A DNA stretch of 64,000 bases, taken from positions 1 to 64,000 of the forward strand of contig NZ_SOAX01000002.1 of the NCBI RefSeq assembly GCF_004364635.1, written 5' to 3'. The notes beneath the pieces are model-generated. The model was not told the origin of the DNA. It was given only the letters and a program-made list of their open reading frames with translations, and made no database searches. The translations under genes were made by a program, and so were the position numbers. Shown here in pieces: positions 1-64,000 of this stretch (position 1 is the first letter of the stretch; each line of letters starts with the position of its first letter). This DNA is from Halospina denitrificans (GTDB lineage: Bacteria; Pseudomonadota; Gammaproteobacteria; Pseudomonadales; Oleiphilaceae).

Positions 1-377
1 AGCTCATAGCTGGTGCCCCTAATAAGTCAAATGTATGACATTATCATACCACCCGCTTGCACCGAATCAATGAGGTGCGCTTTTCGTCGCACAACAGGTA
101 ATATGTGGAACGCAGCGATATCAATATTCGTGACCGCGTGATATCACTCAAATCTCAACATTCGTATTATCTTTAAATTCAAGAATCTATCGCCCTTTCC
201 TTTTCCCGATGAGTGATATGAAGAATTCCACATATCACTCATAACCATCCCACTACCGTAGCACTCCCAACGCTCGGCGCCACCCCAGGATACGGTTTTT
301 GAGCATCAAATCTTATTGCGGGAAACTGATCGAGCGCCGGGGCCTGGAACCCCGGCGCGGAAGGCAGGACAGCTGGG
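1..377. other. AT-richer non-coding left edge with inverted repeats
   Basis: No convincing gene is seen. The first 250 bases are visibly richer in A and T than the rest of the window. A perfect 10-bp inverted repeat (gagtgatatg / catatcactc) lies at 211-220 and 231-240 around a 10-nt spacer. The decamer atatcactca occurs at 141-150 and again at 232-241, and ttccacata at 225-234 is the complement of tatgtggaa near 101. A 9-bp GC-rich stem (334-342 with 350-358) lies just past the end of the reverse-strand oxidoreductase gene but has no U-tract, so terminator function is uncertain. Confidence 0.5.
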
Positions 378-1385
<1,008 letters not shown>

Positions 1386-1641
1386 AATCCCCTCCTTGTC
1401 ATATTTCGTTGTTTGTAGCCACCGACTGTATCAAATCCTGACGACCCGCGCGCGACGGCGGGAATTAAGTGCCGTTTCCGATACGGATCCGGCCATGGGC
1501 TTGCCATTTTCGGTTAAAAACTGTCATACGCTTGCGAAATGTTACCTGCTCGTCAGAAACTCCGTGGCTGCCGTGTTAAAGGTAAAGCCAATACAACAAT
1601 TACTCCCTGGGCTCCAGGGACAATAGGCACGGAGATTGATG

Positions 1642-2595
1642 ATGCGCGTAGGTTTGATTGTGGATTCCGCCTGTGACCTTCCCTACTGGTTCAGCCGCCG
1701 TAACGGGCTGTTCGTGCTGCCGGTGACGGCACGCATTGATGACCAGACGTTCGTGGACGATCACGATCCGGAGCGCACTCAGGAGTTCTATGATTCCGGA
1801 CTGCTGGAAAAGGGTCACCACGCCGAGACCGAACCCTTCTCCGCCCAGGAGATCCATAAGCTGTTCATGGAAAAGATCGTGAACAACTACGATGTGGCCA
1901 TCTGCGAGACGGTCACGCGCTCCCGCAGCCTGGTCTACGACAACGCCATGCTCGCCATGAATTCGGTGATGTCCGAGTACCGGCGCCAGCAGCAGGAAAG
2001 CGGAAGTGATGGCAACTTCTCCATGCGCGTGATCGACAGCAAGCAGATCTTCGCCGGCCAGGGGCTGCTGGCGGCGCACACCCAGAAGCTTATCGACGAG
2101 GACCGCCACTCCAAGAACCAGCTCCGTTACGAGGTGGATGCCTTTGCTGACACAATCCACACCTGCGTGATTCCCCGGGACCTGCATTACATCCGCGAGC
2201 GGGCGCGCCGGCGGGGCGACAAGAGCGTCTCGGGACTGGTGGCGTTCCTGGGCAAGGCCCTGAACATTACACCCGTCCTTTTCGGCAAGGGCGCGGAAGC
2301 CAAGCCGGCAGCCAAGACGCGCAGTTTTGAGGCGGCGGTGGAGAAGGCCATCAACTACGCCATCGGGCGCGTGGAGGCGGGGCTGCTCACGCCCTATGTC
2401 TCGCTCTCTGTAGGTATGTCCTGGCCGGAGATCCATGCCCTGCCCGGGCTCGACCGCCTCAAGGAGACCTGCGAGAAGAACGGCGTGGAGCTGCTGCTGT
2501 CGCAGATGGGCATTACCAGTTGCATCTACATCGGCCCCGGCAGTCTCTGCCTTTCCCTGGGCGCCGAGGATCACGAGTTCGCGGATTTCCAGTAA
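1642..2595 (+). CDS. DegV family protein (fatty-acid binding fold)
   Basis: This protein of about 317 residues opens with the DegV-type phrase LIVDSACDLP (a strand followed by a Ser/Asp-rich loop). Later segments keep the two-domain EDD fold seen in DegV and the FakB subunits of fatty-acid kinase: a central MRVIDSKQIFAGQG stretch and a C-terminal lipid-pocket region. Family members bind a fatty acid, but most gammaproteobacterial copies are uncharacterised, and no FakA partner is seen here. Three in-frame starts lie at 1636 (TTG), 1639 and 1642. I chose 1642 because it puts 7 nt between GGAG at 1631-1634 and the ATG. Confidence 0.8.
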   Translation: MRVGLIVDSACDLPYWFSRRNGLFVLPVTARIDDQTFVDDHDPERTQEFYDSGLLEKGHHAETEPFSAQEIHKLFMEKIVNNYDVAICETVTRSRSLVYDNAMLAMNSVMSEYRRQQQESGSDGNFSMRVIDSKQIFAGQGLLAAHTQKLIDEDRHSKNQLRYEVDAFADTIHTCVIPRDLHYIRERARRRGDKSVSGLVAFLGKALNITPVLFGKGAEAKPAAKTRSFEAAVEKAINYAIGRVEAGLLTPYVSLSVGMSWPEIHALPGLDRLKETCEKNGVELLLSQMGITSCIYIGPGSLCLSLGAEDHEFADFQ

Positions 2596-2601
2596 CGCCG
2601 T

Positions 2602-3339
2602 CTAGCGGAAGGCACAGTCCAGGTTCTGGGCGTGCTCGCTGCCGAAGCTGCCGGTCTTCAGGAAGTTCCTGACCTCCTGGATGACGTTCTCGTTCTGCAT
2701 CATGAAGGGGTGCATGGCCGGCAGTGTCACGAAGGAACACATGCCCTCTACTTTTGCGGCTTCCACCGAGACCTTGCCATCGTTGGGCTCCTCCAGAAAG
2801 GTGGAGAGGATCAGGTTGATGGACTCGGTGCCCGCAATAATACCCGTCTCGAAGTTCACCGGCCCTAGGTCGTCCGGCACGCTGTTATCCCCGGTGCCGA
2901 GCTGGCGTCCCGCCGGGCCGTTAAGCAGGTCAAAGCCGGGCATGTTCTTGAGGTTGTCCACCACGGCGCTGCCCTGGTTGGGTGGGCCCAGCATCACCAC
3001 GCGATTGACGTTCTCCGGGCTGTTCTGGCTGTAGTACTGGCGCACCAGGATGCCGCCCAGCGAATGGGTCACGAAGTTCACCGGGTTGGCGCCCGCTTCC
3101 CGGCACTCCCTGAGTCCCTTCGGCACGGCTTCCTCGGCCAGGGGCTGGACCCGCATGTCCCGGGAGGGATAGTCGATGTTGCTGACGAAATAGCCATCGT
3201 CCTTCAACGCGTACTCCAGGTCGGCCATGGAGTCGGAGGTGCGGACCAGGCCGTGCAGCAGGATCACGCACTCGCTGGCCACAAGCGGCGCGGAATAGAG
3301 GCCGAGCAGGAGGAGCAGTAAAGCGGTTCTCATCGTCAT
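2602..3339 (-). CDS. Secreted alpha/beta-hydrolase, lipase-like
   Basis: This 245-residue protein starts with a hydrophobic leucine-rich signal peptide that probably ends near VASE, so export is expected. It has the alpha/beta-hydrolase hallmarks: an LLHG oxyanion segment at about 27-30, the nucleophile elbow THSLGG with Ser93, and a C-terminal MHPFM segment that may supply the catalytic His. The layout resembles small bacterial triacylglycerol lipases or esterases (DUF676/PGAP1-like). The substrate is unknown. An alternative start lies two codons in (3333). It is convergent with the degV-like gene and divergent from ndh. Confidence 0.78.
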   Translation of the reverse strand: MTMRTALLLLLLGLYSAPLVASECVILLHGLVRTSDSMADLEYALKDDGYFVSNIDYPSRDMRVQPLAEEAVPKGLRECREAGANPVNFVTHSLGGILVRQYYSQNSPENVNRVVMLGPPNQGSAVVDNLKNMPGFDLLNGPAGRQLGTGDNSVPDDLGPVNFETGIIAGTESINLILSTFLEEPNDGKVSVEAAKVEGMCSFVTLPAMHPFMMQNENVIQEVRNFLKTGSFGSEHAQNLDCAFR

Positions 3340-3448
3340 GACGCTGGGGCAATCCCTGGTTCAAAGTCTGAGTGTACTCCGAATGGCCCCGGGCACGCAT
3401 CAGCCGCGCTGTGTTAAGGTTTATGCCCTCGGAGAGGGAGATTATTTG

Positions 3449-4747
3449 ATGAAACCGGATATTGTCATCATTGGCGGGGGCGCCGGAGGGCTGGAGCTGG
3501 CCACCAGGCTCGGGCGCCGTCTGGATAAGCGCGGCCAGGCCAACGTTATCCTGGTGGACCGCAGCCCCACCCATATCTGGAAGCCGTTGCTTCACGAGGT
3601 GGCCTCCGGGGCCATGGACTCGTCGGTGGACCAGATCAGTTACCGGGCGGTGGCCCGTTACCGGCGCTTCAGGTTCATGCTCGGCGAATTCTCCGGGCTG
3701 GACCGTCAGAACCAGACGATCACGCTGAATGCGATCCTGGACGAGGACGGCAACACCGTGCTCCCCGAGCGCGAACTGCCCTACGACTACCTGGTGCTGG
3801 CGCTCGGAAGCATCACCAATGATTTCGGCATTCCCGGCGTAAAGGATCACTGCTACTTCCTGGATTCGCCGGAACAGGCGCAGCACTTCCAGAAGACTTT
3901 CCTGAACACGCTGATGCGGGTTAACAGCGAGCGGGCCACGAACCCGGAGGCAAAAGCGCGCATCCGCATTGTGGGAGGCGGCGCCACCGGCGTTGAGCTG
4001 GCGGCAGAGTTGGTGTACGCGGCAGAGACAGTGCACGAGTACGGCTTTACCCGCGCGGACCGGGGCATGGTGAAGATCACCCTGCTGGAAGCCGGCCCCC
4101 GGCTGCTCCCCGCCCTGCCCGAGCGCATCTCTCGCGATACCCTGCGCGAGCTCCAGGAGCTGGGCGTGGATGTGAAGCTCAATGCCCGCATCACCCAGGC
4201 CACCCCCGAAGCCCTCGTGGACCAGGACGGCCATGAGATGCCCGGCGACCTGATGGTCTGGGCCGCGGGCGTCCAGGGGCCGGAGCTGATGAACGAGCTG
4301 GACGGACTGAGCCTGCAGCCCAACCGCATGCTGAAGGTGTCCGCCACGCTGCAGTCGGTGGACGACCCGGCCATCTTTGCCATGGGCGACTGCGCGGCCT
4401 GCCCCCAGGAGCAGGGCTTTGTCCCGCCCCGGGCCCAGAGCGCCCACCAGATGGCGAACCACCTTGCGGACAACCTGGAACGCCAGCTGGCCGGGAAGGA
4501 ACTCAGGGCCTTCCAGTACCGGGACTACGGCTCACTGATCAACCTCAGCCAGTATTCAGCCGTGGGCACACTCATGGGCGGGCTCTCGAAGGGCAGCCTG
4601 CGCGTGGAGGGCCGGATTGCCCGACTGGTGTACGTCTCCCTCTACCGCATGCACCAGATCGCAGTCTTCGGCGTGATGCGCGGCCTGCTCATGGCCATGA
4701 CGGACCGGCTGCACCGGGTCTTCAAGCCCAAAATGAAACTCCATTAA
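3449..4747 (+). CDS. ndh: Type II NADH:quinone oxidoreductase
   Basis: This 432-residue FAD enzyme transfers electrons from NADH to quinone at the inner membrane without pumping protons. The first FAD-binding motif GGGAGG is at residues 9-14. A second dinucleotide motif, VGGGATGVE, follows in mid-protein for NADH, and an FAD-closing MGDCAACP segment comes later. The hydrophobic, basic C-terminus fits membrane attachment. The reading frame stays open upstream to 3338, but I place the start at 3449 because GGAGAGGGAG lies just before it and the FAD motif then falls at the normal distance from the N-terminus. The gene is followed immediately by a 39-bp perfect hairpin. Confidence 0.93.
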   Translation: MKPDIVIIGGGAGGLELATRLGRRLDKRGQANVILVDRSPTHIWKPLLHEVASGAMDSSVDQISYRAVARYRRFRFMLGEFSGLDRQNQTITLNAILDEDGNTVLPERELPYDYLVLALGSITNDFGIPGVKDHCYFLDSPEQAQHFQKTFLNTLMRVNSERATNPEAKARIRIVGGGATGVELAAELVYAAETVHEYGFTRADRGMVKITLLEAGPRLLPALPERISRDTLRELQELGVDVKLNARITQATPEALVDQDGHEMPGDLMVWAAGVQGPELMNELDGLSLQPNRMLKVSATLQSVDDPAIFAMGDCAACPQEQGFVPPRAQSAHQMANHLADNLERQLAGKELRAFQYRDYGSLINLSQYSAVGTLMGGLSKGSLRVEGRIARLVYVSLYRMHQIAVFGVMRGLLMAMTDRLHRVFKPKMKLH

Positions 4748-4752
4748 ACAGC

Positions 4753-4883
4753 CTGATGAGCAATAAGGGGGAGGACAGGTCTTTTCAGAACCGTCCGGAG
4801 CCATGGATGGCGGAGGCGAGCGTACATGGAAGTATTCACAGCGTGTTCTGAAAAGACCTGTCCTCCCCCTTATTGCTCATCAG
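4753..4883. repeat. Long perfect hairpin with conserved loop, copy 1
   Basis: A 39-nt left arm (4753-4791) is perfectly complementary to 4845-4883. The 53-nt loop (4792-4844) carries the family core: gccatggatgg, then cggaggcgagcg, then tacatggaagtattcaca. It lies between the convergent ndh and GST-like genes, 5 nt after one stop and 6 nt before the other, so it may end transcription from both sides, but no U-tract follows the stem on either strand. The arms share atgagcaa (base) and gacaggtcttt (apex) with copy 2, but the segment between these differs. Confidence 0.9.
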
Positions 4884-4889
4884 CCCCTA

Positions 4890-5993
4890 TCATTCCGGCA
4901 CCAGGCGGTTGTTCTCGCGCTTGATGCGGTGCGGGATGGTCATCTGCATGGCCTCCCGCCCGCCAACCCTGTCCAGCATCTCATCCACCGGGCCGCGCTG
5001 GGCCTCATCCAGCCCCTGGTACCAGTCCAGCGGGCGCTGGAGCTTCCATTGGGGAAAGCTCAGCAGCGCTCGGTTCTCCTCCTCCGCCCCGAGCCGGAAG
5101 CTGTGCTCACCCACCTTGCGCGGCACGCGATCGCCCGGATGGGCCTCAATCCAGTCGCTCACGGCGGAGACGGTATCCCTCAGGACGGGGAACTGCGTCT
5201 GGAACTGGTGTTGCAGCAGCGGGAGTAGTGTATCCGGCACCTGGTCATCCGGCAGCCAGTCCCCTATCCGGGGTTTGCGGGTGTTCATGCGCGCGATCCA
5301 GTTCACCAGGTGGGGCGCGCGGCGCCTCATGATGCGCCCCGGGGCCGGATCGCGGTAGAGATGGGCGTACATGGGTGCCATCAGGGCAAAGTCGCCCACG
5401 CTGGCCCGCTCCCCCAAGAGGTACGGGAACTGGCTGAAGTGGGTGTTGAGCTGGTCCAGTACCGTGTAGTACCAGTTCTCAATGGCGTCCGAGGTGCGGT
5501 CCGTGATGCCCAGAAGCGGCAGCATGCCGGAAAAGCGACTGGCGAGGCGCTTGCCGGCCATGCGGCGGACGGGCCCTGGCAGCCAGGGCGAAACGACTTT
5601 TCCGAACTCGCCGTAGATGAATTTTTTATTCACCCTGGGAAAACTCCAGCGAAAGTGCATGGCGGGGATCAGCAGCCACTCATCGGCGTAGAGCTCCATC
5701 AACAATGCCACCAGCCGCTGCCGGGGTGTCGCCGGGTAGACGCCGCGTTCCGGGAAACGCTTTTCGAGGCTGTCGATGATCTCGGTAGTGTCCTGGATAA
5801 ACTCCCCTTCCGGTGTTTCCAGAACGGGAATCATGGCAACGCCGGTCCTGGGGATCAGGATCCTGCGGTAGACGCTGGCCGTCGCCAGCTTTTCCTCGAA
5901 GGGGATGCCCTTGTAGCGCAGATAGGACCGGGTTTTCCCGCTGTACATGGAAAAGTCGGTGCCGTAATGGGTGAAGGCGTGGGTTGTAGTCAT
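4890..5993 (-). CDS. Glutathione S-transferase family protein
   Basis: This 367-residue protein has a thioredoxin-like N-terminal GST domain (about residues 5-85) with the cis-proline region MIPVLETPEG and the following QDTTEIIDSLE, which resembles the glutathione-contacting QS/ES turn. The helical C-terminal half contains a GERASVGDFALM segment, the usual N-capping/hydrophobic-staple region of GSTs. It is longer than typical GSTs (200-240 residues), with about 130 extra C-terminal residues that I do not recognise. Substrate and physiological role cannot be inferred. It is the last gene of a reverse-strand run that includes edd and a GNAT protein. Confidence 0.8.
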   Translation of the reverse strand: MTTTHAFTHYGTDFSMYSGKTRSYLRYKGIPFEEKLATASVYRRILIPRTGVAMIPVLETPEGEFIQDTTEIIDSLEKRFPERGVYPATPRQRLVALLMELYADEWLLIPAMHFRWSFPRVNKKFIYGEFGKVVSPWLPGPVRRMAGKRLASRFSGMLPLLGITDRTSDAIENWYYTVLDQLNTHFSQFPYLLGERASVGDFALMAPMYAHLYRDPAPGRIMRRRAPHLVNWIARMNTRKPRIGDWLPDDQVPDTLLPLLQHQFQTQFPVLRDTVSAVSDWIEAHPGDRVPRKVGEHSFRLGAEEENRALLSFPQWKLQRPLDWYQGLDEAQRGPVDEMLDRVGGREAMQMTIPHRIKRENNRLVPE

Positions 5994-6011
5994 GGTTTCA
6001 TCCCGATTGGT

Positions 6012-6506
6012 TCATGGGACCAGGGTCCGGAACATCACATGGGCGTCCACGTCGCCTTCGCGCGGGTGCTGAAAGGCGCCGGGGAGGGTCCCGGCGATGT
6101 GGAAGCCGTGCTTGTTCCAGACCCGGATGGCAGCGGTGTTGCTGGCCACCACCAGGTTGTACTGCATGGCGCGATAGCCCCGCTCACGGGCCACGTCCAG
6201 CGAATGGCGGCAGAGCTCACCGGCAAGCCCTTGGCCCCGCGCGGATTCAGCCACGATATAGCCGCAGTTGCAGACGTGGCTCCCGGGGCCGGGGTGGTTG
6301 GTCTTCATGAAATAGGTGCCAAGATAGTGGCCATCATCGTCCAGCGCCACGAAGGTGGCCTGTGGTGCCTGGACCCAGAACCGGTAGGCGTCATCCTCGG
6401 TGATGTCTGTGGGGACGGCATAGGTCTCCCCGGCCCGGAATACCGGTTCCAGCATGGGCCAGACACCAGGCCAGTCGTTGATTTCAAACTGGCGGATCAA
6501 CGTCAT
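6012..6506 (-). CDS. GNAT family N-acetyltransferase
   Basis: This protein of about 164 residues has the GNAT core. The ESARGQGLAGELC segment matches the acetyl-CoA pyrophosphate-binding motif (Q/RxxGxG/A), and an Asn-rich NLVVASNTAAIRVWNK segment with a C-terminal KHGFHIAGT strand follows. The family acetylates amines of varied substrates; the target is unknown. The start is ambiguous. Candidates are 6530, 6518 (overlapping the edd stop as TGATG) and 6506, which follows GGGAGG; I chose 6506. The tight spacing to edd suggests cotranscription but does not prove a metabolic link. Confidence 0.8.
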   Translation of the reverse strand: MTLIRQFEINDWPGVWPMLEPVFRAGETYAVPTDITEDDAYRFWVQAPQATFVALDDDGHYLGTYFMKTNHPGPGSHVCNCGYIVAESARGQGLAGELCRHSLDVARERGYRAMQYNLVVASNTAAIRVWNKHGFHIAGTLPGAFQHPREGDVDAHVMFRTLVP

Positions 6507-6517
6507 CCTGCCTCCCA

Positions 6518-8326
6518 TCAGTCGTCCCACCTGAAAATCGTGGCGCCGGCCTCCGCGTGGGTCACCTGCTGCCGGAATACCCGAAACAGCTCGCGCCCCA
6601 GTCCTTCGTTGGCCCTGCCCCAGTGGGCAGCCGACCCATGGTCGTCAGCCGCCTCCCAGTGCATTTCCCCGGCGGTGGCATCGATGCGTATCCAGTCGCC
6701 GTTCCGGATCCGGCCAATGGCGCCGCCACGCACCGCCTCGGGATGCAGGTGGATGGCGCTGAGTACCTTGCCGGAGGCCCCCGATAGGCGGCCATCCGTG
6801 AGCAGGGCAACACGATAGCCGTCAGCCTGGAGGTTGGCCAGCGCCGGCATCAGTTTGTGCAGTTCCGGCATGCCGTTGCCGGCGGGGCCCTGACCGGGCA
6901 GCACCACCACCGCGTCCAGGTTCAGTTCGCCCGCCTCATAGGCTGCCAGCAGGGCCTGTTGGTCCGCAAAGACCCGGGCGGGGGCCTCGATGCACCAGTT
7001 TTCCTTGGGCACGGAGGAGGTCTTGACCATGGCCCTTCCCAGGTTGCCTTCCACCCGATAGAGGCCACTGTCCGCCTCGAAGGGATCATCCGCGCTGCGC
7101 AGGCAGCTTGTGTCCGCCGAGGCCAACCGGGAGCGATGCCAGACCAGGCGTCCCGCCTCATCCAGCCCGGCGGGCTTCGTGTAGTCGTGAATGGACTCTC
7201 CGAACATGACGTTCACGTCCTCGTGCATCACCCCGTGGCCAAGGAGTTCCCGCATCAGGAAGGCCACACCGCCGGCCTTTTCGAAGGCGTTGATGTCCGC
7301 CTCGCCGTTGGGGTACAGGCGCGTCATCAACGGCACCACCCGGGAAAGCTCGTGGAAATCCTCCCAGTCAATGCGGATGCCGGCGGCCCGGGCGATGGCC
7401 ACCAGGTGGATGCTGTGGTTGGTGGAGCCGCCGGTGGCCAGCAGCGCCGCCATGGCGTTGACGATGGTCTTCTCCGAGACCACGTCGTGCAGGGGGCGGT
7501 AGTCATTGCTGAGATCTGTAACCGAGGTGATCTGCTGGCAGGCCTTCTCGGTAAAGGCGTCGCGCACCTCGGTGCCGGGGTTCACGAAGGACGAGCCGGG
7601 AAGCTGCAGCCCCATCACCTCCATCAGCACCTGGTTGGAGTTGGCGGTGCCGTAGAAGGTGCAGGTGCCGGGCGAGTGGTAGGACTCCACCTCGGCTTCC
7701 AGCAGCTCGTCCCGCCCGATCTCGCCCCGGGCGTAGCGCTGGCGCACGGCGGCCTTTTCGCTGTTGGGCAGCCCCGAGGGCATGGGCCCGGCGGGCACGA
7801 AGATCACCGGCAGGTGCCCGAAGCGCAGGGCGCCGGTGAGCAGGCCGGGGACGATCTTGTCACAGATGCCCATACACAGGGCGCCGTCGAAGATGTTGTG
7901 CGTCAGCGCCACGGCGGTGGCCTGGGCGATGACGTCCCGGGAGAACAGGGAGAGTTCCATGCCCGGCTGGCCCTGGGTGACCCCGTCGCACATGGCCGGC
8001 ACCCCGGCGGCGAACTGGGCCACATGCCCCTGGCGCGCCATGGCCCGGCGGATCTGCTCCGGGTAGCTGCCATAAGGCTGATGGGCGGAGAGGATCTCAT
8101 TGTAGGCGGATACAATGCCGATGTTGGCGTTCTGCTCCGTCTGCCGGAGGATCATCTTGTCGGATTCCGACTTGGACGCCATTACATGGGCCAGGTTGGT
8201 GCAGCTCATGGCGTCGCGTTGCGGCCCCTTCCGGCGCATCTGGGCCATCAGGGCCAGGTAGCGGTCACGGTGGGTGGCGCTGCGTTCGCGGATTCGGCGG
8301 GTAATGCGCTCGATTTCCGGGTTCAT
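6518..8326 (-). CDS. edd: Phosphogluconate dehydratase
   Basis: This 602-residue enzyme dehydrates 6-phosphogluconate to 2-keto-3-deoxy-6-phosphogluconate, the first committed step of the Entner-Doudoroff pathway. It belongs to the IlvD/Edd iron-sulfur dehydratases. Conserved segments include [25 protein letters not shown] (with an Fe-S ligand Cys), [13 protein letters not shown] (the second Cys) and the C-terminal [11 protein letters not shown]. Length agrees with the family (about 600). The frame is open further upstream, but ATG at 8326 preceded by GGGGAC gives the normal N-terminus. It lies 13 nt downstream of zwf, so zwf-edd is an operon. No eda or pgl is next to it. Confidence 0.95.
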
Positions 8327-8339
8327 GGTAATAGTCCCC

Positions 8340-9806
8340 TTATGTCCATTGCCCGTAAACACCGCCGGCCAGCTCATCCCAGAGCCGTCCGTCCCGGGCC
8401 AGCAGAAGTGTCGCTGCCGAGGGCCCCCAGCTTCCCGCCTGATAGGGCTCCGGGCGGACGCCGGAGTGGCGCCAGTGCTGGATGATCGGGTCGATCCATT
8501 CCCAGGCGGCCATGAGTTCGTCCCGGCGCACGAACAGGGTCTGGTTATCGGCAAGTACATCGCCGAGCAGGCGTTCGTAGGCATCCGGAACCCGCTTGCC
8601 GGCCAGGGTTTCCGGGTTCAGGCTGAGCTCGGACATCTTGATGTTCATGCCCGCCCCGGGCTGCTTCTCGCTCAGTGAGAGGTGGATGCCCTCGTCCGGC
8701 TGCAGGCGGAACACCAGCCGGTTGGCCATGGCCGCCCGGTGCTGCTGCGTGAATATGGAGTGCGGCACAGGCCGGAAGTGCACCGCGATCTCGCAGGCCC
8801 GTTCCGCCAGGCGCTTGCCGGTGCGCAGGTAGAAGGGCACGCCGGCCCAGCGCCAGTTGTCGACCTCCACCTTCAGGGCGGCGAAGGTTTCCGTGTCGCT
8901 GTCCTCCGCCCCAATATCCGCCAGGTAGCCCGGTTCGTCCCCGGCCCTCTGATACTGGCCGCGCACGATTTTCTCCGGGATGACGTTGTTGTCCAGCGGG
9001 CGCAGGGACTTGAGCACCTTGACCTTCTCATCGCGCACCGCGTCGGCGGTCAGGGCATGGGGCGGCTCCATGGCGGTCATGCACAGCAGCTGCAGCAGGT
9101 GGTTCTGGACCATGTCCCGCAGCGCCCCGACTTCGTCATAGAAGGCAGCCCGCCCGGCCACGCTGCCGGACTCGGCAATCGTGATCTGGATGTGGTCAAT
9201 GTAGCGGTGGTTCCACTGGCTCTCGAAGATGGAGTTGGCGAAGCGCAACACCAGCAGGTTCTGGACGGTTTCCTTGCCCAGGTAGTGGTCGATTCGATAG
9301 ATCTGGCTCTCGGCAAAATGCTCCGAGACCACGTCATCGATCGCCCGGGCCGATTCCAGATCCAGCCCGATGGGCTTTTCCATCACGATACTGGCGCGCG
9401 GCCCGACAAGGCCAGCCGATGCGAGCGCCCGGGTTACGGAACCGTATAGGTCGGCACGCGTGGAGAGGTAGTACAGGCAGCGTTCGTGCTGGACCAGGGT
9501 TGCCAGCTGCTGCATATCTCCGGCCGCACTGGCGTCGCCCTGGAAATAGGCAAGATGCCCGGCAAAGGCCGCCCAGTCATCCTGCCAGCCTTCCAGGTCC
9601 GGCTTTTCTTCGCGCAGCGCCTCAACCAGCCCCGACTCCCACTCCTCACTGGTACGCTCACTGCGCCCTACCCCAACAAGTTGCCACTGGGCTGGAAGAC
9701 GGCCATCACGGAAAAGCGCAAACAGGGAGGGCAGCAGCCGCCGGCGCGCCAGGTCGCCGGTGGCGCCAAAGAGAACCAGGGTAAAAGGCGTCTGCTGTGT
9801 GTCCAT
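8340..9806 (-). CDS. zwf: Glucose-6-phosphate 1-dehydrogenase
   Basis: This 488-residue enzyme oxidises glucose 6-phosphate to 6-phosphogluconolactone with NAD(P)+. The N-terminal Rossmann motif FGATGDLA is present, and the substrate-binding, catalytic segment RIDHYLGKE is intact. The conserved EKPIG segment and the C-terminal DAYERLL region also match. The ATG at 9806 is preferred over the in-frame GTG two codons upstream. It is the first gene of a zwf-edd operon feeding the Entner-Doudoroff pathway. The upstream region, shared with the divergent galU, holds hairpin copy 2. Confidence 0.95.
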   Translation of the reverse strand: MDTQQTPFTLVLFGATGDLARRRLLPSLFALFRDGRLPAQWQLVGVGRSERTSEEWESGLVEALREEKPDLEGWQDDWAAFAGHLAYFQGDASAAGDMQQLATLVQHERCLYYLSTRADLYGSVTRALASAGLVGPRASIVMEKPIGLDLESARAIDDVVSEHFAESQIYRIDHYLGKETVQNLLVLRFANSIFESQWNHRYIDHIQITIAESGSVAGRAAFYDEVGALRDMVQNHLLQLLCMTAMEPPHALTADAVRDEKVKVLKSLRPLDNNVIPEKIVRGQYQRAGDEPGYLADIGAEDSDTETFAALKVEVDNWRWAGVPFYLRTGKRLAERACEIAVHFRPVPHSIFTQQHRAAMANRLVFRLQPDEGIHLSLSEKQPGAGMNIKMSELSLNPETLAGKRVPDAYERLLGDVLADNQTLFVRRDELMAAWEWIDPIIQHWRHSGVRPEPYQAGSWGPSAATLLLARDGRLWDELAGGVYGQWT

Positions 9807-9812
9807 TACCAC

Positions 9813-9931
9813 AGCATGACCAAACGCGCTGACCAGCGCAAATCCTTATTCACCGCCCCCTCCTTTTTACCCAAAGGATTGTTTACACTGGGCGCTTCTG
9901 GAATGATCCAACATCACGACATACTAATACT
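9813..9931. other. zwf upstream region, no gene seen
   Basis: This is the promoter-side DNA of zwf, continuing into hairpin copy 2 and then galU (zwf start to galU start is about 350 bases in all). No small ORF with a ribosome-binding site is seen. It should hold the zwf promoter, but no clear pair of hexamers stands out. The stretch ctcctttttacccaaagg is pyrimidine-rich. Confidence 0.4.
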
Positions 9932-10137
9932 AATGAGCAAGAAAGTACGCGGACAGGTCTTTCCAGAACCGTCCGGAGCCATGGGTTAGGTCGAAAGGCC
10001 TAACGGGTTGCCAGGGAAGGCAACCCAGGACCAGCGCGCGGAGCAGGATTGCGAAGCGCGATGGGCGGAGGCGAGCGTACATGGAAGTATTTACAGCGTG
10101 TTCTGGAAAGACCTGTCCGCGTACTTTCTTGCTCATT
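9932..10137. repeat. Long perfect hairpin with conserved loop, copy 2 (expanded loop)
   Basis: A 38-nt left arm (9932-9969) is perfectly complementary to 10100-10137. The 130-nt loop keeps both ends of the family core (cgtccggagccatgg at its start; gcggaggcgagcgtac and atggaagtatt towards its end) but has about 77 extra nt between them. The extra segment folds into its own small stems: gttagg/cctaac (9985-9990 with 9999-10004) and gggttgcc/ggcaaccc (10005-10012 with 10019-10026). The right arm ends only about 20 nt before the galU start, so the structure is likely in the galU mRNA leader. No U-tract follows. Confidence 0.9.
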
Positions 10138-10157
10138 CATAACAGGGAAAGCGAGCA

Positions 10158-11000
10158 ATGATCAGCAAGTGTCTTTTTCCGGTAGCAGGTTACGGAACCC
10201 GATTCCTTCCGGCGACCAAAGCCATGCCCAAGGAAATACTGCCGATTGTAAACAAGCCGCTGGTGCAGTACGCCGTCGAGGAAGCCTCCGAGGCAGGCAT
10301 CAAGGATATCGGCTTTGTGACCGGGCGCGGCAAGCGCGCCATCGAGGACCATTTTGATACCAGCTACGAGCTGGAGCACCAGATTGCCGGCACCGGCAAG
10401 GAAGATAATCTCAAGAGCATCCGCAAACTGATCGAGAATCACCGCTTTGCCTTTACCCGGCAGAACGAGATGAAGGGGCTGGGCCACGCCATTCTGACCG
10501 GGCGCACCCTGATCGGTGACAATGCCTTTGCCGTGATCCTCGCAGACGATTTCTGCGTTGCCGATGCGGAATACAACGGCGTCATGTCGCAGATGGTGAA
10601 GCTCTACAACCAGTTCCGGTGCAGCATTGTGGCCATCGAGGAAGTACCGGAAGACGAGACTCACAAGTACGGCGTGATTGCGGGCGATACGATAAAGGAA
10701 GGGCTCTTCCGGATTACCGACATGGTCGAGAAGCCACCGAAGGACAAGGCGCCCTCGAATCTCGCCATCATCGGCCGTTACATCCTGACGCCGGATATCT
10801 TCGACATCCTGGAGCGCACCGAGCCCGGCAAGGGCGGTGAGATCCAGATCACCGATGCGCTGCTGGAACAGGCGCGCGACGGCTGCGTGCTGGCGTACCA
10901 GTTCAAGGGGCGGCGTTTCGACTGCGGCAGCATTGACGGCTTCGTGGAAGCGACGAACTACGTCTACGAGAACGTCTATCGCCAGCCGGAGAAAGGTTAA
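10158..11000 (+). CDS. galU: UTP-glucose-1-phosphate uridylyltransferase
   Basis: This 280-residue nucleotidyltransferase makes UDP-glucose from UTP and glucose 1-phosphate for polysaccharide and glycolipid synthesis. The N-terminus KCLFPVAGYGTRFLPATK is the bacterial GalU signature (nucleotide-binding G-x-G-T-R), followed by KAMPKEILPI and NKPLVQYAVEEA. LADDFC carries the metal-binding Asp, and the VEKPPKDKAPSN and GGEIQITDAL segments are typical. Length is in the usual 280-300 range. It begins a forward run continuing with a kinase and an RND exporter. UDP-glucose from here would feed the ugd and galE products encoded at 45.7-48.1 kb. Confidence 0.95.
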   Translation: MISKCLFPVAGYGTRFLPATKAMPKEILPIVNKPLVQYAVEEASEAGIKDIGFVTGRGKRAIEDHFDTSYELEHQIAGTGKEDNLKSIRKLIENHRFAFTRQNEMKGLGHAILTGRTLIGDNAFAVILADDFCVADAEYNGVMSQMVKLYNQFRCSIVAIEEVPEDETHKYGVIAGDTIKEGLFRITDMVEKPPKDKAPSNLAIIGRYILTPDIFDILERTEPGKGGEIQITDALLEQARDGCVLAYQFKGRRFDCGSIDGFVEATNYVYENVYRQPEKG

Positions 11001-11020
11001 CCCAGGGCCGGGAAACAGCA

Positions 11021-12037
11021 ATGCCGACACGCAAAGCGGACCACGCGAGCGCTCCGAGAGAGCTGATCCTGCCGGAGGCCTGCTGGCCGCTGGGCGAACC
11101 GCTGTCCGGCGATGCCATTCACGGCGCCCAGCAGCATGCAGTCCTGGCCGTGCAGCGATTCATCGCGGATGAGCAGCTTCCCCAGGCCTACAGCAGCCTG
11201 TTCCCGAAGCTGATCATTCCCATGGGCGCCTGGCTGTTGCGCGAACAGCAGAAGCTGGGTCGACCATTAGTGATGGGCATTGGCGGCAGCCAGGGCAGCG
11301 GCAAGACCACCCTGGCCCGTGGTCTGCGCCTGGCCCTGCATCACTGTTTTGCGGTCTCGTCCTGCGTACTGAGCCTGGATGATTTCTACAGGCCCCACGA
11401 GGAACGCGCCCGGCTCGCCGAAGAGGTGCATCCACTACTGGCGACGCGCGGGGCGCCGGGAACCCACGACGTGGACCTGCTCATGAACACGCTGGACGCC
11501 CTGTCGGCGGCGGATTCGCGCCGCGTCACGAGCATCCCGACCTTCGACAAGGGGCGCGATACCCGGGCTGCGGAGGACCACTTCCAGCAGTTCCAGGGGC
11601 GGCCCGGGATCATTCTGCTCGAAGGCTGGTGCCTGGGGGCCCGGCCGGAATCCGAAGTAACCCTCGCCGAACCGATCAACGCGCTTGAGGCCAGCGAGGA
11701 CCCGGAGGCACACTGGCGCAGGTACGTGAACCAGCAGCTTGCTGGCCCCTACCAGGCCCTGTTCAACCGCTTTGATCGGCTGCTTTTCCTCAAGGCGCCC
11801 GGCTGGGACGCAGTGCGGCGCTGGCGCCTGCGCCAGGAAGCCAAGCTGATCCGGGAACGGGGTGACGACTACCGGGGCCATCTGGATGAAGGCGAATCCT
11901 TCGAGCGCTTTATGGCACACTACGAACGCATCACACGGCAGTTGCTGCGTGAACCTCCGGCGGCGGATGCCATCCTGGCGCTGGACGAACAGCAGCGCCT
12001 GGCGCGCCTTTCCCTGACGGCTCACCGCCACGATTAA
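11021..12037 (+). CDS. P-loop kinase, D-glycerate 3-kinase-like
   Basis: This 338-residue protein has a clear Walker A motif, GGSQGSGKTT (residues 88-97), and a following SLDDFYRPHEER segment like the catalytic region of the phosphoribulokinase/uridine kinase/pantothenate kinase superfamily. The overall layout, including EGWCLGARPE and the C-terminal RRWRLRQEAKL, resembles the D-glycerate 3-kinase (GLYK/YggC-type) branch. The substrate is therefore probably a small hydroxy acid or sugar acid, but this is a family-level inference. It starts 20 nt after galU and precedes the RND exporter by 32 nt, so it lies mid-operon. Confidence 0.78.
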   Translation: MPTRKADHASAPRELILPEACWPLGEPLSGDAIHGAQQHAVLAVQRFIADEQLPQAYSSLFPKLIIPMGAWLLREQQKLGRPLVMGIGGSQGSGKTTLARGLRLALHHCFAVSSCVLSLDDFYRPHEERARLAEEVHPLLATRGAPGTHDVDLLMNTLDALSAADSRRVTSIPTFDKGRDTRAAEDHFQQFQGRPGIILLEGWCLGARPESEVTLAEPINALEASEDPEAHWRRYVNQQLAGPYQALFNRFDRLLFLKAPGWDAVRRWRLRQEAKLIRERGDDYRGHLDEGESFERFMAHYERITRQLLREPPAADAILALDEQQRLARLSLTAHRHD

Positions 12038-12069
12038 CCGATACACGACCACAACAAGCAGGTGTAATC

Positions 12070-14571
12070 TTGGGCTCGCGAATTTTCAAAATCTACGATC
12101 GCACGGTTCTCTCCCATCCGATATTGACGCTGCTCTTCGTCCTGGTGGTTGCGATCATCGCCGGGCTTCGGCTCGACCAGTTCCGTCTGGACGCCTCCCC
12201 CGACTCCCTGGTCAAGGAAGGGGACAGCGCCTTTGAGTACTACCAGACCATCAGCAGCCGTTTCACCACCTCGGACGACTTTTTGGTCGTCAGCTATGAG
12301 CCGGAAGGCGAACTTTTCAGTGAATCCAGCATCAGCCACCTGCGATCGCTGAGGGACGAGCTGGCGGCAGTTGAGGGCATTCGCGAAACCAACAGCATCC
12401 TCAGTGTTCCCCTGCTGCACAGCCCCAAAATCTCTCTGACCACGGTAAGCCAGCACCAGAAAACGCTGGACGGGGACGACGTGCCCCTGGACGTGGCCCG
12501 GAAGTCGCTGCTGTCCAACCCGCTCTACCCCAACATGCTGATCAGCGAGGATGCGGAAACAACGGCGATTCAGCTGATTTTCCCCTCGGCGGAGCATTAT
12601 TACGAGCTGCGCGAACGCCGCAACGAGCTGCAGGAGAAAGCCCGCGAAGAAGGCCTCAGCGACGACGAAGCGGACGAACTCGATTCGGTGGTCCGGGAGT
12701 ACCGCCAGCGCAAGATCGAGCTGGATGCGCAGCAGGACCGTATCATTACCGATGTCAGGCAGGTCCTGAAGGATTACCAGGACAACGCGACAATCCACCT
12801 GGGTGGTGTGCCCATGATCGTTGCCGACATGATGGACTTCGTGCGCAGCGACCTGGTTACCTTCGGCCTTGGCGTTCTCGCGTTCATCCTGCTGACGCTC
12901 ACCGTTATCTTCCGCCAGGTCCGCTGGGTGCTGCTGCCACTGATATGCTGCTCAACCACGGTCTGGCTCACGCTCGGCTACCTGGGATGGACCCACTGGC
13001 CGGTCACCGTTATTTCCTCCAACTTCGTCTCGCTGCTTCTGATCATCACGCTGTCGCTGACCATCCACCTGATCGTTCGTTACCGCGAATACCAGCAGGA
13101 GGAGCCAGAGGCCAGTGCCTACCAGCTCGTGCAGGAAACCGTCACGGCCATGAGCCTGCCCTGTTTCTACATGGTACTGACCACGGTGGTGGCCTTCGGC
13201 TCGCTGTTCTTCAGCGAGATCCGGCCGGTGATCGACTTCGGGCTCATGATGGCCGTGGGCATCATGATCGCCTACGTCGTGGTCTTCCTGGTTTTGCCCG
13301 CCATCCTGATGCTGCTGCCCCGGGCAGCCAGTCCGGGCCAGCGCCTGAACAAGGCACCGGTTACGGCCTATGTGGCGGCGTTTACCCAGGCCCACGGGGG
13401 TCGAATCCTGGCCTTCAGCGTGCTCCTGGCGGCCTTCTGTATCGGCGGCATCACGCAGCTGTCCGTGGAGAACCGCTTCATCGACTACTTCAAGTCCGAT
13501 ACCGAGATCCATCAGGGCATGAAGGTGATCGATCAGAAACTCGGCGGCACCACCCCTCTCGACGTGATCATCGACCTCAAGGAGCGTGAGGGCCTCGCCG
13601 ACAATCAGCCTGACTGCGATCCATTCGTGGATCCGGACTGTGAAGAGCCCCAGCAGGAACAGATCGAGACCTTCTTCAGCCCTGACGGCGTCGCGCTGCT
13701 CAACAAGGTTCACGACTACCTGGACCAGCGCCCGGAAACCGGCAAGGTGATCTCACTGGCAACAACGGTTCGCCTCGCCGAGCGCATCAACCAGGGCGAG
13801 CTCAACCGCCTGCAGCTTGGCCTGATGGGGCGTGCCTTCCCGGATGACCTTCGCGACATCCTGCTGAGGCCCTATGTCAATATGGACACGCGCCAGGCCC
13901 GCATCGGCATAAGGCTGGTCGAATCCAGCCCGGATCTTCGTCGCCAGGCTTTGTTCGACGACATCCGCGAGCACCTGACGAAGGAGATCGGGCTGGAAGA
14001 CGAGCAGGTGCACCTGACGGGCATGGCCGTGCTCTACAACAACATGCTCCAGAGCCTGTTCAGTTCCCAGATCAAGACCCTGGGCGCGGTTTTCCTGGCC
14101 ATCATGGCCATGTTCATGATCCTGTTCCGGTCCCTGAAGATCGCGTTCATTGCCATCTCCCCCAACCTTCTGGCTGCGGGAACCGTGCTGGGCATCATGG
14201 GCTGGCTGGGTATTTCACTGGATATGATGACCATCACCATTGCGGCGATTACAGTGGGTATTGCGGTGGATGACACCATCCATTATATCTACCGCTTCAA
14301 ACAGGAGTTCGCCCGCAGCGGCAACTACCTGGATGCCATGCACCGCAGCCACAGGACCATCGGGCGGGCCATGTTCTATACAACACTGACGATCATCATC
14401 GGGTTCTCGATACTGGCGTTGTCCAATTTCATACCCACGATCTACTTCGGCCTCTTCACGGGGCTGGCGATGGCCATCGCCCTGCTGGGGGCTCTGACGC
14501 TGCTGCCGCAGTTGATCGTAACCTTCCAGCCCCTGGGCAAGGGCGTGGAACAAGGGGAAACGCAGGGGTAA
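12070..14571 (+). CDS. RND superfamily (MMPL/HpnN-like) exporter
   Basis: This 833-residue membrane protein has the duplicated RND layout: one TM near residues 15-35, a large periplasmic loop (about 36-270), a five-TM bundle (about 275-430), a second single TM (about 440-465), another periplasmic loop, then a final five-TM bundle from about 665. The repeated pattern of polar residues in TM bundles (GIAVDDTIHYIYRFKQ in the second half) is the sterol-sensing-like, proton-relay region of MMPL-type exporters. Such proteins export lipids or hydrophobic compounds; the substrate is unknown. The start is TTG at 12070, the only plausible one, because the next in-frame Met is far inside. Confidence 0.85.
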   Translation: MGSRIFKIYDRTVLSHPILTLLFVLVVAIIAGLRLDQFRLDASPDSLVKEGDSAFEYYQTISSRFTTSDDFLVVSYEPEGELFSESSISHLRSLRDELAAVEGIRETNSILSVPLLHSPKISLTTVSQHQKTLDGDDVPLDVARKSLLSNPLYPNMLISEDAETTAIQLIFPSAEHYYELRERRNELQEKAREEGLSDDEADELDSVVREYRQRKIELDAQQDRIITDVRQVLKDYQDNATIHLGGVPMIVADMMDFVRSDLVTFGLGVLAFILLTLTVIFRQVRWVLLPLICCSTTVWLTLGYLGWTHWPVTVISSNFVSLLLIITLSLTIHLIVRYREYQQEEPEASAYQLVQETVTAMSLPCFYMVLTTVVAFGSLFFSEIRPVIDFGLMMAVGIMIAYVVVFLVLPAILMLLPRAASPGQRLNKAPVTAYVAAFTQAHGGRILAFSVLLAAFCIGGITQLSVENRFIDYFKSDTEIHQGMKVIDQKLGGTTPLDVIIDLKEREGLADNQPDCDPFVDPDCEEPQQEQIETFFSPDGVALLNKVHDYLDQRPETGKVISLATTVRLAERINQGELNRLQLGLMGRAFPDDLRDILLRPYVNMDTRQARIGIRLVESSPDLRRQALFDDIREHLTKEIGLEDEQVHLTGMAVLYNNMLQSLFSSQIKTLGAVFLAIMAMFMILFRSLKIAFIAISPNLLAAGTVLGIMGWLGISLDMMTITIAAITVGIAVDDTIHYIYRFKQEFARSGNYLDAMHRSHRTIGRAMFYTTLTIIIGFSILALSNFIPTIYFGLFTGLAMAIALLGALTLLPQLIVTFQPLGKGVEQGETQG

Positions 14572-14579
14572 ATAAGGCC

Positions 14580-14906
14580 ATGCTGTATCTGTTGAGTCTG
14601 ATTCTGCTGGTGCTCTGCGGGCTGACCTTCTGGCTGTGGCGTCGTGCCATCGCCCAGCGCGAGCGGCTTGAGCACGCGCTGGCACGGGTCGCCGACCCCA
14701 ATACCCCGGAACCGGAGATGCTGATGACAGTGCGTGTGCTGAACCCGCTCGAGGTGGCCCGGCGCGAATCCGCGTCCGCACGGCTGATTGGCGGCTACAT
14801 GCCCGAAACCATTCGCCGCATGGTCTTCCGCCAGCTCACCGAGGAACTGGACGATGCGCTCTCAGAGCGTGGTATTGAATCCGAAATCAGTGTTGAATAC
14901 CGCTAG
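14580..14906 (+). CDS. Small single-TM protein of unknown function
   Basis: This 108-residue protein is not recognised. Residues 2-20 form one transmembrane or signal-anchor helix ending in WLWRR, which puts a short basic cytoplasmic border next to the membrane. The rest is a soluble, charged helical-strand domain rich in Arg and Glu. It begins 8 nt after the RND exporter stop and is followed 12 nt later by another small membrane protein, so the three are probably cotranscribed. It might be an accessory to the exporter, but only position supports that. Confidence 0.7.
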   Translation: MLYLLSLILLVLCGLTFWLWRRAIAQRERLEHALARVADPNTPEPEMLMTVRVLNPLEVARRESASARLIGGYMPETIRRMVFRQLTEELDDALSERGIESEISVEYR

Positions 14907-14918
14907 GAGGAAAGGCCA

Positions 14919-15158
14919 ATGCTGATGAGCGTCATAACCCTGTTTCTCGGGCTGGTCCTGGCGGGAGCTCTCGCCCTGCTTACCCGAGAACTGCACTGGA
15001 CCGATAAGCTGGTGCAGCGCCTGGAACAGTACGCTGCCAACGAACGACGACCGCAGCATGGTCGGACCATCCACAGCAATTACCACGAGGAACCAACGGA
15101 GCCTGTGCTCCAGAGCCTGCCTAAACGCATCCTCGATACCCTGAACGGCAAACGCTGA
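14919..15158 (+). CDS. Small single-TM protein of unknown function
   Basis: This 79-residue protein is not recognised. It has one N-terminal hydrophobic helix (about residues 4-22) followed by a short polar, His- and Arg-containing tail that ends in a basic segment. A strong ribosome-binding site (taggagga) precedes the ATG at 14919. It is the last gene of the galU-kinase-RND run and converges with the reverse-strand iron ABC operon. Its size would allow a regulatory or accessory subunit role, but no function is evident. Confidence 0.65.
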   Translation: MLMSVITLFLGLVLAGALALLTRELHWTDKLVQRLEQYAANERRPQHGRTIHSNYHEEPTEPVLQSLPKRILDTLNGKR

Positions 15159-15175
15159 AGCCATCCGGTAGAGTT

Positions 15176-16201
15176 TTAACGCGAATCCCGGCCCACCGGC
15201 AGAAAGGCCGCCAGCGTGTGTTCAGCGTTGATATGCAGGTTCACGGCACTACCACGGGGCAGGTCCACTTCATGGTTGGTCCTTACCCGCAGGGGCTCAC
15301 CGTCATCAATGCGAACCGCGTAAAGGCGTGTTTCGCCCTCGTAACGACTCCAGGTGACCCGCCCGTTACCCGCTTCGGCAGGGGTCAGGCTGAGGTCGTC
15401 CGGACGTACCATCAGGTCCACCTCGTCGGTGGCGCCCTCCACGGCACGTACCCGGGCGTTGCCCAGGGGCGTCTCGACACGATTGGCCCGCAGTTTCCCC
15501 CGCACGAAGGCGGCCTCACCCAGGAAATTGGCGGTAAAGCGGCTCTGCGGCATGCTGAAGCAGTGCTCCGGCGTGTCCAGTTGTTCAAGGCGGCCCCGGT
15601 TGAGGATGCCAAGCTGGTCGCCCACGGAAAGCGCCTCCTCCTGGTCGTGTGTCACCCACACGGCCGGTACGCCCGCCTCCTCCAGAGCCTCCCGGATGTC
15701 CCAGCGAAGCGTATCCTTGAGCGCCGCGTCCAGGTTGGAAAGCGGCTCATCCAGCAGCATCAGCCTGGGTTCGTGAGCCAGCGCCCGCGCCAGTGCGACC
15801 CGCTGTTTCTGGCCTCCCGAGAGGGTTTCCGGCATGGCGTCCCGCACCGGCATCAGACCGAGTCGGTCCAGCCAGTCCAGGGCAAGGCGCTTGTCCTTGA
15901 GCCGAAAGCTCACGTTATTGATAACGCTGAGATGGGGGAAGAGCGCAAAGTCCTGGAACACCATGCCCACGCGGCGCTTCTCCGGCGGAACATCCCGGCC
16001 TGCGGTAATGCGTCGGGAGCCGATCTGTATCTCGCCCGAGGACGGTCGGACCAGTCCCGCCAGGGCGCGCAGGACCGTAGTCTTGCCACAGCCTGTCGGC
16101 CCGACCAGCATCAGGATGTCACTGCCCTCAAGCCGGAATGACAGGTCCTCGATGACGGGGGTACCCCCGTAGCTGACTCCCAGGTTACGTACATCAAGCA
16201 T
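15176..16201 (-). CDS. ABC transporter ATP-binding protein (iron/spermidine-type)
   Basis: This 341-residue ATPase has Walker A GPTGCGKTT (residues 34-42), the signature LSGGQ, Walker B RLMLLDEPLSNLD and a switch His in VWVTHDQEEA. After the nucleotide-binding domain comes a C-terminal TOBE/OB extension of about 110 residues, typical of the FbpC/PotA/MalK subgroup. The start at 16201 overlaps the end of the upstream permease by 8 nt, which indicates translational coupling; the frame is open a little further. With the permease and binding protein upstream, it completes an iron(III)-type importer. Confidence 0.9.
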   Translation of the reverse strand: MLDVRNLGVSYGGTPVIEDLSFRLEGSDILMLVGPTGCGKTTVLRALAGLVRPSSGEIQIGSRRITAGRDVPPEKRRVGMVFQDFALFPHLSVINNVSFRLKDKRLALDWLDRLGLMPVRDAMPETLSGGQKQRVALARALAHEPRLMLLDEPLSNLDAALKDTLRWDIREALEEAGVPAVWVTHDQEEALSVGDQLGILNRGRLEQLDTPEHCFSMPQSRFTANFLGEAAFVRGKLRANRVETPLGNARVRAVEGATDEVDLMVRPDDLSLTPAEAGNGRVTWSRYEGETRLYAVRIDDGEPLRVRTNHEVDLPRGSAVNLHINAEHTLAAFLPVGRDSR

Positions 16202-17693
16202 GATGGCGCTCGCGCTCTCCACTCAACATCAGAATCAGTCCCAGGCCGGAGATCAGTACCAGTAGCAGTCCCGGTACCGCCGCCCGGCCGAAATAGCCGG
16301 CTTCATAGACCTGCCAAAGCTGGGTCGCCAGGGTCTCGAAACCGGTGGGCCGCAGCAGGAGTGTGGCCGGAAGCTCCCGCATCGCCTCCAGAAAAACCAG
16401 TGCTGCGCCGGCCGCCATGCCGCGCAGGGTCAGCGGCAGACTCACCCGGCGAAACGCTTCGCTGCGCGAAGCACCGAGCACCCGGGCCGCCTGCACCAGG
16501 TTCGCATCCAGCCGTGCCGCCGTGGACCGAACAGCGCCGACCGCCAGCGGCAGGAACCGAAGAATATAGGCCATCACGAGCAGAAACAACGTCTGGTACA
16601 GCACGGTGACCTGCAGGCCCAGATAGACCAGCGCCGTCCCCATGACAATCCCTGGCACGCCAAAACCAAGGTACGTTATGCGTTCCATGATCCGCCCGAA
16701 ACGTCCGGTCAGGGCCGCAAAGGCCACAGGCAGCGCCAGCAGGACCGCCCCCAGTGCCGCAAGCAGAGCCGCCATGGCCGAATTCATCGCCAGGGCCGGG
16801 TCAAACCCGCTCATGCCATCACGCGCCAGCCAGACTCCGAACAAGCCCAGGGGCAGGCCCACCGCCAGCCCGAACACCACCAGCACGATGACCAGCGCCA
16901 GCCCCAGGGTCCAGGGTCGCAAATGGAGAACCAGTGTACGCCCCGGATGCTCGCGCTCCGTACCCAGACGACTCTCGAGGAACAGCACCAGTCCGACAAT
17001 GGCCAGCAGGTGCAGTGACAGCATCGCCGCCTGGCTCAACCCGAATGCGTTGTATTCCACAAAGATCACGCGGGTGAAGGTATCCACTCCCATAATGGCG
17101 GGTGTCCCGAAATCCGACAACGTGTACAGCGCCACCAGAAGGGCGCCAGCAGCGATACCCCGGCGGACCCGGGGCAGCACGGCACGCCACAGCGCCTCAG
17201 GCAGCGACAGCCCGAGGGTACGGGCCGCATCCAGAACGCTGGCATCCAGGCTTCGCAGCGAGGCCCTAGTCGTCAGGAGCACGAACGGGAAGGTATAGAG
17301 CGTCATCACGACAGCGGCGCCGAGCAGCCCGCGCATGTCCGGGGTTGGCAGGCCGATGAGCTGCTCAACCTCACCATCGGGGCCGAAGGCGGCGTAGAAG
17401 GTGAAGGCGCCAATATAGCTGGGCATGGCAAGGGGCGCCGCCAGCAGGGCAAGCCAGAGGCGCTGTGCCGGCAGTTTCACGTAGGCCATGAGCACGGCCA
17501 GGGGCACGCCGATCAGCACTGCCCCCAGGACGGTCAGCCCCGCCAGCGCGATCGACTGGCCAAAAACCGAAAGCCACTGGGGATCCCAGAGACTCTCCGC
17601 CTCGGCGCCCAGATCCAGCAGTACGAGAAGCGGCAGTAGCGCCGTCAGCGCAACCGGTGCCGCCAGTACCGGGGACAGGGGCCACTGCCTCAT
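16194..17693 (-). CDS. Iron(III)-type ABC transporter permease (FbpB-like)
   Basis: This 499-residue protein has about twelve predicted TM helices in two homologous halves, the layout of FbpB/SfuB ferric-ion permeases in which both halves come from one polypeptide. Each half carries the EAA-type coupling loop (around LDAARTLGLSLPEALWRAVLP in the first half; the second-half loop reads VQAARVLGASRSEAFRRV). The start overlaps the end of the binding-protein gene by 4 nt (ATGA), and the stop overlaps the ATPase start. Substrate specificity is inferred from family and from the Fur-like box upstream of the operon. Confidence 0.9.
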   Translation of the reverse strand: MRQWPLSPVLAAPVALTALLPLLVLLDLGAEAESLWDPQWLSVFGQSIALAGLTVLGAVLIGVPLAVLMAYVKLPAQRLWLALLAAPLAMPSYIGAFTFYAAFGPDGEVEQLIGLPTPDMRGLLGAAVVMTLYTFPFVLLTTRASLRSLDASVLDAARTLGLSLPEALWRAVLPRVRRGIAAGALLVALYTLSDFGTPAIMGVDTFTRVIFVEYNAFGLSQAAMLSLHLLAIVGLVLFLESRLGTEREHPGRTLVLHLRPWTLGLALVIVLVVFGLAVGLPLGLFGVWLARDGMSGFDPALAMNSAMAALLAALGAVLLALPVAFAALTGRFGRIMERITYLGFGVPGIVMGTALVYLGLQVTVLYQTLFLLVMAYILRFLPLAVGAVRSTAARLDANLVQAARVLGASRSEAFRRVSLPLTLRGMAAGAALVFLEAMRELPATLLLRPTGFETLATQLWQVYEAGYFGRAAVPGLLLVLISGLGLILMLSGERERHHA

Positions 17694-18724
17694 AGCACCC
17701 CGGCGTCACGCATCAGCGTCAGGGTCGGACGTACATCCGCCAGACGGGTCAGTTCAATGGACGGCGGGTTTGCGCTCGCCGCCTCGGGCAGTCCTTCAGG
17801 CAGTGCAACCCCCTCGACCATGGGGATCTCATAGGCCTCGCTGGCAAGGTAGGACTGCACTTCCTGCGTCAGCAGGTAACGGATGAAGTTGTGGGCCAGG
17901 TCCGTATCGCGCAGCGCCATCACGCCGGAAGCATTGAGCAGCGAGCCGGCGTCATCTTTCGTGAATGCCAGTTCCAGGGGGGCATCAGGCTGGCCTGCCT
18001 TCAAGCGCAGGGTGTAGTAGTGATTGGCAAGGCCAATATCCACTTCACCCCGGGAAACGCCCATGACCACGCCGAGCTCCCCGGCGTACTGACGCGTCCT
18101 CGCCTTCATGCCACGCAGCCAGTCGCGGGTGGCGGCGTCGCCTTCCAGGAGGCGCATGGCCGTGACGAACGACTGGAAGGAGCCGTAAGCCGGCGCCCAG
18201 CCCACGCTCAGATCCGTGTCCGGCAGGGCCATGATGCTCTCAGGGATCTGCTTGGGCTCAAGCCGGTCGGGGTTGTATGGCAGGGTCCGGACACGGCCCG
18301 ATACCGGCGCCCAATCCTCGTAGCGGAATCCCTCTCGAAGATGCGAGCGAGCTTCCTCGCGCACGGGCTTGGCAAGGCCGGCCTCACTGACCAGGCCCAG
18401 CGACCCCGAGTCGACCGCCCAGAACAGGTCCGCCTGCTGGGCGCTCGCCTCAGCCTCGGCCACGAGGGTGTTGGCCAGCGCCACTGTTGGGCCGCGCCGG
18501 ATGTTGAGCGTCAGCTTCGGGTTACGCTTACGGATCGCCTCGATCACATCCTCGTAAAGCCCGCCCTCGCCACGGCCTAAGTAGAGGGTCAGCTCACCTT
18601 CCAGTTCGGGAAGCTCATCAACGGAGACAGCGTCACCGGCATCACCGGCGCCAAGTGCCCCCATTGGCCAGCTTCCCAGCAGCCCGAGCGCGGCCAGGCC
18701 ACGCAGCAGCTCGCGACGCTCCAT
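17690..18724 (-). CDS. Iron ABC transporter substrate-binding protein (FbpA-like)
   Basis: This 344-residue periplasmic binding protein starts ERRELLRGLAALGLLGSW, which looks like a twin-arginine-type signal (RR followed by a hydrophobic stretch), although a Sec signal is possible. The mature part begins near the ELPELEGELTLYLGR strand typical of ferric-binding proteins of the FbpA/FutA cluster, with GEVDIGLANHYYTLRL supplying the paired Tyr that in FbpA homologues ligate iron. It starts 1 nt after the preceding gene and overlaps the permease by 4 nt, so all four genes are coupled. Confidence 0.87.
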   Translation of the reverse strand: MERRELLRGLAALGLLGSWPMGALGAGDAGDAVSVDELPELEGELTLYLGRGEGGLYEDVIEAIRKRNPKLTLNIRRGPTVALANTLVAEAEASAQQADLFWAVDSGSLGLVSEAGLAKPVREEARSHLREGFRYEDWAPVSGRVRTLPYNPDRLEPKQIPESIMALPDTDLSVGWAPAYGSFQSFVTAMRLLEGDAATRDWLRGMKARTRQYAGELGVVMGVSRGEVDIGLANHYYTLRLKAGQPDAPLELAFTKDDAGSLLNASGVMALRDTDLAHNFIRYLLTQEVQSYLASEAYEIPMVEGVALPEGLPEAASANPPSIELTRLADVRPTLTLMRDAGVL

Positions 18725-18725
18725 C

Positions 18726-19529
18726 TCAGAATACGTCCTTCTTGTCCTGCTCGCCCTTTTCCAACAGCTTCTGGGCGCGCTTCAGCTTCTTCTTCATGGC
18801 TTTCACGTAGTCGGTCACCTCGGAGACGGATGCCCCGTTCTCAATCAGCTTCGGCAGTCCCACGTTGAAATCCTTCTCCAGGTCTTCAACCAGCTCGGCG
18901 TCCTGCTCGATCAACGCCCCTTCTATGCCCTCGAAGAGGTTGAGATAGGTGTTGTGAATGATTTCGGTTGCTTCTTCGCTTTCATTCTCCGCGTATTCAA
19001 TCGTCACTTCATCGAGATTTGTCAAAATCCGGTCAACGGCGTCGCTGCCGGAAACCTTTCCGCTGTCGTCACCCTCGGAGGTGCCACCGTCGGCCTGATT
19101 TTTGGCGGCGAGCATAACGGCACCCATGCCCTTCCACATGGCCTGCTCCAGCGCACGCTGTTGCTTACGGACCTCGGCAGCCGCCTTGCCCTCGTCGATG
19201 GCTTCCTTGACGCCATAGATCCCCTGCCAGATGGAGGCGTAGACCGGGACGTAATTGACTTCAACCGCGGCGTGGAACTTCACGTCTTCCCACCACTCAA
19301 TCAGCTTGGCGGTATTCACAGATTCACCGCCCTTCTCGGCATAGGAATCGACCAGGCCGTCCACTTTCGCGTTGAAATCCTTAACCTCGCTGTCGTACTC
19401 ACCCAGGTGGGCCTTGAGGTCCTCGACGTGATCGCCGATTTCGCCGCTGGCCAGCGCTGTCACCGGCATTGCCGCGAAAAGCAGGACCAGAGCCATGCTG
19501 GTTAATGGAGCCGGAATCCGTGTCGTCAT
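18726..19529 (-). CDS. Unrecognised exported helical protein, first gene of Fur-box iron operon
   Basis: This 267-residue protein has a signal peptide (residues 1 to about 27, ending TALAS) and a mature part that is acidic and almost wholly helical, with long Glu/Lys-rich stretches and a C-terminal basic KKKLKRAQKL segment. I do not recognise the family. The frame is open upstream, but ATG at 19529 follows gagagg and begins the signal peptide. It is the promoter-proximal gene of an operon whose next three genes encode a complete iron-type ABC importer, 1 nt away, and a Fur-like box lies 33 nt upstream of its start. A role in periplasmic iron handling is therefore likely but unproven. Confidence 0.75.
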   Translation of the reverse strand: MTTRIPAPLTSMALVLLFAAMPVTALASGEIGDHVEDLKAHLGEYDSEVKDFNAKVDGLVDSYAEKGGESVNTAKLIEWWEDVKFHAAVEVNYVPVYASIWQGIYGVKEAIDEGKAAAEVRKQQRALEQAMWKGMGAVMLAAKNQADGGTSEGDDSGKVSGSDAVDRILTNLDEVTIEYAENESEEATEIIHNTYLNLFEGIEGALIEQDAELVEDLEKDFNVGLPKLIENGASVSEVTDYVKAMKKKLKRAQKLLEKGEQDKKDVF

Positions 19530-19561
19530 GATGCGTTCCTCTCTCAAATAAATAATGCAAA

Positions 19562-19576
19562 CAATAACGATTCTCA
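19562..19576. promoter_or_regulatory. Putative Fur box
   Basis: Read on the reverse strand, tgagaatcgttattg matches the 7-1-7 Fur consensus TGATAATnATTATCA at 10 of 14 positions, and AT-rich sequence continues on both sides. It lies 33 nt before the start of the iron-operon leader gene and about 100 nt before the divergent DUF2333 gene. Iron-dependent repression of the importer operon is the natural reading. Confidence 0.6.
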
Positions 19577-19675
19577 CGCTGTTCCGTAAAGTCCCATTTG
19601 CCCATGGACGAGCGCGTCCGGGACCGGGACAATGGCGCATTGTTGAAAGAGCTAATGCCCTGAGCGAGGTTTTCC

Positions 19676-20734
19676 ATGACGTGGCTACGACCAAGAATGA
19701 GCGGCCTGTTCCGCAGGCTGAAAACGTTCCTGCTTGGCCTGCGAATGCGCAGCGTGGTGATGACACCACTCATTGCGATCGCGTTACTGCTGGTCCTGAT
19801 GTTCGTTGTTTCACTGGTGCCATCCAGTTTTCCCGAGATTCCCTCCCAGGAAACGATCCGCTCTGAATTCGAAGCGCAGCACGACGGCGAGGCGCCTCCG
19901 GTGGGTTACCACACCACCGAAACCCTGATCCGCTCCATTGATATTGTGGTGAACAAACGCGGCGGATTCCTATCCAACGACGTAATGCCGCCGTTTGTGC
20001 TTATGGACAACATCCCGGCCTGGGAGACGGGCGCGCTGCGCCAGGCCCGGGACCTGTCACTGGCCATGCGCAATGACATCACCCGGTCCCAGTCGCAGTC
20101 CGAGGAAGACCCGGACATGGTCCAGGCGCAGGTACTGCTCAACAACGACTCCGAGAAATGGATCTTCCCGTCCGCCGAAAGCAAGTACAACGAGGCGATT
20201 TCAAGGCTCAGGAGCTACCGGGAACATCTTGTGGACACGGACTCGCGCGAGGGGGATTTCTACGCGCGCTCCGACAACCTGGTCGCCGCCCTCGAACTGA
20301 TGAGCAAGCGCCTCGGCAGCATGTCCCAGAACCTGGCGGCCAGCGTTGCCGAAGAGCGGCGCTACACCGCCCTTGCCAATGATCCCACGTCGTCATCCGC
20401 AAAAGCCCGTCCCCCGGCCGAGGTCATGAAAACACCCTGGATGCAGGTGGATAACGTCTTCTATCAGGCGCGCGGCACCACCTGGGCAATGCTGGCCTAC
20501 CTGCAGGCCTTCGAGGAGGATTTCGATCGGGTGCTGGAGGACAAGAATGCCCAGCCCAGCATGGACCAGATCATCCGTGAGCTGAAATCCACCCAGAAGT
20601 CCCTGTACAGCCCCATGGTGCTCAATGGTTATGAGTTCGGTCTGGTGCCGAACTATTCACTGGCCATGTCGTCCTACATGACCCGGGCCAATGCGGGCAT
20701 CATCGACATCATTAACCTGCTGCGGGACGGGTAA
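19676..20734 (+). CDS. DUF2333 family inner-membrane-anchored protein
   Basis: This 352-residue protein matches the DUF2333 family in overall layout. It has a basic N-terminus, a single TM (about residues 33-52), then a long soluble region with the DIVVNKRGGFLSND and DNIPAWETGALRQARD segments I associate with the family. The soluble part is mostly helical and should be periplasmic. Function is unknown across the family. It is divergent from the iron importer operon and could share control with it, but nothing in the protein indicates iron binding. Confidence 0.8.
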   Translation: MTWLRPRMSGLFRRLKTFLLGLRMRSVVMTPLIAIALLLVLMFVVSLVPSSFPEIPSQETIRSEFEAQHDGEAPPVGYHTTETLIRSIDIVVNKRGGFLSNDVMPPFVLMDNIPAWETGALRQARDLSLAMRNDITRSQSQSEEDPDMVQAQVLLNNDSEKWIFPSAESKYNEAISRLRSYREHLVDTDSREGDFYARSDNLVAALELMSKRLGSMSQNLAASVAEERRYTALANDPTSSSAKARPPAEVMKTPWMQVDNVFYQARGTTWAMLAYLQAFEEDFDRVLEDKNAQPSMDQIIRELKSTQKSLYSPMVLNGYEFGLVPNYSLAMSSYMTRANAGIIDIINLLRDG

Positions 20735-20986
20735 CCACAGGTATTGTCCTATAGCAACGCGCACGTATCTCCACAGGGACGGCAGTGTCGTCCCTATCCT
20801 GTGGTCAGCGCGCTGGTCTGAGGAAGACCGCTTGCGCCTGGGCGTCGCCCGGAATATCACAGCTCTGCGACGGTGTGCGCGAGGTGATCAACGAACTGTG
20901 GCCAGATAATGTTCTGCACCTGGCGTTCCACGACGCCGCTACGGGAACAAGCACGACCCGGCTCCCAGAGGGGATCACCACAAGCG
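20735..20986. other. Intergenic region with an imperfect hairpin
   Basis: This stretch lies between the DUF2333 gene and the end of a convergent MFS gene. A hairpin at about 20772-20805 pairs ccacagg with cctgtgg around an inner ggacg/cgtcc stem, with a bulge; it may help terminate DUF2333 transcription. A short open frame in the right half has no ribosome-binding site, and I do not regard it as a gene. Confidence 0.4.
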
Positions 20987-22210
20987 TCATGGGTTGGTGC
21001 TTCCGCTCGGTTTAAGCAGGTACGCCCCTGTGACCAGCCCGAAAAGTGGTCCAAGCGCGAGTGGCATCAGGAGCCACTGCGGCGCTGTTTCAAACCTCAT
21101 CCATTCCAGCAGCGACAGGCTCAGGATCGTAATGGCAAACCCACCTGAGTTTACGAGTGTCAACGCCGAGCCCACGACCTCGCGCGGGGCGAACTGGGCC
21201 GTCAGCGCTGAAAACTGGGGAGAATCACCCGCAACAGTAATGCCCCACACCAGCATAAACGCCGTGAAAACCGGAGTCGGTGTGTGGAGCATGAATGGCG
21301 ATACCAGACAGCAGACACCCGATACGCCAAGCTGCCCCAACGCAATGCGTTGACCGCTGAAGCGCTTTACAAAGAGACCACCCCCGGCACAGCCAACAAA
21401 ACCCACCCCAATCACGGCGAATGCCATCCATGACGAGGAGGCGCCGCTCATGCCATGGCTCGCGATCCAGACAGGAACGAAGGCCCAGAAGGCGTAAAGC
21501 TCCCACATATGGCCAAAATAGCCGCAAGCGGAAGCCCGGAAACGTCGATCCCGAAACGCCGAGAGCACGCCCCGAAAGCGCACCGGCCCGCCGCGGGTCA
21601 GCTGTGGCCCCTCAGGCACCCACCAGACAATCAATCCACCCGCCAACGCCAGCACTGACGTGCCAGCCACGGTCATCTGCCAGTCCCACTCAGCGCCAAC
21701 CGCACTCAACAGGTGCGGCGAAGCCGTCCCCAGCACGAGCGCGCCGACAAGAAACCCCAGCGCCCGACCCAGGCCACCGGCGTACCAGCCGGCAGCTATA
21801 CGCATTCCGACCGGATAGACCCCAGCCAGGGATACCCCGACCAGGAAGCGCAAGAGCAACACCAGGGCGAACGACTCGGGCACCACCAGCACTGTTGCGT
21901 TGGCTGCGGCCCCAAGTACGGCGCAGATCAGAAATACGGTGGTTGCACGGAATCGGTCGGCAATGCCGACTAAAGCGAACACCAGGGTGCCAATAATAAA
22001 ACCAAGCTGGACGGCGGTCGTGACAATCCCCTCTCCGCCGGAGGTACCCCAGAGTTCCTGCAACGAACCCATCACCGCGTTCGTGGCGAACCACAGCGAC
22101 GTCACCATCCATTGCCCCACCACAATTGCCGGCAGAATCCATATTGGACGATGGACACGATAAGGAGCCCCACCGCTGCGTGACCCGGATTCCATAGGTT
22201 TCTCAGACAT
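20987..22210 (-). CDS. MFS transporter
   Basis: This 407-residue protein has about twelve hydrophobic segments in two six-helix halves. The loop after TM2 reads GIADRFRATT, the usual MFS G-x-x-x-D-R-x-x motif A position, and a motif-B-like Arg lies in LLLRFLVGVSLAGVYPVGM. The N-terminus before TM1 is a short polar tail. The substrate cannot be told; the size and sequence suggest small organic molecule or drug transport. It stands alone between convergent DUF2333 and a long non-coding stretch. Its GC content and codon use looked similar to its neighbours. Confidence 0.85.
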   Translation of the reverse strand: MSEKPMESGSRSGGAPYRVHRPIWILPAIVVGQWMVTSLWFATNAVMGSLQELWGTSGGEGIVTTAVQLGFIIGTLVFALVGIADRFRATTVFLICAVLGAAANATVLVVPESFALVLLLRFLVGVSLAGVYPVGMRIAAGWYAGGLGRALGFLVGALVLGTASPHLLSAVGAEWDWQMTVAGTSVLALAGGLIVWWVPEGPQLTRGGPVRFRGVLSAFRDRRFRASACGYFGHMWELYAFWAFVPVWIASHGMSGASSSWMAFAVIGVGFVGCAGGGLFVKRFSGQRIALGQLGVSGVCCLVSPFMLHTPTPVFTAFMLVWGITVAGDSPQFSALTAQFAPREVVGSALTLVNSGGFAITILSLSLLEWMRFETAPQWLLMPLALGPLFGLVTGAYLLKPSGSTNP

Positions 22211-22549
22211 CGTTATTCCCGTTTCAGCGTCGCCACTGATGCAGTTTGCTCTCTATCCAACAACCGCCTGCTTCTTGAGTCAACGGGTGAACTCCGCAAA
22301 GGTCGTCCAAGCATCGGCCGTTGGGGGTCTCTGATTGCACTTACGCTAGTTCTGGTAGCGTCATAACGGACAGAAAGATAGTTCAGCTGTTACAGAAAGC
22401 GGGATAATCGGATCCGACGAGGGAAATTACTTCAGGGATCGGAACGACGATGGGATGAGTGCCGGCCAGGGCATCACAGCGGTTTTCAAACACCAGTGAT
22501 CTGGTACTGTATCTCGCTGTGGTTTTACGGCAGTTTTACCGCAGGACAT
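22211..22549. other. Long intergenic region before tRNA-Val, nothing identified
   Basis: About 340 bases upstream of the MFS gene and beyond the tRNA-Val terminator. It should contain the MFS promoter. No ORF with a plausible start, no att-like repeat of the tRNA 3' end and no long inverted repeat were found. A stretch with two similar phrases (ggttttacgg and agttttaccg) near 22520 is only a short imperfect repeat. Confidence 0.4.
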
Positions 22550-22585
22550 AAAAAAGGGGTCTCCGGAAAACCGGAAACCCCTTTT
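22550..22585 (-). terminator. Rho-independent terminator of tRNA-Val
   Basis: On the reverse strand a stem of ggggtttccgg and ccggagacccc closes a short loop and is followed by a run of T (the run of A at 22550-22555 on the forward strand). It lies 10 nt past the 3' end of the tRNA gene, the expected place for its terminator. Confidence 0.8.
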
Positions 22586-22595
22586 CTGTAGAATC

Positions 22596-22672
<77 letters not shown>

Positions 22673-22749
22673 GTCGCGATGGGTGCGTAATATAGCGAGC
22701 CGCTCGGGCTGGGTCAACCGTCACACCAATAATTGATACAGGGTATTGA

Positions 22750-24261
22750 ATGAGGCGATTCCGCAGGTTTTCCGGCATTTCCCTGACCTCCACCGAGCCA
22801 TCGCTGATGGCGAGCGTCAGCCACTGGCGGGTTCAGCTGGGATTCATTGCCGGGCCCGTTATTTTCCTGCTGATGCTGGTCCTCGGGCCGCCGGAGGGGA
22901 TGACCGCGGATGCCTGGCGTGTGTTCGCACTTACACTGCTCATGGCCACCTGGTGGGTAACCGAGGCGCTCCCCATTGCCATTACCGCCCTGCTTCCCGT
23001 GGCCCTGTTGCCGATGCTGGATGTGGTTCCCATCGACGAGGCGGCGGCGCCCTATGCCAACCCCCTGATCTTCCTGTTCCTGGGGGGGTTCATTCTCGCG
23101 GAAGGGATTCAACGCTGGAACCTGCACAAGCGTCTGGCCCTGGGCGTTCTTGCACTGGCCGGCATACGTCCGGACCGGGTGGTTGCGGGTTTCATGATCG
23201 CCACGGCGGGCCTGAGTATGTGGGTCAGCAACACGGCGACGGCGGCACTGATGCTGCCCATTGGCCTGTCGGTGCTGGCCCTCGTGGACGAGGGCGACCA
23301 GCAGCATGACCACGGCAACCTGAGCCTGGCGCTTCTGTTGGGCATTGCCATGGCGGCCAATATCGGCGGAATGGGCACCCTGATCGGCACACCGCCCAAC
23401 GCGCTGCTTGCCGGTTACCTGAGGGACAGCCACGGCATTGAGGTGAGTTTCGTGGGCTGGATGATTGTCGCCGCCCCCCTGGCGGCAATCCTTCTGGCCA
23501 GTGCCTGGTGGCTCCTGACCCGACGCGTCTACCCGCTGGGACACCAGCACATACAGGGGCTGGAAGGGTTGATTCACCGTGAGCGCGAGAGCCTCGGTGC
23601 CATCAACTATCCGCAGTTCATGGTCAGCCTGGTTTTCGGATTGGTGGCCCTGGCCTGGCTGACTCGCCCCCTGCTGGACGCCGCGATCGGCGGCATACAG
23701 CTGACAGACGCGGGCATTGCGATTACCGGCGCCCTGCTGCTCTTCGTGATCCCGTCACACTGGCGCAACCTGGAGTTCCTGATGTCCTGGGAGCAGGCGA
23801 GAAATCTGCCCTGGGGTGTGCTGATCCTGGTCGGTGGTGGGCTGAGCCTGGGAACAGCCATCGAATCCAGCGGTCTTGCAGAGGCCGCCGCAGCACTGCT
23901 TGAGGGGCTGGCAAACCTGCCCCTCTGGCTGCTTATGGGAGCTGTCACAACGCTGATCATGCTGCTCAGCCACGTGACCAGCAACACGGCCACAGCGGCC
24001 ACCATGCTGCCCCTGACGGCCTCCTTTGCCCTTGCCCAGAACCTGCCACTGGTTTATATGGCGATCCCGGTGGCCATGGGCGCCTCCTGCGCCTTCATGC
24101 TCCCGGTGGCCACACCGCCCAACGCGATCATCTTCAGCAGTGAACGCCTGAGCGTGATGCAGATGGCCAGAGCCGGGGCCGTGGTCAGCCTGGTCGCGAT
24201 CGTGCTGATCAGCCTCTGGGTTTTCCTGGTGGCAGCGCCCTTCCTCAGCCCCCGGGGCTGA
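22750..24261 (+). CDS. SLC13/DASS family sodium:dicarboxylate or sulfate symporter
   Basis: This 503-residue protein of about eleven to twelve hydrophobic helices carries the two duplicated DASS motifs: SNTATAALMLPI (about residues 159-170), and in the second half SNTATAATMLPLTAS; these SNT signatures bind sodium and substrate. GMGTLIGTPPNALL and the later PVATPPNAI are the matching TPPN loops. Family members import succinate, malate, citrate or sulfate with sodium. The start is uncertain: ATG at 22750 and at 22807 are both possible. It is monocistronic, upstream of a convergent epimerase gene. Confidence 0.9.
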   Translation: MRRFRRFSGISLTSTEPSLMASVSHWRVQLGFIAGPVIFLLMLVLGPPEGMTADAWRVFALTLLMATWWVTEALPIAITALLPVALLPMLDVVPIDEAAAPYANPLIFLFLGGFILAEGIQRWNLHKRLALGVLALAGIRPDRVVAGFMIATAGLSMWVSNTATAALMLPIGLSVLALVDEGDQQHDHGNLSLALLLGIAMAANIGGMGTLIGTPPNALLAGYLRDSHGIEVSFVGWMIVAAPLAAILLASAWWLLTRRVYPLGHQHIQGLEGLIHRERESLGAINYPQFMVSLVFGLVALAWLTRPLLDAAIGGIQLTDAGIAITGALLLFVIPSHWRNLEFLMSWEQARNLPWGVLILVGGGLSLGTAIESSGLAEAAAALLEGLANLPLWLLMGAVTTLIMLLSHVTSNTATAATMLPLTASFALAQNLPLVYMAIPVAMGASCAFMLPVATPPNAIIFSSERLSVMQMARAGAVVSLVAIVLISLWVFLVAAPFLSPRG

Positions 24262-24263
24262 GA

Positions 24264-25277
24264 TCAGACGCCGTAGAAGTTCCGGTACCAGTCCACGAAG
24301 CGCTTGATGCCCGTCTCCACGGGCGTCTCCGGACGGTAGCCCACATCGTCGATCAGGTCCTGGACGTCGGCATAGGTGGCCGGCACGTCCCCGGGCTGCA
24401 TGGGCAGGTAGTTCTTTTCCGCCTTGCGCCCCAGGCACTCTTCCAGCACCTCAATGAAGCGCGAGAGCTCCACGGGATTGTTACTGCCGATGTTGTACAG
24501 CCGGTATGGCGCATTGCTGGTACCGGAATCCGGGGTGACGCCGGTCCATTCCGGATTCGGCGTTGCCACGTTGTCCAGGGTCCGAACCACGCCCTCGACA
24601 ATGTCATCAATGTAGGTGAAATCCCGCTTGTGGTGGCCGTGATTGAATACATCAATCGGCTCGCCCTCGAGAATCCGCTTGGTAAAGATAAACAGCGCCA
24701 TGTCCGGACGGCCCCAGGGACCATAGACGGTAAAGAACCGCAGCCCGGTCGTGGGCAGCCGGTACAGGTGGCTGTAGGTATGGGCCATCAGCTCATTGGC
24801 CTTCTTTGAAGCCGCGTAGAGACTGAGGGGGTGATCCACGTTGTCGTGAACCGAGAACGGCATGGTCTCGTTGCCGCCGTAGACCGAACTGCTGGAGGCG
24901 TAGACCAGGTGCTCAACCCCGTTGTGCCGGCATCCCTCAAGGATGTTGATGAAACCAACCAGGTTGGCGTCCACGTAGGCATGGGGGTTCTCAATGGAGT
25001 AGCGAACGCCGGCCTGCGCCGCCAGATGGACGACGCGTGCCGGTGCGAACTCGCGGAAGGTTTCCGCCATTTTCTCACGGTCGGCGATGTCCTCGCGGAC
25101 CTCGGTAAACCCATCCCTGGCGGTCAGTCGGGCAAGTCTTGCCTCCTTGAGGGAGACGTCGTAATAGTCGTTGACGTTGTCGACGCCAATGACCTCATCG
25201 CCCCGGTCCAGAAGCTGGTGAGCCACATGGGACCCGATGAACCCGGCTGTTCCCGTTACCAGTATCCTCAACTGCAT
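24264..25277 (-). CDS. NAD-dependent epimerase, probably UDP-glucuronate 4-epimerase
   Basis: This 337-residue extended SDR enzyme has the nucleotide motif GTAGFIG (residues 8-14) and a YAASKK active site, the Tyr-x-x-x-Lys catalytic pair. The segments [30 protein letters not shown] and [14 protein letters not shown] are characteristic of the UDP-glucuronic acid 4-epimerase (LspL/CapI) subgroup, giving UDP-galacturonate for surface polysaccharide. Together with ugd at 45.7 kb it would make a UDP-glucose to UDP-GlcA to UDP-GalA route. It is convergent with the DASS gene and lies 12 nt downstream of the barrel protein gene. Confidence 0.85.
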
Positions 25278-25289
25278 TCTCCCTGTTGA

Positions 25290-26030
25290 TTAAAAGCCGA
25301 TGCCGACGCGCACGAAGGGGCCACCCAGGTCGGTATCGACGTTGAGGTTATTGGAATCCACATCCATCGACAGCTCGCGATAGCCGCCTTCCACATAGAC
25401 CGGATCAACGCTGTACTTGAGGTAGGCCTCAATATCGCGGGCGGAATCGCCGTCATAGGACACGTAATTGATCTCGGCGCCGGCACCCAGTCCGGTCAGC
25501 GGTAGGTCCACGTCGCCCCGGGCATGAAGCATGGGCAGGAATTCGTCGATTTTGACGGACTCCGCCTGGCCCGTAGTCTGTCCTTCGATGTCGAACTGAC
25601 CGTCAAAATGCTTGACGTTGAAGCCGAGGTCGAGGGTTACGATCGGCACCGGTGCGGTGTAGAAGATGGTGTAGTCATAGTGGGTGAGATCAATGCGGCT
25701 ATCCACATCTTCCGCATAGGTGGAATCCCGAAACTGAGTAGTCACCGTCCCCTGCCCTTTATGCTCAATGTCGTTATAGCGCAGCCGCAGGTTCGGGATT
25801 ACCGGTACCGGATGCGCAAAGCGCACCGCAAAGCCCGTATGGGACTCGTCGTCATAGCCCAGATCATCCTCGACATCAATCTCGTTGCCACCGGATTGGA
25901 CCGTGCCCGTGGGACCGGCCTGCCAGGAGTTGGCCGTAACATCCACATCAATCAGCGGTATCACCGCATGAGCCGTACTGGCACCAGCCAGGAGCAACAT
26001 CCCCGCCGCCGCTGTCATTGTTCTTTTCAT
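25290..26030 (-). CDS. Outer membrane beta-barrel protein (TIGR04219-like)
   Basis: This 246-residue protein has a signal peptide (cleavage near STAHA) and a mature part of alternating beta strands ending in Phe (VRVGIGF), the usual C-terminal signature of an outer membrane barrel. The opening segment IPLIDVDVTANSWQ and the NLRLRYNDIEH strand resemble the small TIGR04219-type barrel family, whose function is unknown. The start at 26030 begins a normal basic-hydrophobic signal. It is upstream of the epimerase gene, which may be coincidence. Confidence 0.78.
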   Translation of the reverse strand: MKRTMTAAAGMLLLAGASTAHAVIPLIDVDVTANSWQAGPTGTVQSGGNEIDVEDDLGYDDESHTGFAVRFAHPVPVIPNLRLRYNDIEHKGQGTVTTQFRDSTYAEDVDSRIDLTHYDYTIFYTAPVPIVTLDLGFNVKHFDGQFDIEGQTTGQAESVKIDEFLPMLHARGDVDLPLTGLGAGAEINYVSYDGDSARDIEAYLKYSVDPVYVEGGYRELSMDVDSNNLNVDTDLGGPFVRVGIGF

Positions 26031-26081
26031 AGATCCTCCCCTTTTGGGTTTTGAAGTAACTCCTACAGTATCGACCCGGAT

Positions 26082-26801
26082 TCACAAGCTTTCAAAGTCA
26101 ATTCCGAGCCGGCGGCCAACTTCCTCGTACGTTTCAATCACATCGCCCAGATCCTGGCGGAACCGATCCTTATCCATCTTGCGTCTTGTTTCCCGGTCCC
26201 AGATCCGGCAGCCATCCGGCGTGAACTCGTCACCGAGCACAACACGGCCATCGGCGCGCCCGAATTCCAGCTTGTAATCCACAAGCAGCATATCCGCGTC
26301 GAGGAAGAGCTGTTTGAGAACACGATTGACCTGGTAGGTTCGTTCCTTCATTTCGTGAAGTTCTTCAGCGCCCGCCCAGCCGAAGGTCTCCGCGAGGGAC
26401 TCGTTAATCATCGGATCGTGGAGCTGATCGTCCTTGAGGAAGAGTTCATAGGTCGGCGGGTTCAGGTCCTGGCCTTCCTGAACGCCCAGGCGACGGCACA
26501 GGCTGCCTGCTGAGATATTCCGGACGACGCATTCGACCGGCATCATGTCGAGGTTGCGCACCAGGGACTGATTGGGGGCGAGCACACGCTCGAAATGGGT
26601 GGGAATGCCCGCCTGTTCGAGCTTCTCCATGATGAAGGCATTAAAGAGGTTGTTCACGCGGCCCTTGCGACTGAGCTGCTTGACCTTCTGCCCGTCGAAG
26701 GCGGACGTGTCATCCCGGAACTCCAGAACAAAATAATCCGGGTCTTCCGTCCTGAAGACGGATTTGGCCTTACCCGCGTAGAGCTCGTCACCTTTCTGCA
26801 T
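26082..26801 (-). CDS. purC: Phosphoribosylaminoimidazole-succinocarboxamide synthase
   Basis: This 239-residue enzyme joins aspartate to CAIR in purine synthesis (SAICAR synthase). The N-terminus [16 protein letters not shown] aligns with E. coli PurC, with the Lys-rich ATP-binding region. [23 protein letters not shown] and the [12 protein letters not shown] segment are classic PurC signatures. The frame is open for 43 codons more, but ATG at 26801 gives the family's normal start and size. In E. coli, dapA-bamC-purC are adjacent; here a forward-strand DUF4010 gene lies between bamC and purC. Confidence 0.95.
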
Positions 26802-26971
26802 TACCATCTCCGCTGCCTGTTCATACGGGCTCCGTCCGGACGCCCCAGCGTGGCGCATGATAGCCGATGGCGCCAGCTCTACGCCACCACGGCGGGCCAC
26901 CATCACACACAGTGCGTGCGGGGCACTCACCGCCTATACTGTTCGCGAAACCTCATGGACCATCGGGGACT

Positions 26972-28252
26972 ATGGAAGACCTTTTCGAGCAGTTTATCAC
27001 GACCAACCGGGATGCCCTTCATCTGATTGTGGCGCTTCTTCTGGGCACGCTCATCGGCATCCAGCGGGGCTGGCAGGCACGAGACCGGGGCCCCGGGGAA
27101 CGCGTTGCCGGTATCCGTACCCATGCCCTGACAGCGCTCCTGGGTGGCGTAGGGGCTCTGCTCTCCCGGGAGCTGAGTGCGAGCATCTTCCCCGTTCTAC
27201 TGGTGGCCCTGATGCTACTCAATCTCACGGCCTACTGGATACGCGCCCCTTCGACCGGGGACTACAGCATTACCGGGATTATCGGCCTTACCCTGACGTT
27301 CTGCTTTGGCGGTATGGCGGTAGGCGTGGACGTGACCCTGGCCACGGCACTGGCCGTGATCACGGCCCTGATCCTGGACAACAAGGAAGAGATCCACGGC
27401 CTGCTCAACAAGCTCCAGGCCAACGAACTGGATGCCGGCTTTAAGCTGCTGCTGATCACCGTCGTGGTGTTGCCACTTCTTCCCAATCGCGCCATGGGTC
27501 CTGGCGGTGTGCTGAACCCCTACGAGATCTGGTGGCTGGTGGTGCTGATCGCCTCCATATCCTTCGTGGGCTACTTCGCGATACGCATGGGCGGCCCCGG
27601 CAAGGGCATTCTGTTCACGAGCCTCTTTGCCGGCCTGAGCTCCTCCACAGCCCTGACGCTCCACTTCTCCCGCCAGGCACGGCAAACCCCGGTGCTTTCG
27701 CCCCAGCTTGCCGCCGGCATCCTGATCGCGTGCGGCACCATGTTCCCGCGCATCCTGATCTACTGCGGCATCATCAACCCGGCGCTGCTCCCAAGCCTCG
27801 TGGTGCCGGTCATCGCCATGGCACTCATGCTCTACGTGCCAGCGGGGCTGATCTGGCACCGTAACCGCGAAAGCCTGCAAGTGGATCAACCAATGCTCAA
27901 CCGCAACCCCCTGGACCTTAAACCGGCGCTGTTTTTCGGGGTTGTACTGACGCTGATCCTGCTGGTGGGCCACTGGCTGAGTGATTGGTTTGGGGATGCG
28001 GGCATCTACATGCTGGCGGCCACTTCCGGCATTGCGGACGTGGACGCCATCACCCTGTCGCTCACCCGCATGTCCGAATCCGCCATCACAACTCACACGG
28101 CGGTCATCGGGATCGTCATCGCCTCCTCGGTCAATAACCTGGTCAAGGCGACCATGGCCTGGTTCATAGGCCCGCAGGCCCTGGGAAGACGGGTTGGCGT
28201 TCCCATGGGCCTGTCCCTGCTGGTGGGCCTGGGCGCGGGCTGGATGATCTGA
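26972..28252 (+). CDS. MgtC/SapB-DUF4010 integral membrane protein
   Basis: This 426-residue protein begins with an MgtC-like half: residues about 15-140 contain the family's LLLGTLIGIQRGWQ and RVAGIRTHALTALLG segments, where the Arg and Gly residues are conserved. The second half (about 180-426) has further hydrophobic helices of the DUF4010 type. About ten to twelve TM segments in all. Unlike true MgtC (virulence, Mg-limitation), DUF4010 fusions have no assigned job. The frame is open upstream to 26867, but ATG at 26972 is chosen since it starts just before the first helix. It lies between divergent purC and convergent bamC. Confidence 0.82.
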   Translation: MEDLFEQFITTNRDALHLIVALLLGTLIGIQRGWQARDRGPGERVAGIRTHALTALLGGVGALLSRELSASIFPVLLVALMLLNLTAYWIRAPSTGDYSITGIIGLTLTFCFGGMAVGVDVTLATALAVITALILDNKEEIHGLLNKLQANELDAGFKLLLITVVVLPLLPNRAMGPGGVLNPYEIWWLVVLIASISFVGYFAIRMGGPGKGILFTSLFAGLSSSTALTLHFSRQARQTPVLSPQLAAGILIACGTMFPRILIYCGIINPALLPSLVVPVIAMALMLYVPAGLIWHRNRESLQVDQPMLNRNPLDLKPALFFGVVLTLILLVGHWLSDWFGDAGIYMLAATSGIADVDAITLSLTRMSESAITTHTAVIGIVIASSVNNLVKATMAWFIGPQALGRRVGVPMGLSLLVGLGAGWMI

Positions 28253-28254
28253 GC

Positions 28255-29322
28255 CTAGCGCAGGTTGTCGTAGATCCGGTCAAGAACCTGGGAGGCAGGC
28301 ATGTTGTTCTCCCGCTCCGGATCGGGCTCCACCCTGAGTACAAGCCGGTCGCCTGACTCTCTGAGTCGTATCAGGCCCGTCTGTTCCGGTTCAAGCTGAT
28401 ACGCCCATAACCACCAGCCACGGTTCCTGGCTTCCTCGGGACGCATATCAAGGTACCAGACTCCTTCACTCCGGTTGCGATCCACGACCGGAATATCCAG
28501 CGATGCGATGGCACGACTGACTTCGGCCCAGCCCCGCTCAAACCCGAATTCGAGTTCCAGGTGGCTGATCCGGCCATCCTGGCTAACGGCGTCGACACGC
28601 TCTTCCCGGGGCAGATTCAATGCAACGCGGGAGTAGCTCTTGGTATCGGCGTTCTCGCGAAGGTACTCTGCCATCCGTTCGATAACGGTAGCCTCGCGCG
28701 CAGAATTCCCCGGGCTGTCATGCCACGGCAGCAGCGACCGTGGAGGCTCTTCCACCGGCACCAGTCGCACCTGGACTTCCGTGCTGCGCCCCTGAACGCC
28801 ATGCTCCACCCGGGCCTGGAGGATCAGATCCTCCTGTACTGAGGCATCATCAAGGCCGATCCAGCGGCGGGCCTGTTGGGAATTGTTGAGAATACCGGTC
28901 TGCTTGAGCCCCTCCCTCGGATCCTCATGGGCAATTTCAATTCCCTGTTCCGTGAAGAAAGCCGACAAGGCCGGCCAGACCCGCCCGGGCACGTCATTGA
29001 CGACGAGCCAGGTCAGATCCCCGGAAGTCCGGACCAGGTAATTATCCTCCAGAATCTGGTCGGTCAGGTCCGGGGGCCGGGGCAGTTCATAGTTTTCCCC
29101 GGATCCAAGCCCATTGGTCCCCCTGACCGGCGGAATCCGGTACTCGCTCTGGAAGGCTTCGCGGGACACCTCTTCCGGCATCTCAAGCGGCTCACCCAGG
29201 GGTTCCTGCTGGTAGCGCATGGAGCGATCCGGAAACAGGCCACACCCGGCCACCGAGGAAACAAGCGTTACAACGATAACGGGGCGCAGTACAGGTGCGC
29301 CCCGTTGAAGTGTTTCGTACAT
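28255..29322 (-). CDS. bamC: Outer membrane assembly lipoprotein BamC
   Basis: This 355-residue protein has a lipoprotein signal with lipobox VAGC, followed by an extended linker and then two BamC-type helix-grip domains (roughly 90-200 and 215-350), typical of NlpB/BamC. It should be anchored in the outer membrane and help BamA insert beta barrels. The segments NYLVRTSGDLTWLVV and SGDRLVLRVEPD lie in regions usually conserved. It follows dapA closely (32 nt), the neighbour order known from E. coli (dapA-nlpB), which strongly supports the call. Confidence 0.88.
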   Translation of the reverse strand: MYETLQRGAPVLRPVIVVTLVSSVAGCGLFPDRSMRYQQEPLGEPLEMPEEVSREAFQSEYRIPPVRGTNGLGSGENYELPRPPDLTDQILEDNYLVRTSGDLTWLVVNDVPGRVWPALSAFFTEQGIEIAHEDPREGLKQTGILNNSQQARRWIGLDDASVQEDLILQARVEHGVQGRSTEVQVRLVPVEEPPRSLLPWHDSPGNSAREATVIERMAEYLRENADTKSYSRVALNLPREERVDAVSQDGRISHLELEFGFERGWAEVSRAIASLDIPVVDRNRSEGVWYLDMRPEEARNRGWWLWAYQLEPEQTGLIRLRESGDRLVLRVEPDPERENNMPASQVLDRIYDNLR

Positions 29323-29354
29323 CCGTTACTCCGTTGGATTGAGCAGGACGCGGT

Positions 29355-30230
29355 TCAGAGACAGCCCGCGGATCTGAGGGCCTCCAGCACGTCTTCATGG
29401 TATTCGGGGCTCAACGGCGTCATGGGGAGCCGGATTCCGGGGCCGATCAACCCCATCTGGTTCAATGCCCACTTAACCGGAATCGGGTTGGCCTCCAGGA
29501 ACAGCTTGCGATTCAGCGGCGCCAGTGTCTCATTCAGCTCCCTGGCCCGCGCCTCGTCCCCCGAAACAGCTGCTTCGCAGACCTGCGCCATCAGCCGGGG
29601 CGCCACATTGGCCGTTACCGAGACATTGCCCTTGCCGCCACGCAGCATCAGTTCCAGGGATGTCCCATCGTCGCCGGAATAGACCGCGATCCGGTCGCCG
29701 ACCATGCGTACCAGTTCCTCGCCGCGGCTGACATTACCGGTCGCGTCCTTGATGGCGACGATATTGGGGATATCGGCCAGACGGTCAACGGTTTCATTGA
29801 GCATGTCGCAGGAGGTGCGACCGGGGACGTTGTACAGAATCTGGTTGACGTCCACCGATTCGGCAACGGTCCGGAAATGCTGATAGAGGCCTTCCTGAGT
29901 GGGCTTATTATAGTACGGCACCACCAGAAGGCAGGCATCCACACCGATCTCGGCCGCTTCGCGGGTCAGGTCGACCGCCTCACGGGTCGAATTGCCGCCC
30001 GTTCCGGCAATGATGGGAATGCGCCCGTCAGCCTGTTTAACCACGCGCCGGATCACGCTGATATGCTCATCAGGATCCAGCGTGGAGGATTCACCCGTCG
30101 TACCTACCGCGACAATCGCGTTGGTACCGGCGTCGATGTGATACTCCACCAGTTTATCCAGGCATTCCCAATCAATACGCCCTTCGGCGTCCATCGGGGT
30201 AACAAGTGCAACCAGACTCCCAGTGATCAT
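29355..30230 (-). CDS. dapA: 4-hydroxy-tetrahydrodipicolinate synthase
   Basis: This 291-residue aldolase condenses pyruvate with aspartate semialdehyde in lysine and peptidoglycan-precursor synthesis. The TTGESSTL motif holds the catalytic Thr pair, [14 protein letters not shown] carries the catalytic Tyr, and [10 protein letters not shown] the Schiff-base Lys. The family length is 290-300. It starts 62 nt after perM and precedes bamC, matching the dapA-bamC arrangement of other gammaproteobacteria. No lysine riboswitch was seen in its short leader. Confidence 0.95.
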
Positions 30231-30292
30231 ATCCGCTCCGAACCGGTAAAAAAGTAATGGTAATCCCGGGACCTGAGTGACACAAGAGCCTC

Positions 30293-31375
30293 TCAGTCAA
30301 CCGACCCCGGGGATTCATCCGACACTGGCTCCGTAACGGGCCAGGATTTGAGCACGGCGTTGAGCACAATCGCCAGCGGAATCGCAAAGAAAACGCCCCA
30401 CATGCCCCAGATGCCACCAAAAATCAGCACCGCAAGAATGATGGTGACGGGATGCAGGTCCACGACCTCCGAAAACAGCAGTGGCACCAGAATGTTGCCA
30501 TCAATCGCCTGGATGATGAGATAGACAACCATGAGCAGGAAGAACTGATCCGTCCATCCGAACTGGAAGAGCCCCACCATGGCAATGGGCACCGTCACTA
30601 CCGCCGCACCGATATAGGGAATGACCACGGAAAAGCCCACCAGCAGACTCAACAGCGCAGCGTAATCCAGCCCCAGGAACTTGAGCGACACATAGGTCAC
30701 ACTGCCGACGATCAGGATCTCAATGGCCTTGCCCCGGACGAAGTTGGCGAATTCCATGTTCACTTCGGCCCAGATGCGATCCATCAGGGGGCGCTCGTCA
30801 GGCAGAAAACTGCTGAGCCTCAGCAGAATCACATCCCGATCCTTGAGGAAAAAGAAAACCAGTATCGGGACCAGCACCAGGTAAACCAGAACCGCCATCA
30901 GGCCCGGAATGCTTTCCAGCGACATAGAGACGAGCCATTGCGTGATCTGCCCCACCTCCGCGGTCACCTGCCGGAACAGCGTATTCACTTCTTCCATGGA
31001 TACCAGCTGGGGATACTCCTGTGGCAACCCTTCAATGTAGTGCTGCGCGGCGCGCATCATCCGCGGGAGTTCCGAGGCCAGCCCGGACACCTGGGACCAG
31101 ACCAGCGGCATGAGGCCGAGAAGGAAGGCGATGAAGATTCCGATGAACAGAATGAAGACAGCAAACACCGCCAGCAGATGGGGAACGCCCACCCGCACCA
31201 GTTTGATAACCAGGCCCTGAAGAATGTAGGCGATGATGAGGCCCGCGATGAACGGCGCGAGAATACGCCCAAGGAAGAAGATGCCCAGAAAGAAGCCGAT
31301 GAGCATCAGCAGTACAACAACCGCCTCTTCATCGGAAAAGTACCGCGCCACAAAACGGTGGAACATCCTAACCAT
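30293..31375 (-). CDS. AI-2E/PerM family permease
   Basis: This 360-residue protein has about eight hydrophobic helices and the family's mid-protein amphipathic region. The conserved stretches near the C-terminus, [19 protein letters not shown] and the later [19 protein letters not shown], are signatures of the AI-2E transporter/PerM family. Substrate is uncertain; in E. coli the PerM homologue (yfgO) sits next to bepA (yfgC), as here. The start at 31375 overlaps the tusA stop by 8 nt, so the gene is translationally coupled to tusA. The frame is open further upstream, inside tusA, which argues against earlier starts. Confidence 0.88.
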
Positions 31376-31628
31376 GCCTGGTTCCTGATTTGTCCTGGCC
31401 GCGCCGGATGACAAAAACGTAACGGTCCTCGTCATGTTCCTCGACTTCAAGCTCGTGGTCCGAGAGTCGTAGGAAAGCCGGGATATCGCGGGCCGAACCG
31501 GGATCGGTGGCGATCACCCTGAGGCTCTCACCCGGTTCCATGCCATTCAGGCACAGCTTGGTTTTCAGCAGTGGCATGGGGCACTGAAGGCCGCTGGCGT
31601 CGAGTGTCTGATCCGCTTCCGCTGACAT
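31368..31628 (-). CDS. tusA: Sulfur carrier protein TusA family
   Basis: This 86-residue protein has the SirA/TusA fold. The N-terminal LDASGLQCPMPLLKTK contains the conserved Cys in the C-P-x-P motif that carries a persulfide sulfur. TusA members relay sulfur for tRNA 2-thiouridine synthesis or other sulfur uses. The start at 31628 gives family length (about 80); the frame extends upstream without support. It overlaps perM at its end. Whether this is the tRNA-modification TusA or a paralogue cannot be told from one gene. Confidence 0.85.
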   Translation of the reverse strand: MSAEADQTLDASGLQCPMPLLKTKLCLNGMEPGESLRVIATDPGSARDIPAFLRLSDHELEVEEHDEDRYVFVIRRGQDKSGTRHG

Positions 31629-31760
31629 GGCACGCACTGCATCACGTAATAATGACTGAAAGTGATGCTGATGATAGCACGAAAAGGCCCTTCCACCGGA
31701 ATACGGGAGGGCCACGATGCAATCTATACCACAGGCCCGGAATCTGGCATTGTTTCAGGC

Positions 31761-33224
31761 ATGCATAGATTGATTTCGATCGTACTGATCCTGACCCTGC
31801 TGAACCCGCTGCTGATGCCCCTGGCGGTTTCCGATGAACTGCCCACCCTGGGCGGCAGCGGCCTGCTGGCAGAACAGCAGGAAGAGGAGATAGGACAGCG
31901 CGTGCTCGTCCAGCTCAGACGCAATGCACCGCTGCTGTCCGACCCCGTGCTGACAGAATACCTGGAGAATACCCTCTATCAAATTATCCCCCACGCCCCT
32001 ATGGAGGACCGCTCGATCAGCATTGTTGCCATCGACGATCCGTCACTGAACGCGTTCGCAGTTCCGGGCAATGTGGTCGGTGTGCATGCCGGGCTTTTTC
32101 TCTCGGCCCAGAGCGAACACGAATTTGCCGCCGTGATGGCCCACGAGATCGCGCACCTGAGTCAGCGTCATTACGCGCGCCGCCTCGAGCAGCAGGAACG
32201 CAGCACACCACTGACCATTGCCGGTATTCTCGCCGGCATCATCCTGACTGCGGCTACCGGCTCCCAGGCCGGCATTGCCACCATTGCCGGCACCCAGGCC
32301 CTTGCCATCGACACCATGCTCCGTCACAGCCGCGCCCACGAACAGGAAGCGGACCGGTTGGGGCTGGAACTGCTGGCCGAGGCCGGCTACGACCCAGCGG
32401 GGATGCCGGCCATGTTCGAGCGCATGCTCAGGCAGGCTCGACTCCAGGGGAACCGGCCACCGGAATACCTGTCGACCCACCCGCTGACCGAATCCCGGGT
32501 CTCGGACACCCGGGCACGGGTCAAGGACTACCGCGATCAGGAAAGCTACGGGGAAGACCTGGCCTATCACCTGGTGCGCAACCGCCTGCGCGTGCGCTAC
32601 ACGAACGATCTGGGAAACGCCGAAGGGCTGTTCCGTCAGCAGTTCGAGAAATCCGAAGGCCAGGCACGCGCCGCCGCGCGTTACGGGCTGGCCTACACCC
32701 TGATTGAAGCGGGCAGGCCCGATGAAGCCATCCCACACCTGGAAGCACTGCTCGCTGATAATGAGGGCTATATTATCTATGCGGCCGAATTGGGGAGAGC
32801 CCTGCGCGAGTCCGGTGACCACCGGAAGGCCATCACGTTGCTGGAGAAGCACCTGGAGCGAAACCCGGGAAACCTGACACTCTCCAGAACCCTGGCGGAC
32901 ACCCACATGGAAGCGAACGACCCGGATCGGGCCGCGCGGCTTTACGAACGTATTGCCCAGGAATACGGAGATGACCCCACGCTCTGGAAGGATCTTGCCG
33001 AGGCCCACGGCCGTGCCGGCAATGTCATCGAGGTCCATCGTGCCCGGGGCGAGCGGAGCCTGCTATTGGGGGATCCGCGTGTTGCGGTGAGGGAATTCCG
33101 ACAGGCGCTGGACAGGGCCGGCAGCAGCCACACCCGTATTGAAGTGCTGCGAGAGCGCCTTGAGGAGGCCAACCGGCGGTTGAGCCGGTTGGGTGACCGA
33201 CGGCCTCGAGCAGGCAATGGTTAG
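31761..33224 (+). CDS. bepA: Periplasmic M48 metalloprotease with TPR domain (BepA)
   Basis: This 487-residue protein has a signal peptide (about 1-24) and an M48 zinc protease domain with HEIAH at 128-132; the third ligand Glu lies in the following [12 protein letters not shown] helix. A C-terminal TPR region (about 290-470) follows. This is the BepA (YfgC) arrangement, which helps assemble or degrade LptD and other outer membrane proteins. ATG at 31761 is picked because it starts the signal peptide. It converges on nadA with a 4-nt overlap and is divergent from tusA-perM. Confidence 0.92.
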
Positions 33225-34282
33225 GCGTTTCCGGCAACCTTGATATTACGCTGCGCCGTGAAGTCGAGCATGCGCTGCACCGGGATCAAGGCCTTTTCCC
33301 GGGTCTCGGCATCGACATGAATCTCCTGGTCCCCGTTCTGCAGCACCGCCAACAGGTTCTCCAGGCCATTCATCGCCATCCAGGGACAATGGGCACAACT
33401 GCGGCAGGTCGCACTCTCGCCGGCGGTTGGCGCCTCAATCAGGTTCTTGTCGGGGGCGACCTCATGCATTTTGTAGAAAATGCCCCTGTCCGTGGCCACG
33501 ATGAAATCCTCATTGGGCATCGTACGGACCGCGTCAATGAGCTTGGTGGTGGATCCAACGACATCCGCCTGCTCAACCACCGCCATCGGTGACTCCGGGT
33601 GAGCCAGAACGGCCGCCTGTGGCATGGTGGCTTTCAGGTCAGCCAACCCCTGGCCCTTGAATTCCTCGTGCACGATGCAGGAGCCATCCCAGAGCAGCAT
33701 ATCCGCCTGTGTGGAACGACGGATGTACTCGCCCAGATGCTTGTCCGGCGCCCAGAGGACTTTCTCACCCCTGGAGTCCAGATAATCCACGATATCCTCG
33801 GCGCAGCTTGAGGTCACCACCCAGTCGGAGCGGGCCTTCACGGCCGCTGAGGTGTTTGCGTAAACGACAACCGTGCGATCCGGGTGCTGGTCGCAGAAGG
33901 CTGCAAACTCATCGGCGGGACAGCCGATATCCAGCGAACAGGTCGCTTCCAGAGTGGGCATGAGAATGCGCTTCTCCGGGTTCAGGATCTTGGCCGTCTC
34001 GCCCATGAAACGGACACCGGCAACCACGAGCGTGGAGGCGGGATGCTCACTCCCGAACCGGGCCATTTCCAGAGAGTCCGCAACACAGCCGCCGGTTTCC
34101 TCGGCCAGGGACTGAATATCAGGGTCCGTGTAATAATGGGCAACAAGCGCCGCGTTCTGGGCTTTCAGCTCTTCCTGGATACGCTCGCGAAGCTCGTTCG
34201 CTCTGGCTTCGTCCAGCGTTGGCGCCTCTTTTTCACGGGCCAGATGCTCCTGGACGAGAATTCGATCCTGCATGTAAGTCAT
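33221..34282 (-). CDS. nadA: Quinolinate synthase A
   Basis: This 353-residue enzyme condenses iminoaspartate and dihydroxyacetone phosphate to quinolinate in NAD synthesis. Three cysteine sites for its oxygen-sensitive [4Fe-4S] cluster are visible: [14 protein letters not shown], the TCSLDIGC segment, and the C-terminal [23 protein letters not shown] and [10 protein letters not shown] are further family signatures. Length is normal. The start at 34282 is followed by another ATG at 34273. A small hairpin (gggtaaatacaccc) sits directly before the start. It overlaps the end of bepA by 4 nt on the opposite strand. Confidence 0.95.
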
Positions 34283-34408
34283 AGGGTGTATTTACCCTCC
34301 CCACCGTTGGAATAAGGTAGTTCCTGTCTACCTTTATGCCTCTGCAACCGGCATTTTTCAATGGTGCGGTTCAATCAGGTGCCGGGTAAGCAAAGCCTTA
34401 AAGGCGGA

Positions 34409-34484
34409 TGGTGGGTCGTGGAGGATTCGAACCTCCGACCAATTGGTTAAAAGCCAACTGCTCTACCAACTGAGCTAACGACCC
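34409..34484 (-). tRNA. tRNA-Lys (anticodon TTT), copy 1
   Basis: The reverse strand folds as a cloverleaf with the acceptor gggtcgt/acgaccc, D arm agctcagttggtagagc, anticodon stem gttgg/ccaat around the loop CTTTTAA (anticodon TTT, lysine), T arm with ggttcgaatcc and an encoded 3' CCA. It is identical to the second copy 28 nt away, so one is a recent tandem duplicate. Confidence 0.95.
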
Positions 34485-34512
34485 TGTGCTCGGTAAAACC
34501 GGGGGATAAAGA

Positions 34513-34588
34513 TGGTGGGTCGTGGAGGATTCGAACCTCCGACCAATTGGTTAAAAGCCAACTGCTCTACCAACTGAGCTAACGACCC
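34513..34588 (-). tRNA. tRNA-Lys (anticodon TTT), copy 2
   Basis: Same 76-nt sequence and cloverleaf as the tRNA-Lys at 34409-34484, with anticodon TTT and an encoded CCA. It is the promoter-proximal copy of the pair, lying downstream of cpoB on the same strand. Confidence 0.95.
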
Positions 34589-34670
34589 AAACGAGGCGCA
34601 TATGGTACTTATTTTTTCGCGTTTCGCAACCGTTTTCGTGATCTGATTCACGACCCCTGACCAATCCCAG

Positions 34671-35462
34671 TCAACCCATTTCTTCGGAACGGTACTGTCT
34701 GCCCTTGGCAGCGGATTCTGTTTCGGGGTATTCGGACTGGAGGCGTTCAAGCGCTTCTTTGGCCTTCTCCGGGTTGCCGGCCCGATCATGACTGACCGCC
34801 AGTTTGAAGAGCGCGTCCGGCGCCTTGCGATGCGACTTATGACGTGACGTAACGATGGTGAAAGCCTGGCGTGCCTGTTCATAGGATTCCTGGCTCAGGT
34901 AAAGCTCGCCCAGCCAGTAATAGGCATTCACCGTCAGATCGCCTTCCGGATACTTATCAAGGAACTGATAGATCTCGTCAATCGCCGCGTCAAAATCCTT
35001 TTCGTTGTGAATCAGATTCTGGATGGACGCATAGTCCTTCCGCTCCTCTTCACCCGGCTGCCGATAGGATGCAGAGCCCTGCTCCCCGGAAGAATCACCG
35101 GAATCCGCACTGGAAGCCGAATCGCTCTCCTCCGAGTCTGCACTCGAGCTTGCGTTACCCGAGGCATCCTCAAGCTCCGCCACCCGGCTGCTGAGATCCA
35201 CCAGACGCTGGTCCAGGTCAACATAACGCTGCCGGGACTGACGGTTCAGTCGATCCAGCTCGTGGTTGGTTTCCTCGATCTGGCCCCGCAGCTGCCGGAT
35301 CTCCTCACTGAGCTCCTCCACCATGAAGAAGAGTTCAGTGGAGGAGCCGCCGCCCGCGCCGGAATCGCTGCTGACCAGCGGCGCATCCCCGTCCGATTGG
35401 GCGGGGAGCGTCGTCGGCAAGATCAGAACAGCAGCAAAAACCGGCGTCAGCAGATACCGCAT
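34671..35462 (-). CDS. cpoB: Cell division coordinator CpoB (YbgF)
   Basis: This 263-residue periplasmic protein has a signal peptide (about 1-21), an N-terminal coiled-coil (about 40-95, heptad pattern with EEIRQLRGQIEE), a Ser/Asp-rich linker (about 100-135) and three TPR repeats at the C-terminus (about 140-260). CpoB links Tol-Pal to peptidoglycan synthesis during division. The ATG at 35462 is picked because it starts the signal peptide. It begins 4 nt after pal, the usual last gene of the tol-pal cluster. The acidic Ser-Asp linker is unusually long. Confidence 0.9.
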   Translation of the reverse strand: MRYLLTPVFAAVLILPTTLPAQSDGDAPLVSSDSGAGGGSSTELFFMVEELSEEIRQLRGQIEETNHELDRLNRQSRQRYVDLDQRLVDLSSRVAELEDASGNASSSADSEESDSASSADSGDSSGEQGSASYRQPGEEERKDYASIQNLIHNEKDFDAAIDEIYQFLDKYPEGDLTVNAYYWLGELYLSQESYEQARQAFTIVTSRHKSHRKAPDALFKLAVSHDRAGNPEKAKEALERLQSEYPETESAAKGRQYRSEEMG

Positions 35463-35466
35463 GGAA

Positions 35467-36048
35467 TCACTCGTAGTTGATTTCAACGCGACGATTCTGC
35501 GCCCAGGCATCTTCGTTGCTTTCATCAACCGCGGGCTTTTCTTCGCCGTAACTGACGGTCTCAATCTGGTCCTCGCTGACATCATTGACTTTCAGGAAGC
35601 GAGCGACGGATTGTGCGCGACGCTCACCCAGCGCCATGTTGTATTCACCGCTGCCACGTTCGTCTGTATGACCTTCCAGAACGACGGATGCACTGTCGTC
35701 TGCAGCGAGATAAGCCGCGTGCGCTTCCAGGATGCTCCTGGACTCGCGACGGACGTCCGCGCTGTCAAAGTCAAAATAGATGGTGTTCGCCGCCTGCATG
35801 GCCTTCTGTTCGGCCTCCTGGCGCATCTGGTCGGCGCGCTCTTCAGCGCTCATATCCTCGGAGCTGACGCCATCACCATCTTCAGCGCTGTAGGCTTCGC
35901 TGTCGGATTGCGTCTCGCTGGTGGACTCCTCGGTCATGGTCTGGTCATCCGCCGGTTCATCCGGCTGGGTGTCCGTGGCACTACAACCGCCCAGCACAAC
36001 AAGCGACAGGCCCAGAATCAGTACCCTGTTTTTCAGCAGATCAATCAT
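35467..36048 (-). CDS. pal: Peptidoglycan-associated lipoprotein Pal
   Basis: This 193-residue outer membrane lipoprotein has a lipobox LGGC after its hydrophobic signal, an acidic linker (about residues 24-80), and a C-terminal OmpA-like peptidoglycan-binding domain with YFDFDSADVR, then LEGHTDERGSGEYN and LGERRAQSVARFL, the DAP-binding Asp/Arg region. The start at 36048 is favoured since aagga lies 8 nt upstream; another ATG (36054) is too close to it. It is separated from tolB by 124 nt, where an additional promoter is possible. Confidence 0.93.
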   Translation of the reverse strand: MIDLLKNRVLILGLSLVVLGGCSATDTQPDEPADDQTMTEESTSETQSDSEAYSAEDGDGVSSEDMSAEERADQMRQEAEQKAMQAANTIYFDFDSADVRRESRSILEAHAAYLAADDSASVVLEGHTDERGSGEYNMALGERRAQSVARFLKVNDVSEDQIETVSYGEEKPAVDESNEDAWAQNRRVEINYE

Positions 36049-36130
36049 TGGCATTCCTTTTCTTTGTTTCGGTTTGTTGGACTGAATGTTTTTAGGACCA
36101 AAACGGTCCGCACAGTTTCAGTCATGGATT

Positions 36131-36159
36131 AATGTATGACGTTCCTGGTAATACTGCAA
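36131..36159 (-). promoter_or_regulatory. Possible internal promoter for pal-cpoB
   Basis: On the reverse strand TTGCAG and TACATT are separated by 17 nt, a fair match to sigma-70 hexamers, in the 124-nt gap between tolB and pal. In E. coli, pal can be expressed from additional promoters. The match is moderate and untested. Confidence 0.35.
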
Positions 36160-36172
36160 ACCTCCCTACCAT

Positions 36173-37483
36173 CTAGTTGAGTGGTGACCAGGCCGGATCG
36201 CGGATCCCCGGATGACGTACCGGGAGCGTGAAACGGGCGTTCCCGTCCACGGTGGTCAGCTCCAGGGCATTGCGACCATTGCGCGCCTGGGTAACGTAGA
36301 TGGCCAGCCGCCCGTTGGGCGAGATGGCCGGTGCCTCATCCATCTCCGACGCGGAAAAAACCCGCTCGTCGCCACTCTCAAGCTCAACAGCGCCGAGATA
36401 GTAGCGCCCCTCGCGTCGGTGGAGAAAGAATATTTCCTCGCCGTCCGGCCCAAAGCGCGGCCGCGCGTTATAACTGCCTTCAAAAGTCAGGCGCTGCGCC
36501 CTTCCCCCGTCCAGGTCCTTGATGTAGACCTGCGGGTTGCCCGAACGGTCCGAGGTAAACGCAAAGCGCTCACCATCCGGCGACCAACTGGCCTCGGTGT
36601 TGATGGAGGAGTGGTGGGTCAGGCGTTCGGGCTCCAGGGTATCCAGTGGCAGCCGGTACACCTCGGCGCTCCCATCCTTGGACAGGGTAACCAGCAATGA
36701 GTCGCCATCCGGTGACCACGCCGGCGCCGAGTTCAGTCCCTCAAAGCTCGTGAGCCTGCGCCGTTCACCGCTCTTGATGACCTGGCGGTAGACGCCGGGC
36801 CGGCCACCTTCAAACGATACATAGGTCAGTTCCCTGCGATCCGGCGACCAGTCCGGGGAAAGGATGGGTTCGCTGGAACGCAGCAGGACCTGGGCGCGCT
36901 TTCCGTCCACGTCGCTGACCTGAAGTTGGTAGACCACGTCCCCCTCCTCCCGGGTTCGGGTAACGAAGGCAAGACGGGTCGAAAAGATGCCCGGGATACC
37001 GGTAATGGTCTTATAGATCCGGTCACTGACATGGTGGGCCAGGCTCCGGAGCTCCGAGGGCGCGGCCGAGGCACGGGAACCAAGGATCCGTTTCTGCTGG
37101 CTGACGTCAAAGAGTTCATAGCTCAGCACGTAGCGGTCGTCATCCGGGCGATAGTCAACTTCACCGACCAGAACAAACTGCTGACCCAGAACCCGCCAGT
37201 CGCGAAAGTGGATATCGTCGCCCGAACTGGGAAGACTGAGCATGCGCTGAGGTGCCAGCAGTTCGAAATCACCGCTCATGGTCAGGTTATTGCGGATGAT
37301 CTCGTCCAGATTTTCCGGCGCGCCCTGGCCATCCGTACTGCCAAAGGGAACCACGGCAAGGGGCATCCGCTTTTCGGCGCCCTCGGTGATGCGGATCACC
37401 ATTTGGCCCTGGGCAGTGAGTGCCAAGAAGCACAGCACGACTCCCAGAAGTATTGTTGATAGCCGCATGGGGGTTATCGCCAT
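36173..37483 (-). CDS. tolB: Tol-Pal system beta-propeller protein TolB
   Basis: This 436-residue periplasmic protein has a signal peptide (about 1-28), an N-terminal alpha/beta domain (about 30-160) and a six-bladed beta-propeller with the repeated signatures SPDWSPDRRELTYVS, APAWSPDGDSL, EASWSPDGERFAF and ARFGPDGEEIFF-type blades. It bridges TolA and Pal. A second possible start lies 5 codons in (37468). It starts 7 nt past tolA in the same operon. Confidence 0.95.
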   Translation of the reverse strand: MAITPMRLSTILLGVVLCFLALTAQGQMVIRITEGAEKRMPLAVVPFGSTDGQGAPENLDEIIRNNLTMSGDFELLAPQRMLSLPSSGDDIHFRDWRVLGQQFVLVGEVDYRPDDDRYVLSYELFDVSQQKRILGSRASAAPSELRSLAHHVSDRIYKTITGIPGIFSTRLAFVTRTREEGDVVYQLQVSDVDGKRAQVLLRSSEPILSPDWSPDRRELTYVSFEGGRPGVYRQVIKSGERRRLTSFEGLNSAPAWSPDGDSLLVTLSKDGSAEVYRLPLDTLEPERLTHHSSINTEASWSPDGERFAFTSDRSGNPQVYIKDLDGGRAQRLTFEGSYNARPRFGPDGEEIFFLHRREGRYYLGAVELESGDERVFSASEMDEAPAISPNGRLAIYVTQARNGRNALELTTVDGNARFTLPVRHPGIRDPAWSPLN

Positions 37484-37490
37484 CTTGCTC

Positions 37491-38453
<963 letters not shown>

Positions 38454-38487
38454 AGCGCTCCCGCGCCGCCGCTTCCACTGATGCGCA

Positions 38488-38925
38488 TCAATCCTCCCGG
38501 GGCGGGTCCGTGATCAGGCCCACTTCACTGGCGCCGGCAACCTGCAGAGCCGACATCAGTCGTATCACCACGCCATAGCGCACATGCTGGTCACCCCGCA
38601 CATAAACGTTGGCATCGGAACGCTCCGCCAGGATCGTCGACACCTCCTCCACGATCTGGTTCATGGGCTTGGGATCGCTGCGATCCTCGCCCACTTCCAG
38701 GTAATAGCCACCGTTGGAATCGACCGAGACAATCACCGGCTCATTGTTCTGATCCACCGGCAGCGGCTCGGCTTCCGTCGATGGCAGCTCCACATTCACG
38801 CCCTGGGTGAGCATGGGCGCCGTGATCATGAAAATAACCAGCAGCACCAGCATCACGTCGATGTAGGGAACGACGTTCATCTCCGACATCTGGGGCCGCC
38901 GGGACTTTCGGGGACTCATGTCCAT
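38488..38925 (-). CDS. tolR: TolR, biopolymer transport protein of the ExbD family
   Basis: This 145-residue inner membrane protein has one TM helix (about 20-40) and a periplasmic domain that can contact peptidoglycan. The start at 38925 follows AGGAG at 8 nt and places the catalytic Asp of [16 protein letters not shown] exactly at residue 23, the position known for the essential Asp in E. coli TolR, which supports this start. TolR forms the proton-powered motor with TolQ. Confidence 0.94.
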
Positions 38926-38952
38926 GCTGTCGACTCCTGGCACCCTGGGTGC

Positions 38953-39633
38953 TTACTGGCTGTTGTTGTGAACACGCCGATGCAGAATGCTGGCGAACTC
39001 TTCCGCAAACATCTCATAGCTCTTCACCTGGGCATCCGACTGGGCGGTAAAGCGGTTGTAGGCAACCACTGCCGGGATAGCGGCGAACAGACCCATGGCC
39101 GTGGCGATCAGGGCCTCGGCAATGCCCGGGGCCACGGTCTGCAACGTCGGCTGCTGGACCTGAGCCAATCCCAGGAAGCTGTTCATGATGCCCCAGACGG
39201 TACCGAACAAGCCCACATAAGGGCTGGTGGAGCCGACCGTAGCCAGAAACGGTAGATGGGATTCCAGCTTTTCCAGCTCCCGGGAAAGCGCCACCTTCAT
39301 GGCCCGCTGGGTCCCGTCCATGACGGCCTCCCCGTCCTCGCTCTGCTGACGCAGGCGACTGAATTCCTTGAATCCCGCCCGGAAGACGTTTTCACCACCG
39401 GCCTGCGGCGTGGGAGTCCCACAGACCTCCTTGTAAAGCTGCCCCAGATCCATCCCGGACCAGAAGCGCTCCTCGAAGGAGGCCTGCGCCTGACGGGTCT
39501 GGCGATACAGCCGGATACGCTGGAAGATCAGCCCCCATGAGAGAATGGAGGCCAGCAGCAGTAACAGCATCACAAACTGCACGATGATGCCGGCGTTGGT
39601 GACCAGATGCCAGACAGAAAGCTGTTCGTCCAC
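38953..39633 (-). CDS. tolQ: TolQ, proton channel component
   Basis: This 226-residue member of the MotA/TolQ/ExbB family has three TM helices (about 15-38, 138-160, 170-195) and a large cytoplasmic loop. TVGSTSPYVGLFGTVWGIM before TM2 and ALIATAMGLFAAIPAVVAYN in TM3 are family signatures. It starts the tolQ-tolR-tolA-tolB run after ybgC. The Tol motor uses the proton gradient to move TolA during cell constriction. Confidence 0.95.
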   Translation of the reverse strand: MDEQLSVWHLVTNAGIIVQFVMLLLLLASILSWGLIFQRIRLYRQTRQAQASFEERFWSGMDLGQLYKEVCGTPTPQAGGENVFRAGFKEFSRLRQQSEDGEAVMDGTQRAMKVALSRELEKLESHLPFLATVGSTSPYVGLFGTVWGIMNSFLGLAQVQQPTLQTVAPGIAEALIATAMGLFAAIPAVVAYNRFTAQSDAQVKSYEMFAEEFASILHRRVHNNSQ

Positions 39634-39649
39634 GTAAGGCTCCTATTGC

Positions 39650-40069
39650 TTACTCGTTACCACTGAGAGTGTCCTTCAATACCCTGTCCAGATCCTCCGG
39701 GATCCGCCTGGGTCGCCCCGATGGCAGCTGAACGCAGGCCACCTTGACTTCCCCCGACACCAGGGCTGCCCCATCGTCCCGTCGCCACGCTTCCTGACGG
39801 AACGTCATGGCGGTCCGGGTCGCCGAGATAAGATCGGCGCTGATTTCCAGCTCATCATCCAGAAAGGCGGGCTGGAGATAGCGGATATTCAGGCTGTGGA
39901 CGACGAAGGCGATGCCCTCCTCAAGCCGTCCGCGCAGCGCCACGCCCCGGGAGCGAACCCATTCCGTGCGCGCCCTTTCAAAATACTTCAGGTAATTCGC
40001 ATAAAAAACAATACCGCCGGCATCGGTATCCTCCACATAGATACGCACGGGCCAGCGGAAATCAGTCAT
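39650..40069 (-). CDS. ybgC: Tol-Pal-associated acyl-CoA thioesterase YbgC
   Basis: This 139-residue hotdog-fold protein has the 4HBT signature [25 protein letters not shown] at its N-terminus (shown here only as a motif; the Asp is the catalytic residue). It hydrolyses acyl-CoA thioesters, and in E. coli associates with acyl carrier protein; its part in Tol function is unclear. It overlaps ruvB by 4 nt and precedes tolQ by 16 nt, a conserved junction between the ruv and tol clusters. Confidence 0.93.
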
Positions 40070-41085
40070 TGCTCGCCTCCGGCATCCGGCGTGTCAAAAC
40101 CGAAATGCAGGTAGGCGTGTGTCGTCGCCATGCGCCCGCGTGGCGTTCGCATCATGAAACCCTGCTGGATCAGGAAGGGCTCGAGCACATCCTCGATGGT
40201 GCCCCGCTCTTCGCTGATCGCCGCGGAGAGGCTTTCCACCCCCACGGGGCCGCCCCCGAACTTCTCGATCAACGCCAGCAGCAGGCGTCGGTCCATATGA
40301 TCAAAGCCCTCATAGTCGACTTTAAGCATGTTCAGGGCCTGATCCGCAACCTCCGCGCTCACGCTGCCGTCCGAGCGCACCTCGGCGAAGTCGCGGACCC
40401 GACGCAGAAGCCGGTTGGCAATCCGGGGCGTGCCCCGCGAGCGTCTTGCGATTTCCCGGGCGCCCTCGGCCTGGACCTGGATGCCCTGGAGTTCCGCCGA
40501 ACGTGTCACGATCCGGGTCAGGTCGTCCGTGCTGTAGAATTCAAGGCGCTGCACGATGCCGAAACGGTCGCGCAGCGGCGATGTCAGCAGGCCCGCCCGG
40601 GTCGTTGCGCCCACCAGGGTAAAAGCGGGCAGGTCCAGCTTGATGGAACGCGCCGCCGGCCCCTCACCAATCACGATATCCAGCTGGTAGTCTTCCATGG
40701 CTGGATAGAGGACTTCCTCGACGACAGCGCTCAGGCGATGAATCTCGTCAATAAAGAGAATGTCGCCCTCTTCCAGGTTGGTCAACAGCGCCGCGAGATC
40801 CCCGGCCTTTTCCAGCACAGGACCCGAGGTGGCCTTGATGGCGCTGCCCATTTCATTGGCGATGATGTTGGCCAGTGTGGTCTTGCCAAGTCCGGGAGGG
40901 CCGAAGATCAGCACATGATCCAGAGCCTCGCGGCGGCCCCTGGCGGCCCCCACGAAGATCTCCATCTGCTCGCTCACCGTGGGCTGACCCACGTAGTCCT
41001 GGAGCCGTGCGGGCCTGATTGCCCGGTCCTGCCTGTCTTCACCGGGATCCGCCTGGCCGGATATCAGTCGATCGGATTCAATCAT
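40066..41085 (-). CDS. ruvB: Holliday junction branch migration helicase RuvB
   Basis: This 339-residue AAA+ ATPase drives branch migration with RuvA. Walker [10 protein letters not shown] and Walker [10 protein letters not shown] are intact, with the sensor [18 protein letters not shown] and the C-terminal winged-helix DNA-binding part ([16 protein letters not shown]). The ATG at 41085 gives the normal N-terminus (the frame is open upstream). It is separated from ruvA by 96 nt, which is larger than usual for a ruvAB operon and could hold a separate promoter. Confidence 0.96.
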
Positions 41086-41181
41086 GTTTGTCCTGATACT
41101 GACCTGGTGCCATTCGCAGGGCATTGTATCGCCTGCATACAGGCAGTCACGTTACGTTAATGTTATACCACACGCTACCCT

Positions 41182-41805
41182 TCAGCGGTTGAGCATGTTC
41201 CTCAGGGCGAGTCGTATCAGCTGCTGGCTGGCCATCCCTTCTTCGGCAACGGCGTTGAGCGCACGCCCCGCTTCCTGGGGTCGATATCCCAGCGCTATGA
41301 GGGCGGCCTCGGCCTCTTCGAGGGGTGTACTCTCCACGGCGGAAATGCCCGGCAGCTCGGATACCGCCTCCTCCCGGCCCGATGTGGCGGGCGCCTTATC
41401 GAGCTTGCGGACACGGTCGCGGATCTCGATGAGCAGGCGCTCCGCGGTCTTCTTGCCCACACCGGGAATCTTGACCAGAGCGGCGGCGTCGTTGTCCTCA
41501 ACCACCCGGATAAAGGCATCCGCTTCCAGGCCCGAGAGAATCGCCAGCGCCAGCTTGGGGCCGACACCACTGGTGCGGATCAGCAGGCGGAACAGCTCAC
41601 GCTCACTCTTGGCGGCAAAACCATAGAGTTGCTGGGCGTCCTCACGGACCGCGAGATGGGTATAGAGGACCGCTTCCTGCCCCAGCTCGGGCAGGCGGAA
41701 AAAGGTGGTGTAGGGAATGTCGACCTCATAGCCCACACCGCCGGCTTCAATCAGCGCATCGCCGGGTTGTTTCTCGACGAGAATGCCCCTGAGTCGTCCG
41801 ATCAT
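41182..41805 (-). CDS. ruvA: Holliday junction branch migration protein RuvA
   Basis: This 207-residue protein binds the four-way junction and guides RuvB. The N-terminal OB-fold (MIGRLRGILVEK), the central helix-hairpin-helix pair (ISGLEADAFIRVV and LVKIPGVGKKTAERLL) and a C-terminal RuvB-binding domain are seen. An AAGGAT ribosome-binding site precedes the ATG at 41805. It follows ruvC by 12 nt. Confidence 0.95.
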   Translation of the reverse strand: MIGRLRGILVEKQPGDALIEAGGVGYEVDIPYTTFFRLPELGQEAVLYTHLAVREDAQQLYGFAAKSERELFRLLIRTSGVGPKLALAILSGLEADAFIRVVEDNDAAALVKIPGVGKKTAERLLIEIRDRVRKLDKAPATSGREEAVSELPGISAVESTPLEEAEAALIALGYRPQEAGRALNAVAEEGMASQQLIRLALRNMLNR

Positions 41806-41817
41806 TATGACAATCCT

Positions 41818-42333
41818 TTAACGGGCCCGGCCGCCACGGCTGCTGGAGGAACCGGTTCGTGCCAGTCCGGCCCTGAGGTGTGCGTGACAGAGCGCGATCG
41901 CGAGCGCGTCCGCCGCATCCTCGCGCGGCTGGCGGGTAAGATGGAAAATAGCCTGGATCATGTGCTGGATCTGGTGCTTACCGGCACTGCCACTGCCCAC
42001 CGTGGCCTGCTTGACCTGGCGGGCGGAATATTCGTGAACGGGAAGCCCGGCATTGGCGCCACAGACGATGGCCACGCCCCTCGCCTGACCCAGCTTGAGG
42101 GCGGAATCCACGTTCCGGGAAAGAAACACTTTTTCTATGGCGAACTCTTCCGGGCGGTAGGTTTCGATGATTTCCGTAAGGCCGGCGTAGATGATCTGGA
42201 GCCGCTCGGCCATGGGCTTGTCGCCCATGACGACACAGCCGCTGTCGAGGTATTCAAGCTCACGGCCACCGCTGCGGATGAGCCCGTAGCCGGTGACCCG
42301 CGATCCGGGATCAACCCCGAGGATGATGGCCAT
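41818..42333 (-). CDS. ruvC: Crossover junction endodeoxyribonuclease RuvC
   Basis: This protein of about 171 residues cuts Holliday junctions. The first catalytic Asp lies in [14 protein letters not shown]; the Glu in [10 protein letters not shown] and the C-terminal [14 protein letters not shown] acids complete the RNase H-like site. The C-terminus is Ser/Gly/Arg-rich. ATG at 42333 is preferred; GTG at 42342 is an alternative. It comes first in ruvC-ruvA-ruvB after yebC, a conserved order. Confidence 0.95.
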
Positions 42334-42347
42334 GGGCCTCACCGGCG

Positions 42348-43100
42348 TCAGGCATAACCGAAGCGCTCCAGGGCCTCATCCGAGAAGTCGGCGTTGGTAT
42401 AGACGTTCTGGACATCGTCCAGGTCTTCCAACCATTCCAGGAGCTTGAGGTTGGTCTCGGCGACCTCGTCATCCATGGCGACGGTAGTGACGGGCACCAT
42501 GCTGATGTCCGCCTGTTCGGGTTCCAGGCCGGCCTGCTTCATGCCGTCCTTCACATCCATGTAGTTCTCGGGGGTGGTGATGACGTCTTTGGTACCGTCC
42601 TCGTTCACCCGGACATCCTCGGCGCCGTGCTCCAGGGCTGCCTCCATGATGGTGTCCTCGTCATGGTCGGCGCTGAAGCTCAGCGTCCCCTGGCGGTTGA
42701 ACAGGAAAGCCACCGAGCCGTCGGTGCCCAGGTTGCCACCGAATTTGCTGAAGGCATGGCGAACATCCGAAACCGTGCGGTTCTTGTTGTCCGTCATGGC
42801 CTCCACGTAGACGGCCATGCCACCGGGACCATAGCCCTCGTAGACAAGCTCCTCGTAATCCTCGTCGCCCGCATTGCCGGCGCCACGCTCGATGGCGCGC
42901 TCAATGGTGTCCTTCTTCATGTTGTTGAAGAGGGCCTTGTCGACGGCGGTGCGCAGCCGGGGATTGTCCTCGGGCTCGCCGCCGCCCTCGCGCGCCGCCA
43001 CAAAGAGCTCGCGGATCAGCTTGGTGAAGATCTTGCCTTTCTTGGCGTCCTGGGCCGCCTTGCGATGCTTGATGTTGGACCATTTACTGTGTCCGGCCAT
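42348..43100 (-). CDS. yebC: YebC/PmpR family protein
   Basis: This 250-residue protein has the classic opening [20 protein letters not shown] and the three-domain YebC fold with [17 protein letters not shown] in the middle. YebC proteins were described as transcription regulators and more recently, for the TACO1/YebC group, as helping ribosomes through proline-rich stretches. In this genome the long Glu-Pro repeat of TolA would be such a stretch; that link is speculative. It lies between aspS and ruvC, a common order. Confidence 0.95.
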
Positions 43101-43112
43101 GTCTCGCCTCGC

Positions 43113-44903
43113 TCAGTTGCTGCCTTCCTGCTGGTCCTTCGCGCTCTTGCGCAGACGGATGTTGAGCTCGCGGAGCTGCTTCTCATCCACCTCGCCCGGG
43201 GCGTCGGTCATCAGGCAGGTTGCATTCTGGGTTTTCGGGAACGGAATCACGTCGCGGATGGAGCCGGCTTCCGTCATCAGCATGACCAGGCGGTCGAGGC
43301 CAAAGGCCAGACCACCGTGGGGCGGGCAGCCGAATCGCAGCGCGTCCAGCAGGAAGCCGAATTTCTCGCGCGCTTCCTCTTTGCCAATGCCGAGGCTCTC
43401 AAAGACGACCTGCTGGGTCTGTTCCTCGTGGATACGGATGGAACCACCGCCCAGCTCGGTGCCATTGAGGACCATGTCGTAGGCCCTGGACAGCGCCCCG
43501 GCGGGATTGCTCTGGAGCTCTTCAGCGGAGACCGGCGCGGTGAACGGATGGTGCAGCGCGTGCAGCTTGCCGTCGTCGTCTTCCTCGAACATCGGGAAGT
43601 CCACGACCCAGCAGGGCGCCCAGTCGCCTTCAACACGATCCAGATCATGGCCGATTTTCACCCGCAGGGCACCCAGGGCTTCATCCACGACGCTGGCCTT
43701 GTCGGCGCCGAAGAAGACGATATCCCCGTCCTGGGCCTCGACACGGTCCATGATCGCCAATGCCACATCGTCACCAAGGAACTTCACGATGGGCGACTGC
43801 AGCCCCTCAATGCCCTTGGCGCGCTCGTTGACCTTGATGTAGGCCAGCCCCTTGGCGCCATAGATGCCGACGAAGTTGGTGTAGTCGTCGATCTGCTTGC
43901 GGGTCAGCTCACCGCCGCCGGGAATGCGCAACGCCGCGACACGGCCCTTGGGATTGTTGGCCGGGCCCGAAAAGACCTTGAAGTCCACGTTGGCCACCAG
44001 GTCGGCCACATCAACCAGCTCGAACGGGATGCGCAGGTCCGGCTTGTCGCTGCCGAAACGGCGGATGGCCTCGGCATAGGGCAGGCGCGGGAATTCCGGA
44101 AGTTCCACGCTGAGCAGATCCTGGAAGAGGTTCCGGATCATCTGCTCCATGGTGTTCATGATGTCCTCTTCGCGCACGAAGGAGGCCTCGACGTCCACCT
44201 GGGTAAACTCGGGCTGGCGATCGGCGCGCAGGTCTTCGTCACGGAAGCACTTGGCAATCTGGTAATAGCGGTCCACGCCGGAAACCATCAGCAGCTGCTT
44301 GAACAGCTGGGGCGACTGCGGCAGCGCAAAGAAGCTGCCCGCATGGGTGCGGCTCGGCACAAGATAGTCGCGGGCACCTTCCGGGGTGGCCCGGGTCAGG
44401 ATAGGGGTTTCCACGTCCATGAAACCGTGCCCGTCCAGGAAGTTGCGCAGGTAGCTCGTCACCCTGGAGCGGAAACGCAGGCGGTTGAGCATCTCCGGGC
44501 GGCGCAGGTCCACATAGCGGTAGCGCAGGCGGACGTCTTCGCCTACATCCGAGTATTCATCCAGGGGGAACGGCGGTGTGGCGGCTTCATTCAGCAGCTC
44601 CAGCTCATAGCCCAGGACTTCCACCTGCCCCGTGGCCATGTGGGCATTTTCGGTGCCCTCAGGACGGTGCCTGACGCGACCCTTGATCTGGATTACGTAC
44701 TCACTGCGTACCCGGTCCGCCTGGGCAAAACTCTCCGGCGTGTCGGGATCAAACACCACCTGGGCGATACCGTCCCGGTCCCGGAGATCCAGAAAAATGA
44801 CGCCACCGTGGTCACGCCGGCGATGGACCCAGCCACAAAGGGTCACTTCCTGATCGATGTGCGATTCGTTGATTCCGCCGCAATAATGACTGCGCATACC
44901 CAT
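43113..44903 (-). CDS. aspS: Aspartyl-tRNA synthetase, probably non-discriminating type
   Basis: This class II synthetase of about 596 residues has the N-terminal anticodon-binding OB-fold, the bacterial insertion domain (about 290-420) and motifs 2 and 3 ([30 protein letters not shown]). The anticodon-domain segment [10 protein letters not shown] carries His where E. coli has Leu (WVNRRRDLGS), the feature of non-discriminating AspRS that also charges tRNA-Asn, as in Pseudomonas. This predicts a GatCAB route for Asn-tRNA. The start at 44903 follows AGGA by 4 nt; 44897 is also possible. Confidence 0.95.
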
Positions 44904-45094
44904 TCTGTCCTGTTTGCCTGAGAGGTTCGGCGTGGAAAAGCCACGTATTATAACGGCTACAGCGGGCGAAGTCAGACCATCTGATGAATAATGCGCCCGA
45001 TGAGCGACAGGCATCACAGTGACGGCCTATAGTGACGTCCCGCCATCCAACCGCTAACATGTCCCTCCGCAACGACTGAGTAAGAGGATCGCCG

Positions 45095-45724
45095 GTGTCC
45101 GTACGTGCTGAACAGAAACTCAAGACCCGTCGCGCCCTGATGGATGCGGCCCTGCGTCAGCTCAGCGCGGACCGTGGTTTCGGCAGCCTGAGCCTGCGCG
45201 AGATCGCGCGCGAGGCCGGCATCGCCCCCACCTCCTTCTATCGCCACTTCACCGAGATGGATGAGCTGGGGCTGGCCCTGGTGGACGAGGCCGGTGTCGC
45301 GCTGCGCCAGCTGATGCGCCAGGCCCGCAAGCGCATCGAGCGCCACGGCGGCGCCATCGACACCTCAGTTGAAACCTTCATGGAGTACCTGAGTGACAAC
45401 GCCAACCTTTTCCGCCTGCTGTTACGGGAGCGTACCGGGGTTTCCCGCATATTCCGGACCGCCGTGCAGGCGGAAATCGACCATTTCGTAACGGAACTGG
45501 CTGAGGATCTGGAAAAGTTCGCCGACGGCAAGCAGCGCCCCCTGCTGGACGCCCACATGGTGGCGGAATCCATGGTGGTTCTGGTGTTCCATCTTGGCGC
45601 CGAGGCGCTGGACGCGCCACCGCGCCAGCGCAACAAGCTCAAGGAGAAGCTCAAGGTGCAGCTGCGCATGGTTCTGGTGGGAGCCCAGACCATGGCGCAG
45701 GAAGGTTACGAAACGCCGGACTAG
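45095..45724 (+). CDS. fabR: TetR-family regulator of fatty-acid unsaturation, FabR/DesT-like
   Basis: This 209-residue regulator aligns along its length with E. coli FabR. The N-terminal helix-turn-helix reads [20 protein letters not shown], and the ligand-binding part has the shared [21 protein letters not shown] and LGAEALD segments. FabR represses fabA/fabB in response to unsaturated acyl-ACP or acyl-CoA. The GTG start at 45095 follows gagga. It is divergent from aspS and overlaps the convergent ugd stop by 4 nt. Pseudomonas DesT is a close alternative name. Confidence 0.88.
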
Positions 45725-47064
45725 GTGCGATCGAACTGGTTGAGGCCACGCCCGATGGCGTAGTAGCTCAGCCCGTAGCGACCCAGCATCTGCTCGTCAT
45801 AGAGATTACGCCCGTCAAACACCACCGGAAAGCGGATCGCCGCCGCGATCTGCTCGAAGTCCGGTGAACGGAACTCCTTCCACTCGGTACAGATCACCAG
45901 GCAGTCCGCGCCCTTCAGTGCCTGTTCCTTGGTGCCGCAGAGCTGCAGCCCCGGCTGGTCCGGATAGATCTTCTGGGTTTCCTCCATGGCTTCCGGGTCG
46001 AAAGCCTGGACACTGGCACCCGCTGCCCAGAGTTTCTCCATAAGTACTCGGCTCGGCGCCTCTCGCATGTCATCGGTCTTGGGCTTGAAGGACAGTCCCC
46101 AGAGGGCGACAGTCTTGCCGTTAAGGTCGCCCTTGAAGTAGTGGCTGACCTTGTCGAAGAGCACGTATTTCTGGCTGTTGTTAACCGCTTCGACGGCATT
46201 CATGAGCCGGGCGTCATAGTCGTATTCATGGGCGGTGCGCGCCAGCGCCTTCACATCCTTGGGGAAACAGGAACCGCCGTAGCCGCAGCCCGGGTAGATG
46301 AAGTGATAGCCGATACGCGGGTCCGAACCAATGCCCCGCCGCACATTCTCGATATCCGCGCCCAGGCGCTCCGCCAGGTTCGCAATCTCGTTCATGAAGC
46401 TGATCTTGGTGGCAAGCATGGCGTTGGCCGCGTACTTGGTCAGCTCCGCGGAACGCACATCCATGAACAGGACCCGCTCGTGGTTACGGTTGAAGGGGTA
46501 ATACAGCTCGCGAAGCAGCTCCCGTGGGCGCTCGGTTTCGGTCCCCACGATGATGCGATCCGGCTTCATGAAGTCAGCGACGGCCGCCCCCTCCTTCAGG
46601 AACTCCGGATTGGAGACCACATCAAACTCCGTGGAAACACCACGCGCCTTCAGTTTTTCCGAGATGGTGTTACGGACCTTGTCGGCCGTGCCCACGGGGA
46701 CCGTGGACTTGTCGATCACCACCTTGTATTCGTCCATGTGCTCGCCAATGCTGCCTGCCACCGCCAGCACGTACTTGAGGTCGGCGGAACCGTCTTCGTC
46801 CGAGGGGGTGCCCACGGCGATGAACTGCAGATCTCCAAAGGTCACGGCCTCCGCCACATCGGTAGTGAACTGCAGGCGTCCGGATTCGGTGTTGTGGCTG
46901 ACAATCGGCTCGAGCCCCGGCTCATAGATGGGGATGATGCCCTGGCGCAGGCGGTCAATCTTGTTCTGGTCCACGTCCATGCACATGACGTGATGGCCCA
47001 CTTCGGCCAAACAGGCGCCTGTCACAAGCCCTACATAACCGGTTCCGAAAATGGTAATACGCAT
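45721..47064 (-). CDS. ugd: UDP-glucose 6-dehydrogenase
   Basis: This 447-residue enzyme oxidises UDP-glucose to UDP-glucuronate. The N-terminal Rossmann motif [10 protein letters not shown] is followed by the central dimerisation helix. The catalytic Cys is in [12 protein letters not shown], and the C-terminal half holds [20 protein letters not shown]-mannose dehydrogenase is the main alternative; the [13 protein letters not shown] pattern fits UDP-glucose better. It lies 24 nt downstream of galE. With galU (10.2 kb) and the epimerase at 24.3 kb it supports surface polysaccharide synthesis. Confidence 0.92.
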
Positions 47065-47088
47065 GCCGTCGTGTCCTTTGCTATCCGT

Positions 47089-48081
47089 TTAAGAGTTCTG
47101 CCGCGCCTGCCAATGGCGTTCCCAGTCAAGCGCTGTCTGTACAATGGTGTCGAGGTCGTCGTAGGCGGGCTGCCAGTCGAGCGTCCCGCGTATCCGGGTG
47201 TTGTCCGCCATCAGTGCTTCCGGGTCCCCTGCCCGCCGGGCGGTCTCGCTCACCGGGAAGGCCACGCCGGACAGCCTCTGGACCACGTCGATCACTTCCC
47301 GGACGGTGAAGCCCCGGCCATAACCACAGTTCAGCACCTGTGAATCGCCCCCCTGGTTCATGTACTCCAGGGCACGCACGTGGGCGCTGGCAAGATCCTC
47401 AACATGGATGTAATCCCGCACACAGGTGCCGTCACGGGTGTCGTAATCGGTACCGAAGATCTGCATGCCGTCCCGGGCACCGGTGGCGCACTCGCAGGCC
47501 ACCTTGATCAGGTGCGTGGCTTCCGGTGTGGCCTGGCCCAGCCGCGTCTGCGGGTCCGCGCCGGCCACATTGAAATAGCGCAGGATGACGTAGGTCAGGT
47601 CACTGGCATTGGCCAGGTCCATGATCATGCGCTCGCTCATCATCTTGGAAGCCCCGTAGGGGTTGATGGGCGCCAGCGGCAGGTCTTCCGTAAGAACCGT
47701 CTGCTCGGGCATACCGTAAACAGCCGCCGTGGAAGAGAAAACGATTCGGGACACCCCGTGGCGGTTCATAACGCCAAGCAGATTCAGTGTGTTGCGCGTG
47801 TTGTTGCTGTAGTACTTCAGCGGAGCGGCGACGGACTCAGGCACCACGATATGCGCGGCAAAATGCAGGACGGCGGAAAAGCGGTGATGTTCGAAGAGCG
47901 CATTGAGGGCCTCGGTATCGGCGAGGTCCCCCACTACCAGCTCACCATGGGTCACGGCCCAGGCATGGCCGGTGGAAAGGTTGTCGTAGACAACCACGTC
48001 ATAGCCCGCCTCGCCAAGCTGGCGCACCACATGGCTGCCGATATAGCCGGCGCCGCCGGTTACCAATACCTTATCGGTCAC
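47089..48081 (-). CDS. galE: UDP-glucose 4-epimerase
   Basis: This 330-residue extended SDR enzyme interconverts UDP-glucose and UDP-galactose. The nucleotide motif is GGAGYIGSH near the N-terminus, with YGASK as the Tyr-x-x-x-Lys pair and the signature RYFNVAGADP and DYIHVEDLASAH segments. A GTG start at 48081 is chosen; it overlaps the tadA stop by 4 nt (GTGA) and is preceded by GGAGACGAG. The frame is open further upstream inside tadA. The tadA-galE-ugd order is likely one transcript. Confidence 0.92.
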   Translation of the reverse strand: MTDKVLVTGGAGYIGSHVVRQLGEAGYDVVVYDNLSTGHAWAVTHGELVVGDLADTEALNALFEHHRFSAVLHFAAHIVVPESVAAPLKYYSNNTRNTLNLLGVMNRHGVSRIVFSSTAAVYGMPEQTVLTEDLPLAPINPYGASKMMSERMIMDLANASDLTYVILRYFNVAGADPQTRLGQATPEATHLIKVACECATGARDGMQIFGTDYDTRDGTCVRDYIHVEDLASAHVRALEYMNQGGDSQVLNCGYGRGFTVREVIDVVQRLSGVAFPVSETARRAGDPEALMADNTRIRGTLDWQPAYDDLDTIVQTALDWERHWQARQNS

Positions 48082-48590
48082 TGCTCGTCTCCCTTCATTC
48101 TCAGCCGGTCGGCCTTCTTTGCCGCGCGCCTCTGTGCAAAAAAATCCGTCAATTGCTGGCGGCACTGCTCTTCCAGAACCCCTTCAAGAACCTCCACGCG
48201 CCAGTTGAAATGGGCGTGCTCCAGAAGCCGATCCCTGGAACGGATAATGCCTGCCTTGGGCTCCCTGGCGCCGAAAACCAACCGGCTGATGCGGGCATGC
48301 ACCAGTGCTCCGGCACACATCGTACAGGGCTCGATGGTCACGTAAAGACTGGCGCCCTGGAGCCGGTAATTGCCCAGGGTCGCGGCGGCGTCCCGCAGCG
48401 CGCGAACCTCGGCATGGGCGGTCGGATCATGACCGCTGATGGGCGCATTGAAGCCGGTCCCGATCAGCTCGCCATCCAGGACCACCACGGCACCCACCGG
48501 CACCTCCCCGTACTCCGCCGCCTGTTCCGCCAGGCTCAGAGCACGCCGCATCCAGTAACGATCAGCGTCTGGCGTGCTCGCGGCGGTCAA
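48078..48590 (-). CDS. tadA: tRNA-specific adenosine deaminase TadA
   Basis: This 170-residue deaminase converts A34 to inosine in tRNA-Arg(ACG). The zinc site is present: HAEVRAL with the proton-shuttling Glu, and PCTMCAGAL with two Cys ligands. RYWMRRALSLAEQAAEYGEVP matches the E. coli N-terminus. A TTG start at 48590 is the likely one, 9 nt after gggag; the next Met, residue 14, would remove part of the first helix. It follows guaA by 6 nt. Confidence 0.92.
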   Translation of the reverse strand: MTAASTPDADRYWMRRALSLAEQAAEYGEVPVGAVVVLDGELIGTGFNAPISGHDPTAHAEVRALRDAAATLGNYRLQGASLYVTIEPCTMCAGALVHARISRLVFGAREPKAGIIRSRDRLLEHAHFNWRVEVLEGVLEEQCRQQLTDFFAQRRAAKKADRLRMKGDEQ

Positions 48591-48596
48591 GGACCA

Positions 48597-50174
48597 TCAC
48601 TCCCACTCGATGGTAGCCGGCGGCTTGGACGACACGTCATAGGTCACCCGCGAGATACCGGGGATCTCGTTGATGATGCGGCTGGACACCGTCTCCAGTA
48701 GCTCATAGGGAAGGTGCGCCCAGCGCGCGGTCATGAAATCCAGCGTCTCCACGGCCCTGAGCGCCACCACGTATTCATAGCGACGGGCATCCCCTACAAC
48801 GCCAACCGATTTCACCGGCAGGAAAACCGCGAATGCCTGACTCGTCCTGTGGTACCAGTCGTAGTTGTGCAGTTCTTCCAGAAAGATGGCATCCGCTTCG
48901 CGGAGCATATCCGCGTATTCCTTGCGCACCTCGCCGAGAATGCGCACCCCCAGCCCTGGCCCGGGGAAGGGATGACGGTAGACCATGTCGTAGGGCAGCC
49001 CCAGCTCCAGGCCGATACGCCGCACCTCATCCTTGAACAACTCACGCAGCGGCTCAACCAGGCTCAGCTTCATCTTTTCCGGGAGACCGCCAACATTGTG
49101 GTGGGACTTGATGACAGTGGCTTTACCACTCCGGGATTTGGCGGACTCCACCACATCCGGATAGATGGTGCCCTGAGCCAGCCAGTTCACGTCGCGGATG
49201 GTAACGGCTTCCTCGTCGAACACATCAATGAAGGTATTGCCGATGATACGACGCTTTTCCTCCGGGTCATCGACGCCCTTCAGGAGGTCCAGAAAGCGAT
49301 CCTCGGCATTGTGATGGATGACGTTAACGCCCATGTTGCGGGCGAACATGTCCATCACCTGCTTGCCTTCATTGAGACGGAGCAGCCCATTATCCACGAA
49401 AACACAGGTGAGCTGGTCGCCAATGGCGCGGTGCAGCAGCGCCGCCGTCACCGAGGAATCCACGCCGCCCGAGAGACCCAGAAGCACCTTGTCGCTGCCC
49501 ACCTGGGCACGAATCTGGTCGACGGCGTCGTCAACAATTTCACTGGGGGTCCAGAGCGCTTCGCAGCCGCAGATATCAAGCACGAAGTGGGACAGTATCC
49601 GCTGGCCCTGGAGGGTATGGGTCACTTCCGGGTGAAACTGGACGCCGTAGAAACCGCGGCTTTCATCCTGCATGGCCGCAATGGGGGCACTGCCGGTGCC
49701 GGCAAGGACTTCAAAGCCGTCCGGCACGGCCACCACCTGGTCGCCATGGCTCATCCAGACATCCAGGAGACGTTCGCCACCCTCGGTAATATGGTCTGAA
49801 ATGTCGTGCAGCAGCTTGCTGTCGCCGGTCACACGAACCTGGGCGTAACCGAACTCGCGCTTGTCACAGGCGGCTACCTGTCCACCCAGCTCTTCCGCCA
49901 TGGTCTGCATGCCGTAGCAGATGCCAAGCACCGGAATCCCGAGTGAAAAGAGTCCTTCCGGAGCTCGGGGGCTACCGAGCTCGGTGACCGACTCCGGGCC
50001 ACCGGCCAGGATGATGCCACGGGGGGAGAACTCGCTGATCTCGGAGGGGGTCAGATCAAAGGGGCGGATTTCGCAATAGACCCCGATCTCACGCACCCTG
50101 CGGGCAATCAGCTGTGTGTACTGTGAGCCGAAATCCAGGATCAGGATGCGGTGGTCGTGGATGTTCTTGGCCAT
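48597..50174 (-). CDS. guaA: GMP synthase (glutamine-hydrolysing)
   Basis: This 525-residue enzyme aminates XMP to GMP. The N-terminal class I amidotransferase domain has the nucleophile Cys in GICYGMQTM and the His/Glu pair in [10 protein letters not shown]. The ATP pyrophosphatase domain has the P-loop [13 protein letters not shown], and the C-terminal dimerisation domain ends [16 protein letters not shown] at 50174 gives the same length as E. coli GuaA. It follows guaB by 26 nt, the usual guaBA operon. Confidence 0.97.
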
Positions 50175-50200
50175 GCAGGTCCTCTGTGGCAATACGTTTA

Positions 50201-51664
50201 TCAGGTGACCCGGTAGTTGGGCGCTTCCTTGGTGATGGTCACGTCATGAACGTGGCTTTCGCGCATGCCGGCATTGGTGATGCGCGAGAACTGGGGCTTG
50301 GTGCGCATCTCCTGGATATCGGCACAACCCGTATAGCCCATGGCCGCGCTCAGACCACCCATCAACTGGTGCACAATGCTCTTCATCGGGCCCTTGCAGT
50401 CAACGCGACCTTCAATGCCTTCAGGGACAAGCTTGTCGAGGCCCTCGGCTGCATCCTGGAAATAACGGTCGCTGGAGCCCTGCCCCATGGCTCCAATGGA
50501 TCCCATGCCACGATAGGCCTTGTAGGTCCTGCCCTGGTAGAGCTCCACCTCGCCCGGCGCCTCATCGGTACCCGCGAGCAGGCTGCCCGCCATGACTGTG
50601 TGAGCCCCGGCCGCGATAGCCTTGGCAATATCGCCGGAGAAACGGATGCCACCATCGGCAATCAGCGGAACATCCCGGTTCTTGAGCGCTTCCGCCACAT
50701 TGGACACAGCGGAGATCTGGGGGACGCCGATACCGGCCACGATACGGGTTGTACAGATGGAACCCGGGCCGATGCCCACCTTGACGCCATCAACACCGGC
50801 GTCGGCCAGCGCGATCGCGGCTTCGGCTGTGGCGATGTTGCCGCCAATCACCTGCAGATCCGGGTAATGCTCCTTGACCCAGCGAACCCGGTTGATCACG
50901 CCCTGGGAATGGCCGTGGGCAGTATCCACAACAACCACATCAACTCCGGCCCGGGTGAGCGCCTCAAGCCGGGCTTCGGTGTCACCACCGGTACTGACGG
51001 CCGCGCCGACCCGCAGATGGCCCTGGTCATCCTTGCAGGCATCGGGGTAATCCTCGGCCTTCTGGATATCCTTGACCGTGATCAGCCCGCGCAGCTCAAA
51101 GTTGTCGTTCACCACCAGCACCTTTTCGATGCGGTGCTTGTGCAGCAGGTCCTTGATGTTCTCGACGTCCTCGCCCTCGCGGACCGTCACCAGTTTCTCG
51201 CGGGGTGTCATGATCTCAGAAACCGCGGTATCCAGGCCGCCCTCGAACCGGATATCACGCCCGGTCACAATGCCCACCAGATCCTTGCCATCCACGACGG
51301 GAAGTCCGGAAATCCGGTTGGCCTGGGTGATATCGAGAAGTTCGCGCACCGTGGTCTGGGGCGTGACTGTGATGGGATCCTTGACCACGCCACTTTCGTA
51401 TTTCTTGACCTTGCGTACTGCCGCGGCCTGCTGCTCAACCGTCATATTCTTGTGCACGATGCCAATGCCACCCACCTGGGCCATGGCAATCGCCAGATCC
51501 GCCTCGGTAACCGTGTCCATTGCCGCCGATACCAGCGGAACATTGAGCTTGATACCGCGCGTGAGTGGTGTCTTCAGGGATACTTCGTTCGGCATCACAT
51601 TGGAGTAGCCGGGAACAAGAAGGACATCGTCGAAGGTGAGCGCTTCTTCCGCAATTCGCAGCAT
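50201..51664 (-). CDS. guaB: Inosine-5'-monophosphate dehydrogenase
   Basis: This 487-residue enzyme makes XMP from IMP with NAD+. The catalytic Cys is in [13 protein letters not shown], the flap and IMP-binding GYTGCADIQ segments are intact, and two CBS domains (about residues 90-205, with [18 protein letters not shown]) are inserted in the TIM barrel. The start at 51664 begins [18 protein letters not shown], typical of the family. It is divergent from xseA, a pairing conserved in gammaproteobacteria. Confidence 0.97.
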
Positions 51665-51800
51665 CTAATCCGCCTTATGAACTTGCCAATTCGGGGAACC
51701 TCTGGTTCACTCTGCCGCTGTACAACGCCATCCGGATGGCCTTTCAGAGCGCCAGTGGCGCCGGTTTAAGTAAACGAACATTATACGTTGTGGCAAGTGA

Positions 51801-53180
51801 ATGCGTAAAGAAGGCAATCCCCCGACATCCGCCGCTCACGCCGTCAGCGTGAGCGAACTGACCCACCAGGTCCGCCACCTTCTGGAAGTCAGTTTTCTGC
51901 AGGTCTGGGTGGAGGGCGAAATATCCGGATTGTCGCGCCCGGCGTCGGGGCACTGGTACTTCACCCTCAAGGATGACCGCGCCCAGGTCCGCTGCGCGAT
52001 GTTCCGCAGCCGTAACCGCAGCGTCAAAACGGTCCCTGCCGAGGGAGAGCAGATCCTGGTCCGGGCAAAAGTCAGCCTTTATGAGGCGCGCGGGGATTTC
52101 CAGCTGATTGCCGAAGCCATCGAACCCGCCGGGTTGGGCGCCCTGCAGAAGGCATTCGAGGAACTCAAGGCGCGGCTCGATCGGGAGGGGCTGTTCAGCG
52201 AGGACCGCAAACGGCCGATCCCGGTTCCGCCGCAACGCCTGGGCCTGGTGACATCCGGCACCGGCGCTGCCATCCATGACATCCTCACGGTGCTGAACCG
52301 TCGCTTCCCGGGGTTGCCCGTTACGCTCTACCCCACTCCGGTCCAGGGGAAGGAGGCAACCGCCAGGATCGTCGAGGCCATCGAACGGGCCAATCGCGAT
52401 GGACGCTGCGACGCCCTGATCGTGGGCCGTGGCGGCGGCTCCCTTGAGGACCTCTGGTGCTTTAATGAAGAGGCGGTCGCACGGGCCATCCACGACAGCC
52501 GAATCCCCATCATCAGCGCGGTCGGCCATGAAGTGGACATCACCATTGCCGACCTGGTGGCGGACCAGCGCGCCCCGACCCCCTCGGCCGCAGCCGAAAT
52601 GGTGTCACCCGACCGCCAGAAGTGGCTGGACATGCTTACCCGACTGGAGGAGCGGCTGCTGCTCTCGGCCCGCCAGATACTGCGCCAACGCCACGACCGG
52701 GTGCAGGAGCTGGGCGCACGCCTGCGCCACCCCAGCCAGCAGTTGCAGGAACAGGCCCAGCGCGTTGACGACCTGGAACTCCGTCTTGAGCAGCGCATGC
52801 AGCAACAACTCACCGCCCGCTGGGAGAAGCTGGAGCAGTTCCGCAACCGGCTCCACGCCAGTCGTCCGGATTACCGCATCGGACAGTACCAGCAGCGGGT
52901 CAGCGACCTGGGCGAACGCTTAAGCCTCTCGATCAACACCCGGCTCAGACGCGAACGTGAACGCTACAGGGGGCTCGCCTCACAGCTCGACCTGGTCAGC
53001 CCCCTGGCAACACTGGAGCGGGGCTACGCCATCGCCGAGAAGCCCGGCGGGGACATCCTCCGCGACCCCGAAAGCATCAACCCGGGTGATCCGCTGCGCC
53101 TGCGACTGGCCCACGGCGCCCTCCAGTGCACCGTGGACTCAGTGGAAAAAACTTCCGCCAATGCGCCAGAAAAGGGTTGA
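51801..53180 (+). CDS. xseA: Exodeoxyribonuclease VII large subunit
   Basis: This 459-residue nuclease subunit has the N-terminal OB-fold (about 15-115, with VEGEISGLSRPASGHWYF), a catalytic domain with LGLVTSGTGAAIHDIL and VGRGGGSLEDLW-type motifs (about 130-270), a long coiled-coil (about 290-400) and a C-terminal barrel segment with LERGYAI. It works with XseB, which is not seen here. Its stop codon overlaps the -35 hexamer of the cspA promoter. Confidence 0.95.
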   Translation: MRKEGNPPTSAAHAVSVSELTHQVRHLLEVSFLQVWVEGEISGLSRPASGHWYFTLKDDRAQVRCAMFRSRNRSVKTVPAEGEQILVRAKVSLYEARGDFQLIAEAIEPAGLGALQKAFEELKARLDREGLFSEDRKRPIPVPPQRLGLVTSGTGAAIHDILTVLNRRFPGLPVTLYPTPVQGKEATARIVEAIERANRDGRCDALIVGRGGGSLEDLWCFNEEAVARAIHDSRIPIISAVGHEVDITIADLVADQRAPTPSAAAEMVSPDRQKWLDMLTRLEERLLLSARQILRQRHDRVQELGARLRHPSQQLQEQAQRVDDLELRLEQRMQQQLTARWEKLEQFRNRLHASRPDYRIGQYQQRVSDLGERLSLSINTRLRRERERYRGLASQLDLVSPLATLERGYAIAEKPGGDILRDPESINPGDPLRLRLAHGALQCTVDSVEKTSANAPEKG

Positions 53181-53204
53181 CCGCCTATTGCGAGCTCCTA
53201 TAAT
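53177..53204 (+). promoter_or_regulatory. Strong sigma-70 promoter for cspA
   Basis: TTGACC (53177-53182) and a perfect TATAAT (53199-53204) are 16 nt apart, next to the xseA stop. Transcripts would start near 53212, giving a 5' leader of about 150 nt before cspA, as in E. coli cspA, where the long leader controls cold-induced translation. A small hairpin (agccca/tgggct at about 53323-53337) lies within the leader. Confidence 0.75.
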
Positions 53205-53365
53205 GAAATCTGCTGCGCACGTTAAGCGGCTCTGCATGTGAAAGCTTTACGACGACCTGCCTCAGGACTCATCGATCGTTCCTCACAGAATTGCCAAGCG
53301 TCACAGCCCCAAAGAGCCCAATTGTGGGCTTGTAAGAAAATCGTGTTTTTGAAGGAAAGTGCATC

Positions 53366-53575
53366 ATGTCTGATCTCAATACTGGTCGCGTCAAGTGGTT
53401 TAACGAAGCCAAGGGTTTTGGTTTTATCGCGCGTGAAGACGGCTCCGACGTATTCGTACATTACAGTGCGATCAACGGAACCGGTTTCCGGACGCTGACC
53501 GAGGGGCAGGAAGTCCAGTTCGCTATTACACAGGGCCCGAAAGGTCCGCAGGCGGAAAACGTTTCGCCGCTGTAA
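53366..53575 (+). CDS. Cold shock protein (CspA family)
   Basis: This 69-residue protein is a single OB-fold cold-shock domain. RNP1 (KGFGFI) and RNP2 (VFVHY) are intact, with the aromatic WFN at the start. It binds single-stranded RNA and DNA and melts secondary structure. A GGAAAG ribosome-binding site precedes ATG at 53366. It has its own promoter and terminator. Which Csp paralogue it is, or whether it is cold-induced, cannot be told from sequence alone. Confidence 0.95.
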
Positions 53576-53590
53576 AGCGAACGCAGGTCG

Positions 53591-53621
53591 AAAAAACCCG
53601 GCTTGAAAGCCGGGTTTTTTT
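53591..53621 (+). terminator. Rho-independent terminator of cspA
   Basis: A 10-bp stem (aacccggctt/aagccgggtt) around a 2-nt centre is followed by a T run, and preceded by an A run that could make it work in both directions. It lies 16 nt after the cspA stop. Confidence 0.92.
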
Positions 53622-53667
53622 GTGCCTGAAAGCACACCCCCCACTGTACCCCTTCGCCTTTGAACCC

Positions 53668-53676
53668 TGTTATACT
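53668..53676 (+). promoter_or_regulatory. Possible extended -10 promoter for the AAR-like gene
   Basis: The sequence tgttatact contains the extended -10 form TGn followed by TATACT. No good -35 is visible, which fits extended -10 promoters. The leader to the start codon at 53872 would be about 190 nt; it includes a small stem ccgatt/aatcgg near 53809-53826. No alternative gene start is seen in this gap. Confidence 0.45.
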
Positions 53677-53871
53677 TTGACAGACAATCGGTCCTACCAA
53701 GCCGTTTGATTGCAAATGGACTAACGCCTCCGGGATCCTCGGAAATCACAACAACGAAAAGACAACTCCGATGGGAGGATGTCGGTTTTCCCGACGATGA
53801 ATTTCCACCGATTCACCACAATCGGTCATGGACTGTTCTTTCAGTCGGGATAGTAAGGGGAGATTTTAAAT

Positions 53872-55959
53872 ATGAAGACTGTAGTCAGTATCAGCCTTGG
53901 ACCTGCAAGGCTGGACTATGATCTGGAAACAGAGTTTCTGGGCCAGACGATCCGGGTCATCCGCATCGGCACCGATGGCAATGTTGACCGCGCCGAATCA
54001 GCAATCCGCGAATGGGAACCCAGGGCGGATGTGATCGGCCTGGGCATGGTCCAGGACCACTACCAGGTTGGCACCCACACCGTTACTCACCAGGAAACGC
54101 GCCGCCTTGAGGAGGCCGTCCAGTCCGTGCCCGTGACAACCGGCGCCACGCTGCGCGGCATTCTTCAGGACTGGGCGGTGCGTCACACCCAGCTGGAACT
54201 GGAGCATTGCTTCAACAATGCCAAGGTCCTCTTCCTCAATGGCCAGGCCAACTACCGCCCGGCACGGGTATTCTCCGAGTACACGGAAAATCTTTTCTTT
54301 GCGGATCCGGTAACGCAGCTGGGCGTACCCAAGATGCTTACCTCACTCGACGCGCTCGAGACCTATGCAACGGGTACGGGTTACCTCCAGTCATGGAATA
54401 TCGGTGACACCGTCGGCCGACTTCCGGTGGCCAAGAATGTCACCAATTACGTTCTGCGCAAGGGCGCACAGAACGCGGACGTTATTGCGGCCCGCTACAA
54501 CGAACTTGAGGAAATGGGCCTTGAGGAGCTGGCCGGCAAGACCGTGCTCACCTCCTCCATTTCCGATGAGCGTCTCAAGGAGCTGGGCGACCGCGGCGTC
54601 AACGTCGTGATTGACTACACCCCCCAGATCTTCAACGAGACCATTGGCATCAATGTCGTCGAAGCGATGATCCTGGCCGCGCTTGAGCGCTCACCGTCGG
54701 AAATCACTCACGACGACTACCTCGAGATCATCACCAACGAGGGCATTGAGCCGCGCATTCTCTACCCCTCCGGCTACAAGCGGATCAGCCGTTTCGCATT
54801 CGTCATCCACCCGCTGTCCCAGCAGTATTTCCGCAACGCCAAGCCGCTTGATGTGGTGGCCAGCTATGCACCGAAGACCTTTATGAACAGTGTTGAGAAG
54901 GTGATGGCCTACTCGCCACCCTTCGTCTATTCCAAGGTTTCCGGCATCAAGTCCCCGACCGGTGCGGAAGCCGAGGGCTGGCTGATCACCGTGGGGGGTA
55001 CGCCCAAGGAAATCATGTCGCACAGCCCGGAATTCACCTATCGCCGCCTGCTTGCCGCCGCCAGGCTGGCCAAGCGGCTGGGGGCCCAGATCATGGGTCT
55101 CGGCGCCTTTACCAAGGTGGTTGGCGATGCCGGCCTGACAGTATCCAAGCGCTCGCCGCTGCCGATCACCACCGGCAACAGCTACAGCGCCTCCGGTGCC
55201 CTCTGGGCGGCCCACGAGGCGCTCAAGAAGCTCGGCCTGGTTGAGGTCGGCGAGAACAACAAGGCGAAGGCCAAGGCCATGGTGGTTGGCGCCACCGGCT
55301 CCATCGGCGCCGTCTGTGCCCGCCTGCTCGCCAAGGCCGTGGACGAGGTCTACATCGTGGCCCGCGAATCGGCCCGGCTGCTGGCGCTCAAGGAATCCAT
55401 CATGAAGGAGACGCCGGGAGCGAAGATCCACGTCACGTCCAACCCCAACAAGTACCTGGGTGAAATGGACATGATCGTGACCTCCACTTCCGGTGCCGGT
55501 AAGCGGATCCTGGACATCATGGAAGTGAAGCCCGGATGCGTCATCACCGACGTGGCTCGGCCTCTGGATATTCCGCCCGAGGACGTGGCCAAGCGCCCCG
55601 ACGTGCTGGTCATTGAATCCGGCGAGGTGGAGCTTCCGGGCGATGTCCGCATGAAGAACATTGGCCTGCCGCCGAAGGTGGCCTATGCCTGCCTTGCGGA
55701 GACCATCGTTCTCGCGCTGGAGGGCCGCTACGAAACCTTCACCGTGGGCCGGGAGATCGAGTGGGAAAAAGTCCGCGAGATCTACCAGCTCGGCCTCAAG
55801 CACGGCATGAAGCTGGCGTCCATCTCCGGGGTGAACGGCGTCTACACGGACGAGGATTTCGACCGTGTGCGGAGCCTGGCCATGGAGAAGCGCGGTATCA
55901 AGCCGGCCGAGTCCAAGGCCAAGCGCGGTCGTAGCAGGAAGGCGGCAGCCGCAACCTGA
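53872..55959 (+). CDS. Two-domain protein with acyl-ACP-reductase-like C-terminal half
   Basis: This 695-residue protein starts at an ATG after AAGGGGAG. The C-terminal half (about 320-665) resembles cyanobacterial long-chain acyl-ACP reductase (AAR): an upstream LGAQIMGLGAFTKVV segment, TTGNSYSASGAL, a Rossmann motif GATGSIG at 473-479, and near the end AYACLAETIVLALEGRYET, where Cys607 matches the acyl-accepting Cys294 of AAR in its A-C-F-A-E motif, followed by GREI and the LKHGMKL ending. AAR makes fatty aldehydes with NADPH. The N-terminal half (1 to about 320) is a distinct soluble alpha/beta region I cannot name. The last 30 residues are basic (KRGRSRKAAAA). Fatty aldehyde or wax-related metabolism is a plausible role, not shown. 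Confidence 0.7.
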   Translation: MKTVVSISLGPARLDYDLETEFLGQTIRVIRIGTDGNVDRAESAIREWEPRADVIGLGMVQDHYQVGTHTVTHQETRRLEEAVQSVPVTTGATLRGILQDWAVRHTQLELEHCFNNAKVLFLNGQANYRPARVFSEYTENLFFADPVTQLGVPKMLTSLDALETYATGTGYLQSWNIGDTVGRLPVAKNVTNYVLRKGAQNADVIAARYNELEEMGLEELAGKTVLTSSISDERLKELGDRGVNVVIDYTPQIFNETIGINVVEAMILAALERSPSEITHDDYLEIITNEGIEPRILYPSGYKRISRFAFVIHPLSQQYFRNAKPLDVVASYAPKTFMNSVEKVMAYSPPFVYSKVSGIKSPTGAEAEGWLITVGGTPKEIMSHSPEFTYRRLLAAARLAKRLGAQIMGLGAFTKVVGDAGLTVSKRSPLPITTGNSYSASGALWAAHEALKKLGLVEVGENNKAKAKAMVVGATGSIGAVCARLLAKAVDEVYIVARESARLLALKESIMKETPGAKIHVTSNPNKYLGEMDMIVTSTSGAGKRILDIMEVKPGCVITDVARPLDIPPEDVAKRPDVLVIESGEVELPGDVRMKNIGLPPKVAYACLAETIVLALEGRYETFTVGREIEWEKVREIYQLGLKHGMKLASISGVNGVYTDEDFDRVRSLAMEKRGIKPAESKAKRGRSRKAAAAT

Positions 55960-55975
55960 GGATTCCGCCCAGAGG

Positions 55976-56009
55976 AAAAAACCCGCACCCCTTGTGTGCG
56001 GGTTTTTTT
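55976..56009. terminator. Bidirectional rho-independent terminator
   Basis: An 8-bp stem (acccgcac/gtgcgggt) has six A before and a T run after it. It serves the AAR-like gene on the forward strand and the small zinc-finger gene on the reverse strand, whose stop overlaps the T run. Confidence 0.9.
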
Positions 56010-56265
56010 ATGCCGGTCCGCTGCTGAATGCGCCCAGGCATTGCCGGCAGATACGGGCTCCCGCCCCATTGGTGACCATATCACCCACCTCGGAACTCGG
56101 TTTACCGCAGAAAGAACAGTTCCCTGTTTCACTTTCACCTGTCCTGCGGACCCGCTCATCGTCACGCAACCCGAGCTTGCGCGCGATCGAGTCCATCTGC
56201 TCATCCGTCAGCTGGCTGGCCAGTTCCCGCACCTCGCGGTCAAGCTCGTCATCATCGTTACTCAT
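56008..56265 (-). CDS. Small protein with a ClpX-type C4 zinc finger
   Basis: This 85-residue protein has an acidic helical N-terminus (about 1-45) and a C-terminal zinc-binding module with CSFCGK and ICRQC, the C4 arrangement of the ClpX N-terminal domain (CSFCGK...C-x-x-C). No AAA+ domain follows, so it is a free-standing copy of the domain that in ClpX recruits adaptors and some substrates. Its role is unknown; it might compete for ClpX adaptors or bind other partners. It overlaps the DUF393 gene by 4 nt, so they are cotranscribed. Confidence 0.8.
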   Translation of the reverse strand: MSNDDDELDREVRELASQLTDEQMDSIARKLGLRDDERVRRTGESETGNCSFCGKPSSEVGDMVTNGAGARICRQCLGAFSSGPA

Positions 56266-56660
56266 TCAGAATCCCCTTTTTTGGTATCCGGAAGACGCCC
56301 TTCCCGCGCCAGTCGCTGTCGCACCCATCGGCGGTATAGCCGGGATAACAGGCCACGAATGCCTGGAAGGCCAAGAACCCACGCCAGTGGCTTAAGCACC
56401 AGAACCCGTGACATGAGCAGGATATAGGCATCCAGCTCACGGTGAACCCTGCCGTCAGCATCCTCCACGTGGAGCTCCATCAGGGCATGCTCCGGGTCAA
56501 TACCACGTTCACGCAGCATCTCGTCGCGACCGGTAATATCGACCCACCGCACCCGGTCGCCATGGCGACCGGCAAGTTTCTCGTACCACTGTCGGTCCTT
56601 CACGCAGGAAGGGCAGGAGCCGTCATAGTACACACTCAAGGGTGTGGTCTTGTCCTTCAT
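56262..56660 (-). CDS. DUF393 (DCC family) thiol-disulfide oxidoreductase-like protein
   Basis: This protein of about 132 residues begins with the DUF393 signature VYYDGSCPSC, a thioredoxin-like active-site Cys pair separated by two residues, followed by conserved WVDITG-like and WVLGLPGIRGLLSRLYRRW segments near the C-terminus. The family's reaction is unproven; a redox role is inferred. ATG at 56660 follows AGGTGG by 5 nt; a GTG just upstream is the alternative. It precedes the zinc-finger gene with a 4-nt overlap. Confidence 0.85.
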   Translation of the reverse strand: MKDKTTPLSVYYDGSCPSCVKDRQWYEKLAGRHGDRVRWVDITGRDEMLRERGIDPEHALMELHVEDADGRVHRELDAYILLMSRVLVLKPLAWVLGLPGIRGLLSRLYRRWVRQRLAREGRLPDTKKGDSE

Positions 56661-56750
56661 TGTCGCCACCTGTTGTCAGCACCCCGTCACCGGGCTAACC
56701 TCTGTTCGTCCGATTCCATCATAACGAACCAACAATGGGACCGCCTAATC

Positions 56751-57497
56751 ATGGGAGAAGCAAAACGTCGGCGCCAGACGGGCGAACGCAGCCCCCTCGC
56801 CCACAAGCAGAAGAAACAGCGACTACTGGCGGCAAGCCTCAGCGTGGTCGCGCTCATTGCGGTGGTCTTCGGTGTCTACTGGCTCAGCAACCCGAAGCTC
56901 ATGAAGCCCTCCTCCCTGCCCACGGCGGAAGGGCGCAGCGCCTTCCCGGCGGAGCAGGACGGGCTGGGCGTAAGCATCGGCGATGATGACGCGCCACTCG
57001 TGGTCCGTGAATTCGCGGACTACCAGTGCCCGGCCTGTGCAGACTTTTCCAGTACGATCGAGCGCCTGAAAGCGGAATACATTGACAGTGGTCAGGTCCG
57101 GCTGGTGTTTTTTGACCTGCCCCTCCGCCAACACGCCAATGCGATCCCCGCGGCTGAGGCGGCCCGCTGTGCCGAGGACCAGGACGGCTGGTGGGAAATG
57201 CACAAGACGCTGTTCGAGAAGCAGTCCGACTGGAGTGGTGCCGACAGCCCGGACGAGATCTTCCTGGACTATGCGGAATCCCAGGGCCTCGACACAAGAC
57301 GCTTTCGCCGTTGCATGTCCGGCGATATTCACAGGGATGAGATTGACGAGAGCCACAACCTGGCCAGGGATCTTCGCATTACCAGCACGCCAACGGTCCT
57401 CGTGGACAACATCCCACTGACCCGCACCAACTGGGCGCAACTGAGCGCCATCGTCGATCGTGAGCTGTCTGATCGGGACGACGGGACCGATCAGTGA
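56751..57497 (+). CDS. Membrane-anchored DsbA-family thioredoxin-fold protein
   Basis: This 248-residue protein starts with a basic cytoplasmic tail (GEAKRRRQTGER), one TM helix (about 26-46) and a periplasmic thioredoxin-fold domain (about 75-240). The active site is CPAC in FADYQCPACADF, and the cis-Pro loop is STPTVLVDN. The layout matches DsbA/BdbD-type thiol oxidoreductases that form or isomerise disulfides in exported proteins. ATG at 56751 is chosen from an open frame that reaches further upstream, because it gives a clean anchor. It converges on the DUF192 gene with a 7-nt overlap. Confidence 0.85.
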   Translation: MGEAKRRRQTGERSPLAHKQKKQRLLAASLSVVALIAVVFGVYWLSNPKLMKPSSLPTAEGRSAFPAEQDGLGVSIGDDDAPLVVREFADYQCPACADFSSTIERLKAEYIDSGQVRLVFFDLPLRQHANAIPAAEAARCAEDQDGWWEMHKTLFEKQSDWSGADSPDEIFLDYAESQGLDTRRFRRCMSGDIHRDEIDESHNLARDLRITSTPTVLVDNIPLTRTNWAQLSAIVDRELSDRDDGTDQ

Positions 57498-58039
57498 GCC
57501 CCAGGGAGCGTGTCCACGGAGAACGGAACCCGCTCCCGGCACTTGCCCCGCGGTGACGGGTCCAGTGCGATTCGATCTCCAGCCTTCACGCCCAGCGCCT
57601 CAAACAGCCCCTGATTCACTTCCAGGGCGAGCCGATGGGTCACACCCGCCTCATAACGGGAGCACTGATCTCCATCCTCGTTCAGGCAGGGACTCATTCC
57701 CTGAAGCCTGGCAATGGTTCCATCGGCCTTCATAAAAGCAATGGTCAGGGGAATGTTGGTCTGATACATCCAGAACTGATTGCCTGGCCCCTGGTTCTGC
57801 GGATAGACGAAAAGCATACCCGACCGTCGTGGCAGACGCTCCCGGCCACTCACCCCCTGGCTCCTGGCCTCCGGCGTTGCGGCGATTTCCGCGCTCAGCG
57901 GCATCCACCCGTTGTTACCGGGGAGACACAGGGTCACGCTTGCCGGAGAGGAATCTCCGGGGATCTGGTTGGTACAGGCGGATAACAGCACAAGCGGCGC
58001 AAGCAGCGCGCCGGCCACCTGGAGCCACCCCCGGCTCAT
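57491..58039 (-). CDS. DUF192 family lipoprotein
   Basis: This 182-residue protein has a lipobox LSAC at about residue 21 and the DUF192 fold: LSAEIAATPEARSQGVSGRERLP, then GMLFVYP and FWMYQTNIPLTIAFM, the family's conserved features. Exported DUF192 proteins have no firm function. It is followed by a small Smr-domain gene upstream on the same strand with a 4-nt overlap. The start at 58039 begins a normal lipoprotein signal. Confidence 0.85.
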   Translation of the reverse strand: MSRGWLQVAGALLAPLVLLSACTNQIPGDSSPASVTLCLPGNNGWMPLSAEIAATPEARSQGVSGRERLPRRSGMLFVYPQNQGPGNQFWMYQTNIPLTIAFMKADGTIARLQGMSPCLNEDGDQCSRYEAGVTHRLALEVNQGLFEALGVKAGDRIALDPSPRGKCRERVPFSVDTLPGAH

Positions 58040-58302
58040 TGCCCGCTCCGGAACCGGAAGTAGACAAAAAGCCGGCCGTGATTGTTCCGGTCCTTGTCCA
58101 GCCGGTGGTAACGCTGCTTGATGTCCTTCCGGTCCAGGAAGCGCAGCACCCGCTTCTTGAGTTGCCCGCTTCCCTTGCCTGGAATGATTTCCACAGTGGT
58201 GATTTTTTTGCGTTCCGCTTCGTCAATCACCCGTTCCAACTCCTGCTCGATCTGCGCCCCACGATTGAATATGGGGTGCAGATCCAGGGTCAGCTTGGCC
58301 AT
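58036..58302 (-). CDS. Small Smr-domain protein
   Basis: This 88-residue protein is essentially a lone Smr domain: the LDLHP motif near the N-terminus and the later IIPGKGSGQLKKRVLRFL are the family's nucleic-acid-nicking signature (TGxG-like loop). Smr domains occur in MutS2 and small nucleases, where they cut DNA or RNA. It overlaps the DUF192 gene by 4 nt. Nuclease activity is inferred from family. Confidence 0.82.
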   Translation of the reverse strand: MAKLTLDLHPIFNRGAQIEQELERVIDEAERKKITTVEIIPGKGSGQLKKRVLRFLDRKDIKQRYHRLDKDRNNHGRLFVYFRFRSGQ

Positions 58303-58313
58303 GACCGATCACG

Positions 58314-59696
58314 CTACCCGGTAAAGAAGGCAAGGAGGCCGGTGGCGTTCAGGAAAATAAAGAGTACCGCTGCCGGCGCCACAAAACGCGTCACATACAG
58401 CCAGAGCAGGAACAGGTTGTGGTGATGGTGCGTATCGAGCTCCGAGGCAACAGTGTGGGTCCGCATCATCCAGCCAACAAAGAAGGCCATGAAGAGGCCG
58501 CCGAGCGGAAGCAGGATGTTGCTGGAGACGTATTCCACCGAGTCAAAGATGCTCTTCTCCGGCAGCAGGGTAACCCCCGACCAGATATTGAGAGACAGCC
58601 CACAGGCCGCACCCAGCAGCCAGATCAGGAAGGCGATTATGGCCGCGGACTTGACGCGGCTCCCGCCTGTGGACTCAGTCAGGTAGGCCACCGAGGGCTC
58701 AAGCAGGGACATGCCCGAGGTAATGGCCGCGACGGAGAGCAGGACGAAGAAGACAATACCCAGAAGCAGGCCCAGCGGAATCTCACCAAAGACGATGGGC
58801 AGGGTCACGAAAACCAGCCCCGGACCCTCGCCCGGTTCCATGCCGACGGTGAAGACGATGGGGAAGATAGCAAGGCCAGCCAGAAGTGCCGTCAGCGTAT
58901 CCATACCCACGATCCAGCCCGTGCTGACCGGGATCGAATTTTCCTGGGGCAGATAGGCGCCATAGACCATGATCGCGCCCATGCCCAGGCTCAGGGTAAA
59001 GAAGGCCTGCCCCAGCGCTTTCAGGAAAACGCTGGCGTCAATCACGCTGAAGTCGGGGGTTGCCAGGAACGTCATTGCCTCGCCGAACCCTTCTGTGGTC
59101 ATCCCGTACAGGACCAGGCCCACCAGCAGAAGGAAGAGCAACGGCATCAGAAGGGTAACGGCACGCTGAAGCCCGCGCTTGACCCCGGCGGCCACAATGC
59201 CAAACAGGATCACCATGAAAACCGTATGCCAGACAAGAACGGACCCCGGACTTGCGACCAGGCCCTCAAAGAGAGAGGAGGCCGCATCGGAGGAAATCCC
59301 ACTGAACCCACCCTTCAGGGCCTCAAAGGTATAGAACAGCGACCAGCCGCCGACGACGCTGTAAAAGGACAGAATAAGAAAGCCGGCAATGACGCCCATC
59401 CAGCCAATCAACGACCACTTCTGGGAAATCCCCTCATCACGGGCGACCAAGCGAAGACTGTTGATCGGGCTGCGCCGGCCCTTGCGGCCGATGGTTACCT
59501 CGGCAATCATGATCGGAAGGCCCACGAGCAGGATGCAGGCCAGATAGAGAATAATAAACGCGGACCCGCCGTTTTCCCCAACCAGATACGGAAAACGCCA
59601 GAGGTTCCCCAGCCCAACGGCCGAGCCTGTCGCGGCAAGTATGAAAATGAGGCCGCTGGACCACTCACCATGTACCGAACTGCGCTTTTCAGTCAT
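58314..59696 (-). CDS. Sodium-dependent transporter (NSS/SNF family)
   Basis: This 460-residue protein has twelve predicted helices. TM1 carries the NSS signature AATGSAVGLGNLWRFPYLVGENGG, with sodium- and substrate-binding residues (given here as a family motif), and TM6 the SLGMGAIMVYGAYLP segment. Family members take up amino acids or related compounds with sodium. A start at 59696 gives the proper N-terminus; the frame is open slightly further. It lies downstream of cysQ on the same strand, 83 nt away. Confidence 0.9.
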   Translation of the reverse strand: MTEKRSSVHGEWSSGLIFILAATGSAVGLGNLWRFPYLVGENGGSAFIILYLACILLVGLPIMIAEVTIGRKGRRSPINSLRLVARDEGISQKWSLIGWMGVIAGFLILSFYSVVGGWSLFYTFEALKGGFSGISSDAASSLFEGLVASPGSVLVWHTVFMVILFGIVAAGVKRGLQRAVTLLMPLLFLLLVGLVLYGMTTEGFGEAMTFLATPDFSVIDASVFLKALGQAFFTLSLGMGAIMVYGAYLPQENSIPVSTGWIVGMDTLTALLAGLAIFPIVFTVGMEPGEGPGLVFVTLPIVFGEIPLGLLLGIVFFVLLSVAAITSGMSLLEPSVAYLTESTGGSRVKSAAIIAFLIWLLGAACGLSLNIWSGVTLLPEKSIFDSVEYVSSNILLPLGGLFMAFFVGWMMRTHTVASELDTHHHHNLFLLWLYVTRFVAPAAVLFIFLNATGLLAFFTG

Positions 59697-59779
59697 TGCT
59701 GAGCCCTTCCTCTGATTATCATTTTTTGAATGTCGAGTGATCGGCAAACCCTATCCGGTCTGCAACTTGCAATCAATAC

Positions 59780-60547
59780 TCAGACCGGCTCATACCAGGG
59801 GCCCGCCGCCACAAAATGCGGATTGTGCACGTCTTCCTTGCCATAGCGAAGCGGCGTTCCCTCAAACGTCAGCACACGGCCCCCGGCCGCCTCCAGGACC
59901 GCCTGCGCGGCGCCCGTATCCCACTCACAGGTCGGCCCGATGCGCGGATAGATATCGGCTTCGCCTTCGGCAATACGGCAGAACTTGAGCGAGCTCCCCG
60001 CCTGCACCAGCCGATGCGGCCCAAGCCCTTCAATGAACCGCTCCGTCTCCTCGTTCATATGGTTCTTGCTCGCCACCACGCGCTTCTCCTCCGGCGGATC
60101 CATCACCCGAAGCCGCTCCTCCTCGCGGCCCCGACGCCGGAAAGCCCCGGACGTCGCCGTACCCCAGTACTCCAGCCCCAGGGCGGGCACCGTCACAATC
60201 CCAAGCACAGGCACACCGTCCTCGATCAACGCAATATTGACCGTGAACTCCCCCGTCTGGTTAATAAAATCCTTGGTCCCATCAATCGGATCCACAAGCC
60301 AGAATGCCTCCCAATTGCGGCGCTCCTCCCAGGACACCTCCGCCTCTTCGGACAGGATCGGGTACTGAACATCAAGGCCCTTCAACCCCTCCACAATGCG
60401 GTGATGGGACGCCATATCCGCCTCCGTCAGCGGACTGTCATCCGCCTTCTGCGTCACCTCATAACCATGGTGATAAAACCTCATGATGTCCTCGCCCGCG
60501 CGCGCGGCGATCTCAAGCAATTCGGGAACAAGCGCGTCGTAGTTCAT
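59780..60547 (-). CDS. cysQ: 3'(2'),5'-bisphosphate nucleotidase CysQ
   Basis: This 255-residue protein belongs to the inositol-monophosphatase superfamily. Metal-binding motifs are visible: LSEEAE, WLVDPIDGTKDF and the later CEWDTGAAQAVLEAAGG. CysQ degrades 3'-phosphoadenosine 5'-phosphate made during sulfate assimilation. Length and motifs match CysQ better than SuhB. The gene is divergent from lipA; hairpin copy 3 lies between them. Confidence 0.92.
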   Translation of the reverse strand: MNYDALVPELLEIAARAGEDIMRFYHHGYEVTQKADDSPLTEADMASHHRIVEGLKGLDVQYPILSEEAEVSWEERRNWEAFWLVDPIDGTKDFINQTGEFTVNIALIEDGVPVLGIVTVPALGLEYWGTATSGAFRRRGREEERLRVMDPPEEKRVVASKNHMNEETERFIEGLGPHRLVQAGSSLKFCRIAEGEADIYPRIGPTCEWDTGAAQAVLEAAGGRVLTFEGTPLRYGKEDVHNPHFVAAGPWYEPV

Positions 60548-60692
60548 ATCCGGTGTCCATCGCTGCCGTTTTCAGTGGGCGGAATTGTGGCGTCACCAGC
60601 CGGCCGAGTCCACCCACCCGCGATTTTTGGTGCCAAATTCGTTACAATGTTGATCACTTCCCAATCGATCATCCCGCTGCACGATGATGGAT
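60548..60692. other. cysQ upstream region
   Basis: Non-coding DNA before hairpin copy 3. The full cysQ-lipA gap is about 300 bases and includes the hairpin. It should hold both divergent promoters; on the forward strand ttcgttacaatgttgatc near 60650 has a weak -10-like element (tacaat). Confidence 0.35.
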
Positions 60693-60802
60693 AGGGGGTT
60701 CCGGCCACTTTCTCCGGGAAGCTCTGAGGCCATGGATGGCCGAAGCGCAGCGTACAGGGATGTATTCATAGCGATTCCCGGAGAAAGTGGCCGGAACCCC
60801 CT
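60693..60802. repeat. Long perfect hairpin with conserved loop, copy 3
   Basis: A 28-nt arm (60693-60720) is perfectly complementary to 60775-60802. The 54-nt loop contains gaggccatggatggc, then cgaagcgcagcgtac and agggatgtattcatagcg, clearly related to the loops of copies 1 and 2 but with a different stem sequence (agggggttccgg and so on). It ends 46 nt before the lipA start and lies in the divergent gap between cysQ and lipA. No U-tract follows. Confidence 0.9.
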
Positions 60803-60848
60803 TTGCACGAAAGTTTCAGGCAGCGGACTCAACGGAGTATCGGTCCAC

Positions 60849-61889
60849 ATGAGTGATAGCCAGAAACCAAAAAGCGGCCAGAAATACCGCAGCGAACACG
60901 GCTTCGCCGCCATCAAGGACGGCCAGAAAGCCTCCCGCGCCCAGGAAGTCGAACGCACCCGCAAACCCTCCTGGCTGCGCGCCAGAATGCCCGGCGGCGA
61001 ACGCTTCGAACAGGTCAAGAAGAACGTCCACGAACACCGCCTGAGCACCGTCTGCGAAGAAAGCCACTGCCCCAACATGGGCGAATGCTGGAACAGCGGC
61101 ACCGCCACCATCATGGTCATGGGCTCCGTGTGCACCCGTGCCTGCCGCTTCTGCGCCGTCGACACCGGCAACCCCAAGGGCTGGCTCGACACCGAAGAGC
61201 CCGAAAACACCGCCCACTCCGTGGAAATGATGGGCCTGCGCTACATCGTGCTCACCTCCGTCGACCGGGACGACCTGGACGACTTCGGCGCCGGCCACTA
61301 CGCCGATTGCGTGCGCGCCATCAAGCGCCGCACCCCGCACGTCGCCGTGGAAGCCCTCACTCCGGATTTCGATAACATCCCGGAACACGTCGAAACCGTG
61401 GTTGATTCCGGCCTGGAAGTTTTCGCCCAGAACGTGGAAACCGTGGAACGGCTGACCGAGCGCGTCCGCGACCCCAGGGCCGGCTACAAGAAGACCCTGG
61501 ATGTGCTGGAGCACGCCAAGAAGCACAACCCCAAGGTCATCACCAAGACCAGCCTGATGCTGGGCCTCGGCGAGACCGAGGATGAAGTACTGAAGACCAT
61601 GGATGACCTGCGCGCCATCGGCGTCGACATCGTTACCTTCGGCCAGTACCTGCAGCCCACGCGCAACCACCTGCCCGTGGAACGCTGGGTGACGCCGGAG
61701 GAATTCGAGTGGTATCGGGAAAAGGGTCTGGAGAAGGGTTTCCTGGAAGTGCCTTCCGGCCCCATGGTCCGCTCCAGCTACCGCGCGGACCGCGTGTTCG
61801 AGAAGAACAACCTGGGACTCTCGGAAACACCGGAAGTGCCCGGCAGCGAGCCGGACCCGAACATCATCCCGGTCAGGACGGTAGGCTGA
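60849..61889 (+). CDS. lipA: Lipoyl synthase
   Basis: This 346-residue radical-SAM enzyme inserts sulfur into octanoyl groups. The N-terminal auxiliary cluster Cys residues lie in [15 protein letters not shown] and the radical-SAM cluster in [27 protein letters not shown] and the C-terminal [12 protein letters not shown] are LipA signatures. The frame is open upstream through hairpin copy 3, but ATG at 60849 gives the family N-terminus. It converges on leuA with a 10-nt gap. No lipB is adjacent, unlike in many gammaproteobacteria. Confidence 0.96.
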
Positions 61890-61899
61890 CGCCCGACCG

Positions 61900-63576
61900 T
61901 CACATCACCGCGCTGGTGTCCACCACGCTGGCGTTGACGCAGCGCGCCACCGAGGACAGCAGCGCCTGCAGCGTTGCCGAGGTGGTGTCTTCCGCCAGGG
62001 CCGCCGCGCTGTAGACCTCGCCGTCCACCTGGATACGGATGCAAGCCAGCGCGTTGGCACTGGTCCCCTCACCCAGCGCAAACTCATCGTAGGCCTCCAC
62101 GGCCACCGTCACATCGTGGCGTTCCTGGAGCGCGGCCACAACGGCTTCCACGGCACCCTGCCCGGAGCCCTTGAGCTCGGTACGCTCACCATTGCCCACA
62201 ACAACCGAGGCTCGAACGCCGTCATCGGTGCGGTGCAGGTCATAGGTGTGCAGCGTCCAGCCCTTGGGCACCTGCAGGTAGTCCCGCTCGAAGAGCTGGT
62301 GAATGGTATCCGAATCCACCTCACCGCCGGTGATCTCGGCTTCCTTCTGCACCACCTTCGCGAATTCAATCTGGAGCCAGCGCGGCAGGCTGATGCCGTA
62401 GTCGCGCTCCAGGACCATGGCCACGCCACCCTTGCCGGACTGGCTGTTGATCCGCACCACTTCCTCGTAACGGCGGCCAATGTCCTTGGGATCAATGGGC
62501 AGGTAGGCCACATTCCAGATGTCGCCCTCGCTGCGCTTGCCCATGCACTTGCGGATGGCGTCCTGGTGGCTGCCGGAGAAGGCCGTGAAGACCAGTTCGC
62601 CCGCCCAGGGGTGGCGCGGATGGGTGGCAATCTCCGTGCATGCTTCCACCACGTCCACAACCTCCGCCATGCCCGAGAGATCCACTTTCGGATCGATCCC
62701 CTGGGAGTAGAGGTTCATGGCGAAGGTCACCAGGTCCATGTTGCCGGTACGCTCACCGTTGCCCAGCAGCGTACCCTCGACACGGTCCGCGCCGGCCATG
62801 ATGGCCAGCTCCGCCGCCGCAACGGCGCAGCCCCGATCGTTGTGGGTATGCACGCTGAGATCAAAATGCTCGCGCTTCTGCACATGATCGCAGAACCATT
62901 CGATCTGATCCGCAAAGACGTTGGGGGTAGCCATTTCCACGGTGGCCGGCAGGTTGATGATCACATGCTGGCCCTGGTCGGGACGCCACACCTCGTTGAC
63001 GGCATCCACCACTTCAACCGCGTAATCCACCTCGGTGGTGGAGAAGCTTTCCGGGGAATACTGGAAGATCCATTCAGTGTCCGGATAGTTCTTCGCGTGG
63101 CGCTGCACTTCCTTCGCGCCGTCCACGGCAATCTGCTTGACCCCTTCCATGTCCATCTCGAACACCTGCTCGCGCTGGACGGTGGACGTTGAGTTGTAGA
63201 CGTGGACGATGGCGCGATGCACCCCATCAAGCGCCTCGTAGGACCGCTTGATCAGCTCCGGACGCGCCTGGGTGAGGATCTGGATGGTCACATCCTCGGG
63301 GATGCGATTCTCGGAAATCAGCTTGCGACAGAAATCGAAATCCGGCTGGCTCGCCGCCGGAAAGCCGATCTCGATCTGCTTGTATCCCAGCTTGACCAGC
63401 AGGTCGAACAGACGCTGCTTCTGGGAGATGTTCATGGGCTTGACCAGGGCCTGGTTCCCGTCGCGAAGGTCCACCGCCGAATAGATCGGTGCCTTCTCGA
63501 TGACCTGGTCCGGCCAGCGCCGATCGGTCTTGTTCAAGGGCTTGAACGGACGGTACTTACGATGATCAAACGCCAT
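61900..63576 (-). CDS. leuA: 2-isopropylmalate synthase
   Basis: This 558-residue enzyme makes 2-isopropylmalate from 2-ketoisovalerate and acetyl-CoA in leucine synthesis. The catalytic DRE-TIM segment VDLRDGNQAL, the metal-binding HTHNDRG and GNGERTGN motifs and the C-terminal LeuA allosteric domain (about 440-550) that binds leucine are present. It corresponds to the longer LeuA type (about 560 residues). ATG at 63576 follows agagagga. The gene is convergent with lipA, and its upstream region is shared with a probable Lrp-type regulator. Confidence 0.95.
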   Translation of the reverse strand: MAFDHRKYRPFKPLNKTDRRWPDQVIEKAPIYSAVDLRDGNQALVKPMNISQKQRLFDLLVKLGYKQIEIGFPAASQPDFDFCRKLISENRIPEDVTIQILTQARPELIKRSYEALDGVHRAIVHVYNSTSTVQREQVFEMDMEGVKQIAVDGAKEVQRHAKNYPDTEWIFQYSPESFSTTEVDYAVEVVDAVNEVWRPDQGQHVIINLPATVEMATPNVFADQIEWFCDHVQKREHFDLSVHTHNDRGCAVAAAELAIMAGADRVEGTLLGNGERTGNMDLVTFAMNLYSQGIDPKVDLSGMAEVVDVVEACTEIATHPRHPWAGELVFTAFSGSHQDAIRKCMGKRSEGDIWNVAYLPIDPKDIGRRYEEVVRINSQSGKGGVAMVLERDYGISLPRWLQIEFAKVVQKEAEITGGEVDSDTIHQLFERDYLQVPKGWTLHTYDLHRTDDGVRASVVVGNGERTELKGSGQGAVEAVVAALQERHDVTVAVEAYDEFALGEGTSANALACIRIQVDGEVYSAAALAEDTTSATLQALLSSVARCVNASVVDTSAVM

Positions 63577-63951
63577 GGCTTGTCCTCTCTGGATTATTTG
63601 CTTTCTGGCACAACGGCATACGGGCAAGCCCACTGGGCCTGCCCCGACCGCCGCGGCTCTATCGCGCTCCGTGGATCACACGTCTGCCGCGCTTTCAGAA
63701 GCTTTTGACTTCCGGTCCATGGTGACCCGGTTCGGCATCACCGGCGTCCCTGATGCGGGTCCGCCTTTCCGAAGGTCGCTCATCCTGCGGTAACAGGGAG
63801 GCTGCCCTTCGGGGACAGTCATACAATAACCAAATAACCGAGCAATGTGTTTGCGAATTTGTGGTGTTTTCGAATAATTACGCAATATAATGCTACTATT
63901 AACCATATATTCGGTGATGTATGGCTTACCCAAGAAAAAAGGCGTTATTCC
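63577..63951. other. leuA upstream region with possible leader ORF and hairpin
   Basis: About 375 bases between leuA and the forward gene at 63952. A hairpin at about 63629-63652 (gggcaagcc with ggcctgccc, one G-U pair) lies 50 nt before leuA. A 35-codon reverse-strand frame (63676-63783, starting MSDLRKGG) has no clear ribosome-binding site and is not Leu-rich. The right part is AT-rich, as expected for divergent promoters. No known riboswitch was recognised. Confidence 0.4.
63886..63891 (+). promoter_or_regulatory. -10 element for the gene at 63952
   Basis: A perfect TATAAT at 63886-63891 lies about 60 nt before the start codon at 63952, within AT-rich DNA; the -35 is weak. The surrounding sequence cgaataattacgcaata could hold Lrp-type operator half-sites. 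Confidence 0.5.
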
Positions 63952-64000
63952 ATGGCGAAAACGGACTCCGAACTGGTCCAGATTGACCGTATCGACCGCC
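63952..64000 (+). CDS. Start of probable Lrp/AsnC-family regulator (partial)
   Basis: The window ends 16 codons into this gene. The visible residues, MAKTDSELVQIDRIDR, match the usual N-terminus of Lrp/AsnC regulators, whose first conserved phrase is LDxIDRxIL. An Lrp-type protein divergent from leuA would suit leucine-responsive control of leucine synthesis. With only 16 residues the call is tentative. Confidence 0.45.
   Translation, partial: MAKTDSELVQIDRIDR

Follow-up and report, generated by a model that had tools for sequence, protein, structure and literature searches.

A mobile YPAL/TwoAYGGAY-type hairpin family in Halospina denitrificans with long stems probably kept paired by arm-to-arm copying

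TwoAYGGAY (RF01731) is an Rfam RNA without assigned function, and the passages of PMC4333381 dealing with it describe its external stem as poorly conserved. YPAL is a named mobile repeat, dispersed and intergenic with both filled and empty sites according to the accessible part of PMC2229807, and present in 37–144 copies in 10 of the 11 Yersinia species tabulated in the available section of PMC2847712. For the RNA-binding protein CsrA, the excerpts of PMC7652899 give the consensus RUACARGGAUGU, an ANGGAN hexaloop and bridging at 10–63 nt. Arm homogenisation combined with spacer inversion is named as the signature of template switching in the relevant part of PMC8604942.

The window analysed here is a stretch of 64,000 nucleotides of the Halospina denitrificans genome, for which the original prediction had proposed three giant hairpins with perfect stems and a common loop. 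When the 64 kb were scanned for inverted repeats (arms of at least 20 nt, at most 300 nt apart), nine pairs emerged, of which only the three hairpins are more than 80% complementary; their arms of 39, 38 and 28 bp lie exactly where they had been placed. All features are given on the (+) strand. Copy 1 opens with a 39-nt 5' arm (4753–4791) that is 100% complementary to 4845–4883. It is followed by the loop hairpin P2 (4792–4818; CCATGGATGG, ANGGAN loop), whose structure derives from the family alignment, by the loop hairpin P3, which is the conserved core (4819–4842; TACATGGAAGTA, ANGGAN loop; loop-core search and family alignment), and by the 3' arm with its 39 bp pairing (4845–4883; inverted-repeat scan). 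In copy 2, a 38-nt 5' arm (9932–9969) is 100% complementary to the 3' arm at 10100–10137 (inverted-repeat scan), and the P3 core lies at 10074–10097 (loop-core search). Its P2 (9970–10073) contains about 77 extra nt (roughly 9985–10061), which fold into more hairpins, one with an AGGGAA loop. The common loop core is thus real, with the amendment that the copy-2 loop is longer by this stretch, inside the first small hairpin. Cases of the copy-2 type of extra stretch are known in the own genome (G000) and in the sister-species genomes G001 and G003. Copy 3 has a perfect 28-nt 5' arm (60693–60720) within a 38-nt repeat at 89%, P2 (60721–60748), the P3 core (60749–60772; loop-core search) and a 3' arm with 28 bp perfect pairing (60775–60802). 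Its place is also filled in G001 (L188, 4 mismatches) and G003 (L203, 1 mismatch), with different arms.

RNA folding z-scores, from 200 shuffles each, are −12.15, −14.74 and −9.40 for copies 1, 2 and 3. Copy 1 lies in a convergent gene gap and copies 2 and 3 in divergent ones, and no U-tract adjoins the arms of any of the three, all as predicted. The arms of copies 1 and 2 do differ with compensation on the opposite side; that they share only base and apex was too narrow a description, as a larger apex (GGACAGGTCTTTYCAGAAC) is common to both.

Throughout the genome, 94 copies were extracted, 92 with paired arms of 19–48 bp and 70 free of mismatches. Non-Watson-Crick combinations make up 25 of 2819 arm pairs, a lower bound on the unpaired fraction because the arm finder halts at clustered mismatches; the two armless copies were excluded. 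The loop core matches the genome 93 times with up to three mismatches and its reversed pattern never, so chance does not account for it, and of the 94 cores extracted, 92 are flanked by paired arms of at least 15 bp. A typical element measures about 100–140 bp, with nearly perfect outer arms of mostly 26–42 bp that are private to each copy. Identical arms, as in an ordinary insertion element, were not found: among the outer arms of 63 paralogs, 85 pairs are alike at 12 or more of 18 positions against about 77 expected, and apart from one pair (16/18) they resemble each other no more than column shuffles do.

All 94 copies lie outside predicted genes, and 76 adjoin at least one gene 3' end. In same-direction gaps (48 copies), 31 are sense and 17 antisense to both neighbours (P 0.06, not decisive). 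Neighbouring gene 5' ends lie within 60 nt in 40 of 84 cases (median 72), 3' ends in 83 of 103 (median 26). This proximity to stop ends is shared with YPAL, which De Gregorio in 2006 reportedly found to insert close behind stop codons, with higher mRNA levels.

The view that no named element fits the hairpins had to be abandoned, as TwoAYGGAY and YPAL are close relatives. At gathering thresholds, Rfam gives no match at the hairpins. A relaxed cmscan returned chiefly microRNA families; several of these hit both strands, and what they register is the long stem. In the same search, copy 1 (4753–4883) matches RF01731 at 34.8 bits, below the gathering score of 43. With 150 of 237 candidates scored, the own genome yields at least 40 RF01731 hits, all on hairpin copies and on the GGA strand; none of the 40 reaches 43 bits, the best scoring 37.1. 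Among 29 genomes, five contain hits at or above the threshold, 16 in total, and one lies in G024, which belongs to the same family. The best such locus in each of the five genomes matches R1, a model of the hairpin family built in this analysis, with E-values of 2e-8 to 8e-15. Like TwoAYGGAY, the copies have a pair of neighbouring ANGGAN hairpins enclosed by an external stem; ANGGAN describes the loop better than the strict AYGGAY, because N is often G. In contrast, multi-copy spread and giant paired stems, both found here, go unmentioned in the PMC4333381 passages.

YPAL (Yersinia palindromic sequence, or RU-2) shares the two-hairpin loop, the RU-2 sequence in PMC2759123 containing GCGCCAAGGATGGCGC and GCCTACATGGATGTATTTACGGC. 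Two E. coli records (L241, L242) carry a YPAL-type repeat that scores 46.3 bits with R1 (E 1.4e-10) and is 75% identical to RU-2 over 98%. The stems set the two apart: YPAL is about 168 bp long and recovered as one repeat by sequence in the available text of PMC2847712, whereas the arms here are private, and that of PMC2229807 lists short inverted repeats within it (7 bp contiguous), unlike the long outer arms here. The printed YPAL/RU-2 sequence showed no Watson-Crick stem above 7 bp in a scan and folds as a longer imperfect stem. Inspection by eye of window copies 1 and 2, against relatives whose flanks are 70–79% identical, showed no evident target-site duplications, which measure 3–26 bp in YPAL. 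No paper treating both TwoAYGGAY and YPAL was among the matches listed, in a search mostly outside subscription literature. The link between the two and the behaviour of the stems appear to be new, while the kind of element is already known.

The copies form a three-way junction, supported by covariation, in which a long outer stem P1 encloses P2 and P3, both with ANGGAN loops. In 75 aligned copies, 304 double-changed cells were counted against 69 in shuffles, and 11 of the 12 P1 pairs changed on both sides; the P1 pairing of 97.7% is partly by choice, because alignment rows were selected for paired arms. The GGA of both loops is invariant in these copies. Judged by their sequences, the loops are homogenised within genomes.

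Nineteen stems of the own genome have counterparts located at the corresponding site in sister species. Same-place arms differ there, to go by the aligned loci, mostly via paired changes, and they mostly stay paired. Between G001 and G003, the closest pair (four-fold-site divergence 0.241), the 407 arm pairs of 16 locus pairs include 48 that are compensated and 15 that are broken. When three loci differing by more than 30% are set aside, the counts are 22 compensated (0.067; bootstrap 0.037–0.099) and 7 broken among 327. This puts compensated change at 28–49% of four-fold-site divergence. A chain driven by selection alone, in which G.U and mismatches are as rare as observed, would give at least 20 times less, and pure copying would give more. 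At a neutral divergence of 0.25, the selection-only model predicts 0.003 compensated changes per pair, where 0.067–0.118 are seen; for copying set at about 100-fold the mutation rate, the expectation is 0.23 compensated and 0.04 broken. In the outer arm, G000 differs from G001 by 0.36 compensated and 0.04 broken (four-fold 0.39), and from G003 by 0.35 and 0.03 (four-fold 0.41). For a neutral divergence of 0.42, copying predicts 0.40 compensated and 0.04 broken, selection 0.01 compensated.

Transitions among the double changes of the closest pair (23/48 for all loci, 16/29 with two dropped) do not separate the models. The farther pairs (35/85 and 28/68 in outer arms) lean to copying, near saturation. 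Paired changes show 4 adjacent cases against 1.7 expected (P 0.07). Only one loop inversion is clear, that between L179 and L196, where most of the arm is retained; it matches the template-switch signature of PMC8604942. The original prediction had left selection and arm copying side by side; the rates favour copying, to which selection at the RNA level has to be added.

This second component emerges from the mispairs. Six genomes with 167 copies provide 4789 arm pairs, of which 73 are non-Watson-Crick. Read on the GGA strand, G.U outnumbers A.C by 34 to 4 (P = 6e-7) and purine-purine outnumbers pyrimidine-pyrimidine by 28 to 7. Leftover mispairs are mostly those tolerated by RNA on that strand, which suggests that GGA-strand RNA is made and its folding selected. 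The G.U excess, the invariant GGA of both loops and the position near gene 3' ends would also suit selection alone, acting on an RNA stem (a terminator, 3'-end protector or RNase III substrate) in which a mutation is followed by a rescuing one. This account is nevertheless unlikely, given the shortfall of its predicted compensated changes at the closest distance and a wobble route that predicts a transition share of 0.57–0.83, when the outer arms of the farther pairs show about 0.41.

The reading preferred here, held at a probability of roughly 70%, is a mobile, transcribed hairpin of the YPAL/TwoAYGGAY kind, in which copying from arm to arm does most to keep the stem paired and selection acts at the RNA level as well. 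Replication would open the DNA, the arms would fold back, and the polymerase would copy one arm from the other by template switching; an equivalent arm-to-arm conversion may take the place of this step. Recombination between the arms could give the same outcome. As one arm is copied from the other, a point mutation would either disappear or end up on both sides. Long stems would thereby drift in sequence without losing their pairing, and the loop could be flipped. Template-switch hairpins, as in the available part of PMC8794818 and in quasipalindrome correction, likewise have stems corrected from the opposite arm and occasional loop inversion. That text calls the evidence for maintenance circumstantial and the perfect rRNA stem regions short; here, in contrast, the long stems allow a comparison across species locus by locus.

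RNA of the GGA strand would be produced, with its folding under selection, and the function is most likely that of an mRNA-end hairpin protecting or delimiting transcripts, with two candidate CsrA-type sites per copy. All of the 92 copies searched contain both motifs, CCANGGA and CANGGANG, their GGA starts lying 23–24 nt apart in 90; in copies with an extra stretch, the first match falls within it. The exact CsrA SELEX consensus occurs in only 8 of 92. CsrA is present in all 14 genomes examined, G000 included, and its binding to the two-loop hairpins is put forward as a hypothesis based on these motifs. The Csr/Rsm sRNAs CsrB and RsmZ also have ANGGAN-type hairpin loops at CsrA-bridging spacing; they are single sRNAs with many sites, whereas the hairpins here are dispersed in both orientations beside many genes.

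Bidirectional transcription terminators without mobility would account for the strong stems seen in the folding z-scores and for the 27 of 94 copies in convergent gaps. They are nonetheless quite improbable, as 18 of the 94 copies lie in divergent gaps, presence or absence differs between species, and the window copies are without a U-tract. Judged by eye, the 10-nt flanks of 30 copies contain no U-tract behind a GC stem either. Furthermore, the copy at C5:121168 adjoins a pre-existing GC hairpin with T-run that also occurs in relatives.

Some copies of the own genome are absent from sister species, which permits a view of empty sites. Arms copied from the flanking target at insertion, private thereafter and kept by selection, would agree with paralogous outer arms (63 in G000) hardly more alike than column shuffles. 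This snap-back origin is disfavoured and very unlikely, because no single arm was found at 10 places that are hairpin-free in at least two relatives, and the similar copies L041, L149 and L150 of G015 have common arms at unrelated sites. Of the 10 places, window copies 1 and 2 and C4:216851 were judged by eye and the other seven by ungapped matching, with a best arm match of 14–19 of 27–36 in the empty relatives. One unexplained departure from the armless empty sites is C5:117182, which has GATCAGCGGCC in common with the end of the gene in the relatives.

Carriage of the hairpins by phages or plasmids was rejected, as neither collection yielded a match to window copy 1. Two loop patterns matched 0 and 2 viral contigs, and the YPAL sequence occurs in 17 records of the plasmid collection. 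The suggested relation to RAYT/REP palindromes found no support either: no PF01797 match at E ≤ 1e-5 was found in G000, G001, G002 or G003, although G004 has two and G015 and G024 one each. Ordinary MITE or REP palindromes moved by a Y1 (RAYT) transposase, with arms conserved through recent spread, are thus extremely unlikely in view of this lack in the 94-copy genome and in G001, G002 and G003, and of arms unconserved between copies, even though multi-copy intergenic occurrence, opposite-orientation neighbours, filled and empty sites, and a Y1 domain in 25 of 38 genomes searched (G004, G015 and G024 included) would fit.

A more far-reaching reading can be offered only tentatively from the present sequences and is, on balance, doubtful. 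The stems would be self-proofreading, each rewritten continuously from its opposite arm at about 100 times the point-mutation rate and so drifting through few unpaired intermediates. The loops, as pairs of CsrA-type sites, would be homogenised over about 90 loci, and the copies would be a distributed CsrA sink at many transcript ends. Ysr224, a family of Yersinia sRNAs, would then be the same element as YPAL and TwoAYGGAY.

How RNA stems change in sequence without passing through broken pairs is a long-standing question. One genome here holds about 90 natural stems of about 30 bp, in which compensated changes far exceed what selection through unpaired states would give. With this excess in same-place stems, template switching becomes an explanation that can be put to a direct test in bacteria. 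It is also a warning that perfect covariation can come from mutation as well as from selection. For the family itself, the finding joins the named mobile repeat YPAL to the orphan Rfam RNA TwoAYGGAY, with CsrA as a candidate partner.

The three window hairpins at 4753-4883, 9932-10137 and 60693-60802 (copies 1, 2 and 3) were found with the paired arms originally described, and their folding is much more stable than that of shuffled sequences. The genome-wide loop-core search suggested with the original prediction gave 93 matches in the 3.3 Mb genome of H. denitrificans with at most three mismatches (50 on the plus and 43 on the minus strand), and the reversed pattern, a control in the same genome, gave 0. 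Extraction from the fetched stretches yielded 94 copies, corresponding to the 93 core matches with one not recovered and two added. The loop core is enriched in paired-stem contexts, as 92 of the 94 copies carry arms of at least 15 bp (range 19-48 bp, most commonly 28-30). The arms are perfect in 70 of these 92. Non-Watson-Crick pairs number 25 among 2819 arm pairs, a lower bound for the unpaired fraction because the arm finder halts at clustered mismatches.

The intergenic position noted for the window copies extends to the family, with 0 of 94 copies inside a gene predicted by our own simple gene finder. The gaps are convergent for 27 copies, same-direction for 48 (31 sense, 17 antisense) and divergent for 18, while one copy has no downstream gene in view. 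Copies adjoin gene 3' ends, at a median distance of 26 nt versus 72 nt for 5' ends. One neighbouring gene, which we take to encode glucose-6-phosphate dehydrogenase, has its closest named relatives in Halovibrio salipaludis and 'Vreelandella utahensis' (70%). Six hairpin pairs lie in opposite orientation with cores ~110-290 nt apart, five as -/+ (contig:position C8:163937/164137, C4:216628/216851, C1:399077/399258, C3:49073/49269 and C6:115776/116061) and one as +/- (C2:73712/73823). At 34412-34588, the window also holds two minus-strand tRNA genes with equal scores, separated by 31 nt.

A structural alignment of 75 copies from several genomes, chosen for 50-55 nt loops and paired arms, has an outer stem P1 enclosing two small hairpins, P2 and P3. 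P2 has an ANGGAN loop with a covarying closing base and is either fully paired or contains a purine-rich internal loop in which GGA faces GGA. P3 also has an ANGGAN loop, on a stem of TAC or TCC facing GTA or GGA. P1 pairing reaches 97.7%, partly due to the choice of rows, and 11 of 12 P1 pairs are changed on both sides. Across the entire structure, double changes occur in 304 cells versus 69 in shuffles. In P2, 73.8% of cells are paired, and the GGA-GGA part is unpaired in 58-59 of the 75 copies. A hairpin subclass (C1:399077, C2:94794, C4:148291 and others) has a 70-nt loop and an asymmetric internal part near the apex, GGAGGGAA or GTAGGGAA facing TTCCCGGA. A few copies carry an extra ~77-83 nt inside P2 with further hairpins, including an ANGGAN one: window copy 2 (~9985-10061), C6:228247, the loci L194, L209 and L154, and L252, where it is visible as a 132-nt loop. 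At L194/L202 and L209/L047 this stretch is present in one species and missing in the other, with largely the same arms, and may therefore be either a mobile piece nested in the element or an ancestral segment undergoing loss.

As anticipated, the arms differ between relatives at the same locus yet mostly stay paired. Between the related genomes G001 and G003 (four-fold site divergence 0.241), 48 of 407 arm pairs are compensated and 15 are broken, that is, unpaired in at least one species; without three loci differing by >30%, the counts are 22/327 and 7/327. Two chains over base-pair states were compared. One models selection, with changes passing through unpaired states and with G.U and mismatches kept as rare as observed; the other models arm copying at ~100x the mutation rate. 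At divergence 0.25, the selection chain gives 0.003 compensated changes per pair, and the copying chain 0.23 compensated and 0.04 broken. The observed compensated rate of 0.067 or 0.118 (outer arm 0.137) falls between them, at least 20x the value for selection alone and 0.3-0.6 of that for pure copying. The conservation seen at some arm positions would slow compensated change. In the outer arm, H. denitrificans differs from G001 and G003 by 0.36 and 0.35 compensated, close to the 0.40 given by copying, with 0.03-0.04 broken, but this comparison is near saturation. The share of transitions is not decisive for the close pair (23/48); for the far pairs, it leans to copying in the outer arm (35/85 and 28/68).

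Within a genome, 12-19% of copy pairs have the same P2. Among orthologous copies, P2 is the same in 7 of 16 G001-G003 pairs but in none of the 28 that join H. denitrificans to these two genomes; in those 28, 68-69% of arm pairs show no change. Loops thus become homogenised inside each genome, and they do so independently of the arms. Between L179 and L196 the loop is inverted, with arms matching by eye at ~22 of 27 pairs, and two further candidate inversions are less clear.

Among the copies fetched there are 47 filled species pairs. For nineteen H. denitrificans copies, including window copy 3, a filled counterpart whose two flanks both match exists in G001, G003 or G004, the last contributing two copies. 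The loci L102-L104 lack window copies 1 and 2, as do G001, G003 and G004 to judge from gaps in the alignments. Nine of ten places examined in two to three relatives each lack a long hairpin in any relative, a count that gives no turnover estimate because the places were chosen for convenience; at the tenth, C5:121168, G004 has a hairpin and both G001 and G003 have none. Loss in the sister clade is compatible with these data. The outer arm of C5:117182 (L064 4666-4780) has GATCAGCGGCC in common with the relatives' neighbouring gene end, and this sequence does not occur in the gene end of H. denitrificans itself. In another genome, G015, the hairpin moved as a whole, since three copies have common arms at unrelated sites. 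The linked Y1/RAYT transposase considered in the original prediction was not found in H. denitrificans by a Y1 protein search. Genome G031 has 33 Y1-domain matches, many partial, and gave no match to the loop-core pattern used in the scan of 38 relatives.

The two-hairpin loop recalls TwoAYGGAY (Rfam RF01731). A search of the H. denitrificans genome gave 40 hits among 150 of 237 candidates scored, every one on a hairpin copy and on the strand carrying the loop GGA; none reached the gathering score of 43 bits (best 37.1). Among 14 control genomes, one had a match, under the cut-off. RF01731 matched at E<=1 in 13 of 29 genomes, 27 of them picked by hits of R1, the model built here, and two (G015, G024) by loop pattern; five exceeded the threshold (16 hits in total), and R1 detects the best such locus in each. 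Of 274 genomes sampled from the class, 49 gave R1 hits, with no more than 17 candidates scored in each, and 13 of 38 relatives contain a stricter loop pattern; both counts include H. denitrificans. A sequence-string search of papers revealed that the printed sequence of the Yersinia palindromic repeat YPAL/RU-2 contains the same loop (PMC2759123). A YPAL-type repeat, present in 5 of 5426 genomes in E. coli records, is scored by R1 and has no RF01731 match at E<=0.1. Rfam Ysr224 (Yersinia sRNA 224) matches this repeat (L241 657-763) at 72.4 bits (cut-off 70) on the strand opposite the GGA loops, and this family may thus be a repeat. Since the hairpins lie below the Rfam threshold and differ from YPAL in unit length, we place them beside YPAL and TwoAYGGAY and claim membership of neither.

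In 167 copies from six genomes, mispairs on the GGA strand comprise 34 G.U versus 4 A.C, and 28 purine-purine versus 7 pyrimidine-pyrimidine. A transcription-linked mutation bias is an alternative cause of this polarity. Because DNA-level copying would have no cause to favour one strand, selection probably acts on folding of the GGA-strand RNA. The two loops conform to the ANGGAN hexaloop that RsmE, a CsrA homolog, binds and for which bridging works at 10-63 nt (PMC7652899); in 90 of 92 copies the GGA starts are spaced by 23-24 nt. The exact CsrA SELEX consensus is matched in 8 of 92. CsrA binding of TwoAYGGAY has already been proposed (PMC4333381). Judged from sequence, the likeliest role of the family would be that of mRNA-end hairpins with putative CsrA sites, the predicted CsrA part standing at about even odds.
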